DNA of 64,000 nucleotides, taken from the NCBI GenBank assembly GCA_900544575.1, contig UQVO01000006.1, positions 27,006 through 91,005 on the forward strand. The letters run 5' to 3'. This DNA comes from an uncultured Eubacteriales bacterium (GTDB lineage: Bacteria > Bacillota > Clostridia > Christensenellales > CAG-917). A program made the position numbers and the translations under genes. Shown one piece after another: positions 1 to 64,000 of this stretch. Every line of letters begins with the position of its first letter. The stretch's first letter is position 1. A model generated the notes under the pieces. It made no database searches and had not been told where the DNA came from. It saw nothing but the letters and a program-made list of their open reading frames with translations.

Positions 1-1
1 G

Positions 2-322
2 CTGGGACTTTCGGGCGGACAGCAGCAGAGGCTTTGCATCGCCCGCGCGCTTGCCGTACATCCCGACGTGCTGCTTATGGACGAACCGACGTCCGCGCTC
101 GACCCCATTTCGACGGGGAAGATAGAGGAGCTTTCGCAGGAGCTCAAACGCGACTATACCATAGTCATAGTCACCCACAATATGCAGCAGGCGGCGAGGA
201 TTTCGGACAAAACGGGGTTCTTCCTTCTGGGAGAGCTCATCGAGTACGGCGGGACCGACGACGTCTTCGACGCACCGCGCGACAAGAGGACGGAAGACTA
301 CATCACGGGGAGGTTCGGCTGA
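2..322 (+). CDS. pstB: Phosphate ABC transporter ATP-binding protein PstB (3' part)
   Basis: The window opens inside this gene, so the Walker A half is missing. The visible 106 codons begin at the ABC signature ([16 protein letters not shown]), continue through the Walker B region ([12 protein letters not shown]), the D-loop and the switch histidine ([13 protein letters not shown]), and end in a typical PstB tail ([29 protein letters not shown]). PstB hydrolyses ATP on the cytoplasmic face to drive high-affinity phosphate import through PstCA. The stop codon overlaps the phoU start (TGATG), the usual pstB-phoU coupling, which supports this assignment over other ABC ATPases. Confidence 0.93.
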
Positions 323-957
323 TGAGGAAACAGTTCGACGACCAGCTGGGCGAGGTCAAAAGCCTGCTTTGCGGGATGTGCCGCACGGACGCCGCGGCTA
401 TGCGGCTGACGGAGAAGGCGCTGTCGGAAGGCGGGGCGGAAATCGCGGAAGAAATCAAGGAGTGCGAGCGCGCCTCCGACGAGAAGGAGAGGGAGATAGA
501 AAGGCTGTGTATGCGCATCATAGTCCGCTGGCAGCCCGTGGCACACGACCTCGCTCTCATCACGTCGGCAATGAAAATGGTCACGGACCTGGAACGCATC
601 ACGGACCAGGCGGCGGACATCGCCGAAATCACGGGCAGGATGAAAAAGCGCGGATGTATCGCGCCCTCCGCCCTGCACGAGATGATGAGGGTGACCGTCG
701 GGATGGTCGAGGACTGCGCCGACGCGCTGGACACTTTCGACGCGGCGAAAGCGCGCGCGGTATGCAGGGAAGACGACGCGGTGGACGCGTTGTTCGAGGC
801 GGTCAAGGCGGAGCTTGCCAGGTCCGCCGAAGGCGGTAGCGAAGCGGGCGAGTGCGCGCTGGACCTGCTGATGATTGCCAAATATCTGGAAAGGATAGGA
901 GACCACGCCGTCAATGCGGCAGAGTGGATAATCTTTTCCGAGGGGCTGGGAAGGTAG
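322..957 (+). CDS. phoU: Phosphate transport system regulator PhoU
   Basis: A 211-residue protein, the usual PhoU length, starting at the ATG that overlaps the pstB stop. It is all-helical with two homologous three-helix halves. Each half ends with an acidic segment, ITSAMKMVTDLERITDQAADIAE in the first and LLMIAKYLERIGDHAVNAAEW in the second, which are the E/DxxxD metal-cluster motifs of PhoU. Family knowledge: PhoU restrains PstSCAB and signals phosphate sufficiency to PhoR. The adjacent pstB agrees. A longer in-frame start upstream lies inside pstB and is not credible. Confidence 0.93.
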   Translation: MRKQFDDQLGEVKSLLCGMCRTDAAAMRLTEKALSEGGAEIAEEIKECERASDEKEREIERLCMRIIVRWQPVAHDLALITSAMKMVTDLERITDQAADIAEITGRMKKRGCIAPSALHEMMRVTVGMVEDCADALDTFDAAKARAVCREDDAVDALFEAVKAELARSAEGGSEAGECALDLLMIAKYLERIGDHAVNAAEWIIFSEGLGR

Positions 958-1018
958 CCCCGCTCAAATCAGTTTCGGAGCGTGTTTGCACGCAAACCGA
1001 TGTTTATCTCTTATTCGT

Positions 1019-1058
1019 GCACGCAGAACAGCCTTTTTGGCTGTTCTGCGTGCGTTTT
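1019..1058 (+). terminator. Terminator after phoU
   Basis: A perfect 15-bp inverted repeat (1019-1033 / 1039-1053) with a TTTTT loop is followed by GTTTTGC. It lies between the convergent phoU and the ferritin-like gene, so it may end transcription from both sides. Confidence 0.7.
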
Positions 1059-1084
1059 GCGCCGATTTGCCGAGCCGCGGTGAA

Positions 1085-2338
1085 TTACTTCCCGCTCCGC
1101 CCGACGGACGTGTTGTCCTTGGTGCGGCAGGCAAGGTCGGGCACGGGGTTGGGCGAGGTCTCGAAGCGGAAGTCCTCGCCGTGCGCACGGAGATAGGAGT
1201 CGATTACGGCGTGGGAGGGGACATCGCAGTCGTGTCCGTTCACTTTCTTGTTGTGGGAGAAGAACACGTCGTCTTTGGCAAGAGAGCAGACTTCCTCGTA
1301 GTCCTCGCGTTTGGAAGTGAGGAAGACGGTGTTTTTCAGAACGTCGCGGACGTAAGGTATGTTGTCCTTGCCGAAAGAGAGCGGTTCGGGAAATTCCGGC
1401 TCCGGGAAGACGGAGGAGTAGTCGCGCTTTTCGTATTTTTCGAGCAGCTCCGCCGCTTTGTGCAGATGTGAAAGTTCCTGTTCGAGCAGAGCTTCCCAGA
1501 TGCCGCGGATGCGGGGGTCGGTTTCGTCCTTCGCGCAGCTGTAATACAGATAGCACTCCGTGTATTCGTGTTCGAGCAGTCCCGCAAGCCAGGTGCAGCC
1601 CGTGTCCGTAAGGCAGCCGTACTGCGTGACGTGCTGTTCTTCTATCATCGCGATTTCGAGGAAGAGCTTTTTCCCCTCTTCCGTGGGATAGGTGTTGCCC
1701 ACGTTCATATAGAAGTTCATCGTCTGCTGTTCCGCGGCGGTGATGATTGCCGCATTGAGCCGCGTCACGGGGTCCGCCTTTTTATTGTCGCAGGCGCGGC
1801 GCACATCGTCTTCGGGAAAGCGGTGTTCGGCTATCGTGGGACGGCCGGGAGTGATTTCCGTGCGCTTGCCCACCAGCCTCGACGCGTCGATGTTCATATC
1901 GTGCATCAGCATATTCGAGAAGCGGTAAAGATGGTCGAAGTCTTCGAGCAGGGCGAAATCGAGCGCCATCTTGACATACGGATCCTTTTCGCGGCGGGCG
2001 AGATTGGCGGTGAGTTCGACCGCAAGCTGTTCGTATCCTATCGTGGTTTCGAGAATTGTTTCGTCCGCGGGCTTCAACGAGCTTATCTTTTTTTGCTGTT
2101 GTTGCTCCACGCGCCGTATCAGGGCGATTTCGCGGCGCAGGTCGTTGTCGCCGCAGTGGCGGGAAAACCGGTGCGAAAACCAATTCGCCTCGAATTCCGT
2201 TCCGTTCATAAGTATGACGCGGAGTTTGGTGTACGGGTCTGCGGTGTTTTTGTCGTAGGGCTTGACCAGCAGGTCCTTCCAGCACTCGAAGGCGTCGCAC
2301 ACGGGTCTGACTTTTTGTTTGAATGGGTTGAAAGACAT
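1085..2338 (-). CDS. Ferritin-like fold protein, unknown function
   Basis: A 417-residue soluble protein with no signal peptide. The start is set by an AAGGAGAG ribosome-binding site seven bases upstream. Two helical stretches carry ferritin/rubrerythrin-type acid and histidine spacing: AEQQTMNFYMNVGNTYP, then FLEIAMIEEQHVTQYG (ExxH), and LLEHEYTECYLYYSC followed by LLEQELSHLHKAAELLEKYE (ExxxLHxxAE). This is the pattern of a four-helix di-iron bundle. The N-terminal part also contains an EQQQQKK-rich helical section. What the iron site would do is not visible; oxygen or peroxide handling is only an analogy to rubrerythrin. It stands alone, convergent with phoU and downstream of a terminator. 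Confidence 0.65.
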   Translation of the reverse strand: MSFNPFKQKVRPVCDAFECWKDLLVKPYDKNTADPYTKLRVILMNGTEFEANWFSHRFSRHCGDNDLRREIALIRRVEQQQQKKISSLKPADETILETTIGYEQLAVELTANLARREKDPYVKMALDFALLEDFDHLYRFSNMLMHDMNIDASRLVGKRTEITPGRPTIAEHRFPEDDVRRACDNKKADPVTRLNAAIITAAEQQTMNFYMNVGNTYPTEEGKKLFLEIAMIEEQHVTQYGCLTDTGCTWLAGLLEHEYTECYLYYSCAKDETDPRIRGIWEALLEQELSHLHKAAELLEKYEKRDYSSVFPEPEFPEPLSFGKDNIPYVRDVLKNTVFLTSKREDYEEVCSLAKDDVFFSHNKKVNGHDCDVPSHAVIDSYLRAHGEDFRFETSPNPVPDLACRTKDNTSVGRSGK

Positions 2339-2481
2339 AGACTCTCCTTTTGCGGCAAAACCGCGGTGATTGAATGCGGACGTGCCGCGGGGGCACTCCT
2401 TTTAGAGTTTGTCCCGAAAAGCGCCGCTTTATCCCGTCCGCGTTTCGGGCGTTTCGAAGGACGTTGCGCGCTCCGCCGCCT

Positions 2482-2516
2482 AAAAAAAGAGCGGACGCCG
2501 CGGCGCCCGCTCTTTT
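2482..2516 (-). terminator. Terminator of the XRE regulator gene
   Basis: Read on the minus strand, AAAAGAGCGG pairs with CCGCTCTTTT around a GC-rich palindromic core and runs into TTTTTTTA. It lies just beyond the XRE stop codon. Confidence 0.75.
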
Positions 2517-2552
2517 CCGAAAGCAAACGGAAGTTTGCGCAGATGTTCGGCT

Positions 2553-3047
2553 TTACGCAAACAGTTCGATGAACAGCGTCACCGCCGCAAGCAGGAATAT
2601 CGCGGCTATGGCGACGCGCGACACTATGTATGCCGCGGCGTTTTCGCGCTGCATACGGCGCTTGTAGGCGGGCTTGGAGAGCAGCGCGCATACGATGAAT
2701 CCCGCCGTGCTCAGCACGCAGGGCACGGAGCACCATACGTTTACGAATCCCGTCAGGAACGCAAACGCGAAAGTGAGCGCAAGACAGATTGCCGCGGGCA
2801 GGCGGAACGCTTTCGCGCGTTTTTCGTCGAGCAGTTTGCTGTTTTCGACGTCTTCGTCGGAGATGAGTTCGTCTATCGTGACGCCGAAGAGGGCAGATAG
2901 CTGTTTCAGACTGTCTATGCCGGGGAAACCGCGGTCGTTTTCCCATTTGGACACCGCCGTACGCGTGACGTAAAGTTTGTCGGCAAGTTCCTCCTGCGTG
3001 ATGTTGTTTTGAGTCCTGAGTTTTTTGAGTTTTTCGCCGAATGTCAT
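2553..3047 (-). CDS. XRE-family regulator with C-terminal membrane segments
   Basis: The chosen start (164 residues, MTFGEKLKKLR) has GGAGG five bases upstream; a longer in-frame start has none. Residues about 4-60 form a helix-turn-helix of the XRE/Cro type (ITQEELADKLYVTRTAVSKWEND, then SLKQLSALFGVTIDELI). The C-terminal 80 residues carry three hydrophobic segments, separated by a basic loop (KPAYKRRMQR), so the protein is probably membrane-tethered with its DNA-binding domain in the cytoplasm. This domain layout is common in Firmicutes, where such proteins are presumed to sense envelope or small-molecule signals; the target here is unknown. It is divergent from the YgjP-like gene. Confidence 0.85.
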   Translation of the reverse strand: MTFGEKLKKLRTQNNITQEELADKLYVTRTAVSKWENDRGFPGIDSLKQLSALFGVTIDELISDEDVENSKLLDEKRAKAFRLPAAICLALTFAFAFLTGFVNVWCSVPCVLSTAGFIVCALLSKPAYKRRMQRENAAAYIVSRVAIAAIFLLAAVTLFIELFA

Positions 3048-3172
3048 ATTCGCCTCCTTCGTGACAATCATACGTCCGCCGCGCCGGAATGTCACGACAC
3101 TTTCCGTCACGTCGCGCAAAAGTACGCAAAGGCACTATTGTATTCTGCACGGAAAAAGGTTAAAATTACGGT

Positions 3173-3913
3173 ATGACACGCGCGCGAGGAATACCCGTCA
3201 CGGTGAAAACGCCTGACGGCGACATAACGTTCACTTTCGAGAAAAAGGCGGTGAAAAACGTCAATCTCCGCATACGCGCGGACGGAAGCGTGCACGTCAG
3301 CGCGCCGCACAGGACGTCTTTCGCTTTCGTGGAAAAGTTCGTGCGGGAGCACGGCGGGTGGATAACCGCGAGGGTGCAGCGCGCCGAGGACAGAGCGCGC
3401 GCGGCAAAGAGGTCGTTTGCCGAGGGCGGCAGTCTGCCGCTGCTTGGAGGTGAGATAGCCGTGGAAGTGCGCGGAGGGGAAAAGAGCCGCGCCGCGTTCG
3501 ACGCGGAAACGGGAGTGCTTGCCGTCACGGTGTCGGAGAAGGACGGCGCGGAGGCGGACGCGCTCGTCCGCAAATGGGCGGAGCGCAGGGCGAAAGAAAT
3601 CTTGCCGCGCATTTTCCGTGCGGCGGAAGCGGAAACGGGAGGGAAGTTCGGCGCGCCCGTGCAACTGCGTCTGCGCAGGATGCGCGCGCGGTGGGGAAGC
3701 TGCAACGTGGGCGCGCGCAGAATAACTCTCAACACGAGGCTGATATATGCGCCGGAAGAGTGCGTGCGGTACGTTTGTATGCACGAGCTCGCCCATCTCG
3801 GCCATCCGAGGCACGACGAGGGGTTCTACCGTGAACTTTCTTTGCTTTGTCCCGAATGGAAAAAATTGAGGCGCAGGTTGAACGACGAATTCGCCGCGCT
3901 GCTTTCCGAATGA
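3173..3913 (+). CDS. YgjP-like (DUF45) zinc metallopeptidase
   Basis: A 246-residue cytoplasmic protein. The hallmark is HELAHLGHPRHDEGFY near residue 202, an HExxH...H zinc site of the gluzincin type, preceded by the family signature RARWGSCN at about 173. N-terminal residues 10-130 form the beta-rich region typical of YgjP/DUF45 proteins. Substrates of this family are not well settled. No clear ribosome-binding site precedes the ATG, and a TAAAAT -10-like box ends six bases upstream, so the transcript may be leaderless. It is divergent from the XRE gene. Confidence 0.85.
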   Translation: MTRARGIPVTVKTPDGDITFTFEKKAVKNVNLRIRADGSVHVSAPHRTSFAFVEKFVREHGGWITARVQRAEDRARAAKRSFAEGGSLPLLGGEIAVEVRGGEKSRAAFDAETGVLAVTVSEKDGAEADALVRKWAERRAKEILPRIFRAAEAETGGKFGAPVQLRLRRMRARWGSCNVGARRITLNTRLIYAPEECVRYVCMHELAHLGHPRHDEGFYRELSLLCPEWKKLRRRLNDEFAALLSE

Positions 3914-4041
3914 AAAAATTTTTTGAATTATTCTTGCGGCAGTGTAACCTTTCGCCGCGGCATTCGTTTATCTTGTGTAAACGGCAGGGAAACTGCCCGC
4001 CGGCGGATATAGATCAAGACAATATCTCTGCGGAGGATAAT

Positions 4042-4887
4042 ATGAAAGAACGTTTCAAAAGGTATCTCGAAAGAGAATTCCGCGCAATCCGTCCCACTCT
4101 TGCGGCGGCGGAATACCGCGAGAAGGTGCTCAAACAGCTTATGGACCGTGCGCAGGAGCTGCGCATCAAGGGCATCGACGACGAAGACCTCATCTATGAT
4201 ATGTGCATAGACGAGCTCGGCGATTTCCGTGCCACGCTGGAACAGTTCGACGAGCAGGAGCACAAGGTCGCAAACGCGAAGCGCAATGCGGTGCTCGGCG
4301 CGGTGTGCGCGGTCGGCGCGGTGCTTGCATTCGTCATCGTCTACCTCGTCGTGAGTTTCGTGACGAGCGCGTGGGCGCTTACTTGGCTCATCCTCGTGGG
4401 CGGCGCGTTCATCGGCGTCATCGCGGCGGCGATAATTATGCTTGTCAAGTTCGGCAAGGCGAAAAAATTCATACTTATGCGCCTGATGCCGCCCGTGGTC
4501 ATAGTGCTGGCGTGCGTGTATCTCTTCCTCTTGCTGCAACTCGTGTTCAACGTCCCCATGAGCTGGATAATCTTCCTCGTGATGGTGATGCTCATCTTCG
4601 TGTTCGACGCTGTGATGGCGTATGCGACGGACTTCAAATTCCGCTGGGTGGAGCTTCCCATCGTCATAGAAGTGGTGTGCGTGATGGCGTATGTCATCGT
4701 CGGCGTGACGACTTCTCTGTGGCATCCCACCTGGCTGCTGTGCCTCGGCGGTGTGGTCGCGGCGGTCGCGGAAGCGATAGCCCTCGTCGCCGCACGCAAC
4801 AGCAGGAAGGACAAGAAGGAAAAGGTGAAACTCAACGACAAATACAACAAGGAGGACGAGTCCTACTACACGATGTGGAAGGACTGA
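4042..4887 (+). CDS. HAAS-like membrane protein heading the acyltransferase cluster
   Basis: A 281-residue protein. The start has CGGAGG six bases upstream; longer in-frame starts reach back into the YgjP-like gene and lack a site. Residues 1-75 are a soluble helical region (RAIRPTLAAAEYREKVLKQL, then a GIDDEDLIYDMCIDELGDF motif) resembling the HAAS/permease-prefix domains that often couple to PadR-type regulators. About six hydrophobic segments follow between residues 80 and 250, then a charged Lys/Asp/Glu tail. No transport or catalytic motif is visible. Only 52 bases separate it from the first acyltransferase, so co-transcription is likely. Its function is unknown. Confidence 0.75.
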   Translation: MKERFKRYLEREFRAIRPTLAAAEYREKVLKQLMDRAQELRIKGIDDEDLIYDMCIDELGDFRATLEQFDEQEHKVANAKRNAVLGAVCAVGAVLAFVIVYLVVSFVTSAWALTWLILVGGAFIGVIAAAIIMLVKFGKAKKFILMRLMPPVVIVLACVYLFLLLQLVFNVPMSWIIFLVMVMLIFVFDAVMAYATDFKFRWVELPIVIEVVCVMAYVIVGVTTSLWHPTWLLCLGGVVAAVAEAIALVAARNSRKDKKEKVKLNDKYNKEDESYYTMWKD

Positions 4888-4939
4888 AATCTCCGATTGC
4901 GGCTCTGACCGTGCCGAAAACGGTCGATAAAGGTGCTAT

Positions 4940-6235
4940 ATGGGCAAAACACTGAAAGCGGAAATGTGGGACAAGATGCAATATCTTTTCCGCAATTTCT
5001 ATGACAGAATGGTGCACTGCGTGCAGTATTACGACGGCCCCATCGACACGAACGTGTTGAAGCGCGTGCTCGTGTTCACGACGGAAAAGGTCCCCGTGCT
5101 GCACAGCTCCTTCCACGGCAACGTCATCGACCCGTACTGGGAGGTGGAGGACTACACGGTGAACGACATCCTCACCGTGCGCGACAGCGTCGATTTGGAG
5201 GCGGACGTCAACGCCTTCATCTGCCAGAGCATTCCCGTGGAAAGCAACGTGCAGTATAAAATGGCGGTCTTCAACAAGGACGGGAAGTCGACCTTGTGTA
5301 TGATTGTCAACCATATGTGTATGGACGGCGGCGACTTCAAATATTTTATGAAGAAACTCGCCGAAAACTACAACAAGCTCCTCGACGGCGAGCGCGACCT
5401 CGACATCAAGACGGGCAGCCGCAGCTACGACGCGGTCTACTCCAAACTCACTCCCGAAGAGGAGGAAGTGGCGAGAGGGCTTTACAAGAACATCAGTCAG
5501 GTCAAGGACGAGCATTATTTCCCGCTGACGCCTCCTTCTCCCGCCGACGTGACGCGCATCTGCCGCCGCAAAGTCGGGAAGGAACTGTTTGCGGATTTCA
5601 GAAAGATAGGCAAGGCGCTCGGCGTCACCGTCAACGACCTTATGCTCGCCTTCTATGTGCGCTCTCTTTACGAGATAGGGATGTTCCGCGACGACGAGAG
5701 GCTCACCATTCCCTGTATGGTCGACCTGCGCCGCCACATCGTGGACGGCGGCATTCATACAGGGCTGACCAATCATACGGGATTTATGCAGTGCTCCACC
5801 GAGAGAAAGGGCGAAACCGTCAACGACACCCTCATCGAGGTGCTGCGCTCCGTCAGAAAGAGCAAGGACGACCCCTATATGGGGCTTTACAGCCTGCCTC
5901 TTCTCAAACTCGCGTACACGATTTTCCCGTACATCATCAGCGAACAGGCAATCAAGATAGGCTATCTCAATCCGCTCATCGGAATGAGCAACATAGGCGT
6001 TATGGACGACCGTGCGCTGAAAATGGGCGACGCGAACATCGTCGACGGCTTTATGACGGGGGCGGTGAAGTACAAGCCGTATATGCAACTTGCGCTCACC
6101 AGCCTGCTCGGCGACATCACGATGACCATTGCCATCCGCGGCAACGACGAGGACGAAAAGACGGTGAACCGTTTCTTCGATATTATTATCAAAAATATGA
6201 ACGACTTCGTCGAACTCAACCGTTCCAAACTTTAA
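4940..6235 (+). CDS. Condensation-domain-like acyltransferase, copy 1
   Basis: A 431-residue protein with no signal peptide, start supported by AAAGGTG. It has the two-lobed CoA-dependent acyltransferase layout seen in NRPS condensation domains, PapA proteins and alcohol acetyltransferases. VNHMCMDGGD at about 123-132 is the catalytic HHxxxDG motif with the first His replaced by Asn, leaving H125, D129 and G130. Later landmarks are VDLRRH at about 263 and MSNIG at about 352, the latter the family's second-lobe SNxG. A stand-alone enzyme of this kind usually joins an acyl chain to a hydroxyl or amine; the substrates are unknown. It is strongly similar to the protein at 7566-8852 along its full length, so the pair arose by duplication. 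Confidence 0.72.
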   Translation: MGKTLKAEMWDKMQYLFRNFYDRMVHCVQYYDGPIDTNVLKRVLVFTTEKVPVLHSSFHGNVIDPYWEVEDYTVNDILTVRDSVDLEADVNAFICQSIPVESNVQYKMAVFNKDGKSTLCMIVNHMCMDGGDFKYFMKKLAENYNKLLDGERDLDIKTGSRSYDAVYSKLTPEEEEVARGLYKNISQVKDEHYFPLTPPSPADVTRICRRKVGKELFADFRKIGKALGVTVNDLMLAFYVRSLYEIGMFRDDERLTIPCMVDLRRHIVDGGIHTGLTNHTGFMQCSTERKGETVNDTLIEVLRSVRKSKDDPYMGLYSLPLLKLAYTIFPYIISEQAIKIGYLNPLIGMSNIGVMDDRALKMGDANIVDGFMTGAVKYKPYMQLALTSLLGDITMTIAIRGNDEDEKTVNRFFDIIIKNMNDFVELNRSKL

Positions 6236-6255
6236 GCGGCGGCGGGACAAATTCT

Positions 6256-6285
6256 GCGGCATACGGATGTATGCCGCTTTTTTTT
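6256..6285 (+). terminator. Terminator after acyltransferase copy 1
   Basis: GCGGCATAC pairs with GTATGCCGC (6256-6264 / 6269-6277) around GGAT, followed by eight Ts. It is a textbook intrinsic terminator. Confidence 0.92.
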
Positions 6286-6300
6286 GGAACGGACGGTTTT

Positions 6301-6388
6301 CGGACAAACGCGGGCGTGTCCCGGACAAACGGGACGGGGATTGTTTTGTCCGGATTTCGGACATTTTTACCCCGTCCCCGTTTGTCCG
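6301..6388. repeat. Palindromic intergenic repeat with CGGACAAAC arms
   Basis: CGGACAAAC occurs at 6301-6309 and 6322-6330, and its reverse complement lies at 6380-6388. The segment 6322-6339 pairs with 6371-6388 with one bulge, enclosing a second hairpin (GTCCG / CGGAC). The core GGGACGG...GTCCGGATTTCGGAC...CCGTCCCCG resembles the stem at 44431-44498, which suggests a dispersed repeat family. It lies beyond the terminator, so it is not needed for termination. Confidence 0.6.
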
Positions 6389-6438
6389 AAAGGCGCGGGA
6401 GAAAGGGTCGCGGCGCGCGAAATATCCTTTTGCAGGGG

Positions 6439-6467
6439 TTTACATTGTTTTCGACATGTGTTAAAAT
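6439..6467 (+). promoter_or_regulatory. Promoter of the alpha/beta hydrolase gene
   Basis: TTTACA (6439-6444), 17 bases, TAAAAT (6462-6467), 31 bases before the start codon. Both boxes match the sigma-A consensus at five of six positions. Confidence 0.75.
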
Positions 6468-6497
6468 GCCGTTGATAACGAAAGGCGGGAGGGACCT

Positions 6498-7412
6498 ATG
6501 AGTCTGCAAAAATTTCTGTTCGTCGCGATAGACAAACTTTACAATCCTTTTCAGAACGAAAGGAAAATGACCAAATTCAAAGACGTCGACTTCGACATAA
6601 AGACGGACATCGTTTACGACGAGTCCGCGCCGTCCGCGTGCACCTTGGACATATATTCCGTGAAGAGGGAAGGGAAGTATCCCGTGCTGTTCTATATCCA
6701 CGGCGGCGGATTTGTCGCCGGCGACAAGCACTATCGCCGCGCTCTTTCCAGATGGGCGGCGAATATGGGCTATTTCGTGGTGAACGTCAACTACGGGCTT
6801 TGCCCCGATTATAAGTGTCCCACACCCCACCGTCAGCTTGTGGCGGCGCTCAACTGGGTGGGCGCGAATGCGGAGAAATACAACCTCGACCTCAACCGTA
6901 TGATAGTGTCGGGCGACAGCGCGGGCGGATATTACGCGGCTATGCTGGCGTGCATATGCCTGAACAAGGGGTTGCAGGATAAGATGGGCGTTTCCACGGA
7001 CCTGCGCTTCGGCGGGGCGGTGCTCAACTGCGGCATCTACGACGTCGCGACCGCGCTCAAAAACAAGTATCCTTTCGACCTCGGCGGCAAACTGCTCAAA
7101 GACTTCGCGGGCATACGCAAGGATGAGGTGGAGAATTACGAGTGGAAAGACCTGTGCAGCGCACTGGGATTTGTCAACGAGGACTTCCCCGTCTCATTCC
7201 TCACTCACGCGCAGAAGGACATCTTCTGCGGCGGTCAGGCGGACGCGCTGATGAAGATACTGAACGAAAAGGGCGTGCACAATGAGGAATTCCATTCCAC
7301 GGGGCTTCTCGACAACCATTGCTTCTCCCTCAACTGGAAGAGCAAGGCGGCGCGCAAAAACAACGACCTTGTCGCGGACTTTATGAAGAGGTTTGCCGAG
7401 GGCAGAATCTGA
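6498..7412 (+). CDS. Alpha/beta hydrolase, hormone-sensitive-lipase type esterase
   Basis: A 304-residue protein with GGGAGG before the ATG. The oxyanion motif HGGG is at 68-71 (FYIHGGGFVAGD), the nucleophile is S141 in GDSAGG, and the probable acid and base are D241 (AQKDIFCGG) and H274 (LLDNHCFS). This is the HSL/acetyl-esterase family of carboxylesterases. The N-terminal 20 residues are hydrophobic (LQKFLFVAIDKLY) but lack a clean signal-peptide cleavage site, so a cytoplasmic or membrane-associated location is possible. It lies between two duplicated acyltransferases with its own promoter and terminator; acting on the same acyl product as its neighbours is an inference from position. Confidence 0.82.
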   Translation: MSLQKFLFVAIDKLYNPFQNERKMTKFKDVDFDIKTDIVYDESAPSACTLDIYSVKREGKYPVLFYIHGGGFVAGDKHYRRALSRWAANMGYFVVNVNYGLCPDYKCPTPHRQLVAALNWVGANAEKYNLDLNRMIVSGDSAGGYYAAMLACICLNKGLQDKMGVSTDLRFGGAVLNCGIYDVATALKNKYPFDLGGKLLKDFAGIRKDEVENYEWKDLCSALGFVNEDFPVSFLTHAQKDIFCGGQADALMKILNEKGVHNEEFHSTGLLDNHCFSLNWKSKAARKNNDLVADFMKRFAEGRI

Positions 7413-7430
7413 ACATTATCCGTGTATTGC

Positions 7431-7458
7431 GGGAGAGCGGAAACGCTCTCCCTTTTTT
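7431..7458 (+). terminator. Terminator after the hydrolase gene
   Basis: GGGAGAGCG and CGCTCTCCC (7431-7439 / 7444-7452) pair around a GAAA tetraloop and are followed by six Ts. Confidence 0.93.
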
Positions 7459-7485
7459 ATGTCGCAAATTATTGCCGCGAAAAAA

Positions 7486-7514
7486 TTGCGCTCGCCGCCG
7501 AGGCGTTGTATAAT
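7486..7514 (+). promoter_or_regulatory. Promoter of acyltransferase copy 2
   Basis: A perfect TATAAT (7509-7514) lies 17 bases after TTGCGC (7486-7491), about 50 bases before the start codon. Confidence 0.65.
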
Positions 7515-7565
7515 ATGCGGCATAAAGGGCGGAATTTGTGAAATAAATCATCGAGAGAGGTCAGG

Positions 7566-8852
7566 ATGAAGCGGATTCTGAGAGCGGAAATGTGGGACAA
7601 GATGCAGTATCTTTTCCGCAACTATTACGACAGAATGATGCACTGCGTGCTCTATTACGACGGGCACATCGACGAGGAGAAATTCAAACGCGCGCTGGCG
7701 TTTCAGGTGGATTCGGCGCCCGTGCTGCATTCGCGCTACCACAACAATTTCATCAAGCCGTACTGGGTCGTGCAGCCGTATAAGATTGACGACGTGTTCT
7801 CCGCCGCCGACACGGACGACCTCGAAGGTTCCGTAATGCGGTTTGTCGAACAGCGCATTCCCATAGACAGCAACGCGCAGATACGCGTCGGGCTTTTCCG
7901 CTGCGGGACGAAGCGCGCGGTGGCGTTCGTCGTCAACCATATGTGTTTCGACGGCGGCGATTTGAAGTATTTCGTGACGCAGCTTGCGCGGAACTATACC
8001 GGACTGCTTGCGGGCGACGGAAATATGACGGTAAAAAGCGGCACGCGCGCGTACGACGCCGTCTATTCCGGGCTGTCCGAAGAGGATAAAAAGAAGGCTA
8101 AGTCCCTTTACAGGAACATCAGCGACGTCAAGACGAAGCACGTTTTCCCGCTCACCGAGAGAAGGGAAGGGGACGTCAACCGCATCATCAAACGCAAGGT
8201 TGCCGCGGAAAAATTCAATGCCGCGCGCGCGGCGGGCAAGAAGCTCGGTTTCACGGTCAACGACGTGATGCTGGCGGTCTATCTGCGTTCGCTCTACGAG
8301 CTCGGCGTGTTCAGGGACGGGGAGACTCTCACCGTGCCTTGTATGGTGGACCTGCGTCGTCATATGAAACAGGGCGGTGCGGAAACGGGGCTCACCAACC
8401 ACACCGGTTTTATGAACGTGACGGTTGACGGCGTGGGACGGAATATGCGCGAAACGCTGGACATCGTCGCCGCGGCAATGGAAAAGAACAAGAACGACCG
8501 TTTTCTCGGCCTTTACAGTCTGCCTTTGCTGCACCTTGCCTACACCATCCTGCCGCATTGCGTGAGCGAGTTCGCGATAAAGCTCGGCTACAACAATCCG
8601 CTCATCGGAATGAGCAACATAGGCTCCATAAAACCGTCCGACTACGCGCTGGGCGACGTGCAGCCTTACGACGGATTTTATACGGGGGCAGTCAAGGGAA
8701 AACCTTATATGCAGCTCGCGCTCACGACCTTCGGCGGCGAAGTCACGTTCACCGTGGCGATAACGGGCAACGAGGACGACGAGAAGGTGGTGAACCGTTT
8801 CTTCGACATCGTGGAGAAAAACATCGGGGAAGTCGCGAAATGCGCCGAATGA
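7566..8852 (+). CDS. Condensation-domain-like acyltransferase, copy 2
   Basis: A 428-residue paralogue of the 4940-6235 product. The two share the opening RAEMWDKMQYLFRN, the active-site segment VNHMCFDGGD (N124, H125, D129, G130, the same numbering as copy 1), TVNDVML, VDLRRH and the PLIGMSNIG block. The first His of HHxxxDG is Asn in both copies. A GAGAGG site precedes the ATG. A CoA-dependent acyl transfer is expected from the family; the donor and acceptor are unknown. The copies are diverged enough to suggest different substrates or an obligate pair. The membrane protein that follows begins 39 bases downstream and is probably co-transcribed. Confidence 0.72.
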   Translation: MKRILRAEMWDKMQYLFRNYYDRMMHCVLYYDGHIDEEKFKRALAFQVDSAPVLHSRYHNNFIKPYWVVQPYKIDDVFSAADTDDLEGSVMRFVEQRIPIDSNAQIRVGLFRCGTKRAVAFVVNHMCFDGGDLKYFVTQLARNYTGLLAGDGNMTVKSGTRAYDAVYSGLSEEDKKKAKSLYRNISDVKTKHVFPLTERREGDVNRIIKRKVAAEKFNAARAAGKKLGFTVNDVMLAVYLRSLYELGVFRDGETLTVPCMVDLRRHMKQGGAETGLTNHTGFMNVTVDGVGRNMRETLDIVAAAMEKNKNDRFLGLYSLPLLHLAYTILPHCVSEFAIKLGYNNPLIGMSNIGSIKPSDYALGDVQPYDGFYTGAVKGKPYMQLALTTFGGEVTFTVAITGNEDDEKVVNRFFDIVEKNIGEVAKCAE

Positions 8853-8891
8853 GGGTTCATACGGCAAAATAAGGGGGATAAAGGGGCAGAT

Positions 8892-9722
8892 ATGAAAGAA
8901 AAGAGATATACGGCGCTGATGTCGGACGCTTCGGCGGAGGCTTCTCGGCAGGACGAGCGCAATCCGCAGGAAGTAAAGGAAGAACGCAAACAGTCGCGGC
9001 TGGCAAAGGCGAGTTTTGCCTGGACGGTCATCAGCGTGCTGTACGCCATAGTTTCGGGCGTGCTGCTTGTCGGCAACAACTGGATACTTGCGCCGTATTC
9101 CTACATAATGGCGGGACTGCTCGGCGTATACGTCGTGTTTTTCGTCGTGCTCATCGCCTTTTATGCCGACGACGTCAAAAAGGGCAGGAAGAAGATTAAA
9201 GTCTTCAAGAAGATGCTCGGAATGTTCCGCATTTTCACCACGCTGGTGTTTCTGGTCGCCACCGCGGTGTCTATGGCGGGCGTCGTGGACGCGAAGGGCA
9301 CGGGGCTGATACAGTGGATTGTGCTGGGCGCAAACATCGCGGTCGCGGCCGTGCAGCTTTCGCTGAAACTCTCGCTTTTCATTATAGGCGTGACCGCAAA
9401 ACGCCTGGGCAGGAAATATACCGTGCGTGTGCAGACCTATGTCAACGGCGTGGGCAAGGACAACAAGACGCGCAGCAAGATGATGAGCAAATTGTACGGC
9501 ACGGAAGTGACCCGTGATTCGGAACTTCCTCCCGCCTCTTCCGCAGGCGAAATGCCCGCCGCTTCCGACGGGAAGAAGCAGGCGCCTTCCGAGAAGCCGA
9601 AAGCCGGAAGGATAAAGCTGGAAAAGGAGCAGATGAGAGAGCTCGCCGCAAAGGCAGCCGAAAAGCTGTCGGCGGGGCGCGGAAAGGACGCGGACGGAGA
9701 GAAGGGGAGCAAAGACGAATAA
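8892..9722 (+). CDS. Four-helix membrane protein with long charged tail
   Basis: A 276-residue protein, start supported by a G-rich site (AAAGGGGCAG). A polar N-terminus of about 40 residues is followed by four hydrophobic segments between about 42 and 165, then a basic linker (KRLGRKYTVRVQTYVNGVGK) and a C-terminal 100 residues rich in Lys, Glu, Ala and Ser that looks unstructured apart from a short helix near KLEKEQMRELAAKAAEKL. No motif is recognised. Its closeness to acyltransferase copy 2 suggests an accessory role at the membrane for the same pathway. Confidence 0.7.
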   Translation: MKEKRYTALMSDASAEASRQDERNPQEVKEERKQSRLAKASFAWTVISVLYAIVSGVLLVGNNWILAPYSYIMAGLLGVYVVFFVVLIAFYADDVKKGRKKIKVFKKMLGMFRIFTTLVFLVATAVSMAGVVDAKGTGLIQWIVLGANIAVAAVQLSLKLSLFIIGVTAKRLGRKYTVRVQTYVNGVGKDNKTRSKMMSKLYGTEVTRDSELPPASSAGEMPAASDGKKQAPSEKPKAGRIKLEKEQMRELAAKAAEKLSAGRGKDADGEKGSKDE

Positions 9723-9767
9723 TCCCCGACGACAGAATTCCGTGCGGCGTCTGCCGCTCGGTGCAAC

Positions 9768-9800
9768 AAAAAAGGCGCGGTCACGCGCCTTTTTCTTTTT
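9768..9800. terminator. Bidirectional terminator
   Basis: AAAAAAGGCGCG (9768-9779) pairs with CGCGCCTTTTT (9784 onward), with an A-tract on one side and TTTTTCTTTTT on the other. It serves the converging membrane-protein and PH-domain genes. Confidence 0.9.
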
Positions 9801-9815
9801 CGGGTCGGGCGGAAG

Positions 9816-10388
9816 TCATTTCCTGCGGTCGGACGAGAGCTGCAAGCGCGGACGTCCGTACTGTTCGCGCACCAGACTGCACTGACGCATAATCCTGCGC
9901 GCAAAGCGTTCGGGACGGACGAGATTGCGTATCACGAAAGGCTCTTCGCCGTCCGTGACGACTTTGATTTTTCCGTAACCGAGCAACAGCTGCAACGCGT
10001 TCTGTCTGACGTCGATGTAGCGGATTTCGTTGAGAGGGAGCATAACGCTCACGGTGCTTCCGACGCCGGATTTGTAAAGGAATTTGTCTTCCGTGACGAT
10101 GATTTCCTGTTTGTAGAGGGAGAGCGCGTGCAGAAGAGAGAGCAGAATGACGAACGCTCCCGCTCCGAGCATCGCCCATTTGAGGTTTTCGGGGGTGAGA
10201 TAGCGCGCCGAACCCGAAAAATTCGGGTCGAGAGCACCCTCGATGTCGTCTGCGAACAGCCACAGCACGGCTATTATGCCGCCGAGCAGCGCGGCTATGA
10301 AAACTTCGCGCAGAAACGCCCACGCCGAAAATCTCGCGCGTGCGACAATGCGCTCTGTTCCTGAATAAGTCCGTTCGAGTTTTCTCAT
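9816..10388 (-). CDS. Membrane protein with bacterial PH domain (DUF304-like)
   Basis: A 190-residue protein. The start at MRKLERTYSGT has AGGAAGG just upstream; the longer in-frame start 33 bases earlier has no site. Two hydrophobic helices (about 25-45 and 75-98) precede a beta-rich domain opening with KQEIIVTEDKFLYKSG and continuing MLPLNEIRYIDVRQNALQ. This 'two helices then bPH2' layout is that of YdbS/YdbT-type proteins. A role in envelope homeostasis is assumed for the family, and nothing here narrows it. A consensus promoter lies upstream. Confidence 0.75.
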   Translation of the reverse strand: MRKLERTYSGTERIVARARFSAWAFLREVFIAALLGGIIAVLWLFADDIEGALDPNFSGSARYLTPENLKWAMLGAGAFVILLSLLHALSLYKQEIIVTEDKFLYKSGVGSTVSVMLPLNEIRYIDVRQNALQLLLGYGKIKVVTDGEEPFVIRNLVRPERFARRIMRQCSLVREQYGRPRLQLSSDRRK

Positions 10389-10444
10389 ATCCTTCCTGTA
10401 CGGGCACGGTTTTACCGGCACGGCTTTACCGACGCTCCCGTAAA

Positions 10445-10473
10445 ATTTTAACTCTTTTTACATACCCTGTCAA
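10445..10473 (-). promoter_or_regulatory. Promoter of the PH-domain protein gene
   Basis: On the minus strand TTGACA (10473-10468), 17 bases, TAAAAT (10450-10445). It matches the sigma-A consensus in eleven of twelve positions. Confidence 0.85.
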
Positions 10474-10485
10474 GCGAGCCGCGGT

Positions 10486-12444
10486 TCAGCCCCTGTGGCA
10501 TACGGGGAATTGGGATATCCTCACCGAGGTGCAGCCGAAGGGCAGGAAAGTGCGCTCCGTCGCCTCCTCCGAAAACTTCGGTTTGCGAGGGAGAGAGGGC
10601 AGTCCGTCCTCGTCGTACTCCCAGTTGACGACGTTGCGGCATTTGATTTTCAGCTCGAAGGGCGGCGTTTTGTGGTCGAAGGGCCGCTCCGTGAATGCCC
10701 CCACCACCGTGCGTTCGTTTTCGAGCAGGGGGGTGCGCCCGCCCGATGTCTTTTTCGCCAGCACGGGGGCGAAGGCCCATTTGCCCGTCGCGTGCACGCA
10801 CTCCGCGTCGGGCAGCGCACGCTCCGCGCCGCGTTCCTCTCCTATCGCCGCCGCCATAAGCAAACTGCCCTTGTACAGGCTTACGCTGCCGTCGCGGTTG
10901 GACGCCGCCGTCAGAGGAATGTTCAGACGGAGCATAAACGTGCTTCCCGTGCGGAGAATGCATTTGACCGAAATGCTGCGCTCACCCGTAGCCACGACCT
11001 GTCCGCCCGAAATCAGCTGCATCGTCGTGCGGGAGGGCACGCGGAAATTTATCCTGAGCGAAACGTCGCCGTCCGCTTCTTCCACTTTGAAAACCACGGT
11101 GTTGCGGAAAGGATAGCCCGTGTCTTCGCGTATCGTGAGTTTCGCGCCGTTCACCTCTGCGCGTATGGTGCAGGGGGCGTAAGAGAAGAAGTCGAGTTCT
11201 CCTTCGCGGGTCATACACACCGAACGCAGGAAGGTGGGGAATGCGGACAGCAGCGCCACCGCTCCGCGGGAAGGAATTCCGCGCGAAAACGCGCCGCCGC
11301 GAGGGTAAAACCCCGTCGCGTCCCTCACTTTCGCCTCCGCGTCGGTCTGATTGGGCATCATCACGTCGCGGACGGACGAGAGGTCGTCGCTGCCCGCCGC
11401 TCCCATCACGTTGAAAGCGATTTCTTCCAACAGGTCTGCGCAGGCGGATTCCCCCGTAGCGGCGAGGGTGTCGACGAGCGATTCCATCATTTCCGCCGCG
11501 CTTTCCACGTCTATGCCGCGCACGGGCGAGGTGCCCGCGAGCCTTCCGTCGGCGGCAAACATCCCCGTCGCGTTGCCGTGATAGCGCATCAGGGACGCCA
11601 CCATCCGCAGGGAGAGCGAGGACATTTCGGGGTCGCCCGCAAACTCTCCGCATACGCACGGGTATTTGACCGCTTTTGCGAGATTTATCCCGTTTGTTTC
11701 CACCATAATGCGGTGGGCGGGACGTTTCCATTCTGTTTCGGCGTACGCTTTCGTGAACAGTTTCGCCCGTCTGCCCGCCTTTTCTCCCTCGGCGGCGCGC
11801 ACCGTGCGCACCGCTTTTTTGAGGGCACGCGCGCTTACGGACCGCTCCGCGGGCTTTTTGTAGGGGAATTTGTTCGCTATCCCGACCCAGTTGCAGGAGA
11901 GAGAGCACAGCTTTACCGCAAGGTCTTTCAGCCAGCCCGCTTCCGACTCGCGGTACACGGCGGCAATGGCGGGGACCTCTTCCGGGAGCCGCGCCCTTGC
12001 GTCCGCCCACAGCGGAGTCACGTCGAGGGTGTTGAACTGGTTCTTGAAAAATCTGCGCAAAAATGACAGGGCGCGCTCCTCGCCCGTCAGCTCGTAATAA
12101 GAGAGCACCGCTTTCACGGCCTCTATCTTCGCCGCAAGTCCGCCCCCCGACGCCGCGCCGAAATCTCCCCCCGTTTCCGCGCTGTCGAATATGGCGGAAA
12201 GGAAACTGTCCGCCTTTTCGCGCAGCCTTTCGTCGCCGAGCGAAGCGGAGAGCAGAATGAGCCCGCGGACGTATCGGGGAAGGGTCTCGCCGTTGGTCCA
12301 TCTGCCGTTTTGCAGCATAGCGGGGGACGCGCCCAACCTTTTTTGCAGGTCGTCGGCGAGCAGCATCTGACGTTTCAGCCAGCCTTCCGGGGTGACGCTT
12401 CCGAGCGGCAGCGGTTTCAGTGCGGAACGTGGTGCTTTTTCCAT
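10486..12444 (-). CDS. GH127/DUF1680-like protein lacking the usual cysteines
   Basis: A 652-residue cytoplasmic protein starting after AAGGAGC. Landmarks of the beta-L-arabinofuranosidase (GH127/DUF1680) family are clear: PLPLGSVTPEGWLKRQM at 11-27, the (alpha/alpha)6 barrel helices, HGNATGMFAADGRLAG, EEIAFNVMGA, and a C-terminal beta-sandwich. In canonical members a Glu-x-Cys pair and a Cys-Cys pair build the zinc-thiolate nucleophile. Here the matching segments read GIDVESAAEMM and SRGAVALLSAFPTFL, with no cysteine at those places. So the enzyme may have a different mechanism or be inactive. The family comparison is from memory. It is divergent from apgM. Confidence 0.7.
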   Translation of the reverse strand: MEKAPRSALKPLPLGSVTPEGWLKRQMLLADDLQKRLGASPAMLQNGRWTNGETLPRYVRGLILLSASLGDERLREKADSFLSAIFDSAETGGDFGAASGGGLAAKIEAVKAVLSYYELTGEERALSFLRRFFKNQFNTLDVTPLWADARARLPEEVPAIAAVYRESEAGWLKDLAVKLCSLSCNWVGIANKFPYKKPAERSVSARALKKAVRTVRAAEGEKAGRRAKLFTKAYAETEWKRPAHRIMVETNGINLAKAVKYPCVCGEFAGDPEMSSLSLRMVASLMRYHGNATGMFAADGRLAGTSPVRGIDVESAAEMMESLVDTLAATGESACADLLEEIAFNVMGAAGSDDLSSVRDVMMPNQTDAEAKVRDATGFYPRGGAFSRGIPSRGAVALLSAFPTFLRSVCMTREGELDFFSYAPCTIRAEVNGAKLTIREDTGYPFRNTVVFKVEEADGDVSLRINFRVPSRTTMQLISGGQVVATGERSISVKCILRTGSTFMLRLNIPLTAASNRDGSVSLYKGSLLMAAAIGEERGAERALPDAECVHATGKWAFAPVLAKKTSGGRTPLLENERTVVGAFTERPFDHKTPPFELKIKCRNVVNWEYDEDGLPSLPRKPKFSEEATERTFLPFGCTSVRISQFPVCHRG

Positions 12445-12460
12445 AAGCTCCTTATGACCC

Positions 12461-12478
12461 CGGCGCGCTTGCGCGCCG
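12461..12478 (-). other. Hairpin in the GH127-like leader
   Basis: CGGCGCGC TT GCGCGCCG forms a perfect palindrome in the 5' leader, 17 bases upstream of the start codon and beside the ribosome-binding site. It could influence translation. Confidence 0.4.
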
Positions 12479-12494
12479 AAGCTTCATATATATT

Positions 12495-12522
12495 ATTCTA
12501 CACGAAAGAGCGGTTTTTGCAA
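12495..12522 (-). promoter_or_regulatory. Promoter of the GH127-like gene
   Basis: Minus-strand TTGCAA (12522-12517), 16 bases, TAGAAT (12500-12495), about 50 bases before the start codon. Confidence 0.6.
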
Positions 12523-12553
12523 GCCTTTGCGGTTGTTTGACGGGCGTAACGGT

Positions 12554-12582
12554 TTGACAAAGAAAGGCAAAAGAATTAACAT
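12554..12582 (+). promoter_or_regulatory. Promoter of apgM
   Basis: A perfect TTGACA (12554-12559), 17 bases, TAACAT (12577-12582), 16 bases before the apgM start. Confidence 0.75.
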
Positions 12583-12598
12583 ATCCCGGAGGTGAAAT

Positions 12599-13813
12599 AT
12601 GAAATACGCAATTATTCTCGGCGACGGAATGGGAGATTATCCCGTCCCCGCGCTCGGCGGACGCACTCCGCTCGAAGCGGCGGACACTCCGTATATGGAT
12701 ATGCTTGCCCGCACGGGCAAAGTCGGGCTCGTCAAGACCGTGCCCGACGGCTACAAACCGGGCAGCGACGTGGCAAATCTCGGCGCGCTGGGTTACGACG
12801 CGTCGGAGTGCTACACGGGCAGAAGTCCGCTGGAAGCGCTTTCGATAGGCATAGATATGAAAGACGACGACGTCGCGCTGCGCACCAACCTCGTCACGCT
12901 CGGCGACGAGGAGAACTTTGCCGACAAGACGATGAAGGACTATTCGGCGGGTGAAATCACCACTCCCGAAGCGCGCGAGCTCGTGGAATTCTTGCAGAAA
13001 AAACTCGGCAGCGACCGCTTTTCTTTCCACGCGGGAGTGAGTTACCGCCATTGCCTCATCATAGCGCACGGCAGCACGGATATGCAGCTCACGCCGCCCC
13101 ACGACATCAGCGGGAAACGCATAGGTGAGCACTTGCCGAAGGGTGCGTTCGCGGAAGAGCTCACGGACCTCATCGTCCGCGCCAACAAACTGCTTTCCGA
13201 GCACCCTGTCAACAAAAAACGGGTTTTATCGGGTCAAAATCCCGCCAACAGCATATGGTTCTGGGGACAAGGCACCCGTCCCGCGCTTGAAAAGTTCCGC
13301 GACAGATATGGGCTTTCGGGCGGTATGGTCAGCGCCGTGGACCTGCTCAAAGGCATAGCAATCGGCGCGGGAATGAAGAGCGTGGACGTGGAAGGCGCGA
13401 CAGGCACTCTGTCCACCAATTTCGAGGGCAAAGCGAAGGCGGCGTGCGATTTGCTCGACGGCGGATGCGACTTCGTGTTCGTGCATCTCGAAGCCCCCGA
13501 CGAATGCGGGCACCAGGGAGATTTAGAAGGAAAAATAAAGGCGATAGAAGCGGTGGACGGGCGCATACTGCGTCCCGTTTACGAGCACCTGAAAGCGCGC
13601 GGGGAAGACTTCGCGATTATGGTCATGCCCGACCATTACACCCCCGTGTCCGTGCTTACGCATACGCGCGAACCCGTGCCTTTCCTTATGTATTCATCGT
13701 CCGCAACCCTCGGCGACGGCAGACCGTACAACGAAAAATCCGCGGCGGAGAGCGGCGTGTATTACGATAAGCCGTGGGAACTCACGCGCGAGTTTTTCTC
13801 TTTGGGACGCTGA
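12599..13813 (+). CDS. apgM: Cofactor-independent phosphoglycerate mutase, archaeal type (ApgM)
   Basis: A 404-residue enzyme, start set by GGAGGTGAAAT. It interconverts 3- and 2-phosphoglycerate in glycolysis in the cytoplasm. It belongs to the alkaline-phosphatase superfamily: IILGDGMGD at 5-13 holds the metal aspartate, GRSPLEA at about 74 holds the candidate nucleophilic serine, and the metal-binding motifs near the end are HLEAPDECGHQGD and MPDHYTP. Length and the APGM-type opening (GGRTPLEAADTPYMD) fit the archaeal-like family rather than the roughly 510-residue GpmI. It is transcribed alone, with a promoter and a terminator. Confidence 0.93.
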   Translation: MKYAIILGDGMGDYPVPALGGRTPLEAADTPYMDMLARTGKVGLVKTVPDGYKPGSDVANLGALGYDASECYTGRSPLEALSIGIDMKDDDVALRTNLVTLGDEENFADKTMKDYSAGEITTPEARELVEFLQKKLGSDRFSFHAGVSYRHCLIIAHGSTDMQLTPPHDISGKRIGEHLPKGAFAEELTDLIVRANKLLSEHPVNKKRVLSGQNPANSIWFWGQGTRPALEKFRDRYGLSGGMVSAVDLLKGIAIGAGMKSVDVEGATGTLSTNFEGKAKAACDLLDGGCDFVFVHLEAPDECGHQGDLEGKIKAIEAVDGRILRPVYEHLKARGEDFAIMVMPDHYTPVSVLTHTREPVPFLMYSSSATLGDGRPYNEKSAAESGVYYDKPWELTREFFSLGR

Positions 13814-13846
13814 ACGTATAGGCGCGGCTGGAACTGAATCGCAACG

Positions 13847-13872
13847 AAAAGCGGCGGGCAACCGCCGCTTTT
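13847..13872 (+). terminator. Terminator after apgM
   Basis: AAAAGCGGCGG and CCGCCGCTTTT (13847-13857 / 13862-13872) pair around GCAA. Confidence 0.88.
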
Positions 13873-13914
13873 ACATATCGCGTTTTTGTCGCAAAAAGTC
13901 GAAAAAAGCCGATG

Positions 13915-13943
13915 TTGACAATTTGCGATTTATATATTACATT
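13915..13943 (+). promoter_or_regulatory. Promoter of the 531-residue membrane protein gene
   Basis: TTGACA (13915-13920), 17 bases, TACATT (13938-13943), with GGGAGG and the ATG following. Confidence 0.75.
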
Positions 13944-13965
13944 GTAATTGTAAGGGAGGATTGTT

Positions 13966-15561
13966 ATGAAGAACCGTTTGTTTTATGCCGAATTCGGCGA
14001 CGCGGACGCCGCGCCTGCGGCCGCCGCGGATGAAAATAGCAGGAAAAAAGTTTCGGACGCGTTCAGAGTTTCGTTCGACAATTCGCAGAAGAAATTCTTC
14101 GGGCTTGTGCGCGACGGCATTTTCGCCCTTCTGGCGCTGGTGCTCTTTGCCCTGTCTTTCGCTCCCGTTTACGGTATAAGGTCGAGTGCTTATTCGCCCG
14201 AATATACCACCGTCGACATAGTGGGGATGATGTTCGATTTGACCGCGGACTGGGACGACGAAAAATATTATGAGGAATACAGGGATGCCAGAGAGGAATT
14301 TTCCGAAAAATACGACGAAGCGCGCAAAGCGGGCAATTACGCCGAAATGAGGCGGCTTGCCGACCGCTGGCGTATAGAGGAAACGAGATTGCTCTTGCGC
14401 CTGGAAAGAACGGATATTCCCATAGGCACGTTCGTGGTTGCGGGGCTGATAGGGCTTTTCTTCATTGTGTTCGCCTTTCTGCTCGCCGCGGTGTATGTCA
14501 CCGCGTTTGTGCGGACGCTGCTCGGCAAGGAACGTATCCCGGCATTCTTGGCTTCGCGAAAGTTGTTTGCGGCGTGCGGAGGATGTCACGGAGCGCTTTT
14601 CCCCGCGTATCTGTTCTATATGGTGCTGTTTCTGCTTGCCGTGCTTCAATTCGGCACGATTACCACTTATTTCGTCGCGGGGTCTATGGCGGCGGCGCTG
14701 GCGTTTGCCTCTCTCGGCACGCTGATATTCCTCGCCGACGCGTTTGCGAGCTCCGACCGCGCGGCAAAAAAACGCATCTGGTCGGGCATAACGGTCTTTG
14801 CGCTGTCGCTTACGGCGGTGGGGGTGATGTTCACGCCCGCATTGACGATGAGGATAAACGACTATCGCGGGACGGCTTCTTCCACGTTGCTCCGCAATCT
14901 CGATTTCTCCGACGAGGACTGGGCGGTCATCGAAGAAAGCGTACTGTCGTTGACCTACGAGGAAAAGCAGGCTTATGCGGAAAATCTGCTGAGAGAGAGC
15001 AGCTTGTATTCGCCCGAAGAAACGGCCGATACGATTGCACAGCTGCTTATAATTTACGACTACGACCATATGTCGGGCGGACTTGCGGCGGGCTACTATT
15101 TCTTCCTGTTTGCCGCGGCGGCGTTGGGTGCGGCGGGTGCCGCGGCGCTCGCGGGCGGAGTGTCGGGGAACGCTACGCTGACAAAGTCGCGGACGGCGCT
15201 TCTCGTGACGGGACTGGTGAGTCTGCTGGTATTCCTCGGCTGCTGTGCCGCGGTCGCCGGCATTTGCAACGGCACGACAGACCATCTGTCGCCGCTTTAC
15301 GAACAGGTCAAAAGCGGCTATCCTTCCACAATAACGGACGGTGACGAAATCAAAGCAACGGTGGGAGTGGGGGCGTGTGCCATAGCGCCTTTCCTCAGCG
15401 CTCTTTGCGGCGGAATTCTCGGCAAGTGCCTGCTTTCGGAGAGGAAGAAAAAGGACGATGCCGTTCGGGAGGAGAGCGATACGCCTGTCGTGAAAGACGA
15501 CGCGGACGAAGCACCCGCGGGTTTCGTTGACATCAGGGAGTGCGCGGCGGAAGTCGATTGA
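13966..15561 (+). CDS. Multi-pass membrane protein of unknown function
   Basis: A 531-residue protein with GGGAGG before the ATG. A soluble N-terminus of about 45 residues leads into a first hydrophobic segment (GIFALLALVLFALSFAPVYG). A charged extracytoplasmic or cytoplasmic loop rich in Glu, Tyr and Arg (residues about 75-145) follows, then paired helices near 150-180 and 210-265, another helix near 275, a second soluble loop (DFSDEDWAVIEESVLSLTYE), and helices near 370-395, 405-430 and 465-480. The tail is acidic. I recognise no family. It has its own promoter and terminator. Confidence 0.72.
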   Translation: MKNRLFYAEFGDADAAPAAAADENSRKKVSDAFRVSFDNSQKKFFGLVRDGIFALLALVLFALSFAPVYGIRSSAYSPEYTTVDIVGMMFDLTADWDDEKYYEEYRDAREEFSEKYDEARKAGNYAEMRRLADRWRIEETRLLLRLERTDIPIGTFVVAGLIGLFFIVFAFLLAAVYVTAFVRTLLGKERIPAFLASRKLFAACGGCHGALFPAYLFYMVLFLLAVLQFGTITTYFVAGSMAAALAFASLGTLIFLADAFASSDRAAKKRIWSGITVFALSLTAVGVMFTPALTMRINDYRGTASSTLLRNLDFSDEDWAVIEESVLSLTYEEKQAYAENLLRESSLYSPEETADTIAQLLIIYDYDHMSGGLAAGYYFFLFAAAALGAAGAAALAGGVSGNATLTKSRTALLVTGLVSLLVFLGCCAAVAGICNGTTDHLSPLYEQVKSGYPSTITDGDEIKATVGVGACAIAPFLSALCGGILGKCLLSERKKKDDAVREESDTPVVKDDADEAPAGFVDIRECAAEVD

Positions 15562-15631
15562 GGGCGCTGCCGCGAGCAAAGCGGCTGCCCGCCGTGGCGG
15601 AATGCCGTGGCGCACCACAGGCGCAGAGATA

Positions 15632-15659
15632 AAAAGCGGCGGGAATTCCCGCCGCTTTT
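15632..15659. terminator. Perfect palindromic terminator
   Basis: AAAAGCGGCGGG AATT CCCGCCGCTTTT is a 28-base perfect palindrome lying between convergent genes. Its stem sequence is nearly the same as that of the apgM terminator. Confidence 0.88.
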
Positions 15660-15840
15660 GATATCGTTCGGTTTTTGTTTTGCGGTGTGCGCGCCGAATT
15701 GCCGTGGCGCGGCGTATCGTTGCGCGGTTTGCCGCGCAGGCGCAATACGCGCGTTTAAGAGTGAGGATTTGCAGAGATAAAGTGCGGTTTGCGCAGTTAA
15801 TCTGTTTTGTGATATGGAGCTTCGGCGTCCGCGCGGCACG

Positions 15841-16776
15841 CTACATCAGCACCCAGTCGCCCGGCGTGACGAAGAGATAGCTTATCAGCATAAGCAGTGC
15901 CGCCACGACTATGACGTGGAGCATATAGAAGAAAATCGCGTACTTTCCGATGAAGTTCACGGGTTTGTTCCATTTGCCGTCCATAAAGGGCAGCAGGCTG
16001 TAACGTCTGGGATAGAGCAGCGGTGCGATTGCCGTGCCCGTGAAGAAGAAAGCCGACCAAGGGATGAGGTTGCAGATGTCGCCGGGCGAGAACTCGCCGC
16101 GGTCGTAGAAGAGGGACGGATTGCCGTACGCGTCCTCGTAGGGGAAGAGGGGCGCGAGCCATTCGGGCGTGTCGGCGGGCGGAGTGTAGAGGTAATACAG
16201 ACAGACGACGAGCACTATCACGGCGACGCTTGCGATGCATTTGGCGAGCGTGCTGTCACGGAAAAATCTGCGGCATATTATCTCTATGAGCGCGTAGAAC
16301 AGAATGCAGGCGGCATAGAAGTGGAGCACCCCGAAATTGACGTGCATACCCGATATGCCCAGCACGTTTTCCGCGCCGTAGCTCAGCCCCGTATAGAGCA
16401 TCGCGACCGCCGCGAGCACTATGCCGCGCTTGACGTTGGAGCGTGAAAATGTGCAGGAAATGCCCGAAATCGAAAAGAAGACGAAGAGCACCGCCGTGCG
16501 CACCGCCGTGCGGACTTCGCTTTCGTGGAACCAGGCGCACCAGCGGCAGAACGCCGCGCCGCCGTCGCCCGCCATATCGACGCCGAACCAGGCAGGGCCG
16601 AAGAACTGCGCTATCATCATCACGAGGTGGTCGAGTATCATCAGCACCACGCACGCGCCGCGCAGGAAATCTATCTCCCATATTCTGTTGCGGGGAGCTT
16701 TCGGAGCAAGGGTGACCTTGACGTCTTGCAAGGACGGTGTAAACGTTTCGGAAGTCATCTTTTGTCTTTCTTCCAT
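15841..16776 (-). CDS. DUF1624 / heparan-N-acetyltransferase-like membrane protein
   Basis: A 311-residue polytopic protein. The N-terminal signature RIWEIDFLRGACVVLMILDH at 31-50 is that of the DUF1624/HGSNAT-like acyltransferase family, in which a conserved Arg/Asp/His near helix 1 takes part in transmembrane acyl transfer. About seven or eight hydrophobic helices follow to the end. The annotated start overlaps the end of the upstream gene. An internal ATG at 16758 makes the classic ATGA overlap with that gene's stop and is equally plausible; it would give 305 residues. It is co-transcribed with the 16755-17237 gene. Confidence 0.75.
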   Translation of the reverse strand: MEERQKMTSETFTPSLQDVKVTLAPKAPRNRIWEIDFLRGACVVLMILDHLVMMIAQFFGPAWFGVDMAGDGGAAFCRWCAWFHESEVRTAVRTAVLFVFFSISGISCTFSRSNVKRGIVLAAVAMLYTGLSYGAENVLGISGMHVNFGVLHFYAACILFYALIEIICRRFFRDSTLAKCIASVAVIVLVVCLYYLYTPPADTPEWLAPLFPYEDAYGNPSLFYDRGEFSPGDICNLIPWSAFFFTGTAIAPLLYPRRYSLLPFMDGKWNKPVNFIGKYAIFFYMLHVIVVAALLMLISYLFVTPGDWVLM

Positions 16777-17237
16777 TCTCTTCCCACGAGGGTGAGCGCG
16801 CCGCCGCGCTTCTCGTAGAGGTCGTATCTGTTTGCGTATTCGTAGACTATTATGCCCGGGCTCATACGGCTGCGGTATATCTTCGGGGCTTCGGGGGTGT
16901 GTTTCCCCGCCGCTTTGCCGTCATACTCGATTACGCCGCCGCGGAAATATTCGCCCAAAGGTTTTACGACAAGGTTGCGGACGGTGATTATCACGGAGCA
17001 TATCAGCGAAAGCACAAAGCCGAAGACGTACAGCCCGCCGTCCGTCCCGCCCACGAACAACTCGAACCCGAACACGAGGTAGAGCACTCCGCCGTAGGCA
17101 AGATAGGCGAGAGGGATATACAGCCCGAAACAGCGGACGGCCCTCGCCGCTCCGACCGCCGCGTATACCGCTATCCTGCGAATTAGCCCGAACGCCGCCG
17201 CAGCGACGCCGCCGAGCAGACAGCCCGCCGTTTTCAC
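16755..17237 (-). CDS. Small membrane protein upstream of the DUF1624 gene
   Basis: A 160-residue protein with a GTG start; an in-frame stop lies directly before it, so no longer form is possible. Three hydrophobic stretches (about 4-20, 35-58 and 66-86) are followed by a basic/polar C-terminal 75 residues with a short beta-rich tail (PGIIVYEYANRYDLYEKRGG). The promoter -10 box ends six bases before the GTG and there is no ribosome-binding site, so the mRNA may be leaderless. No family is recognised. Its stop overlaps the internal start of the DUF1624-like gene. Confidence 0.62.
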   Translation of the reverse strand: MKTAGCLLGGVAAAAFGLIRRIAVYAAVGAARAVRCFGLYIPLAYLAYGGVLYLVFGFELFVGGTDGGLYVFGFVLSLICSVIITVRNLVVKPLGEYFRGGVIEYDGKAAGKHTPEAPKIYRSRMSPGIIVYEYANRYDLYEKRGGALTLVGREWKKDKR

Positions 17238-17243
17238 TCATTG

Positions 17244-17272
17244 AGAATATCACACAGAGCGGCGCGTGTCAA
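17244..17272 (-). promoter_or_regulatory. Promoter of the DUF1624 operon
   Basis: Minus-strand TTGACA (17272-17267), 17 bases, TATTCT (17249-17244). The predicted start site falls on the GTG at 17237. Confidence 0.65.
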
Positions 17273-17349
17273 AGAAGAATAATGGCGGAAGACGGCTTAA
17301 AAGGCGGGAAAATAGCTTAAAAAGCGCGCGGAGCACGGGCGCGCGCGTA

Positions 17350-17378
17350 TTGACTGCGGCGTGCCAAAATGATATGAT
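17350..17378 (+). promoter_or_regulatory. Promoter of the GH20 gene
   Basis: TTGACT (17350-17355), 17 bases, TATGAT (17373-17378), five of six matches in each box, about 70 bases before the start codon. Confidence 0.78.
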
Positions 17379-17448
17379 ATGAAAAAATCCGTGCGGCGGC
17401 GGAAGCGGGCGGTCTGCGCGCGGCAGTCCGCGGCACGAGGGAGGAAAT

Positions 17449-18978
17449 ATGAACATTGTCCCGAAACCTTATCTCATCGAACCGTCGGAAGGAAGTTTCG
17501 CGTTCCGTGCGGATATGAAAGTCCGCACGTCGCTTCCCGTCATCGCCGATATGTTCGGAGGCGCGGCGGAAACGTCGCCGATTATCTTCCGCAAAGCGGA
17601 TACGGAATGGGATTACGTCCTGAAAATCACTCCTTCCGGCGTCGAGGCGACTGCGTCTGACGACGAGGGACTGTTCCACGCCGCCGTGACGCTCCGTCAG
17701 CTGACGGGCGGGAAGAAAGAGGCGGACATCCCCGCCTGCACGGTCTTCGACAAGCCGCGTTACGCTTACCGCGCGGGAATGCTGGACGTGTGCCGCCATT
17801 TTTACGGCGTGGACGTCGTGAAAAAACTCATAGACACGATGGCGATGTACAAGTTCAATTTCCTGCATTTCCACGTCAGCGACGACCAGGGGTTCAGACT
17901 GCGCATCGACGCCCTCCCCAAGCTGCACAGGGTGGGGAGCGTGCGCAAGAGCACCTGCGGGGACGGCAAGCCCCACGGCGGATATTACACCAAGGCGCAG
18001 ATAAAGGAAATCGTGGACTATGCTGCGGAGAGGTACATACAGATACTGCCGGAAATAGACATCCCCGGGCACACCCGCGCCGTCATAGCGGCTTATCCCG
18101 AACTTTCGTGTTCGGGCAAACCCACGGATGTGGCGACGTGGTTCGGCATACACTCCAAAGTGTTGTGCGCCGGCAAGGAAAAGGTGTACGAAGCGCTGGA
18201 CGTGATTTTTGCGGAAATGGCGGAAATGTTCCCCTGTAAATACTTCCATCTGGGCGGCGACGAGGTCGCGAAACTCGAATGGGCGAAGTGTCCCGACTGT
18301 GCCGAAACCGTACGCAGAGAAGGGCTGAAAGATTTGGAGCAGTTGCAGGGCTATTTCACAAACCGCGCGATTAAACTGCTGGAAAAGTACGGTAAAACGC
18401 CGATTCTGTGGAATGAGGCTCTCAATTCCGAAATGCTCGACCCGTCCGCTGCGATACAGTACTGGACGACGGACAAGGCGTCCGCGGAGCGCGTCGCAAA
18501 GGCGGTGTGCGAGGAAGGGCGCAAGGTGGTGATGAGCCGCTGCAATCCGTACTATCTCGACTATCCCTGCGGAATGCACTCCCTCAAAGCGATGTATATG
18601 CTCGAACCCGAAGAGGAGCTCGGCAGCGCGGGCAGGGATGGAATTATGGGCGTGGAATGTCCCCTCTGGACGGAGCACATTTCGGAGGAAAAGGACTTGT
18701 TCGAGCACTTTTATCCCCGCGCGATAGCCGTCGCGGAAACGGGATGGAGCGCGCCCGGGAAGGACTATGCCGACTTCGAGGCGAGGCTGAAAGAAGTGCT
18801 TTTCCCGCTGGACGAAAAGGGCGTGGCGCATATGCCCGTCGAAAAATGCAACCCCGGCAAACTGAAAGGCGCATTGCAGGCGTCCGCATTCGGGATGAAA
18901 GCGCAGCGCAGGTGCGACGTGACGTCCGCGCGCAACTGGCGCAGCACGCGCCTGCGTTATCCGCAGAAAACGAAATGA
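17449..18978 (+). CDS. Beta-N-acetylhexosaminidase, glycoside hydrolase family 20
   Basis: A 509-residue enzyme starting after GAGGGAGGAAAT, with no signal peptide, so it probably acts in the cytoplasm on imported oligosaccharides. Residues 1-105 are the GH20b-like alpha/beta domain, ending with the characteristic DEGLFHAAVTLRQL. The TIM barrel follows, with MLDVCRHFY, FLHFHVSDDQGFRL and EIDIPGHTRA. The catalytic pair is D271-E272 in HLGGDEV, and W residues near the end (PLWTEHI, ETGWSAP) line the pocket. It would release terminal GlcNAc or GalNAc from glycans such as mucin or chitin by substrate-assisted catalysis. A PIG-L deacetylase and a DUF4380-like protein follow on the same strand, suggesting amino-sugar use. 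Confidence 0.93.
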   Translation: MNIVPKPYLIEPSEGSFAFRADMKVRTSLPVIADMFGGAAETSPIIFRKADTEWDYVLKITPSGVEATASDDEGLFHAAVTLRQLTGGKKEADIPACTVFDKPRYAYRAGMLDVCRHFYGVDVVKKLIDTMAMYKFNFLHFHVSDDQGFRLRIDALPKLHRVGSVRKSTCGDGKPHGGYYTKAQIKEIVDYAAERYIQILPEIDIPGHTRAVIAAYPELSCSGKPTDVATWFGIHSKVLCAGKEKVYEALDVIFAEMAEMFPCKYFHLGGDEVAKLEWAKCPDCAETVRREGLKDLEQLQGYFTNRAIKLLEKYGKTPILWNEALNSEMLDPSAAIQYWTTDKASAERVAKAVCEEGRKVVMSRCNPYYLDYPCGMHSLKAMYMLEPEEELGSAGRDGIMGVECPLWTEHISEEKDLFEHFYPRAIAVAETGWSAPGKDYADFEARLKEVLFPLDEKGVAHMPVEKCNPGKLKGALQASAFGMKAQRRCDVTSARNWRSTRLRYPQKTK

Positions 18979-19078
18979 CGTCCGCGCGGAATGACGTGTG
19001 CGGCGGCGCGGCAGGCGTTTGACGGCGTGACTTGTGCCGCTTGCATACAAACCGTCGGACGGAAAAAATTGACGATTT

Positions 19079-19110
19079 GCTTTGCGGCGGCGGGAGCGCC
19101 GCCGCAAAGC
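19079..19110 (+). other. Strong hairpin before the DUF4380-like gene
   Basis: GCTTTGCGGCGGCG and its exact complement pair over 14 bp around GGAG. No T-tract follows, and the ribosome-binding site begins eight bases later, so it looks more like a leader or processing hairpin than a terminator. Confidence 0.5.
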
Positions 19111-19129
19111 GGAAATAAGAGGTTTTGAT

Positions 19130-20014
19130 ATGAATACCGTTGAATACAAAAATTACGGAAAATGCGCCGTGTTCGTGCGCGGCGGCACAAAAGTGATGGT
19201 CACGCTGGACGTCGGTCCGCGCATAATCTGGTTCGGCACGGAGGACTTCAACTTTCTCAACGAGGATCTCGACCGCAACGTAAACAAAGGCGGCGACTAT
19301 TTCGACGAGAATTACGGCAAGGGAACGACGTGGTATCTCTACGGCGGACACCGTGTGTGGAAGTCGCCGGAGGACCTCGAAACCTACACTCCCGACAATT
19401 TTCCCGTCGAATGCAAGGAAAGGGAGTGGGGCGGCAGCTTCACCTGCCGTGCGGGGCTGCGCATCGACCACACGCTGGATATAGAGCTTGCGGAGGACGG
19501 GTCGCTCACCGTGCTCAACACCCTGACCAACAAGGGAGAGGCGCGCGAGCTTTCGGTGTGGGGGCTTACGGTCGCGGCAAAGGGCGGCACGCTTGTGCTT
19601 CCGCTGAACGACCCCGTCGACGACCTCAACCCCGTTTACAACGTCGTGCGCTGGCCTTACAACGACCCCGAAGACGAAAGGCTGTGCGTGGGAGAGAAAT
19701 TCCTCACCCTGCGCCAGACGGACCGTCCCGAGGCGATAAAGATTGGCACGTTCGCAAAAAAAGGAGAGGCGTACTACGCCATAGGGGACAAAGTGATGAA
19801 ATGGGAGTGCGTGCCGGAGGACGGCGTCTACGGCGACTTCTGGTGCAACTTCGAAAGCTACACCAACGCGCACATCCTCGAAGTGGAATGGCTTTCGCGG
19901 AGAGTGACGCTGGGCAAGGGAGAAAGTTTCACTATGCCCGAAAAGTGGAGCGTTGCGGAGCTTGACTCTCTGCCCGAAGTGGCGGAACGTGTCAAAGCCG
20001 CCGCGAAGTGCTGA
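19130..20014 (+). CDS. DUF4380-like protein, mutarotase-type beta-sandwich
   Basis: A 294-residue soluble protein, start set by AGAGG and the natural N-terminus MNTVEYKNYGKC. The sequence is a series of beta-strands with the look of the galactose-mutarotase fold: LDVGPRIIWFGTEDFNFL near 27-44, YLYGGHRVWKSPED with a conserved His and Trp, then AEDGSLTVLNTLTNKGEARELSVWGLTV. DUF4380 proteins share this fold and the 'GGHR.W..PE' motif; their substrates are mostly unknown but expected to be carbohydrates. It lies in a run with a hexosaminidase and a PIG-L deacetylase, which fits sugar handling. The name is recognised from motif memory only. Confidence 0.72.
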   Translation: MNTVEYKNYGKCAVFVRGGTKVMVTLDVGPRIIWFGTEDFNFLNEDLDRNVNKGGDYFDENYGKGTTWYLYGGHRVWKSPEDLETYTPDNFPVECKEREWGGSFTCRAGLRIDHTLDIELAEDGSLTVLNTLTNKGEARELSVWGLTVAAKGGTLVLPLNDPVDDLNPVYNVVRWPYNDPEDERLCVGEKFLTLRQTDRPEAIKIGTFAKKGEAYYAIGDKVMKWECVPEDGVYGDFWCNFESYTNAHILEVEWLSRRVTLGKGESFTMPEKWSVAELDSLPEVAERVKAAAKC

Positions 20015-20146
20015 AACACGTTTCGTGTTCCGATTGATGTGTTAAGAGCAAGAATTCGGGCAAAAGAGCGGCGATAACGCACGAAACGTGTTATATGGCG
20101 GGTGAGCGCGCAAAAGGCGCCAGGCTGCCGAAGCACGAAACGTGTT
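20015..20146. repeat. Three copies of a 13-base near-palindrome CACGAAACGTGTT
   Basis: AACACGTTTCGTG at 20015-20027 is the exact reverse complement of CACGAAACGTGTT at 20080-20092 and 20134-20146. The first copy extends to AACACG TTT CGTGTT, a perfect 6-bp inverted repeat. All three lie between the DUF4380-like and PIG-L genes, a spacing and symmetry that could fit a repressor operator or a short repeat burst. Confidence 0.55.
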
Positions 20147-20176
20147 GTAGGTGACTAAAATCCGGGAGGACGGACT

Positions 20177-20980
20177 ATGGAAAAGTTTGTGCCTAAGAGC
20201 GCACGCGGAGCGGAGGTGAAATATTTCGCCGTATCCGCTCACAAGGACGACGTCGAGATGCTGGCGCTTGACGGCATCTTCAAATGCAGGGATACGGGAG
20301 GATTCGCCGCCGCGATTCTGACGGACGGCGGACAATGCCCCCGTTCCGCCGAATATGCGGCGGTGAGCGACGAGGATATGGCGCTTCTGCGTGCGGCGGA
20401 ACAGAAACGCGCGGCGGAAGCGGGAAGATACGAAGAGCTGTATCTCTTCGAAAAATCCTCTGCAGAGGTCAAGCGGCAGGCGAAGGAAGGCGGGGACGCC
20501 GTGCTGGGGCTGGCGGAAATTTTCCGTGCCCATCCGCGCCTCGAAGCGCTTTATCTCCACAATCCTTTCGACAGGCATCCCACCCACGTCGCCGCTTTCG
20601 AAACGGCGATAAAGGCGGTGAATTTGCTCAAAGACGACGAAAAACCGCGCAAAATATACGGCTGCGAGGTGTGGCGCGACCTCGACTGGCTTGCGGATTG
20701 CGACAAAGTCGCAATGGACGTGAGCGGAAGCGACGCTCTTGCGGCGGAGCTGATGGATTGTTTCGTGTCGCAGAATGCGGTGAAGCGTTACGACGTCGCG
20801 TCGGCGGCGCGCCGCAAGGCAAATGCCACCTTCTATCAGAGCCACGAGGGCGACGAAGCAACCGCGATAGTATACGGCGTGGATATGACCTGTCTTGCAT
20901 ACGGCGTTCCGGTCGGAAAATTCGTGAAAGAAAAAATTGAAAATTTCCGCCGCGACCTGCACGGGAATTTTGCGGATTGA
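20177..20980 (+). CDS. PIG-L (LmbE-like) family deacetylase
   Basis: A 267-residue cytoplasmic protein, start set by GGGAGGACGG. The zinc-site signature AHKDDVEM at 21-28 corresponds to the family's AHPDDxE (H22, D24/D25), and the second metal motif is RHPTHVAAFETAI near residue 138. PIG-L enzymes remove the acetyl group from GlcNAc-containing molecules. Lys replaces the usual Pro in the first motif, a mild variation. The preceding GH20 enzyme would release N-acetylhexosamines, which gives a plausible but unproven substrate link. Three near-palindromic repeats precede the gene. Confidence 0.88.
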   Translation: MEKFVPKSARGAEVKYFAVSAHKDDVEMLALDGIFKCRDTGGFAAAILTDGGQCPRSAEYAAVSDEDMALLRAAEQKRAAEAGRYEELYLFEKSSAEVKRQAKEGGDAVLGLAEIFRAHPRLEALYLHNPFDRHPTHVAAFETAIKAVNLLKDDEKPRKIYGCEVWRDLDWLADCDKVAMDVSGSDALAAELMDCFVSQNAVKRYDVASAARRKANATFYQSHEGDEATAIVYGVDMTCLAYGVPVGKFVKEKIENFRRDLHGNFAD

Positions 20981-21157
20981 GAAGAAAAATATTTTTGCGG
21001 TCCGCTTCGCGGTCCGCGGACGTTTGACGGGGTGCGGCGGGGCAGGAAAATGTTTCCGGCCGCGCCTGTCGCGGTGCATAACGCTGAAAGTTAAGTCCTT
21101 TGGGCTTATTTCCGTTTCGGACGGCGAAAAAACGTCGTTTTAAGGTTTTTTAAGATT

Positions 21158-21186
21158 TTGTTAATTATATTTAACGCGCTTATAAT
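21158..21186 (+). promoter_or_regulatory. Promoter of the giant lipoprotein gene
   Basis: TTGTTA (21158-21163), 17 bases, a perfect TATAAT (21181-21186). A second TATAAT lies at 21204-21209, so there may be two start sites. The leader is about 80 bases and AT-rich just upstream of the -10. Confidence 0.7.
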
Positions 21187-21271
21187 CGCCCTACGGGCGT
21201 GCGTATAATTTCCACGTATTATAGTCTATGCGGGCGCGATTTTATGCGCGCGAGAGCGTAGGAGGGAAGTT

Positions 21272-24200
21272 ATGAGAAAGTGGAAGTTTGCGATTTTGTT
21301 TGTGCTCGTGCTGTGCCTCACGGTGGGTATGCTGGTTGCTTGCGACCAAACCGGCGGCAATTCGGGCACCCCTACCATTCCCACAAATCCGGACGGTTCG
21401 CAGACGGAAGACTCTTACACTACGATGTCGGGGTCTGACGCCTGGGCTTTGTTCAGGGAAGCGGCGTCGGCGGCCAATGCGCCGACGGGCAATTACGTCT
21501 ACGCCGATTCCGTCATTTATCTCGACTACATAAAGGACGCCACGGGCTATCTTTATGCCGTCAAGGTGCAGGCGGACATCGACCTCGCAAACGACGTCAA
21601 TTCCGAGCTTCTGCTCGAACTCTGGCAGGCCAACGACGAGGGCGACCTTGCGAAGATGCTCGTCGGTCTGTACTATTACGACTCCACTCTCGTCTATGAC
21701 TGCACGGGGCTCAAAGAGGGCGCCAAAGTAGTCAAAACGGACAACATCAACATCACCGCGATTGAGGCTACGCTGCGCGAAATGTTCAACGGCAGCAGCC
21801 TTGCCAACTTCCTCCTCAACAATCTTCTCACTTTCGACACCGGCGTTGTCGGCACGGTCGAAGGTCTTGTCACCGCGCTTCTCGGCGATTCCCGCCTCAT
21901 AACCAACTCGGACGGCACCCAGCGTCTCGAAATGCCGCTTTCCCTCACCAGCATTATCGGCTCTCTGCTTTCCGGCGTTCTCGTTCCCGGCCCCGACGGA
22001 CTCATTTCCGACGACATCGCGGAACTCATTTACGACATTCTCGGCATAGACCTTTATATGTTCGAAGCGCTTGTGCCCGAGAACGTGTCGGTCTATCTCA
22101 TTGCAGACCTCAAAGACGGCGCGGACGGCGGCAAGGTTCTCTCCGGAATGAGCGTTGACGTGGGTGTGGACTTCAACACTTACGACACCAGTCTCGAAGA
22201 GGATTACGGCATCATCGAAAGCTCCGTAGACCTTTCCATAGGCGCGACCACCATCGACAAGCTCACCGCCCCCACGCTGGACGTCGTGGGCTATCTGACC
22301 GCTCCCAAAGCGGCGGAAGGCGAACTCGAATCCGCGGGCGGCAGAGGAATAGAGAGCATAGAGTCTTTGGACGACTATTCCATTCTGACCCTTGACGTTA
22401 CTCTTTCCCTCGGCGTTGCGCTCAATGCTTGCAGCATCAGCGCAAGCGACATAATGGGAGCCTTCGGCAGCCTCATAACGGGGCTCATTCCCGGAGGTTC
22501 AATCACCGAGGACATTCAGAAAATCCTCGACAAGGAAATCAACATCGAAGACGCGCTGCACGAGCTCAACATTCACATCTCGGGCGGCATAGATATGTTC
22601 GACAACGCGGGCACGAATCTGCTCATCGAGATAACCGGCGAGGACGTCTACAATGACGTGCGCGCGAGCATCGGTTACGTGGGAGCGGACGACGCGCTGT
22701 ACGTCGACCTCTCGGGCATTCTCGGCACGGGCAAATTCGTCGTCGACGAAATCGACCTCAACGGGGTGCTTTCCGACCTCATTCAGAACCAGCTTATTCC
22801 TCTCGTGAAAGACGGCCTTGCAAGCGTGGGACTGCTGCCCGACGCCGCGGACACGGAGGAAGGAGACGACGAATCCTCCGTGACGGACGAACAGAAGGAA
22901 GCCGTCGAAACGGTGGGTGAGCTCATCGCAAACGGCACCGTTCTGCAAGTCTACGGCGGTTCCGCCAGCGGCGAACCCATCACCGACGTAATCGGACTGG
23001 TCAGAGCCATTTTCGCCAATATCGACGTCGATATGGCGAATAACATCTTCAACATCCAGGCAATCACCGCCACCCTGACGCAGGAAATCCTCGACTACAT
23101 CTGGAGCCTTGCCTTCACGGGCAACCTCGAAGGCGCGACCATTCCCATTGTCGGCGACGTCGTGCTCGAATACCGCAACAACGGTTTCGCCACCACCAAG
23201 GACATCGAACTTAATGTGGACCTCGGAAACGTGCTTACGGGCGACGTTATCGCGGGGCTTACCGTCGGCATAGAAGCGCAGTTCGGTTCCGTCATAAACG
23301 AAAGCTATTTCAACGAAAGGCTTGCGGCATTCTCCGCGGGCAGGCAGAACGGCGATTACATAACGCTTGCCTCTTTCGGCGACCTGTTCGACGAACAGGG
23401 CAACTTCGCACTCGACCCCGAAACTCTGCTTGCGGGCATACAGTCCGTCGGCATCGGTTTGCGGGCGGACATCAACATCAGTGCGCTCGAAGGCGGGCTC
23501 GCCGACATCTATTACGAACAGGCGAACGAGTTCCTCATCGCGGTGCTTGCCGAGTTCGAGCAGTCTTTCGGCGGCAGCGCCACTCTCGTGCTGCAAGCGG
23601 AAGTAGCGGACGTTTCCGCCCTGATAGCGGCGCTCTCCGTGCCGGAGGGCCAGCAAGTCGATATCGGCGCGGTGCTTCCCGCTCTCAACATTTATCTCGC
23701 ACTCGAAATCGCGGACGGTTCCGCGCCTTTGCGCGTGTGGCTCGTGGACGGAGTCATCTATCTCGCAACTTCCGAGAAACTGCTTAACGGCCTTGCCTTG
23801 CAGGTGGACATCAAACCCTTCCTCACCTCCGCCGGCGGCGCAAACGAAGCGCTTTCCGCCGACGGAACGGGCAGCGGCGACACGGGCACGGGAAGCGCGG
23901 TCACCATTCCCGCGGAACTTCTTGCCATCATCACCGCGGCCGACATCACCGTGGGCGACCTCTACATTGACGTGGCTCTCGGCTCCGGGCTGCTTGCCAC
24001 GCTGCTCAACCTCATCGGTGTGGAGGGCATAAAAATCAACGAAAGCGGTTCCGACGAAACGCTCGGTCTCGACGCAGGCATTTCCATTGAACTCAACGAC
24101 GGTTTGCAGATTGCGGGCGGCGACACGTCCGAAGGACTTTCCATCGGCATAGTGCTCGGCGTGGGCGAAAACTTCGACTTCACCGTGGACCTCGGCGGAG

Positions 24201-27200
24201 TGAACGCCGTGGTCAACGGCGACAGCTATATCGAGTCCGTTCCCGACGACGTCGAATTCGTCGACTTCTTCAACGAACCTTACGTCAATCTTTCTCTCGA
24301 ATTCGGACTCGGCGCGCTGATTGCGGGCGGCAGCATTTCTCTCGGCGACGATGTCGGCAGCATAGACTTCCCCGAAGGGCTTGACGTCGACCTTACGCTC
24401 TCGCTGAATGCGAACCTCGACCTCGGCACTCTGCTTGCCGAATTTACCGGCGTCGTGCCCGAGGGCGAGAACCGTACGCAACTTGCCTTGCAGCTCAAAA
24501 ACGGCGACGAAGTGCTCCTTGCCGCTTACTATTCGGCGGGCACTTTATATGTTGACGCGGGCGCGCTTATAGGCGCGCGTGTGAGCACCGACCTCGACAT
24601 AATGGCGCTGCTGGCGTCCGTAATCGCGGGTTCGGGCAGCGGCGGCGAAGGCGGCGAAGCAGTCACCACGGCGGATATCAACGCGGAAGATTATTCCGTC
24701 GGCGTGTTCGAATTCCTTATGAAAGTCACCTCCACGGGCTTCTCCGTCGAAGTCGCGAAGGGACTTACCTCCGTCATCAACGACCTCATCGGTATGGACC
24801 TCGGGGAAATCAGCGCAGTGCTTTCTCTCGACTGGACGAACATCGTCAAGGACGAGGACGGCGGCTATCTCCTTGCGGGCGAAGTCAAAGTGGGCGATAT
24901 GGCGACGGTGAACATTTCCCTCTCCGGGCTCGGTCTCGGAATAGGCGAGGGCATTTTCGATAACTCCGTCCTGCCTGCGGAATTCGACTCCGAAGACTAT
25001 AAGAACATCGGCAGTCTGCTTGACGAAAACAATCAGTTCAGTGCAGAGGGGCTTGAACTCGACAGCGTATATGTCGAGCTCAGCGGAACGCTCGACCTTT
25101 CGGCGGACGCCAACACCGCCGGCGACTGGAATGTCGGCGATTGGATAAACAACTTCCTCGAAGGTGACGCCACAGTCGCCGACAACGTGAAGTCGCTCAT
25201 CCAGAAACTGGTGCTTTCGTTTGCGATAGACAGAAGCGTTTCTACGTCGCTCGAATTCGGTCTGAAAGCGCTGCTGCGCTTCGGCGACGATATGACGGAT
25301 GTGGGCTATATCCTTTCCCACTCCGATATTGCGCTCGAAATCAGGGAGAGCGGCAAGACGGAAAATCTGCTCGCGGTTTACATCATCGCGGATGAGGCCA
25401 CGGGCAAGAGCACGCTTTACATCGCTTCCGATGCGGGCGGTCTCATCGGCGGCGGCATTGCCGTGCCCGACATCGACCTCGGCTCGCTCTTTACGGCGAA
25501 CACCGACACTCCCGCGGAAGGCGAAGGAACGCAGAACCAGGCTCTCTCCGCCGCGGACGGCGAAACGGATACGACGGACGGCACTGACAATATCCTCGAC
25601 ACCATTCTCGGCATCATCAACCGCATTTATATGACGGACAGCGAACTGGAAGTCGGCCTCGGCGCGAACTTCCTCGTGTCGCTGCTCAATATGCTGCTGC
25701 CCGGATATGAGCTGAACGCTGACAATTTCGTGCAGCTCAATCCCGAAAACAGCTTCCTGTCCCTGTTCTACGGGCTCGGCGAAGGCGGCCGCAGAGAGAT
25801 AGGCATAGACCTCTCCCTCGGCGTGGACCCCTTCACCGTTGCGCTCGGACTCGGCGGGCTTAAAGTGGCAATCAACGACGACAGCAACGCCATCGAACCT
25901 TCCGTTCCCGAAGGATACGGCGGAGTCGACGACTATTACAAGAACATCTTCGCGGAGGACGGCGTCATTTCGCTCGAAGCCACCGTCGGTCTCGAACTTT
26001 CCTTCGGCGACACCGCGGCGCTCGAAGACGGGAAACTGCCTCTCGGAGATATGCTCTCCGCGATAATAGCCAATCTTGCCCTTGAACTCGGCATCGAAAT
26101 TTCCGACGACCTGCGCCTTGCCGTGGACGTCTATCTCGGCGCCAACATAATGTTCGGCGACGCCGAAAACACAGAGATTGCCCTCCAAATCAAAGACGCG
26201 ATTTCCTCCGACGTCATCCTTGCGGTCTATCTCAAAGGCTCCGCGATGTACGTCGATATGGGCAAACTGTCCGACAAAGACTTTGTCATCGAAAATACGG
26301 GCATCATCTCCACCGTCATCGAAATGGTGAGCGGACTGCTTGCCGGCGTCGAAGATAACGGTGCGGAAGGTGCGTCCGAAGCGGTGACCGCGTCGGATGC
26401 CACGGCGCAGGCGGACGAAGAAGATATGCTCGACATCGTGTTCGAAATTGCGGAAGGGCATCTTGCCCTCAACGTCACCGAGCGCGTCATTCTCGGCATA
26501 ATCGGAGCGTTCGCGGGCACTGATGTGGACATCGATTCCATCTTCGAAGCGCTCAATCTCGGCGCGGAAGTGTCCGTCGACGTCGATTTCGAGGCGCCTT
26601 CCGTGAGCATTGACATCGACACCAACTATGCAAGCGTGGGTGTTTCGATAGATAAGCCTTACATCACCAACTCCAAGAGCGATAACGTAAGCGGCATTAT
26701 CGACAAAGCCATAGCGGAGGGCAATTTCCAGAGCTACACGGCGAGCAGCGTGGCGCGTTTCGGTCTGAACCTCTCCGTGCGTTACAGTGCCGACGCGACT
26801 TATCAGAAAGTCGACAATCCCGACGCGTACGCGAATTCGGACAGATACACTCAACTCTCCGACGGGTCGTTCGTGCAGGATAACGACGGCGATTATGTGC
26901 GCCGTGCCGTGACGCTTTCCGAAATTATCGATGCGTTGCTGGATATGCCCGCAATTGCGGACGCTTTCGGCAACGTCGGCAACGAAACCTTGCAGGCGAT
27001 AGTGGACGTGCTCGTCGCACGCCTCGGCATCGAGCTTTATCTCGACGACCCCATCAGCGACAATCTCCAAATCAACATCGAAGGTCTGCTCGACCTCGAA
27101 GCGCTGGGGCTCAGCGGTATACTCGGCGACTTCACGATTCCCGAGTTCGATACGCTTGCGATTCTCAACGCGCTGCAAGTCGGCATCGAAATAATCTTCA

Positions 27201-30200
27201 ACCCCGAGACCGGCAGCACCGCGGATGTCGCCATCTATCTGATGAACGGCGACATCTACGTTGACCTCGAAGGGCTCGGCGGTCCCAAAATCAGCGCAAG
27301 GCTGTTCGATATCCTTGCGGAAATGGGCGTCAGCCCGTTCGGCGAAGGCGGTTCGGAAGCGGTGACTGCGGACGAGAATTCCGGCGACGGTTCCGGCAAC
27401 ACTTCGGAAGGTGTGGACATCAACGCCATCCTCAACGCGCTGGTGCGCACCATAGTGCTGCGTGAGGGCGGTTTCGCGCAGGCAGGCACTGACGGCTATT
27501 ACAACATTCTGCAGAGCGGAGTCGGCCTTGACCTTATGCTGCCGTCCAACCTCGTCGGCAACATAGTGAGCCTCATCGTCGGAAACGGCGAAGAGTACAG
27601 CTTCGACGACTTTATCCTCAACGAGGAACAGAGCCGCGTAAGCCTCGTTCTCGGCGGCGGCAACATCGCCATCGAAGTCGCGGCGCAGTCCGACACCGGG
27701 TTCAGCATAGCGGTATCCACGGAAGCGGGCATTACCATAGACGTTGCGACTCAGGACGACACCCTGCTGTCCTCCCGCGAGAGAAGCACCTATGTCGATA
27801 TGACCGATTTGGTGCTCAACATAATCGACCTCGTAAACGGCGAAACCACCGACGGAGGCGGGTTCGGTTCGCAGCGCGTTACGTTCAGCCTGTCCGGCAT
27901 GGCACAGTTCGAGTCGGACGGCGAGGGCAGCTACGACCTCGGCTCGCTGCTAGCGGATTATCTCGGCGACATAATCCTCGAACTCAACACGCAGGAAGCG
28001 TTCTCGGACGGCATCGCGTTCCGTCTGTCCGTGGCGGCGGACCTCGGAGCGATTGATTTCGCGTCGTTGACCGGCGACACCCCCGATTGGGACGCATTCC
28101 TCGAAAATACCGACCTCGACACCATCGAAGTCGCGCTGGAACTTCTGAACATCGACGATGCGGGCAACATCGAACAGGATAACGTGCTGGGCGGCATCTA
28201 CATTTCGCGCGGCAGATTGTATCTTGACGGCACCGACATCTTCGACGTGGTCGAGAATTATTCCTATGTGCCCAACTTCCTGCAGTTCGTCATCGAAGCC
28301 GCACAGCTCGGCGCGTCTGCGGACGTTACGACGGGCGAGAGCGGCGGCGCGTCTTCTCAGGCGCTTACCGCGGCGGTCACGGCATCCGAGGGCAGCACTT
28401 CGGCGCGTGACGCGCTTCTCGAACTCATCTATTCCGACACCGCAATGCAGATTGTGCTCACCAAGAGCATTATCAGCGCGGTGCTTGCCACGCTCGTACC
28501 CGACCTCGGCGGCATTGCCGACATCTTCGACAACTTCGACGTGACGCTGGGCGCGGAGATAGGCAGAATCGATTACGAAAGCGTTTACGACGTGTTCTAT
28601 GAGGCGACGGCGGCAGAAGACGGCGAATATGTGGCTGTCACGGAAAAAGACAGCATAACAGGTTTCCGTCCCGCCACGGCAGACGACGTCGGTGTGCAGA
28701 GATACTCCCTGACCCTCGTCGAAGCCGAGAGCGTGCTTGACGGCACTTATTACGTGAAGGAAGCGGACGGTACGTTTACCGCCGCGGTCGCGGGACACAG
28801 GTACAGCTATTACGAAACGGAAACTTACTCGCTCGCAGCAGAAGGGGTGACCGGTTCGTTTGTCAAACTTGTTGCTTTGGACACCGATGACAGAGAAATT
28901 TATCTCGAAAGCGACAAATATGTGTTCTACACCCCCGCGGAGAACGGAACATACAAAGTCGTTTCGTCGCTTGACGACGAAGTAAGCGGCGACAGCGTAT
29001 ATGTCATTTACGACGGTATGTACCGCCAGCTCGAATATACAGGTGAAGGCGAAACCGCCGAAGTGAATACTTATGTCAGGCAGTTGGGCTATGTGCGCGA
29101 TGCGGAGGGAAAATTCTACCGCGTCTACACGCCGCACACGGCGATATCCGACTTCTATCTTACGCTCGGCGCGCACGTCGGCACGATGAACGTCGGGCTT
29201 GAACTCGGCGGCATTGAGATAGAATTCGGCGGCACCGATTCTCTCGTGCCCGATTACGTCACCGCGGGCAAGACCAAGACCCCCGCGAAATATGACGGCA
29301 CGCAGGACAAGGCTTATACCTATGACGAAAATACGGGCGTCTATACAGAGGTAGAATCGCCGCAAACGGGAGAGGAATATTATTACGACGTATCCCTTGC
29401 TCCGTTCTACAATTCCGTCATTACGGTCGGGATGTCCGTTGAGTTCGAACTTTCCATCACGGAAGGGCAGATTGACGTGGGCCAGATTTTCGCGGGCATA
29501 CTCGGCGACCTCGACGGCATCGTCATCGAAATCCCCGAAACCAACAAGGGTTATTCCTCCGCACATCTGCGTCTGGACCTCTCCCTTATGCTGGATATGC
29601 AGGACCTGCCCGGTTCCGAAATAGCGGTCGAACTGTACAACCTGTCCTCCGAAACGGGGGCGGAAGTGAAATGGCTTGCGGCATACTATCTCGACGGTAT
29701 GCTGTATATCGACCTTTCCTTCTTCAATATGCCCAAGCTCGCCGTGCCGATGACGGAAATTTCCGACTTCATCGAAGATATGCTCGGCGACCTGCTCAAC
29801 ACTTCCATTTACGACGATGTCGAAATCTCCGGCGGCTCTTCGTCCGAAGCGATAACCGCTGACGATACATCGGCCTCGGACGACGAGAGAGCAGACCTCA
29901 CCACGGAAGAGAAGGTTGCGTCGCTGCTTATCAGCGAACGCAGACTCGCGCTCTCTGTCGGCAACGCGTTTATGCGTTATCTGCTTGAAAACATCACAAT
30001 CGGCGACGACCCGCTCGGAAGCCTCGTTTACGAAGACCTGCTCGGAGGACTCGACGTTGTGATAGACGTCAGCGACGGGCTCGATGTTTCGCTTGACCTT
30101 GCGCTTGCGCTTACGGGCGACCGTTATATCCTTGTCGACAACAACGCGAGCGAAGCAACCGACGACGTCCTCTACTATGTGTTTAAGGCGGGCGCGGACG

Positions 30201-33200
30201 GCGACGCGGCGGGACTGTTCGTGTACGATACGGAAGAAGAGGTTTACCGCGCGGCAAACACGCAGGATATCTCCGCAGGAACGACCACCTATGTGCGTTA
30301 CGAAGCGGCGAATGTCGACGGTGCATGGGTGTACTACACCTATACGGAATTTGACGGAACGCCTGCGGACGGCACCACCTATTACCGTTATGACGAGGCT
30401 CAGGACGCTTATGTGGCCGTCGGCGCGGACGAAGACACGACGGGTGTGACGCTTTATACCCGTGACAACGGCACCGCAGCGTCCAATCTGCCCGTGTATG
30501 CTTATGTCGCCGGAACGAGTGCGAATCCCAACGACTACGACACGGAACTCGACCTCTACGTCGGCATAAACAACGTCGATATGTACTTCACCGAACAGAG
30601 AGAGTATTCTCTGACGGCGGACGAACTGAAAGAATACTACAACTTCAACAGCGTCGATACGGTGTCGCTCAGCGAGACCATCTCTCTTGACCTGCTCTTC
30701 GACGTGGGCAGCGAGATAGACCTCGCAAGCCTGTTCGAGTATCTCTTCCCGGACAGCACTTACGACTTCGATACCATCATCGCAGCCATAGGCGAAGGCG
30801 ACCAGAAGGACGAAATCCTGCGCGGACTGGAACTCACCGTTTCGCTGGAATTCAAGCTCGGTGCGTTCATCAACTATCTGCGCAGTCTCGACGCGCTTTA
30901 CGAACTCGGTTCTCTTGACGAAAACGGCGTATTCACCGCTTTGGCGGAACTGCCCGAAGAGCTTGACCTCGTCACGTTTATACAGCTTGTGATGAGCCTT
31001 GTCGGCGCGAAGGCGGTGCCCAATGCGGACGGCAGCATCTATTACACGGACGACAATGTCGACGACCTCTTCGGCCTCGAAGATTTCCTCAACTTCGTCA
31101 ATGCGTCCGTGGTGCTCAGCACGTCGTCCAACGACGGAACACCCGACCATACGATGCTCGGCGTCTATCTCTCCCTCGGCGATGCGGATGGAGTGGAATA
31201 CGACGCGGACAAGCACGAAGGACAGCAGAGATATTCGCACTACTTCGCGTCCGCACTCGGCGATTACGGTTATGTCGACGGCAAGTACGTCCTCATATCC
31301 GAAATAGAGGGTTATGACGAAGCGGTGCACGGCAGATATTCTTACGACGCGTCCTTCCTCTATCCCGACGAGAACGGCAAATTCGTGCGCGAAAGCGCGG
31401 GTCTTTACGTCGACCTCAGCTACTTCGGTCAGCCCGGCGTGTACGTCAATCTGACCGAGCTGATGGACTTCATAGGCGGAATGATGGGGCAGGAAGTGTC
31501 GCTCGACGGCATAGGCGCGAGCGAGGCAATCACCGCGGCGGGTGACGACAGTTCCGTCTTCCCCGTCGACCTCGGCGACATTCTCGGCGGCGGCATCAAT
31601 CTGTCCGATTCGCTGCCTCTGCTTTCGCAGGAGATTGCGGCATACGTCCAGGCGTTCCTGTACGGCATCCGCATCACCTCTACTTACATCAGAGTCTTCC
31701 TGCAAGCGGACTTCATCGACAGACTCATAGACCTGCTCGACACCGACCCGTCGCTTGACTTCGGCGACTTCGAACAGTCTTACATCGGCATCAACGTCGA
31801 CGTCAACAACTACCTGTACGCAGGGCTTGACGGAGCAACCGCGGAACAGATAGAATTCGCGGACACCCGCTTCGCAATAGAGGATACGGGCGCGGACGGA
31901 GACGGAATGTATTACAAGACGGATGCGGGTTACTACGAACTGCGCTCCGATATGACCGCACAGGAAGAGGAGAATTATGACGGCAGTTATTACAACATCA
32001 CGCCGATAGAAACCTACCTCAACGTGAACGGCGAATACGTCCTTGCCTCCGAAGCGAGCAACACCGATTGGCTGCGTGCGGAAAGATATGACGCAGAAGG
32101 CGCGGTTGCTGCTGGCAATGCGGAGCTCGAAGGGACTTACAAGTTCTATGTCGCGGCGGACAGCGAATATGCGGGCGAAGACACCGACGGAAACGGTTAT
32201 GCCGAATTTGCGGTGGCGGACGACATTTACGTCGTGTATCCGTCCGACGAACAGAAACCCTTCATCGAAGCCAACATCTATCTCTGGAACCACAACATCA
32301 GTCTCGGCATCAATATGCCGACGACGTCCGGTGCGGAGTACAGCTACAATAATGTCGGCGAAGGGAATGGCGCTTACGAGGCGGTCGAGCTTGCTCTTTA
32401 CACTCCCGACAGCGTCATCGACGGCGACGGCGGTGCGGAGGGTAACGATTATCTCTACTACCGCGGAGAATACTATCAAATCACTCTTGACGCTCTTTAT
32501 ACCTATGTTGACGGTGCCCGTCAGCCTGTGAGTGATTGGAGCGCATTTGTCCGGAATCCCTATGCAGGCAACTATTACCTGCACGTGTTGGTCGAAGGTG
32601 AAGGTTTCGACCAGTACATCGTCATAGAAGAGGATTACGTTTACGAGAGAGAAGTGTACAAGACGGTCTACCGTTACGTCGGTGAAGGCAACGGCTCGTA
32701 TGAGCGTCTTGCCACCACGTCGCTTGTCAGCGTGCCCGAATTCCACGTCAACTTCGACTCCGATGTCGATTACGACGGATTGACGGAAAACGAGTATTAT
32801 GTGGACGACACGGGCAACCTTGTGGCAGGCAAAGCTCCCGCAGGCACGGAGAAAGTCTACGACAAGGAAGACGTGCACTTTGTGTACGACGAAGCGGCGG
32901 GAACATTTATGTCCGTTGCGGATTATCTCGCGGCAAACAGCCTTGATTCTCTGCCTGATGGTACGCGCGTCTATGACAGCGAATATATCAACTATCTCGA
33001 CACGGGCGACCTGTACTACCTCAACGTGGTCATCCGCGGTGAAATCTTCCTCGGACAGCACGTCGAATATCTGACCAAAGACGAGTGGACATCCGCAAAT
33101 CTCGGCGAACTTCCCGCAGACGCGTATGTGCTGGTGAGAGGGAAGTATGTCCCGTACGACGAGCACAATACCACGCACGCGGGGCTGACCAAGTATTACG

Positions 33201-36200
33201 CTTATGCGAACAGTTCTTCCGCGGTCAGCGAAGTGCTGGGCGCCATCCTCGGTGATATGGACGCGCTCTTCACGGTTGCGGACGGCTATCAGGCAAGACT
33301 GCCGTTCGAAATCCGCGCGACCGTAAAACTCGATTACGCCAACGAAACGGACTACAACTCCCTGTATGTCGCGGGGCTTGAACTCGCGGTCGACGTATGG
33401 CGCACCGAGGCATCCGACGACACGCTCTCTCACGTGCTCGGACTCTACTATATGAGCGACGTGTGGAACATCGGCGATAACGATATAACCAACGACGTCA
33501 TCAACAGCTCCGCACTCTATCTCGACCTCACCTGGCTGCTCGGCGACGGGGCGAAGTTCAAAGTGGACCTCAGCGCTTATCCGCTCGAAGACCTGCTCAA
33601 CGACAACATCGACATCGGTTCCATTTTCGGCGACGGCGCAAGCGAAGCAATCACCGCGGCGGACAAAACCGACCTCGGCGACACGAGCAAAGCAACGGTG
33701 CTGCTCAACGTCTTCTCGCGTTCCATAGCGCTGAAAGCGAGCGCGGGCCTTATCAAACTGCTTGTGGGTCTTATCGCTCCCGATATGTCGGCGACGCTGG
33801 AAGAAATGCTGCCCAATATGTCCATATTCGCGCAGATAGACGCCGCGCCGTATGACCTCACCATAGGCGCAACGCTGTATGACGAAGAAGGCACAGGGCT
33901 CCTCGACCTCGGTCTTACGCTCAACCTCTTCAACACGGACGACGCGTCCGAAGGGTTGCAGCTGTCGTTCGGGTCGCTGGAAGATTATGCGGAACTCAGC
34001 GCGGCGCAACTTGCGGCGAAGAGCAAAGATTACATCTATTACTACGGTCTGTTCACCCGCGATGACGATGTCGCAGGCGACGACTATTACATCAAAGACG
34101 GCACCGAAAAAGGTTACGTCCACATCAGCGAAGCAACGGAAGAGCAGATAGCTGCGGCGGGCGACGCCAAGTTCGTCTTCAATGACGACCCCGCATACGA
34201 CGTGTTTGTCAGCAGTGCGGCGAGAAACTCTTATGAGAAATCCGAGCGTTATGCGGCGATTCCCGAAGGATTTATCGTGCTGGATGACGCGGCAGATTAT
34301 ACCTGGGCAACCAACATAGGTACGCAGCTCTACTATTACTCTTATTCGTTCACCAGCGGAAGGGCGACGATGTACACCGTCAACAGCTCGCAGGTGGGGA
34401 ATATGTCCAACGGCATCCGCTTTGTCGATTACGGCATCGACGGTCAGAATGTCGGATACGCAAAACTGTACATCAACTACAATCTGCTCAGTTCGGAACA
34501 GAGAAGCCAGGCGCTTGTTCAGTTCGGTCTGACGGAAAGCGAAGTGAACAGCGTGCGCTACACGCTCGATTCACAGGGCGCGCACAAGCAGACGACCGTC
34601 TTCACCGATTACAAGACGCTGCTTTCGCTCGACCTCGAAGACCTCATTGCCGGCATAGGCGGCTCGGACGAAAGCACGGACACCACGAGTGCAATTCTCG
34701 ATATGCTGGTGGGCGGCTTGCAGGATGCGGGCCTTGAAACGGTGGAAATAGGCGGCACGCTGTCGCTCGACCTGACGTTCAGCGATGCAATCAACTGGAC
34801 GCGTCAGATGTCCAGGCTTATGGCGACGGACAGCAGCGCAGACACTTATTTCGAGATGCTGCTGGCGTCCCTTGCGATGAACAGTGCGGAATTCGTGTCC
34901 GCAATAGGTCTTGACATCAAGCTCGCGCTGCAAATCAGACTCGACGGGCTCATTGCTATGCTGCCCGACCTGCTCGGCGGCGGCGAAATCGACACCGCGG
35001 CGCTTCTCGGCGCAATCCTCGGCGGAGCGAGCATCTATCTCGAAATCGCAGTTGACACCAACTTCTTCGGCGACAAGATAGAGGACGCGCAGCCCATCAA
35101 GATATGGCTGCTCGTGGACGAAAACCTCGGCGCGGACATCTATCTCGATACGACAGGTCTTGGCAAAGTTATCGGCTCCGTCGGCGACGGTATGACCGAC
35201 TTCTTCGGCAAACTGAAACTCGAAGGAATGCTCAATCTCGGCGAGCTGCTTTCCGGCATTGCGGGCGGCAGCGGCGCAAGCGAGGCGGTGACTGCGGCTG
35301 ACAGCTCGTTCGTCATCGACATCGGCGACGCAACGACGGGGCTTATCCCCGAAGACATCTGGGGCGTGCTCAATCTGCTCGTCGGGCAGGTTCTGTTTGC
35401 GGGCGATATGATAAGCGTCGGCATCACCGAAAACCTGCTTGCGGGTCTTATCGAGGCGCTTGTGCCCGAATTCCCCGAGGAAGACCTCGAACTCCTGCCC
35501 ACCTTCACGGTGACGAGCGGAGCGGACACCAGCGGCGTCAACCTGCTCTTCGGCGACGGTTCGCTCGCATTGCAGGTCCAGCTCGGCGTCAGGGGCGGAT
35601 TTGACGATTACGCGCCTCTCGACGAGGTTGTCGAAGTCATCGAGCAACTCGGCTCCGCATCTGTGTACGGCATCGACGATATAAGCGCCTATCTCGGCGG
35701 CATCACGCTCAACAGCGAAAGCGAAGTGGTCATTTCCACCGAAGATTATGCGCTGGCAGTGTATGCTTCTCCCGAAGAAGCGTGGCTGGGTGACAGATAT
35801 ACCCTCAGCGGCTTCAACGCGGAAGGACATCCGGAATTCACGCTCGTTCAGGACGCTTATGCGGGCGCATTCACGCAGTCCGATGACGGATTGTACGGAA
35901 TACTTACGGAAGACCTCACAAGCTATCAGGGCGTGACGGGCGGACAGGTGACGGAAGGCACTTATGTGACCTATGAAGAGGGCACCTATATGCTCGTGAG
36001 CCGCATTGAGAAACTCACGAGAGAAACTTATTCGGGAGCACGTTACAGCTTCGACGAAGATGCGGTGACGGGCGAATACATCAAGCTCGGCGACGTGACC
36101 ATCGCGCTGGAACTCGGCGACATCGGCGTGCTTGTCAACGAGGAGTTCTCCGCTGCTCTCAGCGACGACGAGAAGGCGGCATACGGCAACGTGCTTTCAA

Positions 36201-39200
36201 GCAGTGTGCGTATCAGCACTTCCGTCGATGTGGGCTTCTACGGTCATACCGGTGCCGACATTGACCTCGGGTCGCTGGCGGACCTCATCTTCGGCATCGA
36301 CGCCATCAAGAGCGCACTGGGTGTCGAACTTACAAACAACAGCCTTGACGTAAACATCACGGGCGAGCTCGGAAACGAAGACGCGCCTTACTTCAACATT
36401 CAGCTTGACGGCTGGATTGACCTCGGCACCGGCAAGTTGCAGGTCCTGCTCGAAGTCGGACGCTATGACGAATCCGGCGGCCTCGATACTATGCTGGCGG
36501 TAAGTCTTGCAGACGACACGCTGTATGCGGACCTCAGCGGTCTGCTCGGCACGGGAGTGAAGGGTTATATCACCAATCTCGGTGTGGAAACGCTCATTGC
36601 TGATGCGCTCGGCGGTCTGACCGGCACGGGCACGCAGAATGCGGAAGCCACCACGGCGACCATTTCCGACACTTCCGATATGACTTTGCACGAGTATGCG
36701 TATCTTGCGGTTATGATTAACCCCGGATATTTCTCGCTGCAACTGACGCTGGCGGCAATCGAAGCCATCATTGCCAAGGTCGGAGCGGACAATCCCGACC
36801 TCAACCTCGGCGATATCGACCTGCCCGACCTCGGCGACATAATGATTGAGTCCAACGGAAGCGCGGAAGACGGGGCGTGGCTGTCGCTGAATGCCAAACT
36901 GTCCGAAGACTTCGGTGCGTCCATCGACATCGACCACCTCTACCTTGCGTCGAATCCCATCTACACCACGACCAACAAGGCGGGAGATGAAATCACGGGC
37001 ACGGAAGGCGGAAGAGCGAATGAGATATTCACCGATTACACCTTCCTGTATGATGTGGCAAGCGGTGAGCTCAATTCCGACCTCAACATCTCCGCAAGCG
37101 CGAGCGCGGAAATTTCGATGACGAGCGAAGGACTTAACCCCGGCGACGAAGGCTATGAAGACTCCCTCGCGGGCTGGGTCATCGACCTCGTGACGGGCTT
37201 GCTCGGCTCCACGTCCATATTCGTGACGCCTTACGACATCGGTGCGGAAGCGGACTACAACAAATACGGCGGGCCCATCTATGTCCTCGGCGAGGACGGC
37301 GCGTACGTCGAAGTCGGCAAAGTCGCCGCGGGCGGCAGCGGATACCATGCGCTGAAAGATGACGGCACTTACGATATGGACACCGTGACGACTTGGGAGA
37401 ACGGCGGTTACAGCCAGTATTACCGCACGACCATAGTCGAGGCGACCTTCGCGGCGAATGAGGTCAACCTTACTATCGACCTCGAAGCGGACCTCAACAT
37501 CGGCGCCATCGTCACCTACGGCATAGGAGGCATCCTGTTCAGCGACCTCCGTGTGTCGGTCGGCCTCGGCTCGCCGTTCAACAGCACTATCCTCGAAGTG
37601 TACTATCTCGGCTCTTCGAGACTGTCCGATGCGGCAAATAACAACATCTACACCCTCGTCGAAGACGTCGAAACGGGCAACCTCGGCGCGTTCAACGACG
37701 CAATCTACATCGACGCGAGCGGCCTCGGTCTCGGAAAGATTAAGTTCCAGGGTCTTGCGGGTGTCTTAGGCGCGAACATAGGGCAGATTTACGACAACGA
37801 CGCGCTCTCCGCCGATGCGGGCAGCGCTGCGGATGAGACGGATACCGGTGCGGAAGAGGGCACCGCGTCGGAAGGCGAGTCTTTGCCTTCCGCAAGCGTG
37901 TCGCTCGGCATCAACATCGCCGAGAACTATGTCGGCATCGGCATTGACCGCAACCTCATCCAGACGGTGTTCGGGCTGCTCGGCGACAGCCTCGGCGGCA
38001 TCAGCCTGCCCGACGTGCAATCGCTCAACCTCGGCCTCACCTTCGGCGAAGTCGGTCTCAGCTCCATTGCAATAGATGCCGAACTCGACGCTGCGGGCAC
38101 CGGCGCGCATATAGCGCTCTCCGACCTCGAAGTGTCCCTCGACCCCTTCGTTGATGTGGACAGCCTTGTCAACCAGGTCGCGACCCAGTTTGCAGGCTTG
38201 ACCTACTCGCAGACCGCCGGCACAATGACATTGTTGCAGAATATACTTGACGGGCTGAACGCCAACTTGTCCTTGAATATTGACAAGAAAGCTGAGTCTA
38301 TCGTGCAGTCTACGGGTGCTTGGGGTGGCTTGGTAGGAGGCGGTTTTGATGCCGTTCAGGTCAACAGAAATTCAACGGTAAGCGTAACAGGTTCGGGTGG
38401 TTATCATACGCCTTCTGATGGCGCGGCAGATGATATCCCATATGACTATATGCTGTATCTTACTGCTACTGCACGTCATCCTGAAATTACCGACAATAGC
38501 GGAATATCTGTCGATATTTACTTCGGCAATGCCAATTTGTGGATTGACAACTTAGGATTGAACCTTGGCGGCTTAGAAAACATTGACCTAATTATGAATG
38601 CTATCAATGGTATGTCACTTGGTAGTATGCTTAATGGCTTGCTCAATTTCGGATATTCCGATGCCGATAATTCGAGTTGGAGTCCGTCTAACCCTGTTGC
38701 AACGACGGCATCCGATGAAACTTTAAACAAAACGTCTTATGCAACGACGGCATCCGAGGTGACCGATTACACAATCAATTGGTCAAATAAATATAGTGGC
38801 AATGCAAATTCCACTTACACATCGACAGCAAGCTCCTTGGCATTGGAGAGTTTGGTTGAAAAGGTTGAAGTCAACCTGTTTAACAGAAACGGCTATCAGC
38901 CATATCTCAGTGATATGCCTTGGGTGGATCAGACTTTGACTGAGGCAACCGACGCATCCCTCTTGTCCGTGAAAGTCGAACTCAGCAAAGACGGATACAA
39001 CGAATTGATGATTTTCGTGTATAAGATGCTGTTCGGGTTGTTGCAAACTGCCGTAGATACAAATGCAAGCAGCTCAGCTTACTTTGCGTTGAACAGTGAC
39101 GCAAATATCGAACGTCATTGGAGCGATAATCGTAAGTACACAATTTCCAATCTGCTTCGCGAACTTGACTATATCGATTCGTTGAGTGGCAGTGCACATG

Positions 39201-42200
39201 AAAAGACTGTCAAAAAAGTTGAGCTGCTCGAACCATATGCGGAATCGTTGCCATACGCTATGGCAGTATGGTTGATTGAGGATATGCTTCCGCAGTCTCT
39301 TGACCAGACCATTATCGATATCCTTATGCGTGCCTCTATCGGGGCAAACGCAATCGGTGACGTAACATTGCTGCTTGCCGGTATTCTGCCCCCGTTTGCA
39401 TCGTATGATGAGAGCGTGCCCAATCCGTCGCTCAACGTGTATATCGACCTTGCGCCCGAAAGCCATGACTTATATGGCATAGACAGAGAAATCGCGCCCG
39501 GTATTCAGGCAATCGAGCTTATGGTCAATGCCGAAACATCAACCGTTGAAACTACCAATATTAATGGAGTCGATACACCGAGTCGTGGCGGCAAGTGGTT
39601 AATGCAAGGGAGCAATGTCGGACAGATTTGGTTTGATGCGAATGAAAGCGACCCTGAAGGGAGTAGCTGGCATAGCTCGATTCAAGGCGGATATGTGCTG
39701 TCAATCAATCCGCTGAATCTCATTCAACCGGGCAGTGAAGGCGAAGGGCTTGCGTCCTTCATCGAAGCGGATCACCTCAACGGTAATCTTACGACTACGG
39801 GCGGGGTGGATGTAGAGAACGTCTTTATCGAAGTCGACGACATCGGCACCAAGTCCGCGACGATGTACTCAGGCACGTATACCGAGAACGGTTGGAACAA
39901 CACTTCTCAGATCGCGACGGGCAACCTCAACGCGGGCTTCCTGACGAGCAACCTGCCCACAAGCGCCAACGTACAACTTGTGAATCCCGCGGGTGCACAC
40001 GATGTGACCGTGGTTTGGGACGCGTCGGCGATTGACCTCTCCGCGCCTCAGGACGGAGAGAGCAGGCTTGCGGGCTTTGTGTACGGATATGCGCTGAACC
40101 TGGTCGTGGCGAAGATACCCGTTTATGTGACGAACGATTATGCCTTCACCGGTATCTATGCATATGACACGTCAGGCAGTGCATCTCAGCTCTCCGTCGA
40201 AATGGACGGCGGCAACGTGACGCTGCCCGACCTTGCGATGATTAACTTCACGCAGGGCAGCTATGTGTTCGGCACGCAGAGGTTCGACGAGGCGGGCAAC
40301 GCGCAGTATGCGGTGCTCCGCAACGCCAGCGGCAATTATCAGTTCAAAGTGACTGACGCCAACGGCAACGTGACTTATTCTTATCACGAGCTCGGCATAA
40401 GCAGCACCGAAACCACGACATACGAGCTTGCCCTCTATCCCGCATATGTGGCTTATACTCAGGAAGGAAATACGGTCACGAGCGGAGAAACGACGTATTA
40501 CGTCATCGATTCCGCAAGCGTGAACAATATGCCCGTGGGTACGATAGCCTGGGATTTGTCCGAATTCTACTACGGCTGGGACGGCGGCAACGTGACGCTC
40601 GGCTTCACATATCAGTGGGGTTACTCCGCTGAACAGACTGCATCCGTAAGCGTGCCTGTGACAGGTGTGCTGATAGAAGATGACGACAGCCTGACTTTCC
40701 GCGGAGATACGGCTACGATATACGGCGCGGAAGGCGGCTTTACGTTCTCCGATTGGGATGCGTTGCAGGATGCGGCAGGTGCGCTCGGCGACGACTGGGC
40801 GGCTCAACTGAAAGCCTATATCACAGGTTTCAATACACTGTCCGGCACTTATATCGTGGCAAGCGGCTACGGCAACAGCTTCCAGAAAGCAATAGCCTGG
40901 GACCTCTCCGCGATTGACAGCCTGAATGTGACGCCCGGCTCCGCGTTTACCGTCCAGGTGACGATGTTTGTCGGCACCGGCGGCGACGGCTATAACATCT
41001 GGCGCCAGTATAACGGCAATGCGCTCTCTTACGGTATGATGGGAGATGTCGCGGTCTATGACGACGAGGCGGAAGCGTGGAGAATCGCAACCAGCAATAC
41101 TGACCACAATATCATCAGGCAGCAGCTTGAATCACAGGGGTATGCGGTTGTCGCACAACCCGTGACGGTGACCATAACCGTGGGTGCGCAGGAAGGCTTC
41201 GTGCCTTCCGGCAGCACGGGCGGCGGCACGGATGAAGGCGGCGAACAGGGCGGCGAAATCACGACCGAGAGCGTTGACACCTTCGCGTTCTCCGACGGCT
41301 CGTCCACTTCCGTCACGGCTGACGGCGTGCAGACATACGAAATTACTTCGTCCGCGCAGCTCTACGGTATGATGCCCGAAAGCGGCGTCATCGTTGACGG
41401 CGACACGGGCAGGACGCGCAAAGCGGCGTTCGATTGGAACGGATTTGCCTATGACACTTCCGCTTCCGTGAACGTCGCGCTGCTCACCGCAACGAGCGGC
41501 GGCACGCGTATTGAAACCGACGTCATCGTCACGTTGGCGGACAATGACGACGTGAACGCGGGCGTCGGCGCGCTCGAAGCTACGGCAGGGTATGTCACGG
41601 GCATTGCTGACGCGAGTATGCGCGCGATGGTCATCGACCCGTTCGAGTATCCCACATTCGCGGCGTATCTCGAAGCCAAAGGATATGAAAACGGCGACGA
41701 AATTACAGTGTATACGACCGATAGTCCGAGTGTGCCTGTGCGTGCGACCGTCGTCGCTTGGAGTGACACTTTCGAGAACTCTTCGGCAATGCCTCTTGCG
41801 GGCGGAAGGTATGACGACCACTGCATTATCGTCGAAATCGGCGGTGTGCAGTATTCCGTCAACGTGCCCGTCATCGTGTTGGAACGCAACATAGCGGCGT
41901 CCGAACTGCTGCTGAACGAGGGCTTCGAACTCGTCAACGAGTACAACCGCCTCAACAGCACAATCAGACGTTATGTGGGCGAAGGTCAGGTCGTGGAAGT
42001 CACTTATTCCCGCGAAACCTATCTGCCCACCGCGATAACGGTCTACAACCTCTATGCGTTTGCGGATAATAATCCCTTCACGGGTCAAATCCGCATCACG
42101 TTCGAGAACGGCGGCGAACAGGTGGATTACGCCTTCGACTATGTGTCGGCACAGAAGGACGGCGGCGATGCGTATACCGACGAATATGTTGATGTCGACG

Positions 42201-44203
42201 GCATCGAAATCGTGCGCAAGAACACGTCTTCTTCCGACGCGCGTATCTACAATTACACCGTCGCGGGCGGCATACAGACAGGTTCGGTCACGGTGACGTT
42301 TAATGCCGTGCGCATCACGCAGAACAATATGGATTCCGCGGTTGCGTACGGTGACCTCGGCGGCACTGCCGACGGCACCTACGAGCCTTTCGCTCCCTAT
42401 AAGAATATGACGCTCGCAAGCGGCGGAGAAATCCTGTCCACGCCTTACGGCACACAGGGAAGCAATCTCTCTTCCGACATCACCTTCTACATTGACGGCA
42501 GATACGTCGCTTCCGCAGGCTTCGATGCCGCGGATTATCCCGGATATACCGTGCTTGCCGACGACGGTGTGAAGCGCGAATATGTGCGCGGCAGCGGCAC
42601 CTCGTACACGCTTGTGACGGATAATACCACCACCACCGCGGCAACGTACTACTTCATTTACGGTGCGAAGGATAAGTTGAAGACGAGTGAACTCACCTGG
42701 GACCATTCCGGCATCAGCTACAACTACAACGGCGGACTCAGGCGCACTTCCGCTTCCGTCAATGCAAACGGAATCACGGGTACGGTGACCGTTCCCATCT
42801 GGATCGTCAGCGGCAGAATACAGAGTGTGGACGCGCTGTACTTCAACGAAGACGGACAGGACGGCTTGCTTGCCGTAGGCAGCACGCTCAGCGTCGACCC
42901 GTTTGCGGGCATCGACCTCACCGCACTTGCGGCAGAAGGCAGCGAACATTACAAATACTTCCCGTCTTCCGTTGACGTCACGACTACGGACGGGTGCAAG
43001 ATAAGCGGACTCGGCGTCACCTGGAGCAATCTCGGCTCCATCCGCAACACCTATCGCGGCGGCGTGTACAGCGCACGTCTTACCGTGCCTGCCGTCACTT
43101 CCGAAGACGGCGCCACCTCTTACGTTGCGGCACAGGGCTTCACGGTCGACAGTTTCGTCCATGTGGAGAGCAGAGCGGCTGTGGACGGGACTTTGACCCC
43201 CAATAACGGAGCGCTTCCGACTGTCGGGTATGCGGACCAGGGCACGGCAACGTCCTATATCGACCCGTATGAGTTCGACCTCTCCGCATTCCGCGCAGAA
43301 GTGGAACAGATTACCTCTGTCACCGTCAGTATAAACGACGAGGAAAGCGGCAGCGTCGAGAAGACATTTACCACGGACGGACAGGGCGGCTACACCCTCG
43401 TGTGGAGCTTTGCGGGTATGGCGGTCAACTATCTCGGCGGCAGAGTCGCGCTCATCGCGCAGCTCACCGGTCCCGACGGTTCCACCCAGAATTACGAGAT
43501 TGACTATCTCGTCACCCGCAAACTTGTCAACAACATAACGGGCACTAAGGGCGGAGATTGGAGCAGCGATGTCAACACAACAGTCGGTTCCGACCTCGGC
43601 AGAGCGTCGACGACATACGCAATAGACCCCTTCACGCCCGATACGCAGTCGCTGCCCACGGGCTGGAAGGTGACGTTCGCTTTGTCCAATCCCGTGCTTG
43701 AAGGCGGTGTGGTGACAGACTGGACGGATGCGGGCACGGAAGAGCAGTCTTACAGCTATATCACTACGATAATGCCTTCTACCGCGGCAATGACCGCTGA
43801 GAATGCAGCAAACGGAAAACCCGATGCGGGTGATGTGACAATGCAGATAGACGGCGGTCAGCGTATTCGTATTCCTGTCAGTATCACGGGCAAGACTACA
43901 AGTGCAAATCCCACTTCAAGCGGCAATGTGCTCCAAAGCAAAGTGGACGGAGTGACTGTTGTCTGGCACGGCACCGTCAGCATCAGCTATAATAACGGTA
44001 AGAATACAGCCACATACGACGTGACGTTCTCCGACCCCACAGGCGCTGATATAACTGTGGAAGCAATAGAGGGCAGAACCGCATCTTATACGCTTACTCC
44101 CTACATCGGAGCCGTCATTAACGCAGCGGGTAAAGTGCTGGATTGGAACGGTGACGTTCCCGCGGCAAACCGCATCGGAACCACGGTGTCTTTCAGTGTT
44201 TAA
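21272..44203 (+). CDS. Giant 7,643-residue repeat lipoprotein
   Basis: A single open frame of 22.9 kb with GGAGGG before the ATG. The N-terminus is a lipoprotein signal peptide: basic RKWK, a hydrophobic core, and lipobox L21-V22-A23-C24. Residues about 40-5510 are tandem beta-rich units, each with a 'LYVDLSGL...K.KVDL' strand followed by a Gly/Ser-rich linker resembling GASEAVTA. Tyr-rich inserts lengthen the middle units. Residues about 5640-6160 come from an AT-rich DNA patch, and residues 6160-7643 are Ig-like repeats with WDxS and IDPF motifs. The protein is acidic and has very few cysteines after C24. It has no LPXTG motif or C-terminal transmembrane helix, so only the lipid would hold it on the cell surface. 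Function is unknown; adhesion, glycan binding or a lipid-handling beta-groove are possibilities. Confidence 0.92.
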   Translation: MRKWKFAILFVLVLCLTVGMLVACDQTGGNSGTPTIPTNPDGSQTEDSYTTMSGSDAWALFREAASAANAPTGNYVYADSVIYLDYIKDATGYLYAVKVQADIDLANDVNSELLLELWQANDEGDLAKMLVGLYYYDSTLVYDCTGLKEGAKVVKTDNINITAIEATLREMFNGSSLANFLLNNLLTFDTGVVGTVEGLVTALLGDSRLITNSDGTQRLEMPLSLTSIIGSLLSGVLVPGPDGLISDDIAELIYDILGIDLYMFEALVPENVSVYLIADLKDGADGGKVLSGMSVDVGVDFNTYDTSLEEDYGIIESSVDLSIGATTIDKLTAPTLDVVGYLTAPKAAEGELESAGGRGIESIESLDDYSILTLDVTLSLGVALNACSISASDIMGAFGSLITGLIPGGSITEDIQKILDKEINIEDALHELNIHISGGIDMFDNAGTNLLIEITGEDVYNDVRASIGYVGADDALYVDLSGILGTGKFVVDEIDLNGVLSDLIQNQLIPLVKDGLASVGLLPDAADTEEGDDESSVTDEQKEAVETVGELIANGTVLQVYGGSASGEPITDVIGLVRAIFANIDVDMANNIFNIQAITATLTQEILDYIWSLAFTGNLEGATIPIVGDVVLEYRNNGFATTKDIELNVDLGNVLTGDVIAGLTVGIEAQFGSVINESYFNERLAAFSAGRQNGDYITLASFGDLFDEQGNFALDPETLLAGIQSVGIGLRADINISALEGGLADIYYEQANEFLIAVLAEFEQSFGGSATLVLQAEVADVSALIAALSVPEGQQVDIGAVLPALNIYLALEIADGSAPLRVWLVDGVIYLATSEKLLNGLALQVDIKPFLTSAGGANEALSADGTGSGDTGTGSAVTIPAELLAIITAADITVGDLYIDVALGSGLLATLLNLIGVEGIKINESGSDETLGLDAGISIELNDGLQIAGGDTSEGLSIGIVLGVGENFDFTVDLGGVNAVVNGDSYIESVPDDVEFVDFFNEPYVNLSLEFGLGALIAGGSISLGDDVGSIDFPEGLDVDLTLSLNANLDLGTLLAEFTGVVPEGENRTQLALQLKNGDEVLLAAYYSAGTLYVDAGALIGARVSTDLDIMALLASVIAGSGSGGEGGEAVTTADINAEDYSVGVFEFLMKVTSTGFSVEVAKGLTSVINDLIGMDLGEISAVLSLDWTNIVKDEDGGYLLAGEVKVGDMATVNISLSGLGLGIGEGIFDNSVLPAEFDSEDYKNIGSLLDENNQFSAEGLELDSVYVELSGTLDLSADANTAGDWNVGDWINNFLEGDATVADNVKSLIQKLVLSFAIDRSVSTSLEFGLKALLRFGDDMTDVGYILSHSDIALEIRESGKTENLLAVYIIADEATGKSTLYIASDAGGLIGGGIAVPDIDLGSLFTANTDTPAEGEGTQNQALSAADGETDTTDGTDNILDTILGIINRIYMTDSELEVGLGANFLVSLLNMLLPGYELNADNFVQLNPENSFLSLFYGLGEGGRREIGIDLSLGVDPFTVALGLGGLKVAINDDSNAIEPSVPEGYGGVDDYYKNIFAEDGVISLEATVGLELSFGDTAALEDGKLPLGDMLSAIIANLALELGIEISDDLRLAVDVYLGANIMFGDAENTEIALQIKDAISSDVILAVYLKGSAMYVDMGKLSDKDFVIENTGIISTVIEMVSGLLAGVEDNGAEGASEAVTASDATAQADEEDMLDIVFEIAEGHLALNVTERVILGIIGAFAGTDVDIDSIFEALNLGAEVSVDVDFEAPSVSIDIDTNYASVGVSIDKPYITNSKSDNVSGIIDKAIAEGNFQSYTASSVARFGLNLSVRYSADATYQKVDNPDAYANSDRYTQLSDGSFVQDNDGDYVRRAVTLSEIIDALLDMPAIADAFGNVGNETLQAIVDVLVARLGIELYLDDPISDNLQINIEGLLDLEALGLSGILGDFTIPEFDTLAILNALQVGIEIIFNPETGSTADVAIYLMNGDIYVDLEGLGGPKISARLFDILAEMGVSPFGEGGSEAVTADENSGDGSGNTSEGVDINAILNALVRTIVLREGGFAQAGTDGYYNILQSGVGLDLMLPSNLVGNIVSLIVGNGEEYSFDDFILNEEQSRVSLVLGGGNIAIEVAAQSDTGFSIAVSTEAGITIDVATQDDTLLSSRERSTYVDMTDLVLNIIDLVNGETTDGGGFGSQRVTFSLSGMAQFESDGEGSYDLGSLLADYLGDIILELNTQEAFSDGIAFRLSVAADLGAIDFASLTGDTPDWDAFLENTDLDTIEVALELLNIDDAGNIEQDNVLGGIYISRGRLYLDGTDIFDVVENYSYVPNFLQFVIEAAQLGASADVTTGESGGASSQALTAAVTASEGSTSARDALLELIYSDTAMQIVLTKSIISAVLATLVPDLGGIADIFDNFDVTLGAEIGRIDYESVYDVFYEATAAEDGEYVAVTEKDSITGFRPATADDVGVQRYSLTLVEAESVLDGTYYVKEADGTFTAAVAGHRYSYYETETYSLAAEGVTGSFVKLVALDTDDREIYLESDKYVFYTPAENGTYKVVSSLDDEVSGDSVYVIYDGMYRQLEYTGEGETAEVNTYVRQLGYVRDAEGKFYRVYTPHTAISDFYLTLGAHVGTMNVGLELGGIEIEFGGTDSLVPDYVTAGKTKTPAKYDGTQDKAYTYDENTGVYTEVESPQTGEEYYYDVSLAPFYNSVITVGMSVEFELSITEGQIDVGQIFAGILGDLDGIVIEIPETNKGYSSAHLRLDLSLMLDMQDLPGSEIAVELYNLSSETGAEVKWLAAYYLDGMLYIDLSFFNMPKLAVPMTEISDFIEDMLGDLLNTSIYDDVEISGGSSSEAITADDTSASDDERADLTTEEKVASLLISERRLALSVGNAFMRYLLENITIGDDPLGSLVYEDLLGGLDVVIDVSDGLDVSLDLALALTGDRYILVDNNASEATDDVLYYVFKAGADGDAAGLFVYDTEEEVYRAANTQDISAGTTTYVRYEAANVDGAWVYYTYTEFDGTPADGTTYYRYDEAQDAYVAVGADEDTTGVTLYTRDNGTAASNLPVYAYVAGTSANPNDYDTELDLYVGINNVDMYFTEQREYSLTADELKEYYNFNSVDTVSLSETISLDLLFDVGSEIDLASLFEYLFPDSTYDFDTIIAAIGEGDQKDEILRGLELTVSLEFKLGAFINYLRSLDALYELGSLDENGVFTALAELPEELDLVTFIQLVMSLVGAKAVPNADGSIYYTDDNVDDLFGLEDFLNFVNASVVLSTSSNDGTPDHTMLGVYLSLGDADGVEYDADKHEGQQRYSHYFASALGDYGYVDGKYVLISEIEGYDEAVHGRYSYDASFLYPDENGKFVRESAGLYVDLSYFGQPGVYVNLTELMDFIGGMMGQEVSLDGIGASEAITAAGDDSSVFPVDLGDILGGGINLSDSLPLLSQEIAAYVQAFLYGIRITSTYIRVFLQADFIDRLIDLLDTDPSLDFGDFEQSYIGINVDVNNYLYAGLDGATAEQIEFADTRFAIEDTGADGDGMYYKTDAGYYELRSDMTAQEEENYDGSYYNITPIETYLNVNGEYVLASEASNTDWLRAERYDAEGAVAAGNAELEGTYKFYVAADSEYAGEDTDGNGYAEFAVADDIYVVYPSDEQKPFIEANIYLWNHNISLGINMPTTSGAEYSYNNVGEGNGAYEAVELALYTPDSVIDGDGGAEGNDYLYYRGEYYQITLDALYTYVDGARQPVSDWSAFVRNPYAGNYYLHVLVEGEGFDQYIVIEEDYVYEREVYKTVYRYVGEGNGSYERLATTSLVSVPEFHVNFDSDVDYDGLTENEYYVDDTGNLVAGKAPAGTEKVYDKEDVHFVYDEAAGTFMSVADYLAANSLDSLPDGTRVYDSEYINYLDTGDLYYLNVVIRGEIFLGQHVEYLTKDEWTSANLGELPADAYVLVRGKYVPYDEHNTTHAGLTKYYAYANSSSAVSEVLGAILGDMDALFTVADGYQARLPFEIRATVKLDYANETDYNSLYVAGLELAVDVWRTEASDDTLSHVLGLYYMSDVWNIGDNDITNDVINSSALYLDLTWLLGDGAKFKVDLSAYPLEDLLNDNIDIGSIFGDGASEAITAADKTDLGDTSKATVLLNVFSRSIALKASAGLIKLLVGLIAPDMSATLEEMLPNMSIFAQIDAAPYDLTIGATLYDEEGTGLLDLGLTLNLFNTDDASEGLQLSFGSLEDYAELSAAQLAAKSKDYIYYYGLFTRDDDVAGDDYYIKDGTEKGYVHISEATEEQIAAAGDAKFVFNDDPAYDVFVSSAARNSYEKSERYAAIPEGFIVLDDAADYTWATNIGTQLYYYSYSFTSGRATMYTVNSSQVGNMSNGIRFVDYGIDGQNVGYAKLYINYNLLSSEQRSQALVQFGLTESEVNSVRYTLDSQGAHKQTTVFTDYKTLLSLDLEDLIAGIGGSDESTDTTSAILDMLVGGLQDAGLETVEIGGTLSLDLTFSDAINWTRQMSRLMATDSSADTYFEMLLASLAMNSAEFVSAIGLDIKLALQIRLDGLIAMLPDLLGGGEIDTAALLGAILGGASIYLEIAVDTNFFGDKIEDAQPIKIWLLVDENLGADIYLDTTGLGKVIGSVGDGMTDFFGKLKLEGMLNLGELLSGIAGGSGASEAVTAADSSFVIDIGDATTGLIPEDIWGVLNLLVGQVLFAGDMISVGITENLLAGLIEALVPEFPEEDLELLPTFTVTSGADTSGVNLLFGDGSLALQVQLGVRGGFDDYAPLDEVVEVIEQLGSASVYGIDDISAYLGGITLNSESEVVISTEDYALAVYASPEEAWLGDRYTLSGFNAEGHPEFTLVQDAYAGAFTQSDDGLYGILTEDLTSYQGVTGGQVTEGTYVTYEEGTYMLVSRIEKLTRETYSGARYSFDEDAVTGEYIKLGDVTIALELGDIGVLVNEEFSAALSDDEKAAYGNVLSSSVRISTSVDVGFYGHTGADIDLGSLADLIFGIDAIKSALGVELTNNSLDVNITGELGNEDAPYFNIQLDGWIDLGTGKLQVLLEVGRYDESGGLDTMLAVSLADDTLYADLSGLLGTGVKGYITNLGVETLIADALGGLTGTGTQNAEATTATISDTSDMTLHEYAYLAVMINPGYFSLQLTLAAIEAIIAKVGADNPDLNLGDIDLPDLGDIMIESNGSAEDGAWLSLNAKLSEDFGASIDIDHLYLASNPIYTTTNKAGDEITGTEGGRANEIFTDYTFLYDVASGELNSDLNISASASAEISMTSEGLNPGDEGYEDSLAGWVIDLVTGLLGSTSIFVTPYDIGAEADYNKYGGPIYVLGEDGAYVEVGKVAAGGSGYHALKDDGTYDMDTVTTWENGGYSQYYRTTIVEATFAANEVNLTIDLEADLNIGAIVTYGIGGILFSDLRVSVGLGSPFNSTILEVYYLGSSRLSDAANNNIYTLVEDVETGNLGAFNDAIYIDASGLGLGKIKFQGLAGVLGANIGQIYDNDALSADAGSAADETDTGAEEGTASEGESLPSASVSLGINIAENYVGIGIDRNLIQTVFGLLGDSLGGISLPDVQSLNLGLTFGEVGLSSIAIDAELDAAGTGAHIALSDLEVSLDPFVDVDSLVNQVATQFAGLTYSQTAGTMTLLQNILDGLNANLSLNIDKKAESIVQSTGAWGGLVGGGFDAVQVNRNSTVSVTGSGGYHTPSDGAADDIPYDYMLYLTATARHPEITDNSGISVDIYFGNANLWIDNLGLNLGGLENIDLIMNAINGMSLGSMLNGLLNFGYSDADNSSWSPSNPVATTASDETLNKTSYATTASEVTDYTINWSNKYSGNANSTYTSTASSLALESLVEKVEVNLFNRNGYQPYLSDMPWVDQTLTEATDASLLSVKVELSKDGYNELMIFVYKMLFGLLQTAVDTNASSSAYFALNSDANIERHWSDNRKYTISNLLRELDYIDSLSGSAHEKTVKKVELLEPYAESLPYAMAVWLIEDMLPQSLDQTIIDILMRASIGANAIGDVTLLLAGILPPFASYDESVPNPSLNVYIDLAPESHDLYGIDREIAPGIQAIELMVNAETSTVETTNINGVDTPSRGGKWLMQGSNVGQIWFDANESDPEGSSWHSSIQGGYVLSINPLNLIQPGSEGEGLASFIEADHLNGNLTTTGGVDVENVFIEVDDIGTKSATMYSGTYTENGWNNTSQIATGNLNAGFLTSNLPTSANVQLVNPAGAHDVTVVWDASAIDLSAPQDGESRLAGFVYGYALNLVVAKIPVYVTNDYAFTGIYAYDTSGSASQLSVEMDGGNVTLPDLAMINFTQGSYVFGTQRFDEAGNAQYAVLRNASGNYQFKVTDANGNVTYSYHELGISSTETTTYELALYPAYVAYTQEGNTVTSGETTYYVIDSASVNNMPVGTIAWDLSEFYYGWDGGNVTLGFTYQWGYSAEQTASVSVPVTGVLIEDDDSLTFRGDTATIYGAEGGFTFSDWDALQDAAGALGDDWAAQLKAYITGFNTLSGTYIVASGYGNSFQKAIAWDLSAIDSLNVTPGSAFTVQVTMFVGTGGDGYNIWRQYNGNALSYGMMGDVAVYDDEAEAWRIATSNTDHNIIRQQLESQGYAVVAQPVTVTITVGAQEGFVPSGSTGGGTDEGGEQGGEITTESVDTFAFSDGSSTSVTADGVQTYEITSSAQLYGMMPESGVIVDGDTGRTRKAAFDWNGFAYDTSASVNVALLTATSGGTRIETDVIVTLADNDDVNAGVGALEATAGYVTGIADASMRAMVIDPFEYPTFAAYLEAKGYENGDEITVYTTDSPSVPVRATVVAWSDTFENSSAMPLAGGRYDDHCIIVEIGGVQYSVNVPVIVLERNIAASELLLNEGFELVNEYNRLNSTIRRYVGEGQVVEVTYSRETYLPTAITVYNLYAFADNNPFTGQIRITFENGGEQVDYAFDYVSAQKDGGDAYTDEYVDVDGIEIVRKNTSSSDARIYNYTVAGGIQTGSVTVTFNAVRITQNNMDSAVAYGDLGGTADGTYEPFAPYKNMTLASGGEILSTPYGTQGSNLSSDITFYIDGRYVASAGFDAADYPGYTVLADDGVKREYVRGSGTSYTLVTDNTTTTAATYYFIYGAKDKLKTSELTWDHSGISYNYNGGLRRTSASVNANGITGTVTVPIWIVSGRIQSVDALYFNEDGQDGLLAVGSTLSVDPFAGIDLTALAAEGSEHYKYFPSSVDVTTTDGCKISGLGVTWSNLGSIRNTYRGGVYSARLTVPAVTSEDGATSYVAAQGFTVDSFVHVESRAAVDGTLTPNNGALPTVGYADQGTATSYIDPYEFDLSAFRAEVEQITSVTVSINDEESGSVEKTFTTDGQGGYTLVWSFAGMAVNYLGGRVALIAQLTGPDGSTQNYEIDYLVTRKLVNNITGTKGGDWSSDVNTTVGSDLGRASTTYAIDPFTPDTQSLPTGWKVTFALSNPVLEGGVVTDWTDAGTEEQSYSYITTIMPSTAAMTAENAANGKPDAGDVTMQIDGGQRIRIPVSITGKTTSANPTSSGNVLQSKVDGVTVVWHGTVSISYNNGKNTATYDVTFSDPTGADITVEAIEGRTASYTLTPYIGAVINAAGKVLDWNGDVPAANRIGTTVSFSV
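23834..37845 (+). repeat. Tandem beta-rich units with SEAVTA-like linkers
   Basis: Twelve linkers of the type G[AG]SEA[VI]TA, or worn versions (NEALSADG, QNQALSAAD, SSQALTAAV, NAEATTATI, DALSADAG), occur near residues 855, 1124, 1420, 1700, 2027, 2359, 2857, 3416, 4122, 4668, 5123 and 5511. Each follows a segment ending in a strand like LYVDLSGLLG plus a short amphipathic helix. It is followed by a helix pair such as LLGLIEALVP and strands of alternating hydrophobic residues. Unit length is about 270-330 residues in the first half and up to about 700 in the middle. Positions were worked out by hand from the codon frame. Confidence 0.8.
28590..29400 (+). repeat. Tyr-rich insert cassette in the giant gene
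   Basis: Runs of a loose 20-30 residue motif, Y-x-x-x-x-x-G-x-Y/F-x-x-V/L with Asp, Glu and Thr between, for example YVFYTPAENGTYKVV and YVRDAEGKFYRVY. Similar cassettes lie at about 30120-30620, 31180-31420, 31880-33230, 34020-34350, 35750-36090 and 37240-37440. They interrupt otherwise regular units and account for the longer middle units. Confidence 0.6.
38220..39740 (+). other. AT-rich patch inside the giant gene
   Basis: Codon use and base composition change sharply here without breaking the frame. A hand count of 38581-38640 gives 21 G or C in 60, against 38 in 60 for 37501-37560. The encoded protein has more Asn, Ser, His, Trp and Lys than its surroundings. A 17-base direct repeat (GCAACGACGGCATCCGA) at 38699-38715 and 38741-38757 encodes two ATTAS[D/E] linkers. 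Confidence 0.8.
39740..44200 (+). repeat. C-terminal Ig-like beta repeats of the giant protein
   Basis: About eight degenerate units of 100-150 residues. Recurring marks are a [IV]xWDxSxI strand (IAWDLSEFYYGW, IAWDLSAIDSL, LTWDHSGISYNY, VVWDASAIDLS; weaker FDWNGFAYD, VTWSNLG, LVWSFAG), followed by a GG turn and paired V-x-V strands, and an IDPF/IDPY start (VIDPFEYPTF, SVDPFAGIDL, YIDPYEFDLS, AIDPFTPDT). This pattern is reminiscent of bacterial Ig-like (Big) domains. The protein ends directly on such a strand. Confidence 0.65.
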
Positions 44204-44275
44204 CAGCTGACGTGAAACTTAATCATCGTTGCGGGGCGGACCCCTCCCGTCGTCGCAGCGGTTGAAATCCCCCCA

Positions 44276-44498
44276 CACAACGTCCTCCGATTTCGGAGGA
44301 CGTTGTGATTATTCCCCGCCGAGAAATCGGAGATTTCTCGGCGGGGACCCCGAAAGTGCGCCGCGGCGTTCAAGCGGCGGTTGCACCGCCTGTGAACGCT
44401 TGGCTGAGCGGCGCGTGCACTCCGAATAAACAGACTCTTGGGGACGGAGCAAAACGGTCCGGAGTTTCGGACTGTTTTGCTCCGTCCCCGGGAGTCTG
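44276..44498 (+). other. Highly structured intergenic region after the giant gene
   Basis: The 418 bases between the giant gene and the AEC transporter gene hold a series of hairpins. (1) A 15-bp perfect stem at 44276-44290 / 44293-44307. (2) A 15-bp perfect stem at 44314-44328 / 44332-44346. (3) A nested element: 44358-44364 pairs with 44408-44414, 44366-44372 with 44393-44399, and 44376-44380 with 44386-44390. (4) A 31-bp stem at 44431-44461 / 44468-44498 with loop GAGTTT and three G-U pairs that hold only in plus-strand RNA. None has a classic T-tract. One stem may end giant-gene transcription. Confidence 0.75.
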
Positions 44499-44552
44499 CA
44501 CCTGTATGGTTCTGCGTGAAATCACGGCAGATGATTTATTGGGACAAAATTC

Positions 44553-44581
44553 TTGCCGTCGGCGCTCGGGGAAAGTATAAT
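44553..44581 (+). promoter_or_regulatory. Promoter of the AEC transporter gene
   Basis: TTGCCG (44553-44558), 17 bases, a perfect TATAAT (44576-44581), 40 bases before the start codon. Confidence 0.65.
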
Positions 44582-44621
44582 AGGATACGAAATTCGTCCC
44601 CGCGGGAGGGCGGAGGGGTTT

Positions 44622-45653
44622 ATGGGATTCTCCACTACCGCAGTCAGCGTTTTGCTGCTTGTCGCGATGGCCGTCCCCGGCTATCTGCTCATCAAGACCA
44701 AAATGCTGCCGCAGAAAGCCATAACGTATCTTTCGGTGCTGCTGCTTTACGTCAGTCAGCCGTTTCTTTCCATACGCTCCTTTCTGGAAGTCAGCTACAC
44801 TCCGCAACTCGCCGTCAACCTTGCGATAGTGTTCGGTGTGTCGCTGGCGGGGCAGGCGGTGGTATTCGGCGTGATGTGGCTTGTTCTGCGCCGCAGATTC
44901 GACGACCCGCAGCAGACGGCGGAGCTCATCCGCGACGGGTTTATCGGCGGCGATTCGTACACTGCCGAACCCGCCTTGAAAGCGGCTGTCGCGCGCAGCG
45001 TGTCAGGCAGGGCAAACCGCGCGATGGTGCTGGCGTCCGCATTCGGTAATGTCGGTTTTTTCGGCGTCCCCGTGCTGCAATTCCTTTTCCCGGACGCGCA
45101 CGACGCGATAGCGTATTCCGCCGTGTTTATAGTCACACTCAATCTTATGAGCTGGACGGTCGGGTCTTATCTGCTCACGGGCGACAAAAAGCACGTCAGC
45201 CTGAAACGCGCGCTCATAAACCCGCAGACGGTCACATTGGTCATATCCCTGCCGCTGTTTTTTGCGGGAGTCAGCGCAGGTGACCTCCCCGACACGATAA
45301 ACACCGTCATAGGCTATCTTGCGGATATGACGGCACCGCTTTGTATGATAATCCTGGGGATGCGCTTTGCGCTGGCACCCGTGGTGCAGCTGTTCACGGA
45401 TTTCCGCGTTTATGTCGCGTCTTTCATCAAGACTCTTGTGTTTCCGCTGCTTATATACGTCGTGCTGATGCCGTTTCAGATGGAGGAAATGCTGAGGGTA
45501 TCCCTGGTGCTGCTTTCCGGTATGCCCGCGGCGACCATAAATCTCAACCTTGCGGAATTGTACGGAGCGGACCAGAAAACGGCGGCAAATTCCATTCTGA
45601 TGTCGACCGTGCTCAGCATCGTGACCATACCGCTGCTTATGCTGTTGTTCTGA
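44622..45653 (+). CDS. AEC-family (auxin efflux carrier-like) transporter
   Basis: A 343-residue inner-membrane protein, start set by GGAGGGG; longer in-frame starts lie upstream of the promoter -10 box. About ten hydrophobic helices form two halves separated by a polar loop (RRRFDDPQQTAELIRDGF). Landmarks of the AEC family are ASAFGNVGFFGVPVLQ in the N-terminal half and LLSGMPAATINLNLAELYGAD in the C-terminal half, where a conserved Pro and Asn line the substrate path. Bacterial members export or import small carboxylates such as malate or malonate. No neighbouring gene points to the substrate. Confidence 0.88.
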   Translation: MGFSTTAVSVLLLVAMAVPGYLLIKTKMLPQKAITYLSVLLLYVSQPFLSIRSFLEVSYTPQLAVNLAIVFGVSLAGQAVVFGVMWLVLRRRFDDPQQTAELIRDGFIGGDSYTAEPALKAAVARSVSGRANRAMVLASAFGNVGFFGVPVLQFLFPDAHDAIAYSAVFIVTLNLMSWTVGSYLLTGDKKHVSLKRALINPQTVTLVISLPLFFAGVSAGDLPDTINTVIGYLADMTAPLCMIILGMRFALAPVVQLFTDFRVYVASFIKTLVFPLLIYVVLMPFQMEEMLRVSLVLLSGMPAATINLNLAELYGADQKTAANSILMSTVLSIVTIPLLMLLF

Positions 45654-45659
45654 TTATTG

Positions 45660-45688
45660 TTGAAATTTGCGCGCAGTATTGATATAAT
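45660..45688 (+). promoter_or_regulatory. Promoter of the SPFH/zinc-ribbon operon
   Basis: TTGAAA (45660-45665), 17 bases, TATAAT (45683-45688), 22 bases before the start codon, close to consensus. Confidence 0.85.
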
Positions 45689-45709
45689 GTAAACGTATCG
45701 GAGGTTATT

Positions 45710-46831
45710 ATGGGTTTCATCAAGAAAAACTTGCTCAAAGTCATCGAATGGAAGGAGAATGACGGAAGTACGATGGTCTACAAATTCCCCGTCCCCGACC
45801 GCTATGAGATTATGAAAGGCTCGCAGCTCGTCGTCAGGGAGTCCCAGGCCGCCATCTTCGTCACGGAAGGGCAGATTGCCGACGTATTCACCGCCGGCAC
45901 GTGGGAGCTCAAACCCGACAACGTGCCCATTCTTTCCAAGCTCGGTGCGTGGAAATACGGCTGGGATATGCCTAAAAAGTCAGACGTGTATTACGTCAGC
46001 CTCAAACAGTTCATCGGGATGAAATGGGGCACCGCAAATCCCATTATGATGCGCGACAAGGATTTCGGAATGATTCGCATCATGGGACACGGCGAGTACA
46101 GCTTCCACGTTGCGGACCCGTCGCTGTTTATGCGCGAGTGCTTCGGAACGATACATTCTTATAAGACTGACGATATCGCGGACTATCTGCGCAGCATAGT
46201 GCTTGCGGAGCTGACGGATTTGCTCGGCGAGTGCCAGATACCCGCGCTCGACCTTGCCGCCAATTATCTCGAACTCGGCGACACGGCGCGTGACCACGCC
46301 ACGGCGCGTTTCGGCAAGCTCGGACTTGCGGTGGACCAGATTATCATCCGCAATCTGAAACTTCCCGAAGCGGTCGAGAAGGCTATGGACAAGCGCACCA
46401 CGCTCGGCGTTTTCGACGGCAAGATGTCGGAATACGCGCAGTACGAATCCGTGCAGGCGATGCGCGATTCCGCGCGCAATCCCGGCGCGGGCGGAATGTT
46501 CGCCGCGGCAGGTATGGGGCTGGGGCTCGGTGCGCGTATGGCGAACCAGTTCGGCGAAGGACTGGACGGCGCGGCAAAGAGCGCGGCTTCCGTGAAGTGC
46601 GCCAAGTGCGGCGCGTCGATGGCTCCGAATGCCAAGTTCTGTCCCGAATGCGGCGCGAAAGCGGTTCCCGCGGGGAGCGCCGTCTGCCCCAAATGCGGCA
46701 AAGCGGTGTCGGCAAGCGCAAAATTCTGTCCCGAATGCGGCGCATCTCTTGCGGCAAAGTGCCCCAAATGCGGCGCGAGTGTCAAGGCGGGCGTGAAATT
46801 CTGCCCCGAGTGCGGAGAAAAGATAAAATAA
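45710..46831 (+). CDS. YdjI-like SPFH-domain protein with three zinc ribbons
   Basis: A 373-residue protein with CGGAGG before the ATG. Residues 1-230 are an SPFH (virion-core-like) domain, opening FIKKNLLKVIEWKENDGSTM and containing QAAIFVTEGQIADVF and GHGEYSFHVADPSLFM. A Gly/Ala/Met-rich linker (AAAGMGLGLGARMANQFG) leads to three successive double-Cys ribbons of the form CxxCG...FCPECG between about 297 and 371. B. subtilis YdjI has this layout and works with YdjG, YdjH and a PspA homologue at the membrane during envelope stress. The next gene is YdjG-like, one base beyond the stop, which supports a complex. Confidence 0.82.
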   Translation: MGFIKKNLLKVIEWKENDGSTMVYKFPVPDRYEIMKGSQLVVRESQAAIFVTEGQIADVFTAGTWELKPDNVPILSKLGAWKYGWDMPKKSDVYYVSLKQFIGMKWGTANPIMMRDKDFGMIRIMGHGEYSFHVADPSLFMRECFGTIHSYKTDDIADYLRSIVLAELTDLLGECQIPALDLAANYLELGDTARDHATARFGKLGLAVDQIIIRNLKLPEAVEKAMDKRTTLGVFDGKMSEYAQYESVQAMRDSARNPGAGGMFAAAGMGLGLGARMANQFGEGLDGAAKSAASVKCAKCGASMAPNAKFCPECGAKAVPAGSAVCPKCGKAVSASAKFCPECGASLAAKCPKCGASVKAGVKFCPECGEKIK

Positions 46832-46832
46832 A

Positions 46833-47894
46833 ATGGCTGAAAACAGCGAACTGTCGGTCATAAAGTGTCCGTCCTGCGGCGCGGATATGGTCTTCGACCC
46901 GGGCGCAGGCGCGTTGTCCTGTCCCTATTGCGGAGGGACTAAAAGCGTAGAGAAGCGCGTGACGTCCCTGCGTGACTTTATGCTGGAACGCACCGAAGGC
47001 GAGGTGGAGGAAGGCTCGACGGAGTACGAGTGTCCCAACTGCGGCGGCAAGGTGACTTTGGAAAACTATGCCACCACGGAGGAGTGTCCGTACTGCGGCG
47101 CGACGAATATCATCAAAAAAGAAAGGCTGAAAGGGCTCAAACCCGACAGCATTCTTCCGTTCTGCGTGACGCGCGACGCGGCGTTTGCAAGCGGGAAAAA
47201 GTGGCTGAAAAAGAAGATATTCGCCCCCACGAAATTGAAGCGCAACTTCAAAGTGGACAAGTTCAAGGGCATATACGAGCCGTCCTTTATCTTTGCGGCG
47301 AACACGCTGTCCGATTACGACGGCAAGCTCGGCGAGGACTATTACGTCACGGTGCGCCGCGGCAAGAATACGGTCACGGAAAGGCGTACGCGCTGGTTCC
47401 ACGTCGCGGGCAACTTGCAGAGAGGATACAAGGACATCGTCGTCGAGGCGAGTTCCAACCTCGACCAGAAGCAGATGGAAAAACTTCTGCCGTTCGACCT
47501 GAATACGGCGGAGCAGTATAAGCGCGAATACCTTGCGGGGTTTGCCGCCGAACGGTACAACGAGTCACTCGACGACTCGTTCACGGATGCGAAAGGGATT
47601 ATGGAGGAAGACATCAGGGCAGCCATCCTTTCGCAGTACCATTACGACAGAGTGGCATACCTCAACGTGAACACGCACTACAACGACATCAAGTTCAACT
47701 ACATACTCCTGCCCGTATGGGTGTGCGGCTACAAGTTCCGCGACAAAATCTGGTCCTTCCTCGTCAACGGAAGGACGGGAAAGGCGACGGGCAAGGTGCC
47801 CGTATCCGTGCCCAAGGCTGTTTGTGCCGCGATCTTTGCGGCGGCGGTCATCGGCGTGCTGGTGTGGCTGATATTTTTCAGCGGGTTGTTGTGA
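46833..47894 (+). CDS. YdjG-like zinc-ribbon protein with C-terminal membrane anchor
   Basis: A 353-residue protein starting one base after the SPFH gene stop, so the two are translationally coupled. Two N-terminal zinc ribbons (KCPSCGAD...CPYCGG at 10-36 and ECPNCGGK...CPYCGA at 67-91) precede a large soluble domain with the family's LPVWVCGYKF segment near 287. One transmembrane helix lies at the very C-terminus (AAIFAAAVIGVLVWLIFF). This matches the YdjG family, formerly annotated as PriA-like because of its Cys pairs. It probably forms a membrane-bound complex with the SPFH partner. No PspA gene is present nearby. Confidence 0.8.
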   Translation: MAENSELSVIKCPSCGADMVFDPGAGALSCPYCGGTKSVEKRVTSLRDFMLERTEGEVEEGSTEYECPNCGGKVTLENYATTEECPYCGATNIIKKERLKGLKPDSILPFCVTRDAAFASGKKWLKKKIFAPTKLKRNFKVDKFKGIYEPSFIFAANTLSDYDGKLGEDYYVTVRRGKNTVTERRTRWFHVAGNLQRGYKDIVVEASSNLDQKQMEKLLPFDLNTAEQYKREYLAGFAAERYNESLDDSFTDAKGIMEEDIRAAILSQYHYDRVAYLNVNTHYNDIKFNYILLPVWVCGYKFRDKIWSFLVNGRTGKATGKVPVSVPKAVCAAIFAAAVIGVLVWLIFFSGLL

Positions 47895-47940
47895 CGCGGT
47901 GCGCTTGAAACCGTAAGGCGGACTTTATCGGACGAAATAA

Positions 47941-47971
47941 CCGCAAAAACGCTTTGTTGTGCGTTTTGCGG
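47941..47971 (+). terminator. Hairpin after the SPFH operon
   Basis: CCGCAAAAACGC pairs with GCGTTTTGCGG with one bulged A around TTTGTTGT. The T-tract is weak, so it may be a terminator or a leader hairpin for the DUF1858 gene. Confidence 0.5.
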
Positions 47972-48001
47972 ACATAATAATAAAAACATCGGAGGTAATA
48001 T

Positions 48002-48196
48002 ATGATAACCAAGGATATGCTCATCATCGACGTGCTCAAACAAGGCGACCCCGACAAACTTGCCGCCGTGCTGCAAGAAAGCGGAATGCATTGCCTGCAT
48101 TGTATGCTTGCTCACGGTGAGACCATAGAAGAAGCGGCGGCGGTGCACGGAATCGACGTGGACGCGCTTGTCGAGAAGCTCAACGCCGCGCTGTGA
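48002..48196 (+). CDS. DUF1858 small redox-disulfide protein
   Basis: A 64-residue protein with GGAGGTAA before the ATG. It matches the DUF1858 (hybrid-cluster-protein-associated disulfide) family: it opens ITKDMLIIDVLKQGDPD, has a CLHC pair at C31-C34 (GMHCLHCMLAHGE), then ETIEEAAAVHGIDVDALVEKLN. The CxxC could be a redox-active disulfide; the partner is unknown. The next gene starts seven bases after the stop, so the two form an operon. Confidence 0.88.
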   Translation: MITKDMLIIDVLKQGDPDKLAAVLQESGMHCLHCMLAHGETIEEAAAVHGIDVDALVEKLNAAL

Positions 48197-48203
48197 GGTG
48201 AAA

Positions 48204-48755
48204 ATGCAGAACAAGGACATAGCGGCGATTTCGGCGCGACTGAAAGAACTGCGCACTTTCTCCGACTATTCCACCGCGGAAGTCGCGGAAAAACTCGGTA
48301 TAGACGAGGAAGAGTACGTTTCTTACGAAACGGGCGCGAACGAAATCCCCATCAATCTCATCTATAAGTTTGCGTCCATTATGGACACCGAACCCTCTTA
48401 CGTCGTGAACGGCACTATGCCTTCCAAAGAGAAGGTGTACGTCGTCTATGACGGCAAGGGCATTTCGGTCAAGCGCTACGAAGGGTATGCCTTCACGTCT
48501 TTGGGCGGGGATTTCCGCAAAAAGACGATGAACCCGATGCTCGTGACCATAGCCCCCACCGACGCGCCCGAACTCGTGGTGCACGGCGGGCAGGAGTTCA
48601 ACTATGTGCTGGAAGGGGAGCTTCGCGTGATAGTGGACAACAAGGAGTATTTTCTCCGCGCGGGCGACAGCATTTACTTCGACCCCTCTTTCCCCCACGC
48701 GCAGCTCGCGATGGGCGGAAAACCCGCGAAATTCCTCACGGTCATCAACGAATAA
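48204..48755 (+). CDS. XRE-family regulator with C-terminal cupin domain
   Basis: A 183-residue cytoplasmic protein, start set by GAGGTG. Residues about 8-65 are an XRE helix-turn-helix (YSTAEVAEKLGIDEEEYVSYETG, then IPINLIYKFASIMDTEPSYV), and residues about 110-178 are a cupin_2 barrel (GGQEFNYVLEGELRVIVDN, then LRAGDSIYFDPSFPHAQLA with the metal or ligand His). Such XRE-cupin proteins bind DNA in response to a small ligand; in Clostridia they often sit near acyl-CoA or polyamine genes, but here the partner is the DUF1858 protein. Target and ligand are unknown. Confidence 0.88.
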   Translation: MQNKDIAAISARLKELRTFSDYSTAEVAEKLGIDEEEYVSYETGANEIPINLIYKFASIMDTEPSYVVNGTMPSKEKVYVVYDGKGISVKRYEGYAFTSLGGDFRKKTMNPMLVTIAPTDAPELVVHGGQEFNYVLEGELRVIVDNKEYFLRAGDSIYFDPSFPHAQLAMGGKPAKFLTVINE

Positions 48756-48782
48756 CGCCGCCTTCGGGCGGACGAAACCGCA

Positions 48783-48848
48783 AAGCCTTTCCGTGTCGGC
48801 GCCGCATCGCTGCGGGTGTGCCGCGGAAAGGCTTCGTCGCATTTTTCG
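48783..48848 (+). terminator. Terminator after the XRE-cupin gene
   Basis: AAGCCTTTCCG (48783-48793) pairs with CGGAAAGGCTT (48824-48834) around a GC-rich loop and is followed by TTTTT at 48843. The rest of the space to 49050 holds one short ORF with a good ribosome-binding site (48939-49010) and no other clear feature. Confidence 0.6.
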
Positions 48849-49050
48849 GGCGTCTGCGCCCGCGCGGCGACGCGGACAGAGAGGTGTCCGCCGAGCGGGC
48901 ACCGGCGCGGGTGCGCCGGGCTTCCACGCGGAGGGAAAATGATAATCAACACGGGTGCACGGACGGACACCGCACAGCTTTCCCTGTTTGACGGGGAGGG
49001 AGATGTCTGACCCCGACGGCTTGATTCAGCTTTGCCGCCGCCTTCGCCGC

Positions 49051-49557
49051 TTACATCACGCGGCAGAGCGCGCAGGCAATCACCATACCGCAGAAAGAAC
49101 CGAAGAGCGACACGGGAATTGCATAACGCAGGCGTTTAACCTTGCATTTTGAGAAATAAACCGCCGAAACGTAGAAAATCGTTTCCGACGCACCTGCAAT
49201 CGCGGCGGCACATCGCGCGATGTACGAGTCCACGCCGTATTCCGTGATTATGCTTTCGAGCAGCGCAATCGTGCCGTTGCCCGAAAGGGGAACGAGCAGG
49301 ACGAGTTCGGTGATTTCGGGCGGTATCCCCAGAAAACGCAAAGGGTAGGACAGCCAGCCCGACACTATCGCCGAAAGTCCGCTTGCGCGGAAAAGTTCGA
49401 TGCAGATGAAAATGACGGCGACGTAGGGGAATATGCTTTTGACCAGCGAAAGGCTCTCTTTCGCGCCGTCCAGAAAACAGTCGTAGACGTTTACTTTTTT
49501 GATTATCGCATAGACGAGATTGCCGATGAGGATGACGGGGAGGAGATAGGCTGTCAT
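49051..49557 (-). CDS. spmB: Spore maturation protein B
   Basis: A 168-residue polytopic protein, start defined by the ATGA overlap with the spmA stop. Hydrophobic helices with the SpmB signatures are visible: AKESLSLVKSIFPYVAVIF near 32-50, PLSGNGTIALLESII near 94, and GASETIFYVSAVYF near 123. SpmB and SpmA carry nucleoside-recognition (Gate) domains and in Bacillus are needed for core dehydration and heat resistance of spores. Presence of the pair implies a sporulating ancestry, though it does not prove that this organism sporulates. Confidence 0.92.
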   Translation of the reverse strand: MTAYLLPVILIGNLVYAIIKKVNVYDCFLDGAKESLSLVKSIFPYVAVIFICIELFRASGLSAIVSGWLSYPLRFLGIPPEITELVLLVPLSGNGTIALLESIITEYGVDSYIARCAAAIAGASETIFYVSAVYFSKCKVKRLRYAIPVSLFGSFCGMVIACALCRVM

Positions 49558-50147
49558 TCCGCGCCGTCCTTTTTGCGTCTGCCCCGAACGGCGGATTTCG
49601 CGGACGCAAAGAGTTTTGCGAGTATCATTCCTATCGCGGTGGCGCAGGCGGTGGAAATCAGCGTGGGGAGAAATATCGACGCCGCGTCGGAGCTGCCTGC
49701 CGCGGCGCGCAGCGCGATGACCGTCGCGGGGATAATCTGTATGGACGTGGCGTTGATGACGAGCAGCATCAGCATATTGTCCGTCGCCTTTCCCTCTTCG
49801 CGGCACATACTTGCCATTGCGTTTATCGCGGCGGGGGTGGTCGCCCCGCCCATCCCCAGCATATTGGACGCGAGATTGACCGAGATGTAGTCGTAGCTTT
49901 TTTCGCTCTCGCCCTTGAACAGCCGTTTTATTATCGGGCGCAGGGCGCGGGAGAGTTTTCTGTCCAGCCCCGTGGATTCCATCATTTTGAGCACGGACAT
50001 CCACACGGCATAGATTGCCGTGAGTTTGAGAATCAGCACTATGGCGTTCGTCACTCCCGATATCATTGTCGGGAGAGCGTCCGTGGGCATTGTGAACGTC
50101 ATAAGCACCAGCGAGATGAGGGTGAGCGCGGTGAACGCAATGTTCAT
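49554..50147 (-). CDS. spmA: Spore maturation protein A
   Basis: A 197-residue membrane protein with five or so hydrophobic helices. Family landmarks: KLTAIYAVWMSVLKMMESTGL near 41-61, NLASNMLGMGGATTPAAINAM near 91-111, and LLVINATSIQIIPATVIALR near 126-145. It overlaps spmB by four bases and acts with it. No ribosome-binding site is visible before the ATG, so the start could be slightly wrong or the transcript leaderless. It is divergent from metG. Confidence 0.92.
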   Translation of the reverse strand: MNIAFTALTLISLVLMTFTMPTDALPTMISGVTNAIVLILKLTAIYAVWMSVLKMMESTGLDRKLSRALRPIIKRLFKGESEKSYDYISVNLASNMLGMGGATTPAAINAMASMCREEGKATDNMLMLLVINATSIQIIPATVIALRAAAGSSDAASIFLPTLISTACATAIGMILAKLFASAKSAVRGRRKKDGAE

Positions 50148-50256
50148 ACAATATTCTATTCGCCGACTTTCCGTATATGCGCGCGTACGCGCGGAGCGGA
50201 GATGTTTTCCGCACCGTATGAAACGGTCGGGAGCGCCGCCGTGTGTCCGCTTTGAG

Positions 50257-50285
50257 TTTACAAACGCGCGGGGAAGTTGTATAAT
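50257..50285 (+). promoter_or_regulatory. Promoter of the metG-tatD operon
   Basis: TTTACA (50257-50262), 17 bases, TATAAT (50280-50285), close to consensus. Confidence 0.85.
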
Positions 50286-50306
50286 GGTTCAAATATAAAG
50301 AATAAG

Positions 50307-50323
50307 CGGATGTTCTGCATCCG
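50307..50323 (+). promoter_or_regulatory. Leader hairpin touching the metG ribosome-binding site
   Basis: CGGATG and CATCCG pair around TTCTG. The last base of the stem is the first base of the GGAGG that serves metG. The leader, about 40 bases long, is too short for a T-box. Confidence 0.45.
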
Positions 50324-50331
50324 GAGGTCTT

Positions 50332-52326
50332 ATGGGCAAGAAGTATTACATCACGACCGCAATCACTTATACGTCGGGCAAGCCTCACATCGGCAATACG
50401 TACGAAATAGTGCTGTCCGATTTTCTTGCGCGCTTCCGCAGGGCGCAGGGATACGACGTGCGCTTCCAGACGGGCACCGACGAACACGGCGAAAAGGTGG
50501 AGCTGAAAGCCGCGGCGGCGGGCGTCACTCCCAAACAGTTCGTGGACGGCGTCGCGGGAGAGATAAAGCGCATATGGGATTTGATGAACACCACCTACGA
50601 CAAGTTCATCCGCACCACCGACCCGTCCCACGAGGAGCAGGTGCAGAAGATATTCGAGAAGCTGCTCGCGCAGGGCGACATTTACAAGGGCTCTTACAAG
50701 GGGCTGTACTGCACGCCGTGCGAGTCGTTCTGGACGGAAAGCCAGCTGGTGGACGGCAAGTGTCCCGACTGCGGCAGGGAAGTCACGGAGGCGGAAGAGG
50801 AAGCGTATTTCTTCCGTATGAGCAAATACGCCGACCGTCTTATAGAGCACTACAACGCTCATCCCGATTTCATTCTGCCCGTGTCCCGACGCAACGAGAT
50901 GGTCAACAACTTCCTCAAACCCGGTTTGCAGGACCTATGCGTGTCGCGTTCCTCTTTCAGCTGGGGAATTCCCGTCAAGTCCGACCCGAAGCACGTCGTT
51001 TACGTCTGGCTGGACGCGTTGACGAACTATATCACCGGTCTCGGGTATAATTGCGGAGGAAAAAGCGCGGCGGATTACGGGAAATACTGGCCCGCCGACG
51101 TGCACGTCATCGGCAAGGACATAGTGCGTTTCCACACCATATACTGGCCCATTTTCCTGATGGCGCTGGGCGAACCGCTCCCCGAACACGTTTACGGTCA
51201 TCCGTGGCTGTTGCAGGACGGCGGCAAAATGTCCAAGTCCAAGGGCAACGTGATGTACGCGGACGACCTGGCGGAGTTTTTCGGAGTGGATGCCCTGCGG
51301 TATTATCTGCTGTCCTCGCTGCCTTACGACAATGACGGACTGATAAGCTGGGAGCTCGTCACCGACACCGTCAACAGCGACCTCGCCAACGTCTACGGCA
51401 ACCTCGTCAACAGGACAATCGCGATGTCCAACAAGTATTTCGGCGGCAGGGTGGAAAACAAGCACGCCGACGAGCCCGTGGACGAGGAGCTGAAAGCCGT
51501 CGTCACGGGAGCGTACGGAAAGGTGGCGAAGAGAGTGGACGAATTCCGCGTGGCGGATGCGGTCGCCGAGATAATGACGGTCTTCCGCCGCGCGAACAAA
51601 TACATCGACGAAACCGCGCCCTGGGTGCTCGCCCGCGACGAAGCCAAGCGCGACAGGCTTGCCACCGTGCTCTACAACCTCACGGAGAGCATAGTCATAG
51701 GTTCGAGTATGCTGGCGTGCTGTATGCCCGAAGCGGCGGCGAGCGCGGTCAGACAGTGCGGAGCGGAGCTCCGTCCGTTTGACAGACTCGGCGAATTCGG
51801 ATTGCTGCCCGACGGCGTGAAGGTGGCGGAAAAACCGGAAATACTTTTTGCGAGGCTGGACGTGAAAGAAATCCTCGAAAAGGCGGAAAAAATGTACGAA
51901 GAAAGAAAGACTGCCGCTCCCGCAGAGAAAAAGGCGGATGAAGCGCAGCAGCCCAAGGAGCAGAAAACCGCGCCTGCGGAGACCCCCGAAGGCACGGTGA
52001 ACTTAATCGACATCGGACAGTTCAAGACCGTATCCCTGCGCGTCGGGCACATCCTGACTGCGGAAAAGGTGGAAAAGGCGGACAAACTGCTCAAATTCTG
52101 CGTCGACCTCGGCACGGAAAAGCGCACCATCGTCAGCGGCATAGCAAAATATTACACCCCCGAAGAGATGGTGGGCAAACAGGTCGTCGTCGTGGCGAAT
52201 CTCCGTCCCGCCAAACTGCGCGGAATAGAGAGCCAGGGTATGCTGCTTTGCGCGGTGAGCGTCGACGGCGACGTCGTGCTGGTTTCGCCCGAAAAACCCG
52301 TCCCCGCGGGCAGCGAGGTCTGCTGA
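50332..52326 (+). CDS. metG: Methionine-tRNA ligase
   Basis: A 664-residue class I aminoacyl-tRNA synthetase with GGAGG before the ATG. It charges tRNA-Met in the cytoplasm. The HIGH motif is PHIGN at 18-22 and the KMSKS motif is GGKMSKSKGN near 300. A zinc knuckle lies between (CTPCESFW...CPDCGRE), and the anticodon-binding helices follow. After an Ala/Lys/Glu-rich linker (about 525-555) comes a C-terminal EMAP/Trbp-like tRNA-binding domain (IGQFKTVSLRVGHILTAEKV...), which makes the protein a homodimer in relatives. The stop overlaps tatD by one base. Confidence 0.97.
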   Translation: MGKKYYITTAITYTSGKPHIGNTYEIVLSDFLARFRRAQGYDVRFQTGTDEHGEKVELKAAAAGVTPKQFVDGVAGEIKRIWDLMNTTYDKFIRTTDPSHEEQVQKIFEKLLAQGDIYKGSYKGLYCTPCESFWTESQLVDGKCPDCGREVTEAEEEAYFFRMSKYADRLIEHYNAHPDFILPVSRRNEMVNNFLKPGLQDLCVSRSSFSWGIPVKSDPKHVVYVWLDALTNYITGLGYNCGGKSAADYGKYWPADVHVIGKDIVRFHTIYWPIFLMALGEPLPEHVYGHPWLLQDGGKMSKSKGNVMYADDLAEFFGVDALRYYLLSSLPYDNDGLISWELVTDTVNSDLANVYGNLVNRTIAMSNKYFGGRVENKHADEPVDEELKAVVTGAYGKVAKRVDEFRVADAVAEIMTVFRRANKYIDETAPWVLARDEAKRDRLATVLYNLTESIVIGSSMLACCMPEAAASAVRQCGAELRPFDRLGEFGLLPDGVKVAEKPEILFARLDVKEILEKAEKMYEERKTAAPAEKKADEAQQPKEQKTAPAETPEGTVNLIDIGQFKTVSLRVGHILTAEKVEKADKLLKFCVDLGTEKRTIVSGIAKYYTPEEMVGKQVVVVANLRPAKLRGIESQGMLLCAVSVDGDVVLVSPEKPVPAGSEVC

Positions 52327-53099
52327 TGCTGATAGACAGCCATTGCCACCTGACGGACGAGAGGCTTGCGCCTTTTGCGGAGGAAATCGTTTCCTCTATG
52401 GCGGAGGACGGACTCGAAGGGATGATAACCGTCGGCTACGACAGGGAGTCGTCGCTGGGCGGGCTTGCGGTGGCGAGGGCGCACGACGGCGTCTACTGCA
52501 CATTGGGCGTGCACCCGCACGACGCTGACAAGGCGGACGAAGAAACCTACCGCGAATTCCGTTCCCTTGCCGCCGACGGAAAGGTGGTCGGCATAGGCGA
52601 GATAGGGCTGGATTATTATTATGACCTCAGCCCGCGCGACGTGCAGAAGCGCGTGTTCCGCGAACAGATACTGCTTGCGGACGAATGCGCTCTTCCCGTA
52701 TGTCTGCACGTCAGGGACGCGTACGGCGACTGTTTCGACTTGCTGACGGAATGCAAGGAGCATCTTTCCCACGGCGTGCTGCTGCACTGTTATTCGGGCT
52801 CGGCGGAGATGGTGAGGGAATTCGCGCGCTTTGACGCCTACTTCGCTTTCGGCGGCGCAATCACGTTTGCGAACGCGCGCAGAAATCTGGAAGCGCTCGC
52901 CGCCGTACCGCGGGACAGACTGCTGCTCGAAACGGACTGTCCCTATATGACGCCCGTGCCTTACAGGGGAAAGACCAACTTCCCGAAGTTTGTCGCGCTT
53001 GTCCGCGACAAGGCGGCGGAAGTGCTCGGCATATCCCGCGAGGAAACGGAGCGGATTGCAACGGAAAACACGAAAAGACTGTTTAACAAGATAAAATGA
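52326..53099 (+). CDS. tatD: TatD-family metal-dependent hydrolase
   Basis: A 257-residue TIM-barrel enzyme starting on the last base of the metG stop (TGATG); longer in-frame starts lie inside metG. Metal ligands are in place: DSHCHL at 4-9, GEIGLDYYYD near 96, CLHVRDAYGD near 130, LLHCYSG near 158 and ETDCPYMTP near 203. TatD proteins act as 3'-5' exonucleases or related deoxyribonucleases in DNA repair and quality control, and metG-tatD is a common bacterial gene order. The radical SAM gene that follows belongs to a family named for this association. Confidence 0.95.
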   Translation: MLIDSHCHLTDERLAPFAEEIVSSMAEDGLEGMITVGYDRESSLGGLAVARAHDGVYCTLGVHPHDADKADEETYREFRSLAADGKVVGIGEIGLDYYYDLSPRDVQKRVFREQILLADECALPVCLHVRDAYGDCFDLLTECKEHLSHGVLLHCYSGSAEMVREFARFDAYFAFGGAITFANARRNLEALAAVPRDRLLLETDCPYMTPVPYRGKTNFPKFVALVRDKAAEVLGISREETERIATENTKRLFNKIK

Positions 53100-53133
53100 G
53101 TGTCTGAAACGTCGTTTCGGACATCGGAGTGCT

Positions 53134-53748
53134 ATGCAAAACTGCGTATACGAATTCGGTGACAGCATATACATCAACCTTACCAACGAGTGTTCCAACT
53201 CCTGCGACTTCTGCATCCGCAATTTCAAGGAAGGCGTGGGCGGCAGCGGTCTGTGGCTGGAACACGAGCCGTCCGCGGCGGAAGTCATTGCGGAACTCGG
53301 CAAGCGCGACCTCTCCCGTTACCGCGGGGCGGTGTTCTGCGGTTTCGGCGAGCCGACCTGCGCTTTCGACAGACTGCTCGAAGTCGCGGCGTGGCTGAAA
53401 GGCAGGGGAGTGTCCACCCGCGTCAACACCAACGGTCAGGCGAACTTAATCAACGGCATCACCGACGCGGCGGAAAGGCTTGCGCCCGTTATGGACAGCG
53501 TGTCCGTATCGCTCAACGCGAGCACCGCGGAAAAGTATCAGGCTTCCTGTCACAGCGCGTTCGGTGAGGCGGGGTATTACGCAATGCTCGACTTCGTGCG
53601 CGACTGCGTGAGGGTGGGCATAGACACCGTCGTGAGCGTAGTGGACCTCATAGGGGAGGAAGAGGTGGAAGCGTGCCGCAAAGTGGCGCTTTCCCTCGGC
53701 GCGCGTTACCGCGTGCGTCCCGCGATTGAGGCGGACGAGGAATACTGA
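53134..53748 (+). CDS. TatD-associated radical SAM protein
   Basis: A 204-residue protein, start set by CGGAG. The [4Fe-4S] site is C20, C24 and C27 (CSNSCDFC) near the N-terminus, followed by the SAM-binding GFGEPT (the GGE motif) near 71 and the strand RVNTNGQANL near 98. It is about as short as the TatD-linked radical SAM family, which has no added auxiliary cluster domain. The order tatD-radical SAM is the family's defining context. The substrate is unknown. A short hairpin (GTCTGAAACG T CGTTTCGGAC) lies in the 34-base gap after tatD. Confidence 0.88.
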   Translation: MQNCVYEFGDSIYINLTNECSNSCDFCIRNFKEGVGGSGLWLEHEPSAAEVIAELGKRDLSRYRGAVFCGFGEPTCAFDRLLEVAAWLKGRGVSTRVNTNGQANLINGITDAAERLAPVMDSVSVSLNASTAEKYQASCHSAFGEAGYYAMLDFVRDCVRVGIDTVVSVVDLIGEEEVEACRKVALSLGARYRVRPAIEADEEY

Positions 53749-53759
53749 AAGCAAAAAAG

Positions 53760-53782
53760 AAAAGGAGTGTGCCACTCCTTTT
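53760..53782 (+). terminator. Terminator of the metG operon
   Basis: AAAAGGAGTG and CACTCCTTTT (53760-53769 / 53773-53782) pair with a three-base loop, preceded by an A-tract. Confidence 0.85.
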
Positions 53783-54008
53783 CGTTATAGGCAGGCCGCT
53801 TGCCTTTCGGCGTTTGCGTGCCGTGACCTTCGATGAAAGCAGAAGAACAATCGGAATTTCGGTTGTATGACGGAATATCGAATGACTCCTGCTTTTATCG
53901 TGCGGATGAAATCCGCTCATCTTTTGTACTTCGACTGCGTTTTGTCTTCGGTACGCTCTTAATTTGCGAAGAAAACGGCGGGTTATACGTCCCGCCCAAA
54001 GGAAAAAT

Positions 54009-54857
54009 ATGGAAAACGCCACAATTGCCGAATTGCTCAGGTCCTGCGGCTTCCGCTTCAACAAAGCGCTAGGGCAGAATTTCATCTTCGACCGCAATCT
54101 GCTCGACGCGATAGTCGCCGACAGCGGTGTGACGGAAAAGGATACCGTCGTGGAAATCGGAACGGGCGCGGGCACTCTGACCGCGCGGCTTGCGGCACGG
54201 GCGAAAAAGGTGTTTTCCTTCGAAGTGGACGGCAATCTGAAAAGCGTGCTCGACGTCACGCTGCAAGGCACGGACAATGCGGAAGTGATTTTCCGCGACG
54301 TGCTGAAAATGTCCGACGACGACGTCCGCGGCATTATAGGCGACGGCGCGTTCAAAGTCGTCGCCAACCTGCCTTATTACGTCACCACGCCGCTCATTAT
54401 GCGTTTTGCGGAGAGCACTCTTCCCGTGGAGTCACTGACCGTGATGGTGCAGAAAGAAGTCGCGGACAGGCTGCGCGCAAAATGCGGCACGGCGGATTAC
54501 GCCGCGGTCACCGTCGCCGTGAATATGTTCGGCGACGTCGAACTCACGCGGGTGGTGGACAGGCATATGTTCCGCCCCGCACCCAACGTGGACAGCGCGG
54601 TGGTGCGCATAGACCGCGTCTCAGACAGGATGAAAGGGGAGGATGTGCAGGCGGTCAAAAAGACGGTGCGCGCCGCGTTCGCTATGCGCCGCAAGACGCT
54701 TGCCAACAATCTTTCTTCCGCTTTCGGCATTCCGAAAAATCAAGCGGCGGAGGCAATCCTCGCCTGCGGTTTCCCCGCCGATATACGCGGCGAACGTCTG
54801 GCTCTCAAAGACTTTGTCGCGCTCACCCACGCTCTTTCGGAGGGTGCGAAAGAGTGA
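54009..54857 (+). CDS. rsmA: 16S rRNA dimethyladenosine transferase KsgA (RsmA)
   Basis: A 282-residue Rossmann methyltransferase, start set by AAAGGA and the natural MENATIAELL opening. It dimethylates two adjacent adenosines in the loop of helix 45 of 16S rRNA. Motifs: ALGQNFIFD at 20-28 (AdoMet site), VEIGTGAGTLT at about 48-58, the acidic FEVDGN, and the catalytic NLPYYVTTP near 120. The C-terminal helical domain (FAMRRKTLANNL) is the KsgA type. The 227 bases before it contain no clear promoter. A terminator follows. Confidence 0.96.
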   Translation: MENATIAELLRSCGFRFNKALGQNFIFDRNLLDAIVADSGVTEKDTVVEIGTGAGTLTARLAARAKKVFSFEVDGNLKSVLDVTLQGTDNAEVIFRDVLKMSDDDVRGIIGDGAFKVVANLPYYVTTPLIMRFAESTLPVESLTVMVQKEVADRLRAKCGTADYAAVTVAVNMFGDVELTRVVDRHMFRPAPNVDSAVVRIDRVSDRMKGEDVQAVKKTVRAAFAMRRKTLANNLSSAFGIPKNQAAEAILACGFPADIRGERLALKDFVALTHALSEGAKE

Positions 54858-54880
54858 ACTCAGCCGCAAATTTTAAAGCG

Positions 54881-54915
54881 AAAACCCCGAAGGCGTTCTT
54901 CGGGGTTTTGTTTTG
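54881..54915. terminator. Terminator after ksgA
   Basis: AAAACCCCGAAG and CTTCGGGGTTTT pair over 12 bp with a GCGTT loop, followed by GTTTT. It lies between convergent genes and can serve both. Confidence 0.93.
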
Positions 54916-54938
54916 CCGTGCGGGAGGGGGCGGGCGGC

Positions 54939-55904
54939 TTATCTGATGCACTTTCCGTCCGTCGCGGACTGATAAATCACCCAGAAGCCGTCGCCGTCGG
55001 GGCGGCGGTTGTCGAGAGGCAGCCACACGCTCACGTCCGCTATGTCACGGGGCGGCGGAACGCTGCGCACGCCCGGTATGCCGTAACAGACGAATATCGG
55101 CAGAGAGAGGTCGAAGAGCACTCCGAGCACGTAATAGTCTTCCGCGTCGGTATCCACGCGCACCCATTTGGAATTCGGCACAAGCGCGTTCAGCCTCTCT
55201 TCGGCGGGATAGCGCACAAACATTTCGTCAATCTGCGGCTTCACCGCCTGATAAAAATTCGTGCCGTCGTATGCGACGCCTTCGCGCAGTACGGACTGCG
55301 AATATGCGCCGTTTTCGCCGCGCGGCGAAAACGGAGCTTCCGAAGGGCCTCTCATCGCTTGCGCAACGCTCTCGTCCGCAGGTGCGCCGCGAAAAGTGCG
55401 CCCGCCTTGCGCGCTTTCCCCGCGTACGTTTCCGTCCGCCCCGGAAGACGGCCGTCCGTGTGCGGTTTCTTCGGCTTCCGCGGCGACGCGTCTTTCCGCT
55501 TCCGCTTTTGTCGCCTGTTCCGCGGCTTCGCGCAGGCGCGCTTCGGACTCCCGCTTTTCCTTCGCCGCCCGCGCGCGTTCGCGGCGGTAAAGGTCTATCC
55601 TGCTTTCGAGCTGCCGTCTGTCGGCGCGTCCGCCCGAGCTTCCGACCAGCGTTTTGCCGCCCGTATACAACAGACAATACACGTCGGACTTTGCACTTAT
55701 CGGCACTTCAAATGTCGTTTTTGCATTTTCAACGTGGATTTCAGTCACATCGTCCGCAATTATAAACAGCCGCGCGTCCGCGCCCGCCGCGTCGCAGCGG
55801 CACTCGCACTTCACCTTGTTCAGTCCGTCGAAACTGCCTGACAGTTTGACAAGTCCCGTGCTTCCCCCGCCGCTCAGGACAACGATAATTTTCCGGAATG
55901 CCAT
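54939..55904 (-). CDS. Unknown protein with two folded ends and a charged linker
   Basis: A 321-residue protein, start set by GAGGTG. Residues 1-85 are beta-strand-like (MAFRKIIVVLSGGGSTG..., then DVYCLLYTGGKTLVG). Residues about 90-195 are a polar Arg/Glu/Ala-rich stretch, probably coiled coil then disorder. Residues about 205-321 form a second domain with PQIDEMFVRYPAEERLNALV, then SKWVRV, VCYGIPGVRS, VWLPLDN and GDGFWVIYQSA. I have seen this C-terminal pattern in uncharacterised proteins of gut Clostridia but cannot name a domain or function. It is divergent from the his operon. Confidence 0.7.
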   Translation of the reverse strand: MAFRKIIVVLSGGGSTGLVKLSGSFDGLNKVKCECRCDAAGADARLFIIADDVTEIHVENAKTTFEVPISAKSDVYCLLYTGGKTLVGSSGGRADRRQLESRIDLYRRERARAAKEKRESEARLREAAEQATKAEAERRVAAEAEETAHGRPSSGADGNVRGESAQGGRTFRGAPADESVAQAMRGPSEAPFSPRGENGAYSQSVLREGVAYDGTNFYQAVKPQIDEMFVRYPAEERLNALVPNSKWVRVDTDAEDYYVLGVLFDLSLPIFVCYGIPGVRSVPPPRDIADVSVWLPLDNRRPDGDGFWVIYQSATDGKCIR

Positions 55905-56006
55905 TTGTCACCTCGCATACTATCGTATGCCGCGGAAGCGGAGCATATTACATTGCGGAGGCATTGCGCTTCAACGAATTAAATCGTTAAAGAAAAGTGC
56001 GCGGAA

Positions 56007-56039
56007 ACGCTTTACAACTTTAAAGCGTGAATGTATAAT
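56007..56039 (+). promoter_or_regulatory. Promoter and putative operator of the histidine operon
   Basis: TTTACA (56011-56016), 17 bases, TATAAT (56034-56039), nearly consensus. The -35 box lies inside a perfect inverted repeat, ACGCTTTA-6-TAAAGCGT (56007-56014 / 56021-56028). A second symmetric site, AACGA-6-TCGTT, is at 55973-55988. A repressor bound at the first site would block RNA polymerase, and the first gene of the operon encodes a TrpR-family protein. Confidence 0.75.
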
Positions 56040-56078
56040 TGCGGTATACTTGACGCGGCGATGCCGCAAGGAGCTGTT

Positions 56079-56372
56079 ATGACTTTGAAACTGTTCGAGG
56101 TGCTGTCACGCATAGAGTCCGAGGAGGATTTCAAGGCGTTTTTCGAGGATTTGTGCACTTATGCGGAAATCGAAAAGATGGAGCAGCGCGTGGAATGCGC
56201 GCAGCTGCTGCTCGGCGGCGACACTTACAACCGCATAATCGAAAAGACGGACATTTCCTCCGCCACGCTGTCACGCGTGTCGAGGTGCTTGCAGTACGGC
56301 AGCGGCGGATACAGCCGCGTGCTCAAAAAAATAGCGGAAGAAAACGCGCGGGAGAACGGCAATGCTGATTGA
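56079..56372 (+). CDS. YerC-type TrpR-family regulator, likely repressor of the his operon
   Basis: A 97-residue protein, start set by AAGGAG; the longer in-frame start lies on the promoter. The sequence is that of the YerC/YecD branch of the TrpR superfamily: SEEDFKAFFEDLCTYAEIEKMEQR, then RIIEKTDISSATLSRVSRCL as the helix-turn-helix, then YGSGGYSRVLKKI. The stop overlaps hisZ, so it is co-transcribed with histidine genes. Comparative work on Gram-positive bacteria has, as I recall, proposed such proteins as histidine regulators (HisR). Binding to the adjacent palindrome is my inference. Confidence 0.85.
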   Translation: MTLKLFEVLSRIESEEDFKAFFEDLCTYAEIEKMEQRVECAQLLLGGDTYNRIIEKTDISSATLSRVSRCLQYGSGGYSRVLKKIAEENARENGNAD

Positions 56373-57300
56373 CACACGCACTCTTCCCAAGGACGAAAGG
56401 ACTTATCTCGAACTCGGCGCGCTCTACGAGCGTAACGGTTATGCGCTGTACAAGATGAAAAAGTTCGAGGAATATTCCCTTTACGTCGACAACAGGAACT
56501 TTCTCGGCAGCGAGTCCGTGCTCACGTTCCAGGGCTTCGGCGGAAAACTTATGGCGCTCAAACCCGACGTCACGCTCAGCATAGTGAAAAACGCGCGCGT
56601 GCCCGAGGACAGACCTCTGCGGCTGTATTACCGCGAGAGCGTCTACCGCACGGAGCGCGGCGGGACGGACTTCAAGGAGATAAACCAGATGGGGCTGGAA
56701 TGCATAGGCGCGCTGGACGGCGAGGACGTGCGCGGCATATGCGCGCTTGCGGCGGAGTCGCTCTCCGTCATAGACCCCGACTTTATATTTTCCGTGTCGC
56801 ATATGGGTTACATTTCCGCGCTGCTGGACGAATGCGGCGTCCGTGATGCGGCGGCGAGAAAGAAGGTGACGGACTGCATACGTTCGCGCAACGCGCACGA
56901 CCTTGCGTCGGCGGCGGGAGAGGGCGCGGATACGGAAAAAATCGCACGCATACTGCGCGCGGGGACGGAGTTTTCGTCCGCGCTGGAAATCCTGCGCGCG
57001 GCGTCGGCGGGAGAGGGCACCCGCGCCGCCGCGGACGAACTTGCGGCGCTCTACGAAAGTTTTGCGGACGCGCCCTACCGCGACCGCATCCGCCTCGATC
57101 TCAGCATAGTCAACGACGTGGATTATTACACGGGCATAATCTTTCAGGGATACGTCGCGCGCGTGCCGAAGATGATACTCTCCGGCGGGAGATACGACGG
57201 GTTGCTCTCGCGCATAGGCAGGACGCATAACGCAATGGGCTTTGCGCTCAATCTCGGAGAGCTCAACGTCTATTATCCGCGCGAAAAGGAGGAGGCATAA
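56362..57300 (+). CDS. hisZ: ATP phosphoribosyltransferase regulatory subunit HisZ
   Basis: A 312-residue class II HisRS-like protein lacking tRNA ligase function. It starts within the end of yerC and its stop overlaps hisG. Motif 2-like YYRESVYRTERGGTDFKEINQMGLE near 89-113 and the FSGGRYDGL-type LSGGRYDGLLSRIG near 274 mark the HisRS paralogue. HisZ forms a hetero-octamer with short HisG and gives histidine feedback inhibition. It is shorter than HisS and has no anticodon domain, which excludes a true histidyl-tRNA synthetase. The short HisG next door requires it. Confidence 0.95.
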   Translation: MLIDTRTLPKDERTYLELGALYERNGYALYKMKKFEEYSLYVDNRNFLGSESVLTFQGFGGKLMALKPDVTLSIVKNARVPEDRPLRLYYRESVYRTERGGTDFKEINQMGLECIGALDGEDVRGICALAAESLSVIDPDFIFSVSHMGYISALLDECGVRDAAARKKVTDCIRSRNAHDLASAAGEGADTEKIARILRAGTEFSSALEILRAASAGEGTRAAADELAALYESFADAPYRDRIRLDLSIVNDVDYYTGIIFQGYVARVPKMILSGGRYDGLLSRIGRTHNAMGFALNLGELNVYYPREKEEA

Positions 57301-57920
57301 TGGTCAGCATAGCGCTTCCGAAAGGCAGACTCGGCAACAAGGCGTACGGCATACTGCAAAAGTGCGGTTACACGGTCGGTGAGCTTGCGGACGACAGCCG
57401 CAAACTCGTCTTCGAAAACGAGGAAAGCGGCGTGAGATATTTTCTCGTCAAGCCCTCGGACGTGGCGATATATGTCGAATACGGCGCGGCGGACATAGGC
57501 GTCGTCGGCAAGGACGTGCTGTTGGAAAGCGGCGCGGACGTCTACGAGCTGCTCGACCTCGGCATCGGCAAGTGCCGTATGTGCGTCGCGGCGAGAGAGG
57601 ATTATGTGGAAGATACGGGCAGGGCGACGGTGGTCGCCACCAAATTCCCGCGCGTCGCGCGCGCCTATTTTATGGACACCAACCGTGAAATCGAGGTCAT
57701 CAAACTTTACGGGTCGATTGAACTCGCGCCCTTGCTCGGGATGTCGGACGTCATAGTCGACCTCGTCGAAACGGGCACGACGTTGAAGGAAAACAAGCTG
57801 AAAGTTACGGAGGAGATTTTCCCCGTCAGCGCGCGCCTGATTGCCAACAAGGCGGCATACAAGTTCAAGGAAAAGGAAATAGGCGAGATTGTGAACAGGA
57901 TAAAAGAGGTGACGAAATGA
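57300..57920 (+). CDS. hisG: ATP phosphoribosyltransferase, short form
   Basis: A 206-residue catalytic subunit of the first histidine-pathway step, ATP + PRPP to phosphoribosyl-ATP. It has the short-form length, with no C-terminal regulatory domain. Landmarks: IALPKGRLGNKAYGIL at 4-19, DIGVVGKDVL near 65, VATKFPRVARAYF near 110, and the PRPP loop DLVETGTTLKENKL near 155. Start and stop both overlap neighbouring genes. Confidence 0.97.
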   Translation: MVSIALPKGRLGNKAYGILQKCGYTVGELADDSRKLVFENEESGVRYFLVKPSDVAIYVEYGAADIGVVGKDVLLESGADVYELLDLGIGKCRMCVAAREDYVEDTGRATVVATKFPRVARAYFMDTNREIEVIKLYGSIELAPLLGMSDVIVDLVETGTTLKENKLKVTEEIFPVSARLIANKAAYKFKEKEIGEIVNRIKEVTK

Positions 57921-59191
57921 TGAAAATACTCGACGCCGCGCGTCTTGCGGACGCGGAAGTCCTGAACCGCAGGATAGAGGATTATACGGAATACGAACCC
58001 GTCGTGCGCGGCATAATATCGCGCGTGAGGGAGGAAGGCGACGCCGCGCTCAGAGATTTCGCGGAGAAATTCGACGGCGGCGCCCCCGCGTCGCTCGAAC
58101 TTTCCGCAGAGGAAAGAAGAGCCGCGCTCGCGCGCGTTTCGGACGAATACAAGGCAATGCTCGAAAGAGCGGCGGCAAACATCAGGGAATTTCACGAAAA
58201 ACAGGTGCGGAAAGGTTTTTCCTACACCCGCCCCGACGGCACCGTGCTGGGGCAGAAATTCACCCCCGTCCAAAGAGCGGGCATATACGTTCCCGGCGGC
58301 ACGGCGAGCTATCCCAGCACCGTGCTGATGAACGCAATCCCCGCAAAAGTTGCGGGCGTAGGAGAGATAATTATGGCGACGCCGCCCGCGCGCGGAGGAA
58401 AAGTGCGCGACGAGATAGTGGCGGCGGCGGAAATCGCCGGCGTGGACAGGATATTCCTCATAGGCGGCGCGGGAGCGATAGCCGCGCTGGCTTTCGGCAC
58501 GGAAAGCGTGCCGCGCGTGGACAAAATCACGGGGCCCGGCAACATTTACGTCGCCCTCGCCAAAAAAGAGGTGTTCGGCACCGTGGGGATAGATATGGTG
58601 GCGGGACCGAGCGAAATACTCGTCATAGCCGACGACAGCGCGGACGCGCCGACGGTCGCGGCGGACCTGCTTTCGCAGGCGGAGCACGACAGGCTGGCAA
58701 GCGCCGTCCTCGTCACAACCGACCGCACTCTCGCCGAAAACGTGGCGGCAGAAGCGGAAAGACAGCTTGCGTTGCTGCCGCGCGAGGAAATCGCGCGCGC
58801 GTCCGTGGAAAACTGCGGAAAAATCATTGTCGCCGACAGCATAGACGAGGCGGTGCGCATCTCCAACGCGATTGCGCCCGAACATCTCGAACTGTGTGTG
58901 AAAGACCCGTTCGCTCTGCTTGACAAAATCACGGCGGCGGGGTCGATATTCCTCGGGCACAACACTCCCGAAGCGGCGGGGGACTACTTCGCGGGGCCCA
59001 ACCACACCCTGCCGACGGGCGGAAGCGCGAGGTTTTCGTCGCCGCTGTCCGTGGACGATTTCGTCAAGAAATCGTCGTTCGTATGCTACTCGAAAGACGC
59101 GTTCGAAAACGCAATAGACGATATAGTTATGTTCGCGGAAAGCGAAGGGCTTTCGGCGCACGCGCGCTCTGCGGAGGCAAGACGCAAATGA
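57917..59191 (+). CDS. hisD: Histidinol dehydrogenase
   Basis: A 424-residue zinc enzyme for the last two oxidations, L-histidinol to histidine, with NAD+. Conserved segments: VPGGTASYPSTVLMNAIPAK near 121-140, KITGPGNIYVALAKKEV near 198, GIDMVAGPSEILVIAD near 219, QAEHDRLASA near 256 with a zinc-binding His, and GDYFAGPNHTLPTGG near 357. It overlaps hisG by four bases and hisC by four bases (ATGA). Confidence 0.97.
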   Translation: MMKILDAARLADAEVLNRRIEDYTEYEPVVRGIISRVREEGDAALRDFAEKFDGGAPASLELSAEERRAALARVSDEYKAMLERAAANIREFHEKQVRKGFSYTRPDGTVLGQKFTPVQRAGIYVPGGTASYPSTVLMNAIPAKVAGVGEIIMATPPARGGKVRDEIVAAAEIAGVDRIFLIGGAGAIAALAFGTESVPRVDKITGPGNIYVALAKKEVFGTVGIDMVAGPSEILVIADDSADAPTVAADLLSQAEHDRLASAVLVTTDRTLAENVAAEAERQLALLPREEIARASVENCGKIIVADSIDEAVRISNAIAPEHLELCVKDPFALLDKITAAGSIFLGHNTPEAAGDYFAGPNHTLPTGGSARFSSPLSVDDFVKKSSFVCYSKDAFENAIDDIVMFAESEGLSAHARSAEARRK

Positions 59192-60285
59192 GCAGATTTC
59201 TGGATGCGCGCTATGCGGGGCTTGCCCCCTATGTTCCCGGCGAACAGCCGCAGGACAGGCGCTATGTAAAACTCAACACCAACGAGTCGCCATTTCCGCC
59301 TTCGCCCGCCGTGCTTGCGGCGCTGAACCGCGAAGAAACGGAAAAGCTCAACCTCTACTCGGACCCGACGGCTGCCGTGCTCGTGCGCGCCATAGCCGCG
59401 CGCTTTGACAAAAAACTCCGCGCGGAAGGAAAGAAAGGACTGACCGAGCGGAACGTCTTCGTCGGGAACGGCTCGGACGAAGTCCTGGCGTTTGCATTCG
59501 GCGCGTTTTGCGGCAAAGAGCGGGGGGTCGCCTTTCCGGAGATAGGCTACGGGTTCTATCCCGTGTTTGCGGAATTCTTTTCTCTGCCTTTCGTGACCGT
59601 GCCGATGAACGCCGACCTTAGCGTGAACGCGGCGGGGTTCAGAGGATTGAAAGAAACCGTCGTCATCGCCAATCCGAATGCGCAAACTGGTATTTATCTT
59701 CCGATTTCTGAGATAAAAACCCTTCTTTCCGAAAACAAGGACAGATTGGTGATAGTGGACGAAGCGTATTGCGACTTTGGCGCTGAGAGCGCGGTCGGAT
59801 TAATCGGAGAGTTCGACAATCTGCTCGTTGTGCAGACTATGTCGAAGTCGCGGCAGCTTGCGGGCGGCAGGGTCGGGTTCGCGCTAGGAGCGGCAGAGCT
59901 CATCGACGACCTCAACAAAATGAAGTTCAGTTTCAACCCCTACAACCTCAACAGGCTGAGCATTCTGGCGGGTGCCGCGGCGGTTGCGGACGAGGAGTAT
60001 TTCGAGCGCACGACTTCCGCCGTCGCGGCGGAGCGGGAAAGACTTTCCGCCGCGCTTGCGGGGATGGGCTTTGCGCTCACTCCGTCGCTTGCGAATTTCG
60101 TGCTGGCTAAGCACGGCGGCATAAGCGGAGAGGAGCTTTACACCCGCCTCAAAGCGCGGGGAGTGCTGGTGAGGTATCTGGGCGGAGACCTTGCGGATTA
60201 TGTGCGCATCACGGTGGGCTCGCGGGAACAGAACGATTTTCTGACGGACGCCGTACGGGCGGTGTTAAAGGAGAAAGATTTATGA
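59188..60285 (+). CDS. hisC: Histidinol-phosphate aminotransferase
   Basis: A 365-residue PLP aminotransferase of fold type I, which turns imidazole-acetol phosphate into histidinol phosphate. The start is the ATGA overlap with hisD; upstream in-frame starts lie inside hisD. Landmarks: KLNTNESPFPPSP near 30, NVFVGNGSDEVLAFAF near 92, ANPNAQTGIYLP near 162, VDEAYCDFG near 191, the PLP lysine in TMSKSRQLAGGRVGFALG near 219, and the tail ADYVRITVGSREQN. The DNA around 59650-59760 is a little less GC-rich than the rest of the operon. Confidence 0.96.
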   Translation: MSRFLDARYAGLAPYVPGEQPQDRRYVKLNTNESPFPPSPAVLAALNREETEKLNLYSDPTAAVLVRAIAARFDKKLRAEGKKGLTERNVFVGNGSDEVLAFAFGAFCGKERGVAFPEIGYGFYPVFAEFFSLPFVTVPMNADLSVNAAGFRGLKETVVIANPNAQTGIYLPISEIKTLLSENKDRLVIVDEAYCDFGAESAVGLIGEFDNLLVVQTMSKSRQLAGGRVGFALGAAELIDDLNKMKFSFNPYNLNRLSILAGAAAVADEEYFERTTSAVAAERERLSAALAGMGFALTPSLANFVLAKHGGISGEELYTRLKARGVLVRYLGGDLADYVRITVGSREQNDFLTDAVRAVLKEKDL

Positions 60286-60872
60286 GAAAATCGCAAATTT
60301 CGAGAAAAACTACGGAAACGGACATCACGCTTTCCCTCTCTCTCGACGGCAGCGGAAGCTACGACGTCAAGTCGGGCAGCGGGTTTTTCGACCATATGCT
60401 CGAACAGCTGACCAAACACGGTTCGTTTGACATCGTGCTGCGCTGCAAGGGCGACGTCGGCGTCGATTTCCACCATTCGGCGGAGGACATCGGCATTTGT
60501 CTCGGAGAAGCGTTCGGCAAGGCGCTGGGCGACAAGCGCGGCATACGCCGTTACGGAAGCTGTATTCTGCCTATGGACGAGGCGCTGGTGCTTTGCGCGC
60601 TGGATTTCAGCGGCAGGACTTATCTCAATTTCGACGTGACTTTCCCGCCCGAATACAAAGTGGGCGACCTCGACACGGAACTCATCAAGGAATTCTTTGC
60701 AGCGTTTGCGCGCTCCGCGTGCGCCACCGTGCATTTCAAAATGTTGTACGGCGACAACGTGCACCATATCGCGGAAGCGGCGTTCAAAGCCTTCGGCAGA
60801 GCATTGCACGAGGCGTGTTCCGTCGACGCCGCAAATGCGGACAGGCTTCCGAGCACAAAGGGGACGTTATGA
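60282..60872 (+). CDS. hisB: Imidazoleglycerol-phosphate dehydratase
   Basis: A 196-residue monofunctional dehydratase; the histidinol phosphatase domain found in enteric HisB is absent. The metal-binding histidine clusters are present: GFFDHMLEQLTKHGSFD near 32-48 and DFHHSAEDIGICLGEAFG near 65-82, with a second-half equivalent at NVHHIAEAAFKAFGRAL. It overlaps hisC and hisH by four bases each. A separate histidinol-phosphate phosphatase is not in this operon. Confidence 0.97.
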   Translation: MRKSQISRKTTETDITLSLSLDGSGSYDVKSGSGFFDHMLEQLTKHGSFDIVLRCKGDVGVDFHHSAEDIGICLGEAFGKALGDKRGIRRYGSCILPMDEALVLCALDFSGRTYLNFDVTFPPEYKVGDLDTELIKEFFAAFARSACATVHFKMLYGDNVHHIAEAAFKAFGRALHEACSVDAANADRLPSTKGTL

Positions 60873-61486
60873 TAGCCGTAGTCGATTACGGAGTGGGAAA
60901 CCTATTTTCGCTGGTGTGTTCGCTGCGTTTTATAGGGGCGGACGCGGAAGTGACCGCCGACGCGGCCAGACTGCGCGCGGCTGACGGGATAATTCTGCCG
61001 GGAGTGGGCGCGTTTGCCGACGCGCGCGAAAAACTCCGCGCTTCGGGCACGGAGCCGGTGCTTCGCGAAGAGGTGGCGAAGGGCAAGCCATTCCTCGGCA
61101 TCTGCCTCGGAATGCAGATGCTCTTCGACCGCAGTTACGAGTACGGCGAACACGAAGGGCTTGGGTTTATCCCAGGCGAAGTCGTGCCGTTTTCGCTTCC
61201 GCGCGGTATGAAAGTGCCGCATATGGGGTGGAACAGTTTGCAGATATTGCGCGAATGTCCGCTGTTGAAATATGTGTCCAACGGCGAATATGTCTATTAT
61301 GTCCATTCTTACTACGCGACGGGCTGCGGGGAGTACACCGCGGCGGTGAGTGAATACGGCGTGCCCGTGACGGGCGTCGTTGCCCGCGGCAACGTGTACG
61401 GCACGCAGTTCCATCCCGAAAAGAGCGGGGACACGGGGCTGAACATTCTGCGCGCGTTCAACGAGATGACGAGAGGTGTGCTATGA
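60869..61486 (+). CDS. hisH: Imidazole glycerol phosphate synthase, glutaminase subunit HisH
   Basis: A 205-residue class I glutamine amidotransferase, start defined by the overlap with the hisB stop. Catalytic C79 lies in FLGICLGMQMLF; the His-Glu pair is in QFHPEKSGDTGL near 180. It supplies ammonia to HisF. Other signatures are VDYGVGNLFS at 5-14 and HMGWNSL near 117. Confidence 0.97.
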   Translation: MIAVVDYGVGNLFSLVCSLRFIGADAEVTADAARLRAADGIILPGVGAFADAREKLRASGTEPVLREEVAKGKPFLGICLGMQMLFDRSYEYGEHEGLGFIPGEVVPFSLPRGMKVPHMGWNSLQILRECPLLKYVSNGEYVYYVHSYYATGCGEYTAAVSEYGVPVTGVVARGNVYGTQFHPEKSGDTGLNILRAFNEMTRGVL

Positions 61487-62220
61487 AGATATTTCCCGCG
61501 ATAGACCTTCGCGGCGGCAGGGTCGTAAGGCTGACGGAAGGGGATTACGACAGAATGACCGTGTACGGCGACGACCCCGTTGCGACGGCGAAGAGTTTCG
61601 CCGCGGCGGGGGCGGAGTGTCTGCACGTCGTGGACCTCGACGGCGCGCTCGCGGGGGACGCGGTCAACTTCGGCGTGATAAAGGACATAGTGAAAAACAG
61701 CGGACTTTTTGTCGAAGTCGGCGGCGGCATCCGTGACGAGGAGAAGATAGCCGGATATCTCGACATCGGCGCAAAACGCGTGATAATCGGCACTATTGCG
61801 GTGGAAAAACCCGATTTTGTGCTGAGAATGATAAAAAAGTACGGCGACGCGATTGCGGTCGGAGTGGACGCGCGTGACGGCAGGGTCGCAGTCCACGGCT
61901 GGAAGACGCTGACGGATACGGACGCGTTCGAGTTCTGCGAATATCTGCGCGACGCGGGGACGGACTGCGTGATTTATACGGACATTTCCCGCGACGGGAC
62001 GCTCGCGGGAGCGAACATTTCCGCCTATGAAAAACTCTCCGCGCTGGACGGATTGAAAATCGTGGCGTCGGGCGGCGTGACGCGGGCGGAAGAAATCGCA
62101 AAGCTCGCTTCGCTCGGAATTTACGGCGCGATAGTCGGCAAGGCGTTGTATACGGGCGCGCTGCCGCTCGGAACCGCTCTCGCTGCGGCAAAGGAGGGCG
62201 TATGCTCGCAAAACGCATAA
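61483..62220 (+). CDS. hisA: ProFAR isomerase HisA
   Basis: A 245-residue TIM barrel. It isomerises the phosphoribosyl-formimino intermediate. Landmarks: IFPAIDLRGGRVVRLTEGDY at 3-22 with catalytic Asp, LHVVDLDGALAG near 46, EVGGGIRDE near 77, and DISRDGTLAGAN near 165 with the second catalytic Asp. It overlaps hisH by four bases and hisF by nineteen. Confidence 0.97.
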   Translation: MKIFPAIDLRGGRVVRLTEGDYDRMTVYGDDPVATAKSFAAAGAECLHVVDLDGALAGDAVNFGVIKDIVKNSGLFVEVGGGIRDEEKIAGYLDIGAKRVIIGTIAVEKPDFVLRMIKKYGDAIAVGVDARDGRVAVHGWKTLTDTDAFEFCEYLRDAGTDCVIYTDISRDGTLAGANISAYEKLSALDGLKIVASGGVTRAEEIAKLASLGIYGAIVGKALYTGALPLGTALAAAKEGVCSQNA

Positions 62221-62960
62221 TACCCTGTCTTGACGTGAAAGACGGAAGGGTGGTGAAGGGCACCAACTTCGCGGGATTGCAGGACGTGTCCGACCCCGTG
62301 GCGCTTGCACGCTTTTACAACTCGGCGGGCGCGGACGAACTGGTCTTTTACGACATCACCGCGTCGCACGAGGGCAGGAAACTCTTTGCCGAAACGCTCA
62401 CGGCGGTGGCGTCGCAGGTGTTCATACCTTTGACGGTCGGCGGCGGAATAAACGACATTTCCGATTTCGACCGCGTCCTGAAATGCGGCGCGGACAAAGT
62501 CAGCGTGAATTCGGGCGCGATAGCCGACCCGTCCGTCGTCGGGAGAGCCGCAAAAAAATACGGCGACCAGTGCGTGGTGCTGTCCATAGACGCAAAGCGC
62601 GCGGGCGGAAGATACGAAGTGTACGCAAAGGGCGGCAGAGTGCCCACGGGCATAGACGCCGTGGAGTGGGCTTACCGCGGGCAGGAAGAGGGCGCGGGCG
62701 AAATCGTGCTCAACAGCATAGACACCGACGGCGTGAAAGGGGGGTTCGACCTCGAAATGCTGTCCGCCGTTTGTGCGAAAGTCCGCATCCCCGTCATAGC
62801 TTCGGGAGGAGCGGGAAAGGCGGAGGATTTCGTCGAACTTTTCCGCAAAGTGCCAGGCGCGGACGCGGGACTTGCCGCCAGCATATTCCATTTCGGAGAG
62901 GTGGACATACGGGCTTTGAAGCGTATGCTTGCCGCCGAAGGCATTCCCGTGAGGCTGTGA
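62202..62960 (+). CDS. hisF: Imidazole glycerol phosphate synthase, cyclase subunit HisF
   Basis: A 252-residue TIM barrel that forms imidazole glycerol phosphate and AICAR with HisH. Landmarks: RIIPCLDVKDGRVVKGTNF at 5-23, LVFYDITASHEG near 48, VGGGINDISDFDRVL near 81, and SIDTDGVKGGFD near 169, plus SGGAGKAEDF. The start is inside the last codons of hisA. Confidence 0.97.
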   Translation: MLAKRIIPCLDVKDGRVVKGTNFAGLQDVSDPVALARFYNSAGADELVFYDITASHEGRKLFAETLTAVASQVFIPLTVGGGINDISDFDRVLKCGADKVSVNSGAIADPSVVGRAAKKYGDQCVVLSIDAKRAGGRYEVYAKGGRVPTGIDAVEWAYRGQEEGAGEIVLNSIDTDGVKGGFDLEMLSAVCAKVRIPVIASGGAGKAEDFVELFRKVPGADAGLAASIFHFGEVDIRALKRMLAAEGIPVRL

Positions 62961-63030
62961 AACGCGCCGCGGTTTATGCGGAATAAATGGCGGAAAACGA
63001 AGTTTAGCAATACAAAAACGGAGATAAAGT

Positions 63031-63678
63031 ATGATTAGTGTCGACAATCTCAAATTCGGTCCCGACGGGCTCATCCCCGCCGTCGTGGTGGACCACTACA
63101 CCAAAGAAGTCCTCACCCTCGCTTATATGAACCGCGAGAGCCTCGACGTCACGATGAAAAAAGGGCTGACCTGTTTTTACAGTCGGTCCAGACAGAAGCT
63201 CTGGCTCAAAGGCGAAAGCAGCGGCAATTTCCAGCACGTCGTGGACATCACGGCGGACTGCGACTGCGACGCGCTTGTTGTGGAAGTGGTCAAGGACGGC
63301 CCCGCCTGTCACACGGGTGAGGAAAGCTGTTTTCACAATCCGCTCTGGCAGTCCGACACCCTCAAACAGTTTTCGTACGAGGGACTGTACGAGCTCATCA
63401 AGGGCAGAAAGACTTCGCCGAAAGAAGGGTCCTACACAACCTATCTGTTTGAAAAGGGCATAGACAAAATCCTCAAAAAAGTGGGCGAAGAGAGCACCGA
63501 AGTCATCGTTGCGGGCAAAGGCGGCAGCCGCGAGGAGACCGTCTTCGAAATCGCCGACCTCATCTATCATCTCACCGTCCTTATGGTGGAAATGGGCATT
63601 TCCGTCCGCGACGTCACCGCGGAACTCGAAAAACGGCACGTTGTGGACAAGAAGGTTAAGCAGGAAACCCTCCGCTGA
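63031..63678 (+). CDS. hisI: Bifunctional PRA-CH / PRA-PH enzyme HisIE
   Basis: A 215-residue fusion. Residues 1-105 are the cyclohydrolase (HisI): TLAYMNRESLDVTMKKG, FYSRSRQKLWLKGESSGN, and the zinc-site D.D.DCDALVVEV and GPACHTGEESCF. Residues about 120-210 are the pyrophosphohydrolase (HisE): SYTTYLFEKGIDKILKKVGEE, STEVIVAGKGG and ADLIYHLTVLM. It catalyses steps two and three of the pathway. The gap of 70 bases after hisF has a GGAG site but no clear promoter, so it ends the his operon. Confidence 0.97.
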   Translation: MISVDNLKFGPDGLIPAVVVDHYTKEVLTLAYMNRESLDVTMKKGLTCFYSRSRQKLWLKGESSGNFQHVVDITADCDCDALVVEVVKDGPACHTGEESCFHNPLWQSDTLKQFSYEGLYELIKGRKTSPKEGSYTTYLFEKGIDKILKKVGEESTEVIVAGKGGSREETVFEIADLIYHLTVLMVEMGISVRDVTAELEKRHVVDKKVKQETLR

Positions 63679-63802
63679 ACGGCGCTATTTTGCGAATAAC
63701 TGCGTCAGAGCCGCGCTCCCGACCGCTTATGTACGGACAAGTACACGGCGCGTCCGAGAGTCGCGGCTCTTTCTTGTTCTTCATCAAAATATCGCCGTTC
63801 AG
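63675..63802. repeat. 128-base inverted-repeat intergenic element after hisIE
   Basis: CTGAACGGCGCTATTTTG (63675-63692) and CAAAATATCGCCGTTCAG (63785-63802) are inverted copies with one mismatch; the left arm begins at the hisI stop codon. Inside, AGAGCCGCG (63707-63715) pairs with CGCGGCTCT (63762-63770), followed by TTCTTGTTCTTC, and the loop holds further small hairpins (TGTAC / GTACA). It could act as the his terminator and looks like a palindromic dispersed element. Confidence 0.6.
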
Positions 63803-63813
63803 AGGGATAGGTT

Positions 63814-64000
63814 ATGCGCGAGAAACCCCGCAATCCCGTGAGCGTGACGAAAAGAAATCACCTTATACCCGACGGACGCCTATTTGGAGTGGGAGCCGCA
63901 ACAGGCGGCGACCGTGTGAGTGCCGAGGGCAAAACGGGCGTACGTCGGCAATGCGCCGTCTGTTCGCGAAGCGGGCGCATTGCAAGTGGCATAACATTGC
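63814..64000 (+). CDS. Unidentified open frame, cut by the window end
   Basis: An ATG preceded by AGAGGGATAGG opens a frame that stays open for 62 codons to the edge (starts MREKPRNPVSVTKRNHLIP). The encoded stretch is rich in Arg, Gly and Val and resembles no family I know. It lies directly after an inverted repeat, so it may be repeat-derived rather than a true gene. Confidence 0.25.
   Translation, partial: MREKPRNPVSVTKRNHLIPDGRLFGVGAATGGDRVSAEGKTGVRRQCAVCSRSGRIASGITL

Follow-up and report, generated by a model that had tools for sequence, protein, structure and literature searches.

The window analysed here, i.e. the whole stretch of 64,000 nucleotides from an uncultured Eubacteriales bacterium, holds one gene of about 23 kb that encodes a protein of 7,643 residues. 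Is so long a frame a genuine gene, how is its product held at the cell, and what could it do there?

The gene and its frame

The frame lies on the + strand, from an ATG at 21272 to a stop ending at 44203, with zero internal stops (Table 1). A preliminary description of this DNA had read it as a single 22.9-kb frame with a promoter of its own, and the frame is upheld by many full-length relatives; the promoter-like site (TTGTTA-17-TATAAT), a consensus match only, is one of two sigma-70-like sites seen in the stretch against 0.3 expected by shuffling. The AGGAGG ends 6 nt before the ATG. Downstream of the stop, the long perfect hairpin is a possible terminator; it is not among the sites returned by a scan for T-run terminators.

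A search with residues 1-5000 against 5.8 billion proteins gave 201 matches among 565 scored candidates, the best 120 being listed. Among the matches listed at least 111 (P0001, the window's own protein, to P0111) span the whole query at 70% identity or more, with lengths of 7,611-7,837 aa; P0112 is shorter (6,025 aa), and P0113-P0120 show 57% identity and 7,911-7,930 aa. A scan of GTDB contigs returned one locus, L001, at 50% identity. In the genome family of L001 the gene was found in 33 of 43 genomes, completeness being reported for none, and was missed in G002, G008, G012, G013, G014, G020, G026, G035, G038 and G041. It is split by contig ends in some genomes, the 5' part lying on another contig in G010 and G011. 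When the window protein is aligned over its full length with 19 orthologs (G011 omitted because its 5' end is missing), 5,627-7,336 residues are colinear, at 24-55% identity. Colinearity with relatives as low as 24% indicates long-term selection on the frame.

These data bear on the idea that the gene is an assembly artefact or a decaying pseudogene, for which its unusual length speaks and nothing else. Against it stand the full-length relatives, the presence of the gene in most genomes of the related family and the absence of tandem DNA repeats (no array found by TRF over 20000-45000). Moreover, the repeat pairs that BLAST detects within the protein are 20-31% identical and therefore too different for assembly collapse. 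This idea, to which we give next to no credence, is already refuted: 21272-44203 is confirmed as a real, single, intact gene.

An antisense open frame of 2,057 aa runs inside the gene on the minus strand (27950-34123); it exists because TTA, CTA and TCA are rare in the sense gene (22 of 7,644 codons).

Table 1. Features of the giant gene and its product, with their positions in the window
Feature	Residues	Position	Strand	Basis
Sigma-70-like promoter site TTGTTA-17-TATAAT		21158..21186	+	consensus match only
Ribosome-binding site AGGAGG		21260..21265	+	read directly
Giant lipoprotein gene, 7,643 aa		21272..44203	+	frame, relatives, colinear orthologs
Type II signal peptide and lipobox LVAC (Cys24)		21272..21343	+	41/41 proteins with start in view
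Gly/Pro/Ser/Thr-rich linker after the lipidated Cys		21344..21436	+	by eye
Truncated first module U0	~87-164	21530..21763	+	E 2e-8 against complete-module profile
Module U1	176-535	21797..22876	+	repeat profiles
Module U2	575-872	22994..23887	+	repeat profiles
Module U3	873-1130	23888..24661	+	repeat profiles
Module U4	1140-1420	24689..25531	+	repeat profiles
Module U5, confident model	1432-1705	25565..26386	+	pLDDT 81.8, pTM 0.74; repeat profiles
Module U6	1714-2030	26411..27361	+	repeat profiles
Module U7	2045-2362	27404..28357	+	repeat profiles
Module U8 and Tyr-rich insert	2374-2860	28391..29851	+	second half E 1e-23, profile untrained on U8
Module U9 and Tyr-rich insert	2873-3418	29888..31525	+	BLAST and wider profile
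Module U10 and Tyr-rich inserts	3430-4124	31559..33643	+	two partial matches, E 2e-7 and 2e-11
Module U11 and insert	4138-4672	33683..35287	+	partial match, E 2e-7
Module U12 and insert	4684-5124	35321..36643	+	two partial matches, E 1e-5 and 7e-12
Module U13	5134-5512	36671..37807	+	repeat profiles
Module U14	5535-5800	37874..38671	+	repeat profiles
Ig-like (Big_4-like) repeat array, 7 scored copies	6224-7584	39941..44023	+	iterated profile
Long perfect hairpin 3' of the stop, possible terminator		44276..44307	+	read directly

Anchor, modules and Ig-like tail

The protein is laid out as a lipid anchor, a linker, a truncated first module, 14 further modules and seven scored Ig-like repeats. 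Its N-terminus reads MRKWKFAILFVLVLCLTVGMLVAC followed by D, the lipobox cysteine being residue 24. The lipobox LVAC at 21-24, already pointed out in the preliminary description, was read directly and is shared by 41/41 proteins with a visible start (40 by rule, G136 by eye; the window's own counted). The signal peptide is the sole segment of transmembrane strength (mean Kyte-Doolittle 2.91; runner-up 1.85). A hydrophobic C-terminal segment was sought past residue 7000, where the Kyte-Doolittle maximum is 1.19, which bears out the earlier view of a giant lipoprotein devoid of C-terminal anchor. The composition (Asp/Glu 15.5%, Lys/Arg 4.0%, pI 4.05, five cysteines in the mature 7,620 aa) is acidic and Cys-poor and fits an extracellular protein.

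Host traits were taken from the related family, whose giant copies are at most 55% identical to the window protein. Neither sortase nor Omp85 was matched in its 43 genomes (the control searches were positive in 3/14 and 7/14 respectively), and Lgt was found in 41 of the 43, 40 of them above cut-off, with a control that missed Bacillus subtilis. Lipid would thus be the natural surface anchor, and lipid-only anchoring looks, from these gene contents, like a trait of the lineage. Set against known classes, the protein has the lipobox of Lgt/Lsp-pathway lipoproteins, and Lgt is present in its hosts as judged from the 41/43 related genomes. With sortase-anchored adhesins it shares tandem Ig-like domains (7 copies by iterated profile); neither sortase nor a C-terminal sorting signal was found. 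An AsmA/TamB-type role would call for an Omp85-dependent diderm envelope, and the gene for outer membrane biogenesis is matched in none of the 43 genomes.

As to the wall, six genomes (G004, G008, G009, G040, G041 and G042) gave no match for PBP transpeptidase nor for FtsW/RodA. G040-G042 may form a wall-less group, a grouping that we infer from genomes whose completeness is not reported; G040 and G042 retain giant copies of about 10,450 aa.

The module is a beta unit of ~280 residues, present 14 times after U0 between residues 176 and 5822. A profile built from their kind gives U1-U7, U13 and U14 scores of E 2e-27 or better; U8 and U10-U12, omitted from that profile, obtain partial scores (E 1e-23 to 1e-5). 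With a profile leaving U9 out nothing significant was found for U9; by BLAST, residues 3308-3660 match 2723-3054 at E 8e-14. For wider searches we used profile A4, made from 109 of 261 defined modules (U8-U12, U14 and copies below 200 or above 360 aa omitted). The strand statistic of the module comes from a 140-row alignment and concerns 10 of 11 strands.

Searching Pfam with the giant protein in four slices (E<=1) returned no enzyme domain and no family for the module, nor did the 109 modules find one at E<=0.1: the ~280-residue module lies outside every Pfam family. That no enzymatic domain is visible, as had been stated from the sequence, is therefore borne out in Pfam, the NCBIfam run covering the tail and three short relatives. 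Two matches, Phytoreo_P8 with the window protein (E 0.0018, below cut-off) and DUF1318 with 2 of the 109 modules, were judged to be chance.

The last ~1,400 residues form a region distinct from the modules, made of Ig-like repeats with the core WDxS...YxGG. Three distant giants served as seed for the profile, which was then iterated over all the proteins searched, the window protein among them. Such repeats are C-terminal in 31/31 giants searched, with 2-19 scored copies each, counts that are not independent since the profile was iterated on the same set. Pfam Big_4 (PF07532) is reached by the short relative G242 (34.2 bits for a cut-off of 22.1) and stays below cut-off in the short relatives G190 and G136; the tail of the window protein, searched in Pfam from residue 6301 onward, matches neither a Pfam nor an NCBIfam family at E<=1. 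The tail shares with Big_4 the pattern LPttvtVtftDGt...VtWDlS (profile consensus), but has a DPY/DPF motif ahead of the core of the repeat and, in distant giants, GGYQ, which mark it as a variant. A clear match of the repeats to a characterised domain family would have counted against the preliminary description. The modules have no such match, and the tail has a loose one only (Big_4-like).

GC content falls to 0.49 at 38001-40000, against 0.54-0.61 in the other 2-kb steps. This segment is the poorly conserved junction between the module array and the Ig-like tail.

Distribution, module order and gene neighbourhood

An order-wide profile search, in which at most two candidates were scored per genome, was positive in 91 of 396 genomes. 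The 26 carriers that belong to the L001 family all score E 3e-68 or better; the 65 others are weaker (E 2e-17 to 9e-4). We examined 22 of these 65, ten picked because their reported frames are long and twelve because they are short. Nine of the distant giants measure 9,193-12,463 aa (G173 is incomplete here, 12,531 being reported), and the tenth, G276, shows 9,050 of a reported 13,589 aa. A lipobox is found at the N-terminus in 9/9 with the start in view, and all ten match a module profile built from the L001 family only, 4 to 23 times at E<=0.1. A lipobox, recognised by eye in one case, also opens the twelve short relatives; these are 1,667-3,397 aa long, G391 being cut by the end of its contig, and contain 1-8 modules each. 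One plan is therefore found at sizes from about 1,670 to more than 12,000 residues. The search of relatives with a profile of the repeat, suggested in the preliminary description, thus reveals a widespread family and not an orphan; judging by sequence, the giant protein is a member of a large family of giant lipoproteins in uncultured small-genome Clostridia.

Class-wide, A4 was positive in 2/391 genomes, both of the L001 family, in a draw whose share of the order was uncounted and with a profile that may miss distant giants. A4 was also run against the 5.8 billion proteins for stand-alone modules (candidates of ~150-480 aa): none of 7,996 scored candidates reached E<=0.01, and fragments of the giants were missed as well, which makes the reach of this search doubtful. 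The 1,671-aa form has 38 database relatives, all of them unnamed and lacking a precomputed Pfam domain. No paper on the giant protein was found in the literature, as judged mainly from listings and the openings of abstracts. Four giants (G106, G245, G254 and G058; loci L069-L070, L077-L080, L085-L086) have 135-207 cysteines each, against 5-33 in the others; these lie at least partly in Cys-rich inserts, as seen in G058 (CGCDNP...).

The number of modules is nearly constant: 15 in the window protein, truncated U0 included, and 14-18 in the 19 family orthologs; the cut copy of G011 has 12. Their order is also kept. With module borders taken from the colinear full-length alignment, the best cross-genome match of a module is the same-numbered one in 4,494/4,800 comparisons, and in 4,118/4,409 when the closest clade is left out. 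Median scores are 99 bits for same-position modules versus 27 for other modules within one protein. Position is kept least by U9 (161/232) and U10 (120/191), both with large Tyr-rich inserts. In adhesive stalks the number of repeats usually varies and the repeats are usually homogenised; the modules of the giant do neither, which suggests that they do more than add length.

The genes on either side had been described as unrelated to the giant gene. By sequence they are, but the gene keeps its place: in many of 20 genomes compared, orthologs have homologs of these neighbours beside them (GH20 in 13 genomes, PIG-L in 12, Mem_trans in 10, SPFH in 10), as counted by presence in the fetched stretches, some of which have incomplete flanks. 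Upstream, 15841-20980 brings together an HGSNAT-like acetyltransferase (minus strand), a GH20 hexosaminidase and a PIG-L deacetylase, a grouping that suggests amino-sugar metabolism from the families predicted; the PIG-L protein has no match in phage records. Further upstream (4940-8852) a BD-FAE-type esterase lies between two condensation/PapA-like acyltransferases, and in G004, G006, G018 and G033 homologs of an acyltransferase and of the esterase are found ~3-13 kb upstream of the giant gene. Downstream (45710-47894) come an SPFH (Band_7_1) protein with zinc ribbons and then another zinc-ribbon protein; orthologs as distant as about 29% identity also have SPFH homologs downstream. A probable histidine biosynthesis cluster occupies 56362-63678, with hisD above the NCBIfam cut-off, hisZ and hisC as best matches below theirs and the remainder assigned by eye.

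The module fold and possible roles at the surface

The model of U5 (pLDDT 81.8, pTM 0.74) has 11 strands plus helices, with a sheet that is hydrophobic on one side; its last block is made of five strands followed by a helix. Foldseek found nothing for it at E<=0.001. In the structural comparison (VIA) all rows have Z < 8, the top row being tied with chitoporin (7.1), and most of the 50 best are outer-membrane barrels; LolA, TamB and VPS13 are absent from these 50, which excludes none of them. An AF2 model of three modules (A2, 19 rows) reached a pLDDT of 52 and gave no Foldseek match at E<=0.001. No model confidently spans two modules, so that the rod shape is something we infer. An alignment of two modules from overlapping pairs (103 rows) was dropped as its rows slid out of register. 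The modelling and fold search proposed in the preliminary description thus delivered one well-modelled module and no significant structural match.

A4 returned no PDB sequence at E<=10, and a search of the viral fold library gave nothing at E<=0.001. By hhalign the module gave a probability of 0.1 with a single E. coli LolA sequence, as did the unrelated control serS, and 0.2 with a single YceB sequence (TULIP), versus 82 (E 1e-5) for the positive control, short relative G190. The retinol-binding proteins matched by G190 (E 0.005 at best) form a single redundant family and were not counted as evidence.

The reading that we rate highest, with slightly under half of our confidence, is that of a membrane-tethered surface arm of fixed length ending in an Ig contact tail. 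Once secreted and lipidated at Cys24, the protein would stay in the outer face of the cytoplasmic membrane, and a linker, short and flexible, would lead to a rod made of the truncated first module and 14 beta-sheet modules, near-fixed in number and fixed in order. The far end of this rod would bear a tail of seven or more Ig-like domains that may contact something outside: a partner cell, mucus or a fibre. Giant Gram-positive adhesins form an LPXTG- or S-layer-anchored class, with which this protein shares a very great length, probable secretion to the surface, tandem beta domains and Ig-like repeats. It differs from them by its N-terminal lipid anchor, in relatives without a sortase match, and by modules that are unhomogenised, nearly constant in number and outside Pfam.

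The modules could alternatively be open curved beta sheets whose hydrophobic face binds acyl chains; the tethered row would then take up fatty acids or lipids from outside and relay them to the membrane like a bridge-like lipid transfer protein. We consider this possible but rather doubtful. The one-sided hydrophobic sheet of the modelled module would suit it, but alternating strands are ordinary in beta proteins, and no structural match is significant, the rows having low Z values and being mostly outer-membrane barrels, with nothing from Foldseek. Gene content speaks for the lipid reading, with reservations. A FabF-like synthase was found in 0/91 carriers versus 66/305 non-carriers, uncorrected for kinship, which confounds the association; 43 of the 65 weak carriers were counted unchecked and 239 non-carriers likewise have no FabF-like match. 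Ketoacyl synthase matches were sorted by hand: 66 are FabF-like (one of them truncated by a contig end and another split), 8 are double-KS and 27 are short ones that we take to be thiolase-like; only the 66 were scored as positive, and the carrier and KS searches are assumed to bear on the same 396-genome draw. Carriers G173 and G376 possess a double-KS protein and a short KS-like match respectively. A FabH-like domain is rare (3/43 genomes of the related family), although carriers G037 and G039 have one. DegV, the family of FakB, is present in 42/43, but DegV proteins are not all fatty-acid carriers. Finally, the arm has no known second membrane to reach.

VPS13, ATG2 and AsmA/TamB share with the giant a long ordered chain of beta modules with amphipathic strands and, in the U5 model, the last block of five strands then a helix; the giant differs by its N-terminal lipid anchor, its Ig tail and the lack of a sequence match. 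RBG proteins are defined by a repeated five-stranded meander with a helix or loop crossing and one continuous hydrophobic groove (PMC7613979). The strand order of the U5 model is compatible with that meander, whereas the low-confidence three-module model (pLDDT 52) shows neither strand pairing nor groove continuity from module to module; no RBG (VPS13/ATG2) family was matched by the four slices (E<=1) or the 109 modules (E<=0.1). Like the module, a LolA/LppX-like fold combines 11 strands with helices and has one hydrophobic face, but the module has no hhalign signal to E. coli LolA and that fold is outside the best 50 structural rows. Lipovitellin, of the large lipid transfer protein superfamily, is also among the closest known systems.

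Many copies packed side by side could instead make an S-layer- or glycocalyx-like sheath that replaces wall-anchored proteins and perhaps the wall itself, which we consider improbable. It would suit the lack of a sortase match in 43/43 related-family genomes, and G004, G040 and G042, which have no PBP transpeptidase or FtsW/RodA match, keep copies of 8,436, 10,465 and 10,447 aa. PBP transpeptidase is however present in 37/43 family genomes, the missing wall genes may be assembly gaps in genomes of unreported completeness, and no lattice domain was found.

A FabF-like ketoacyl synthase occurs, by hand sorting, in just 66 of the 396 genomes of the order, most of which seems, on these gene counts, unable to make fatty acids. 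Family UBA1242 of the Christensenellales, the order to which the window's organism probably belongs, is reported to comprise gut bacteria with small genomes that lack lipid biosynthesis and may rely on partner cells (PMC12306168). The giant might be a lipid conduit of a new, extracellular kind, in which about fifteen beta modules, each with a hydrophobic face, form a lipid-anchored chain that points outward on an Ig-like tail and draws lipids from partner cells or surroundings for bacteria with neither outer membrane nor fatty-acid synthesis. We regard this as rather unlikely; were it true, it would be an analogue of the VPS13-type bridge evolved outside the cell.

This single gene spans about 23 kb; its relatives lie in genome assemblies of only 0.8-2.2 Mb and have stayed colinear at 24-55% identity. 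Small genomes seldom retain costly genes without need, and the protein is therefore likely to have an important role at the surface. The family offers a handle on how uncultured small-genome Clostridia, with no sortase match and apparently unable to synthesise fatty acids, make contact with their surroundings and feed on them.
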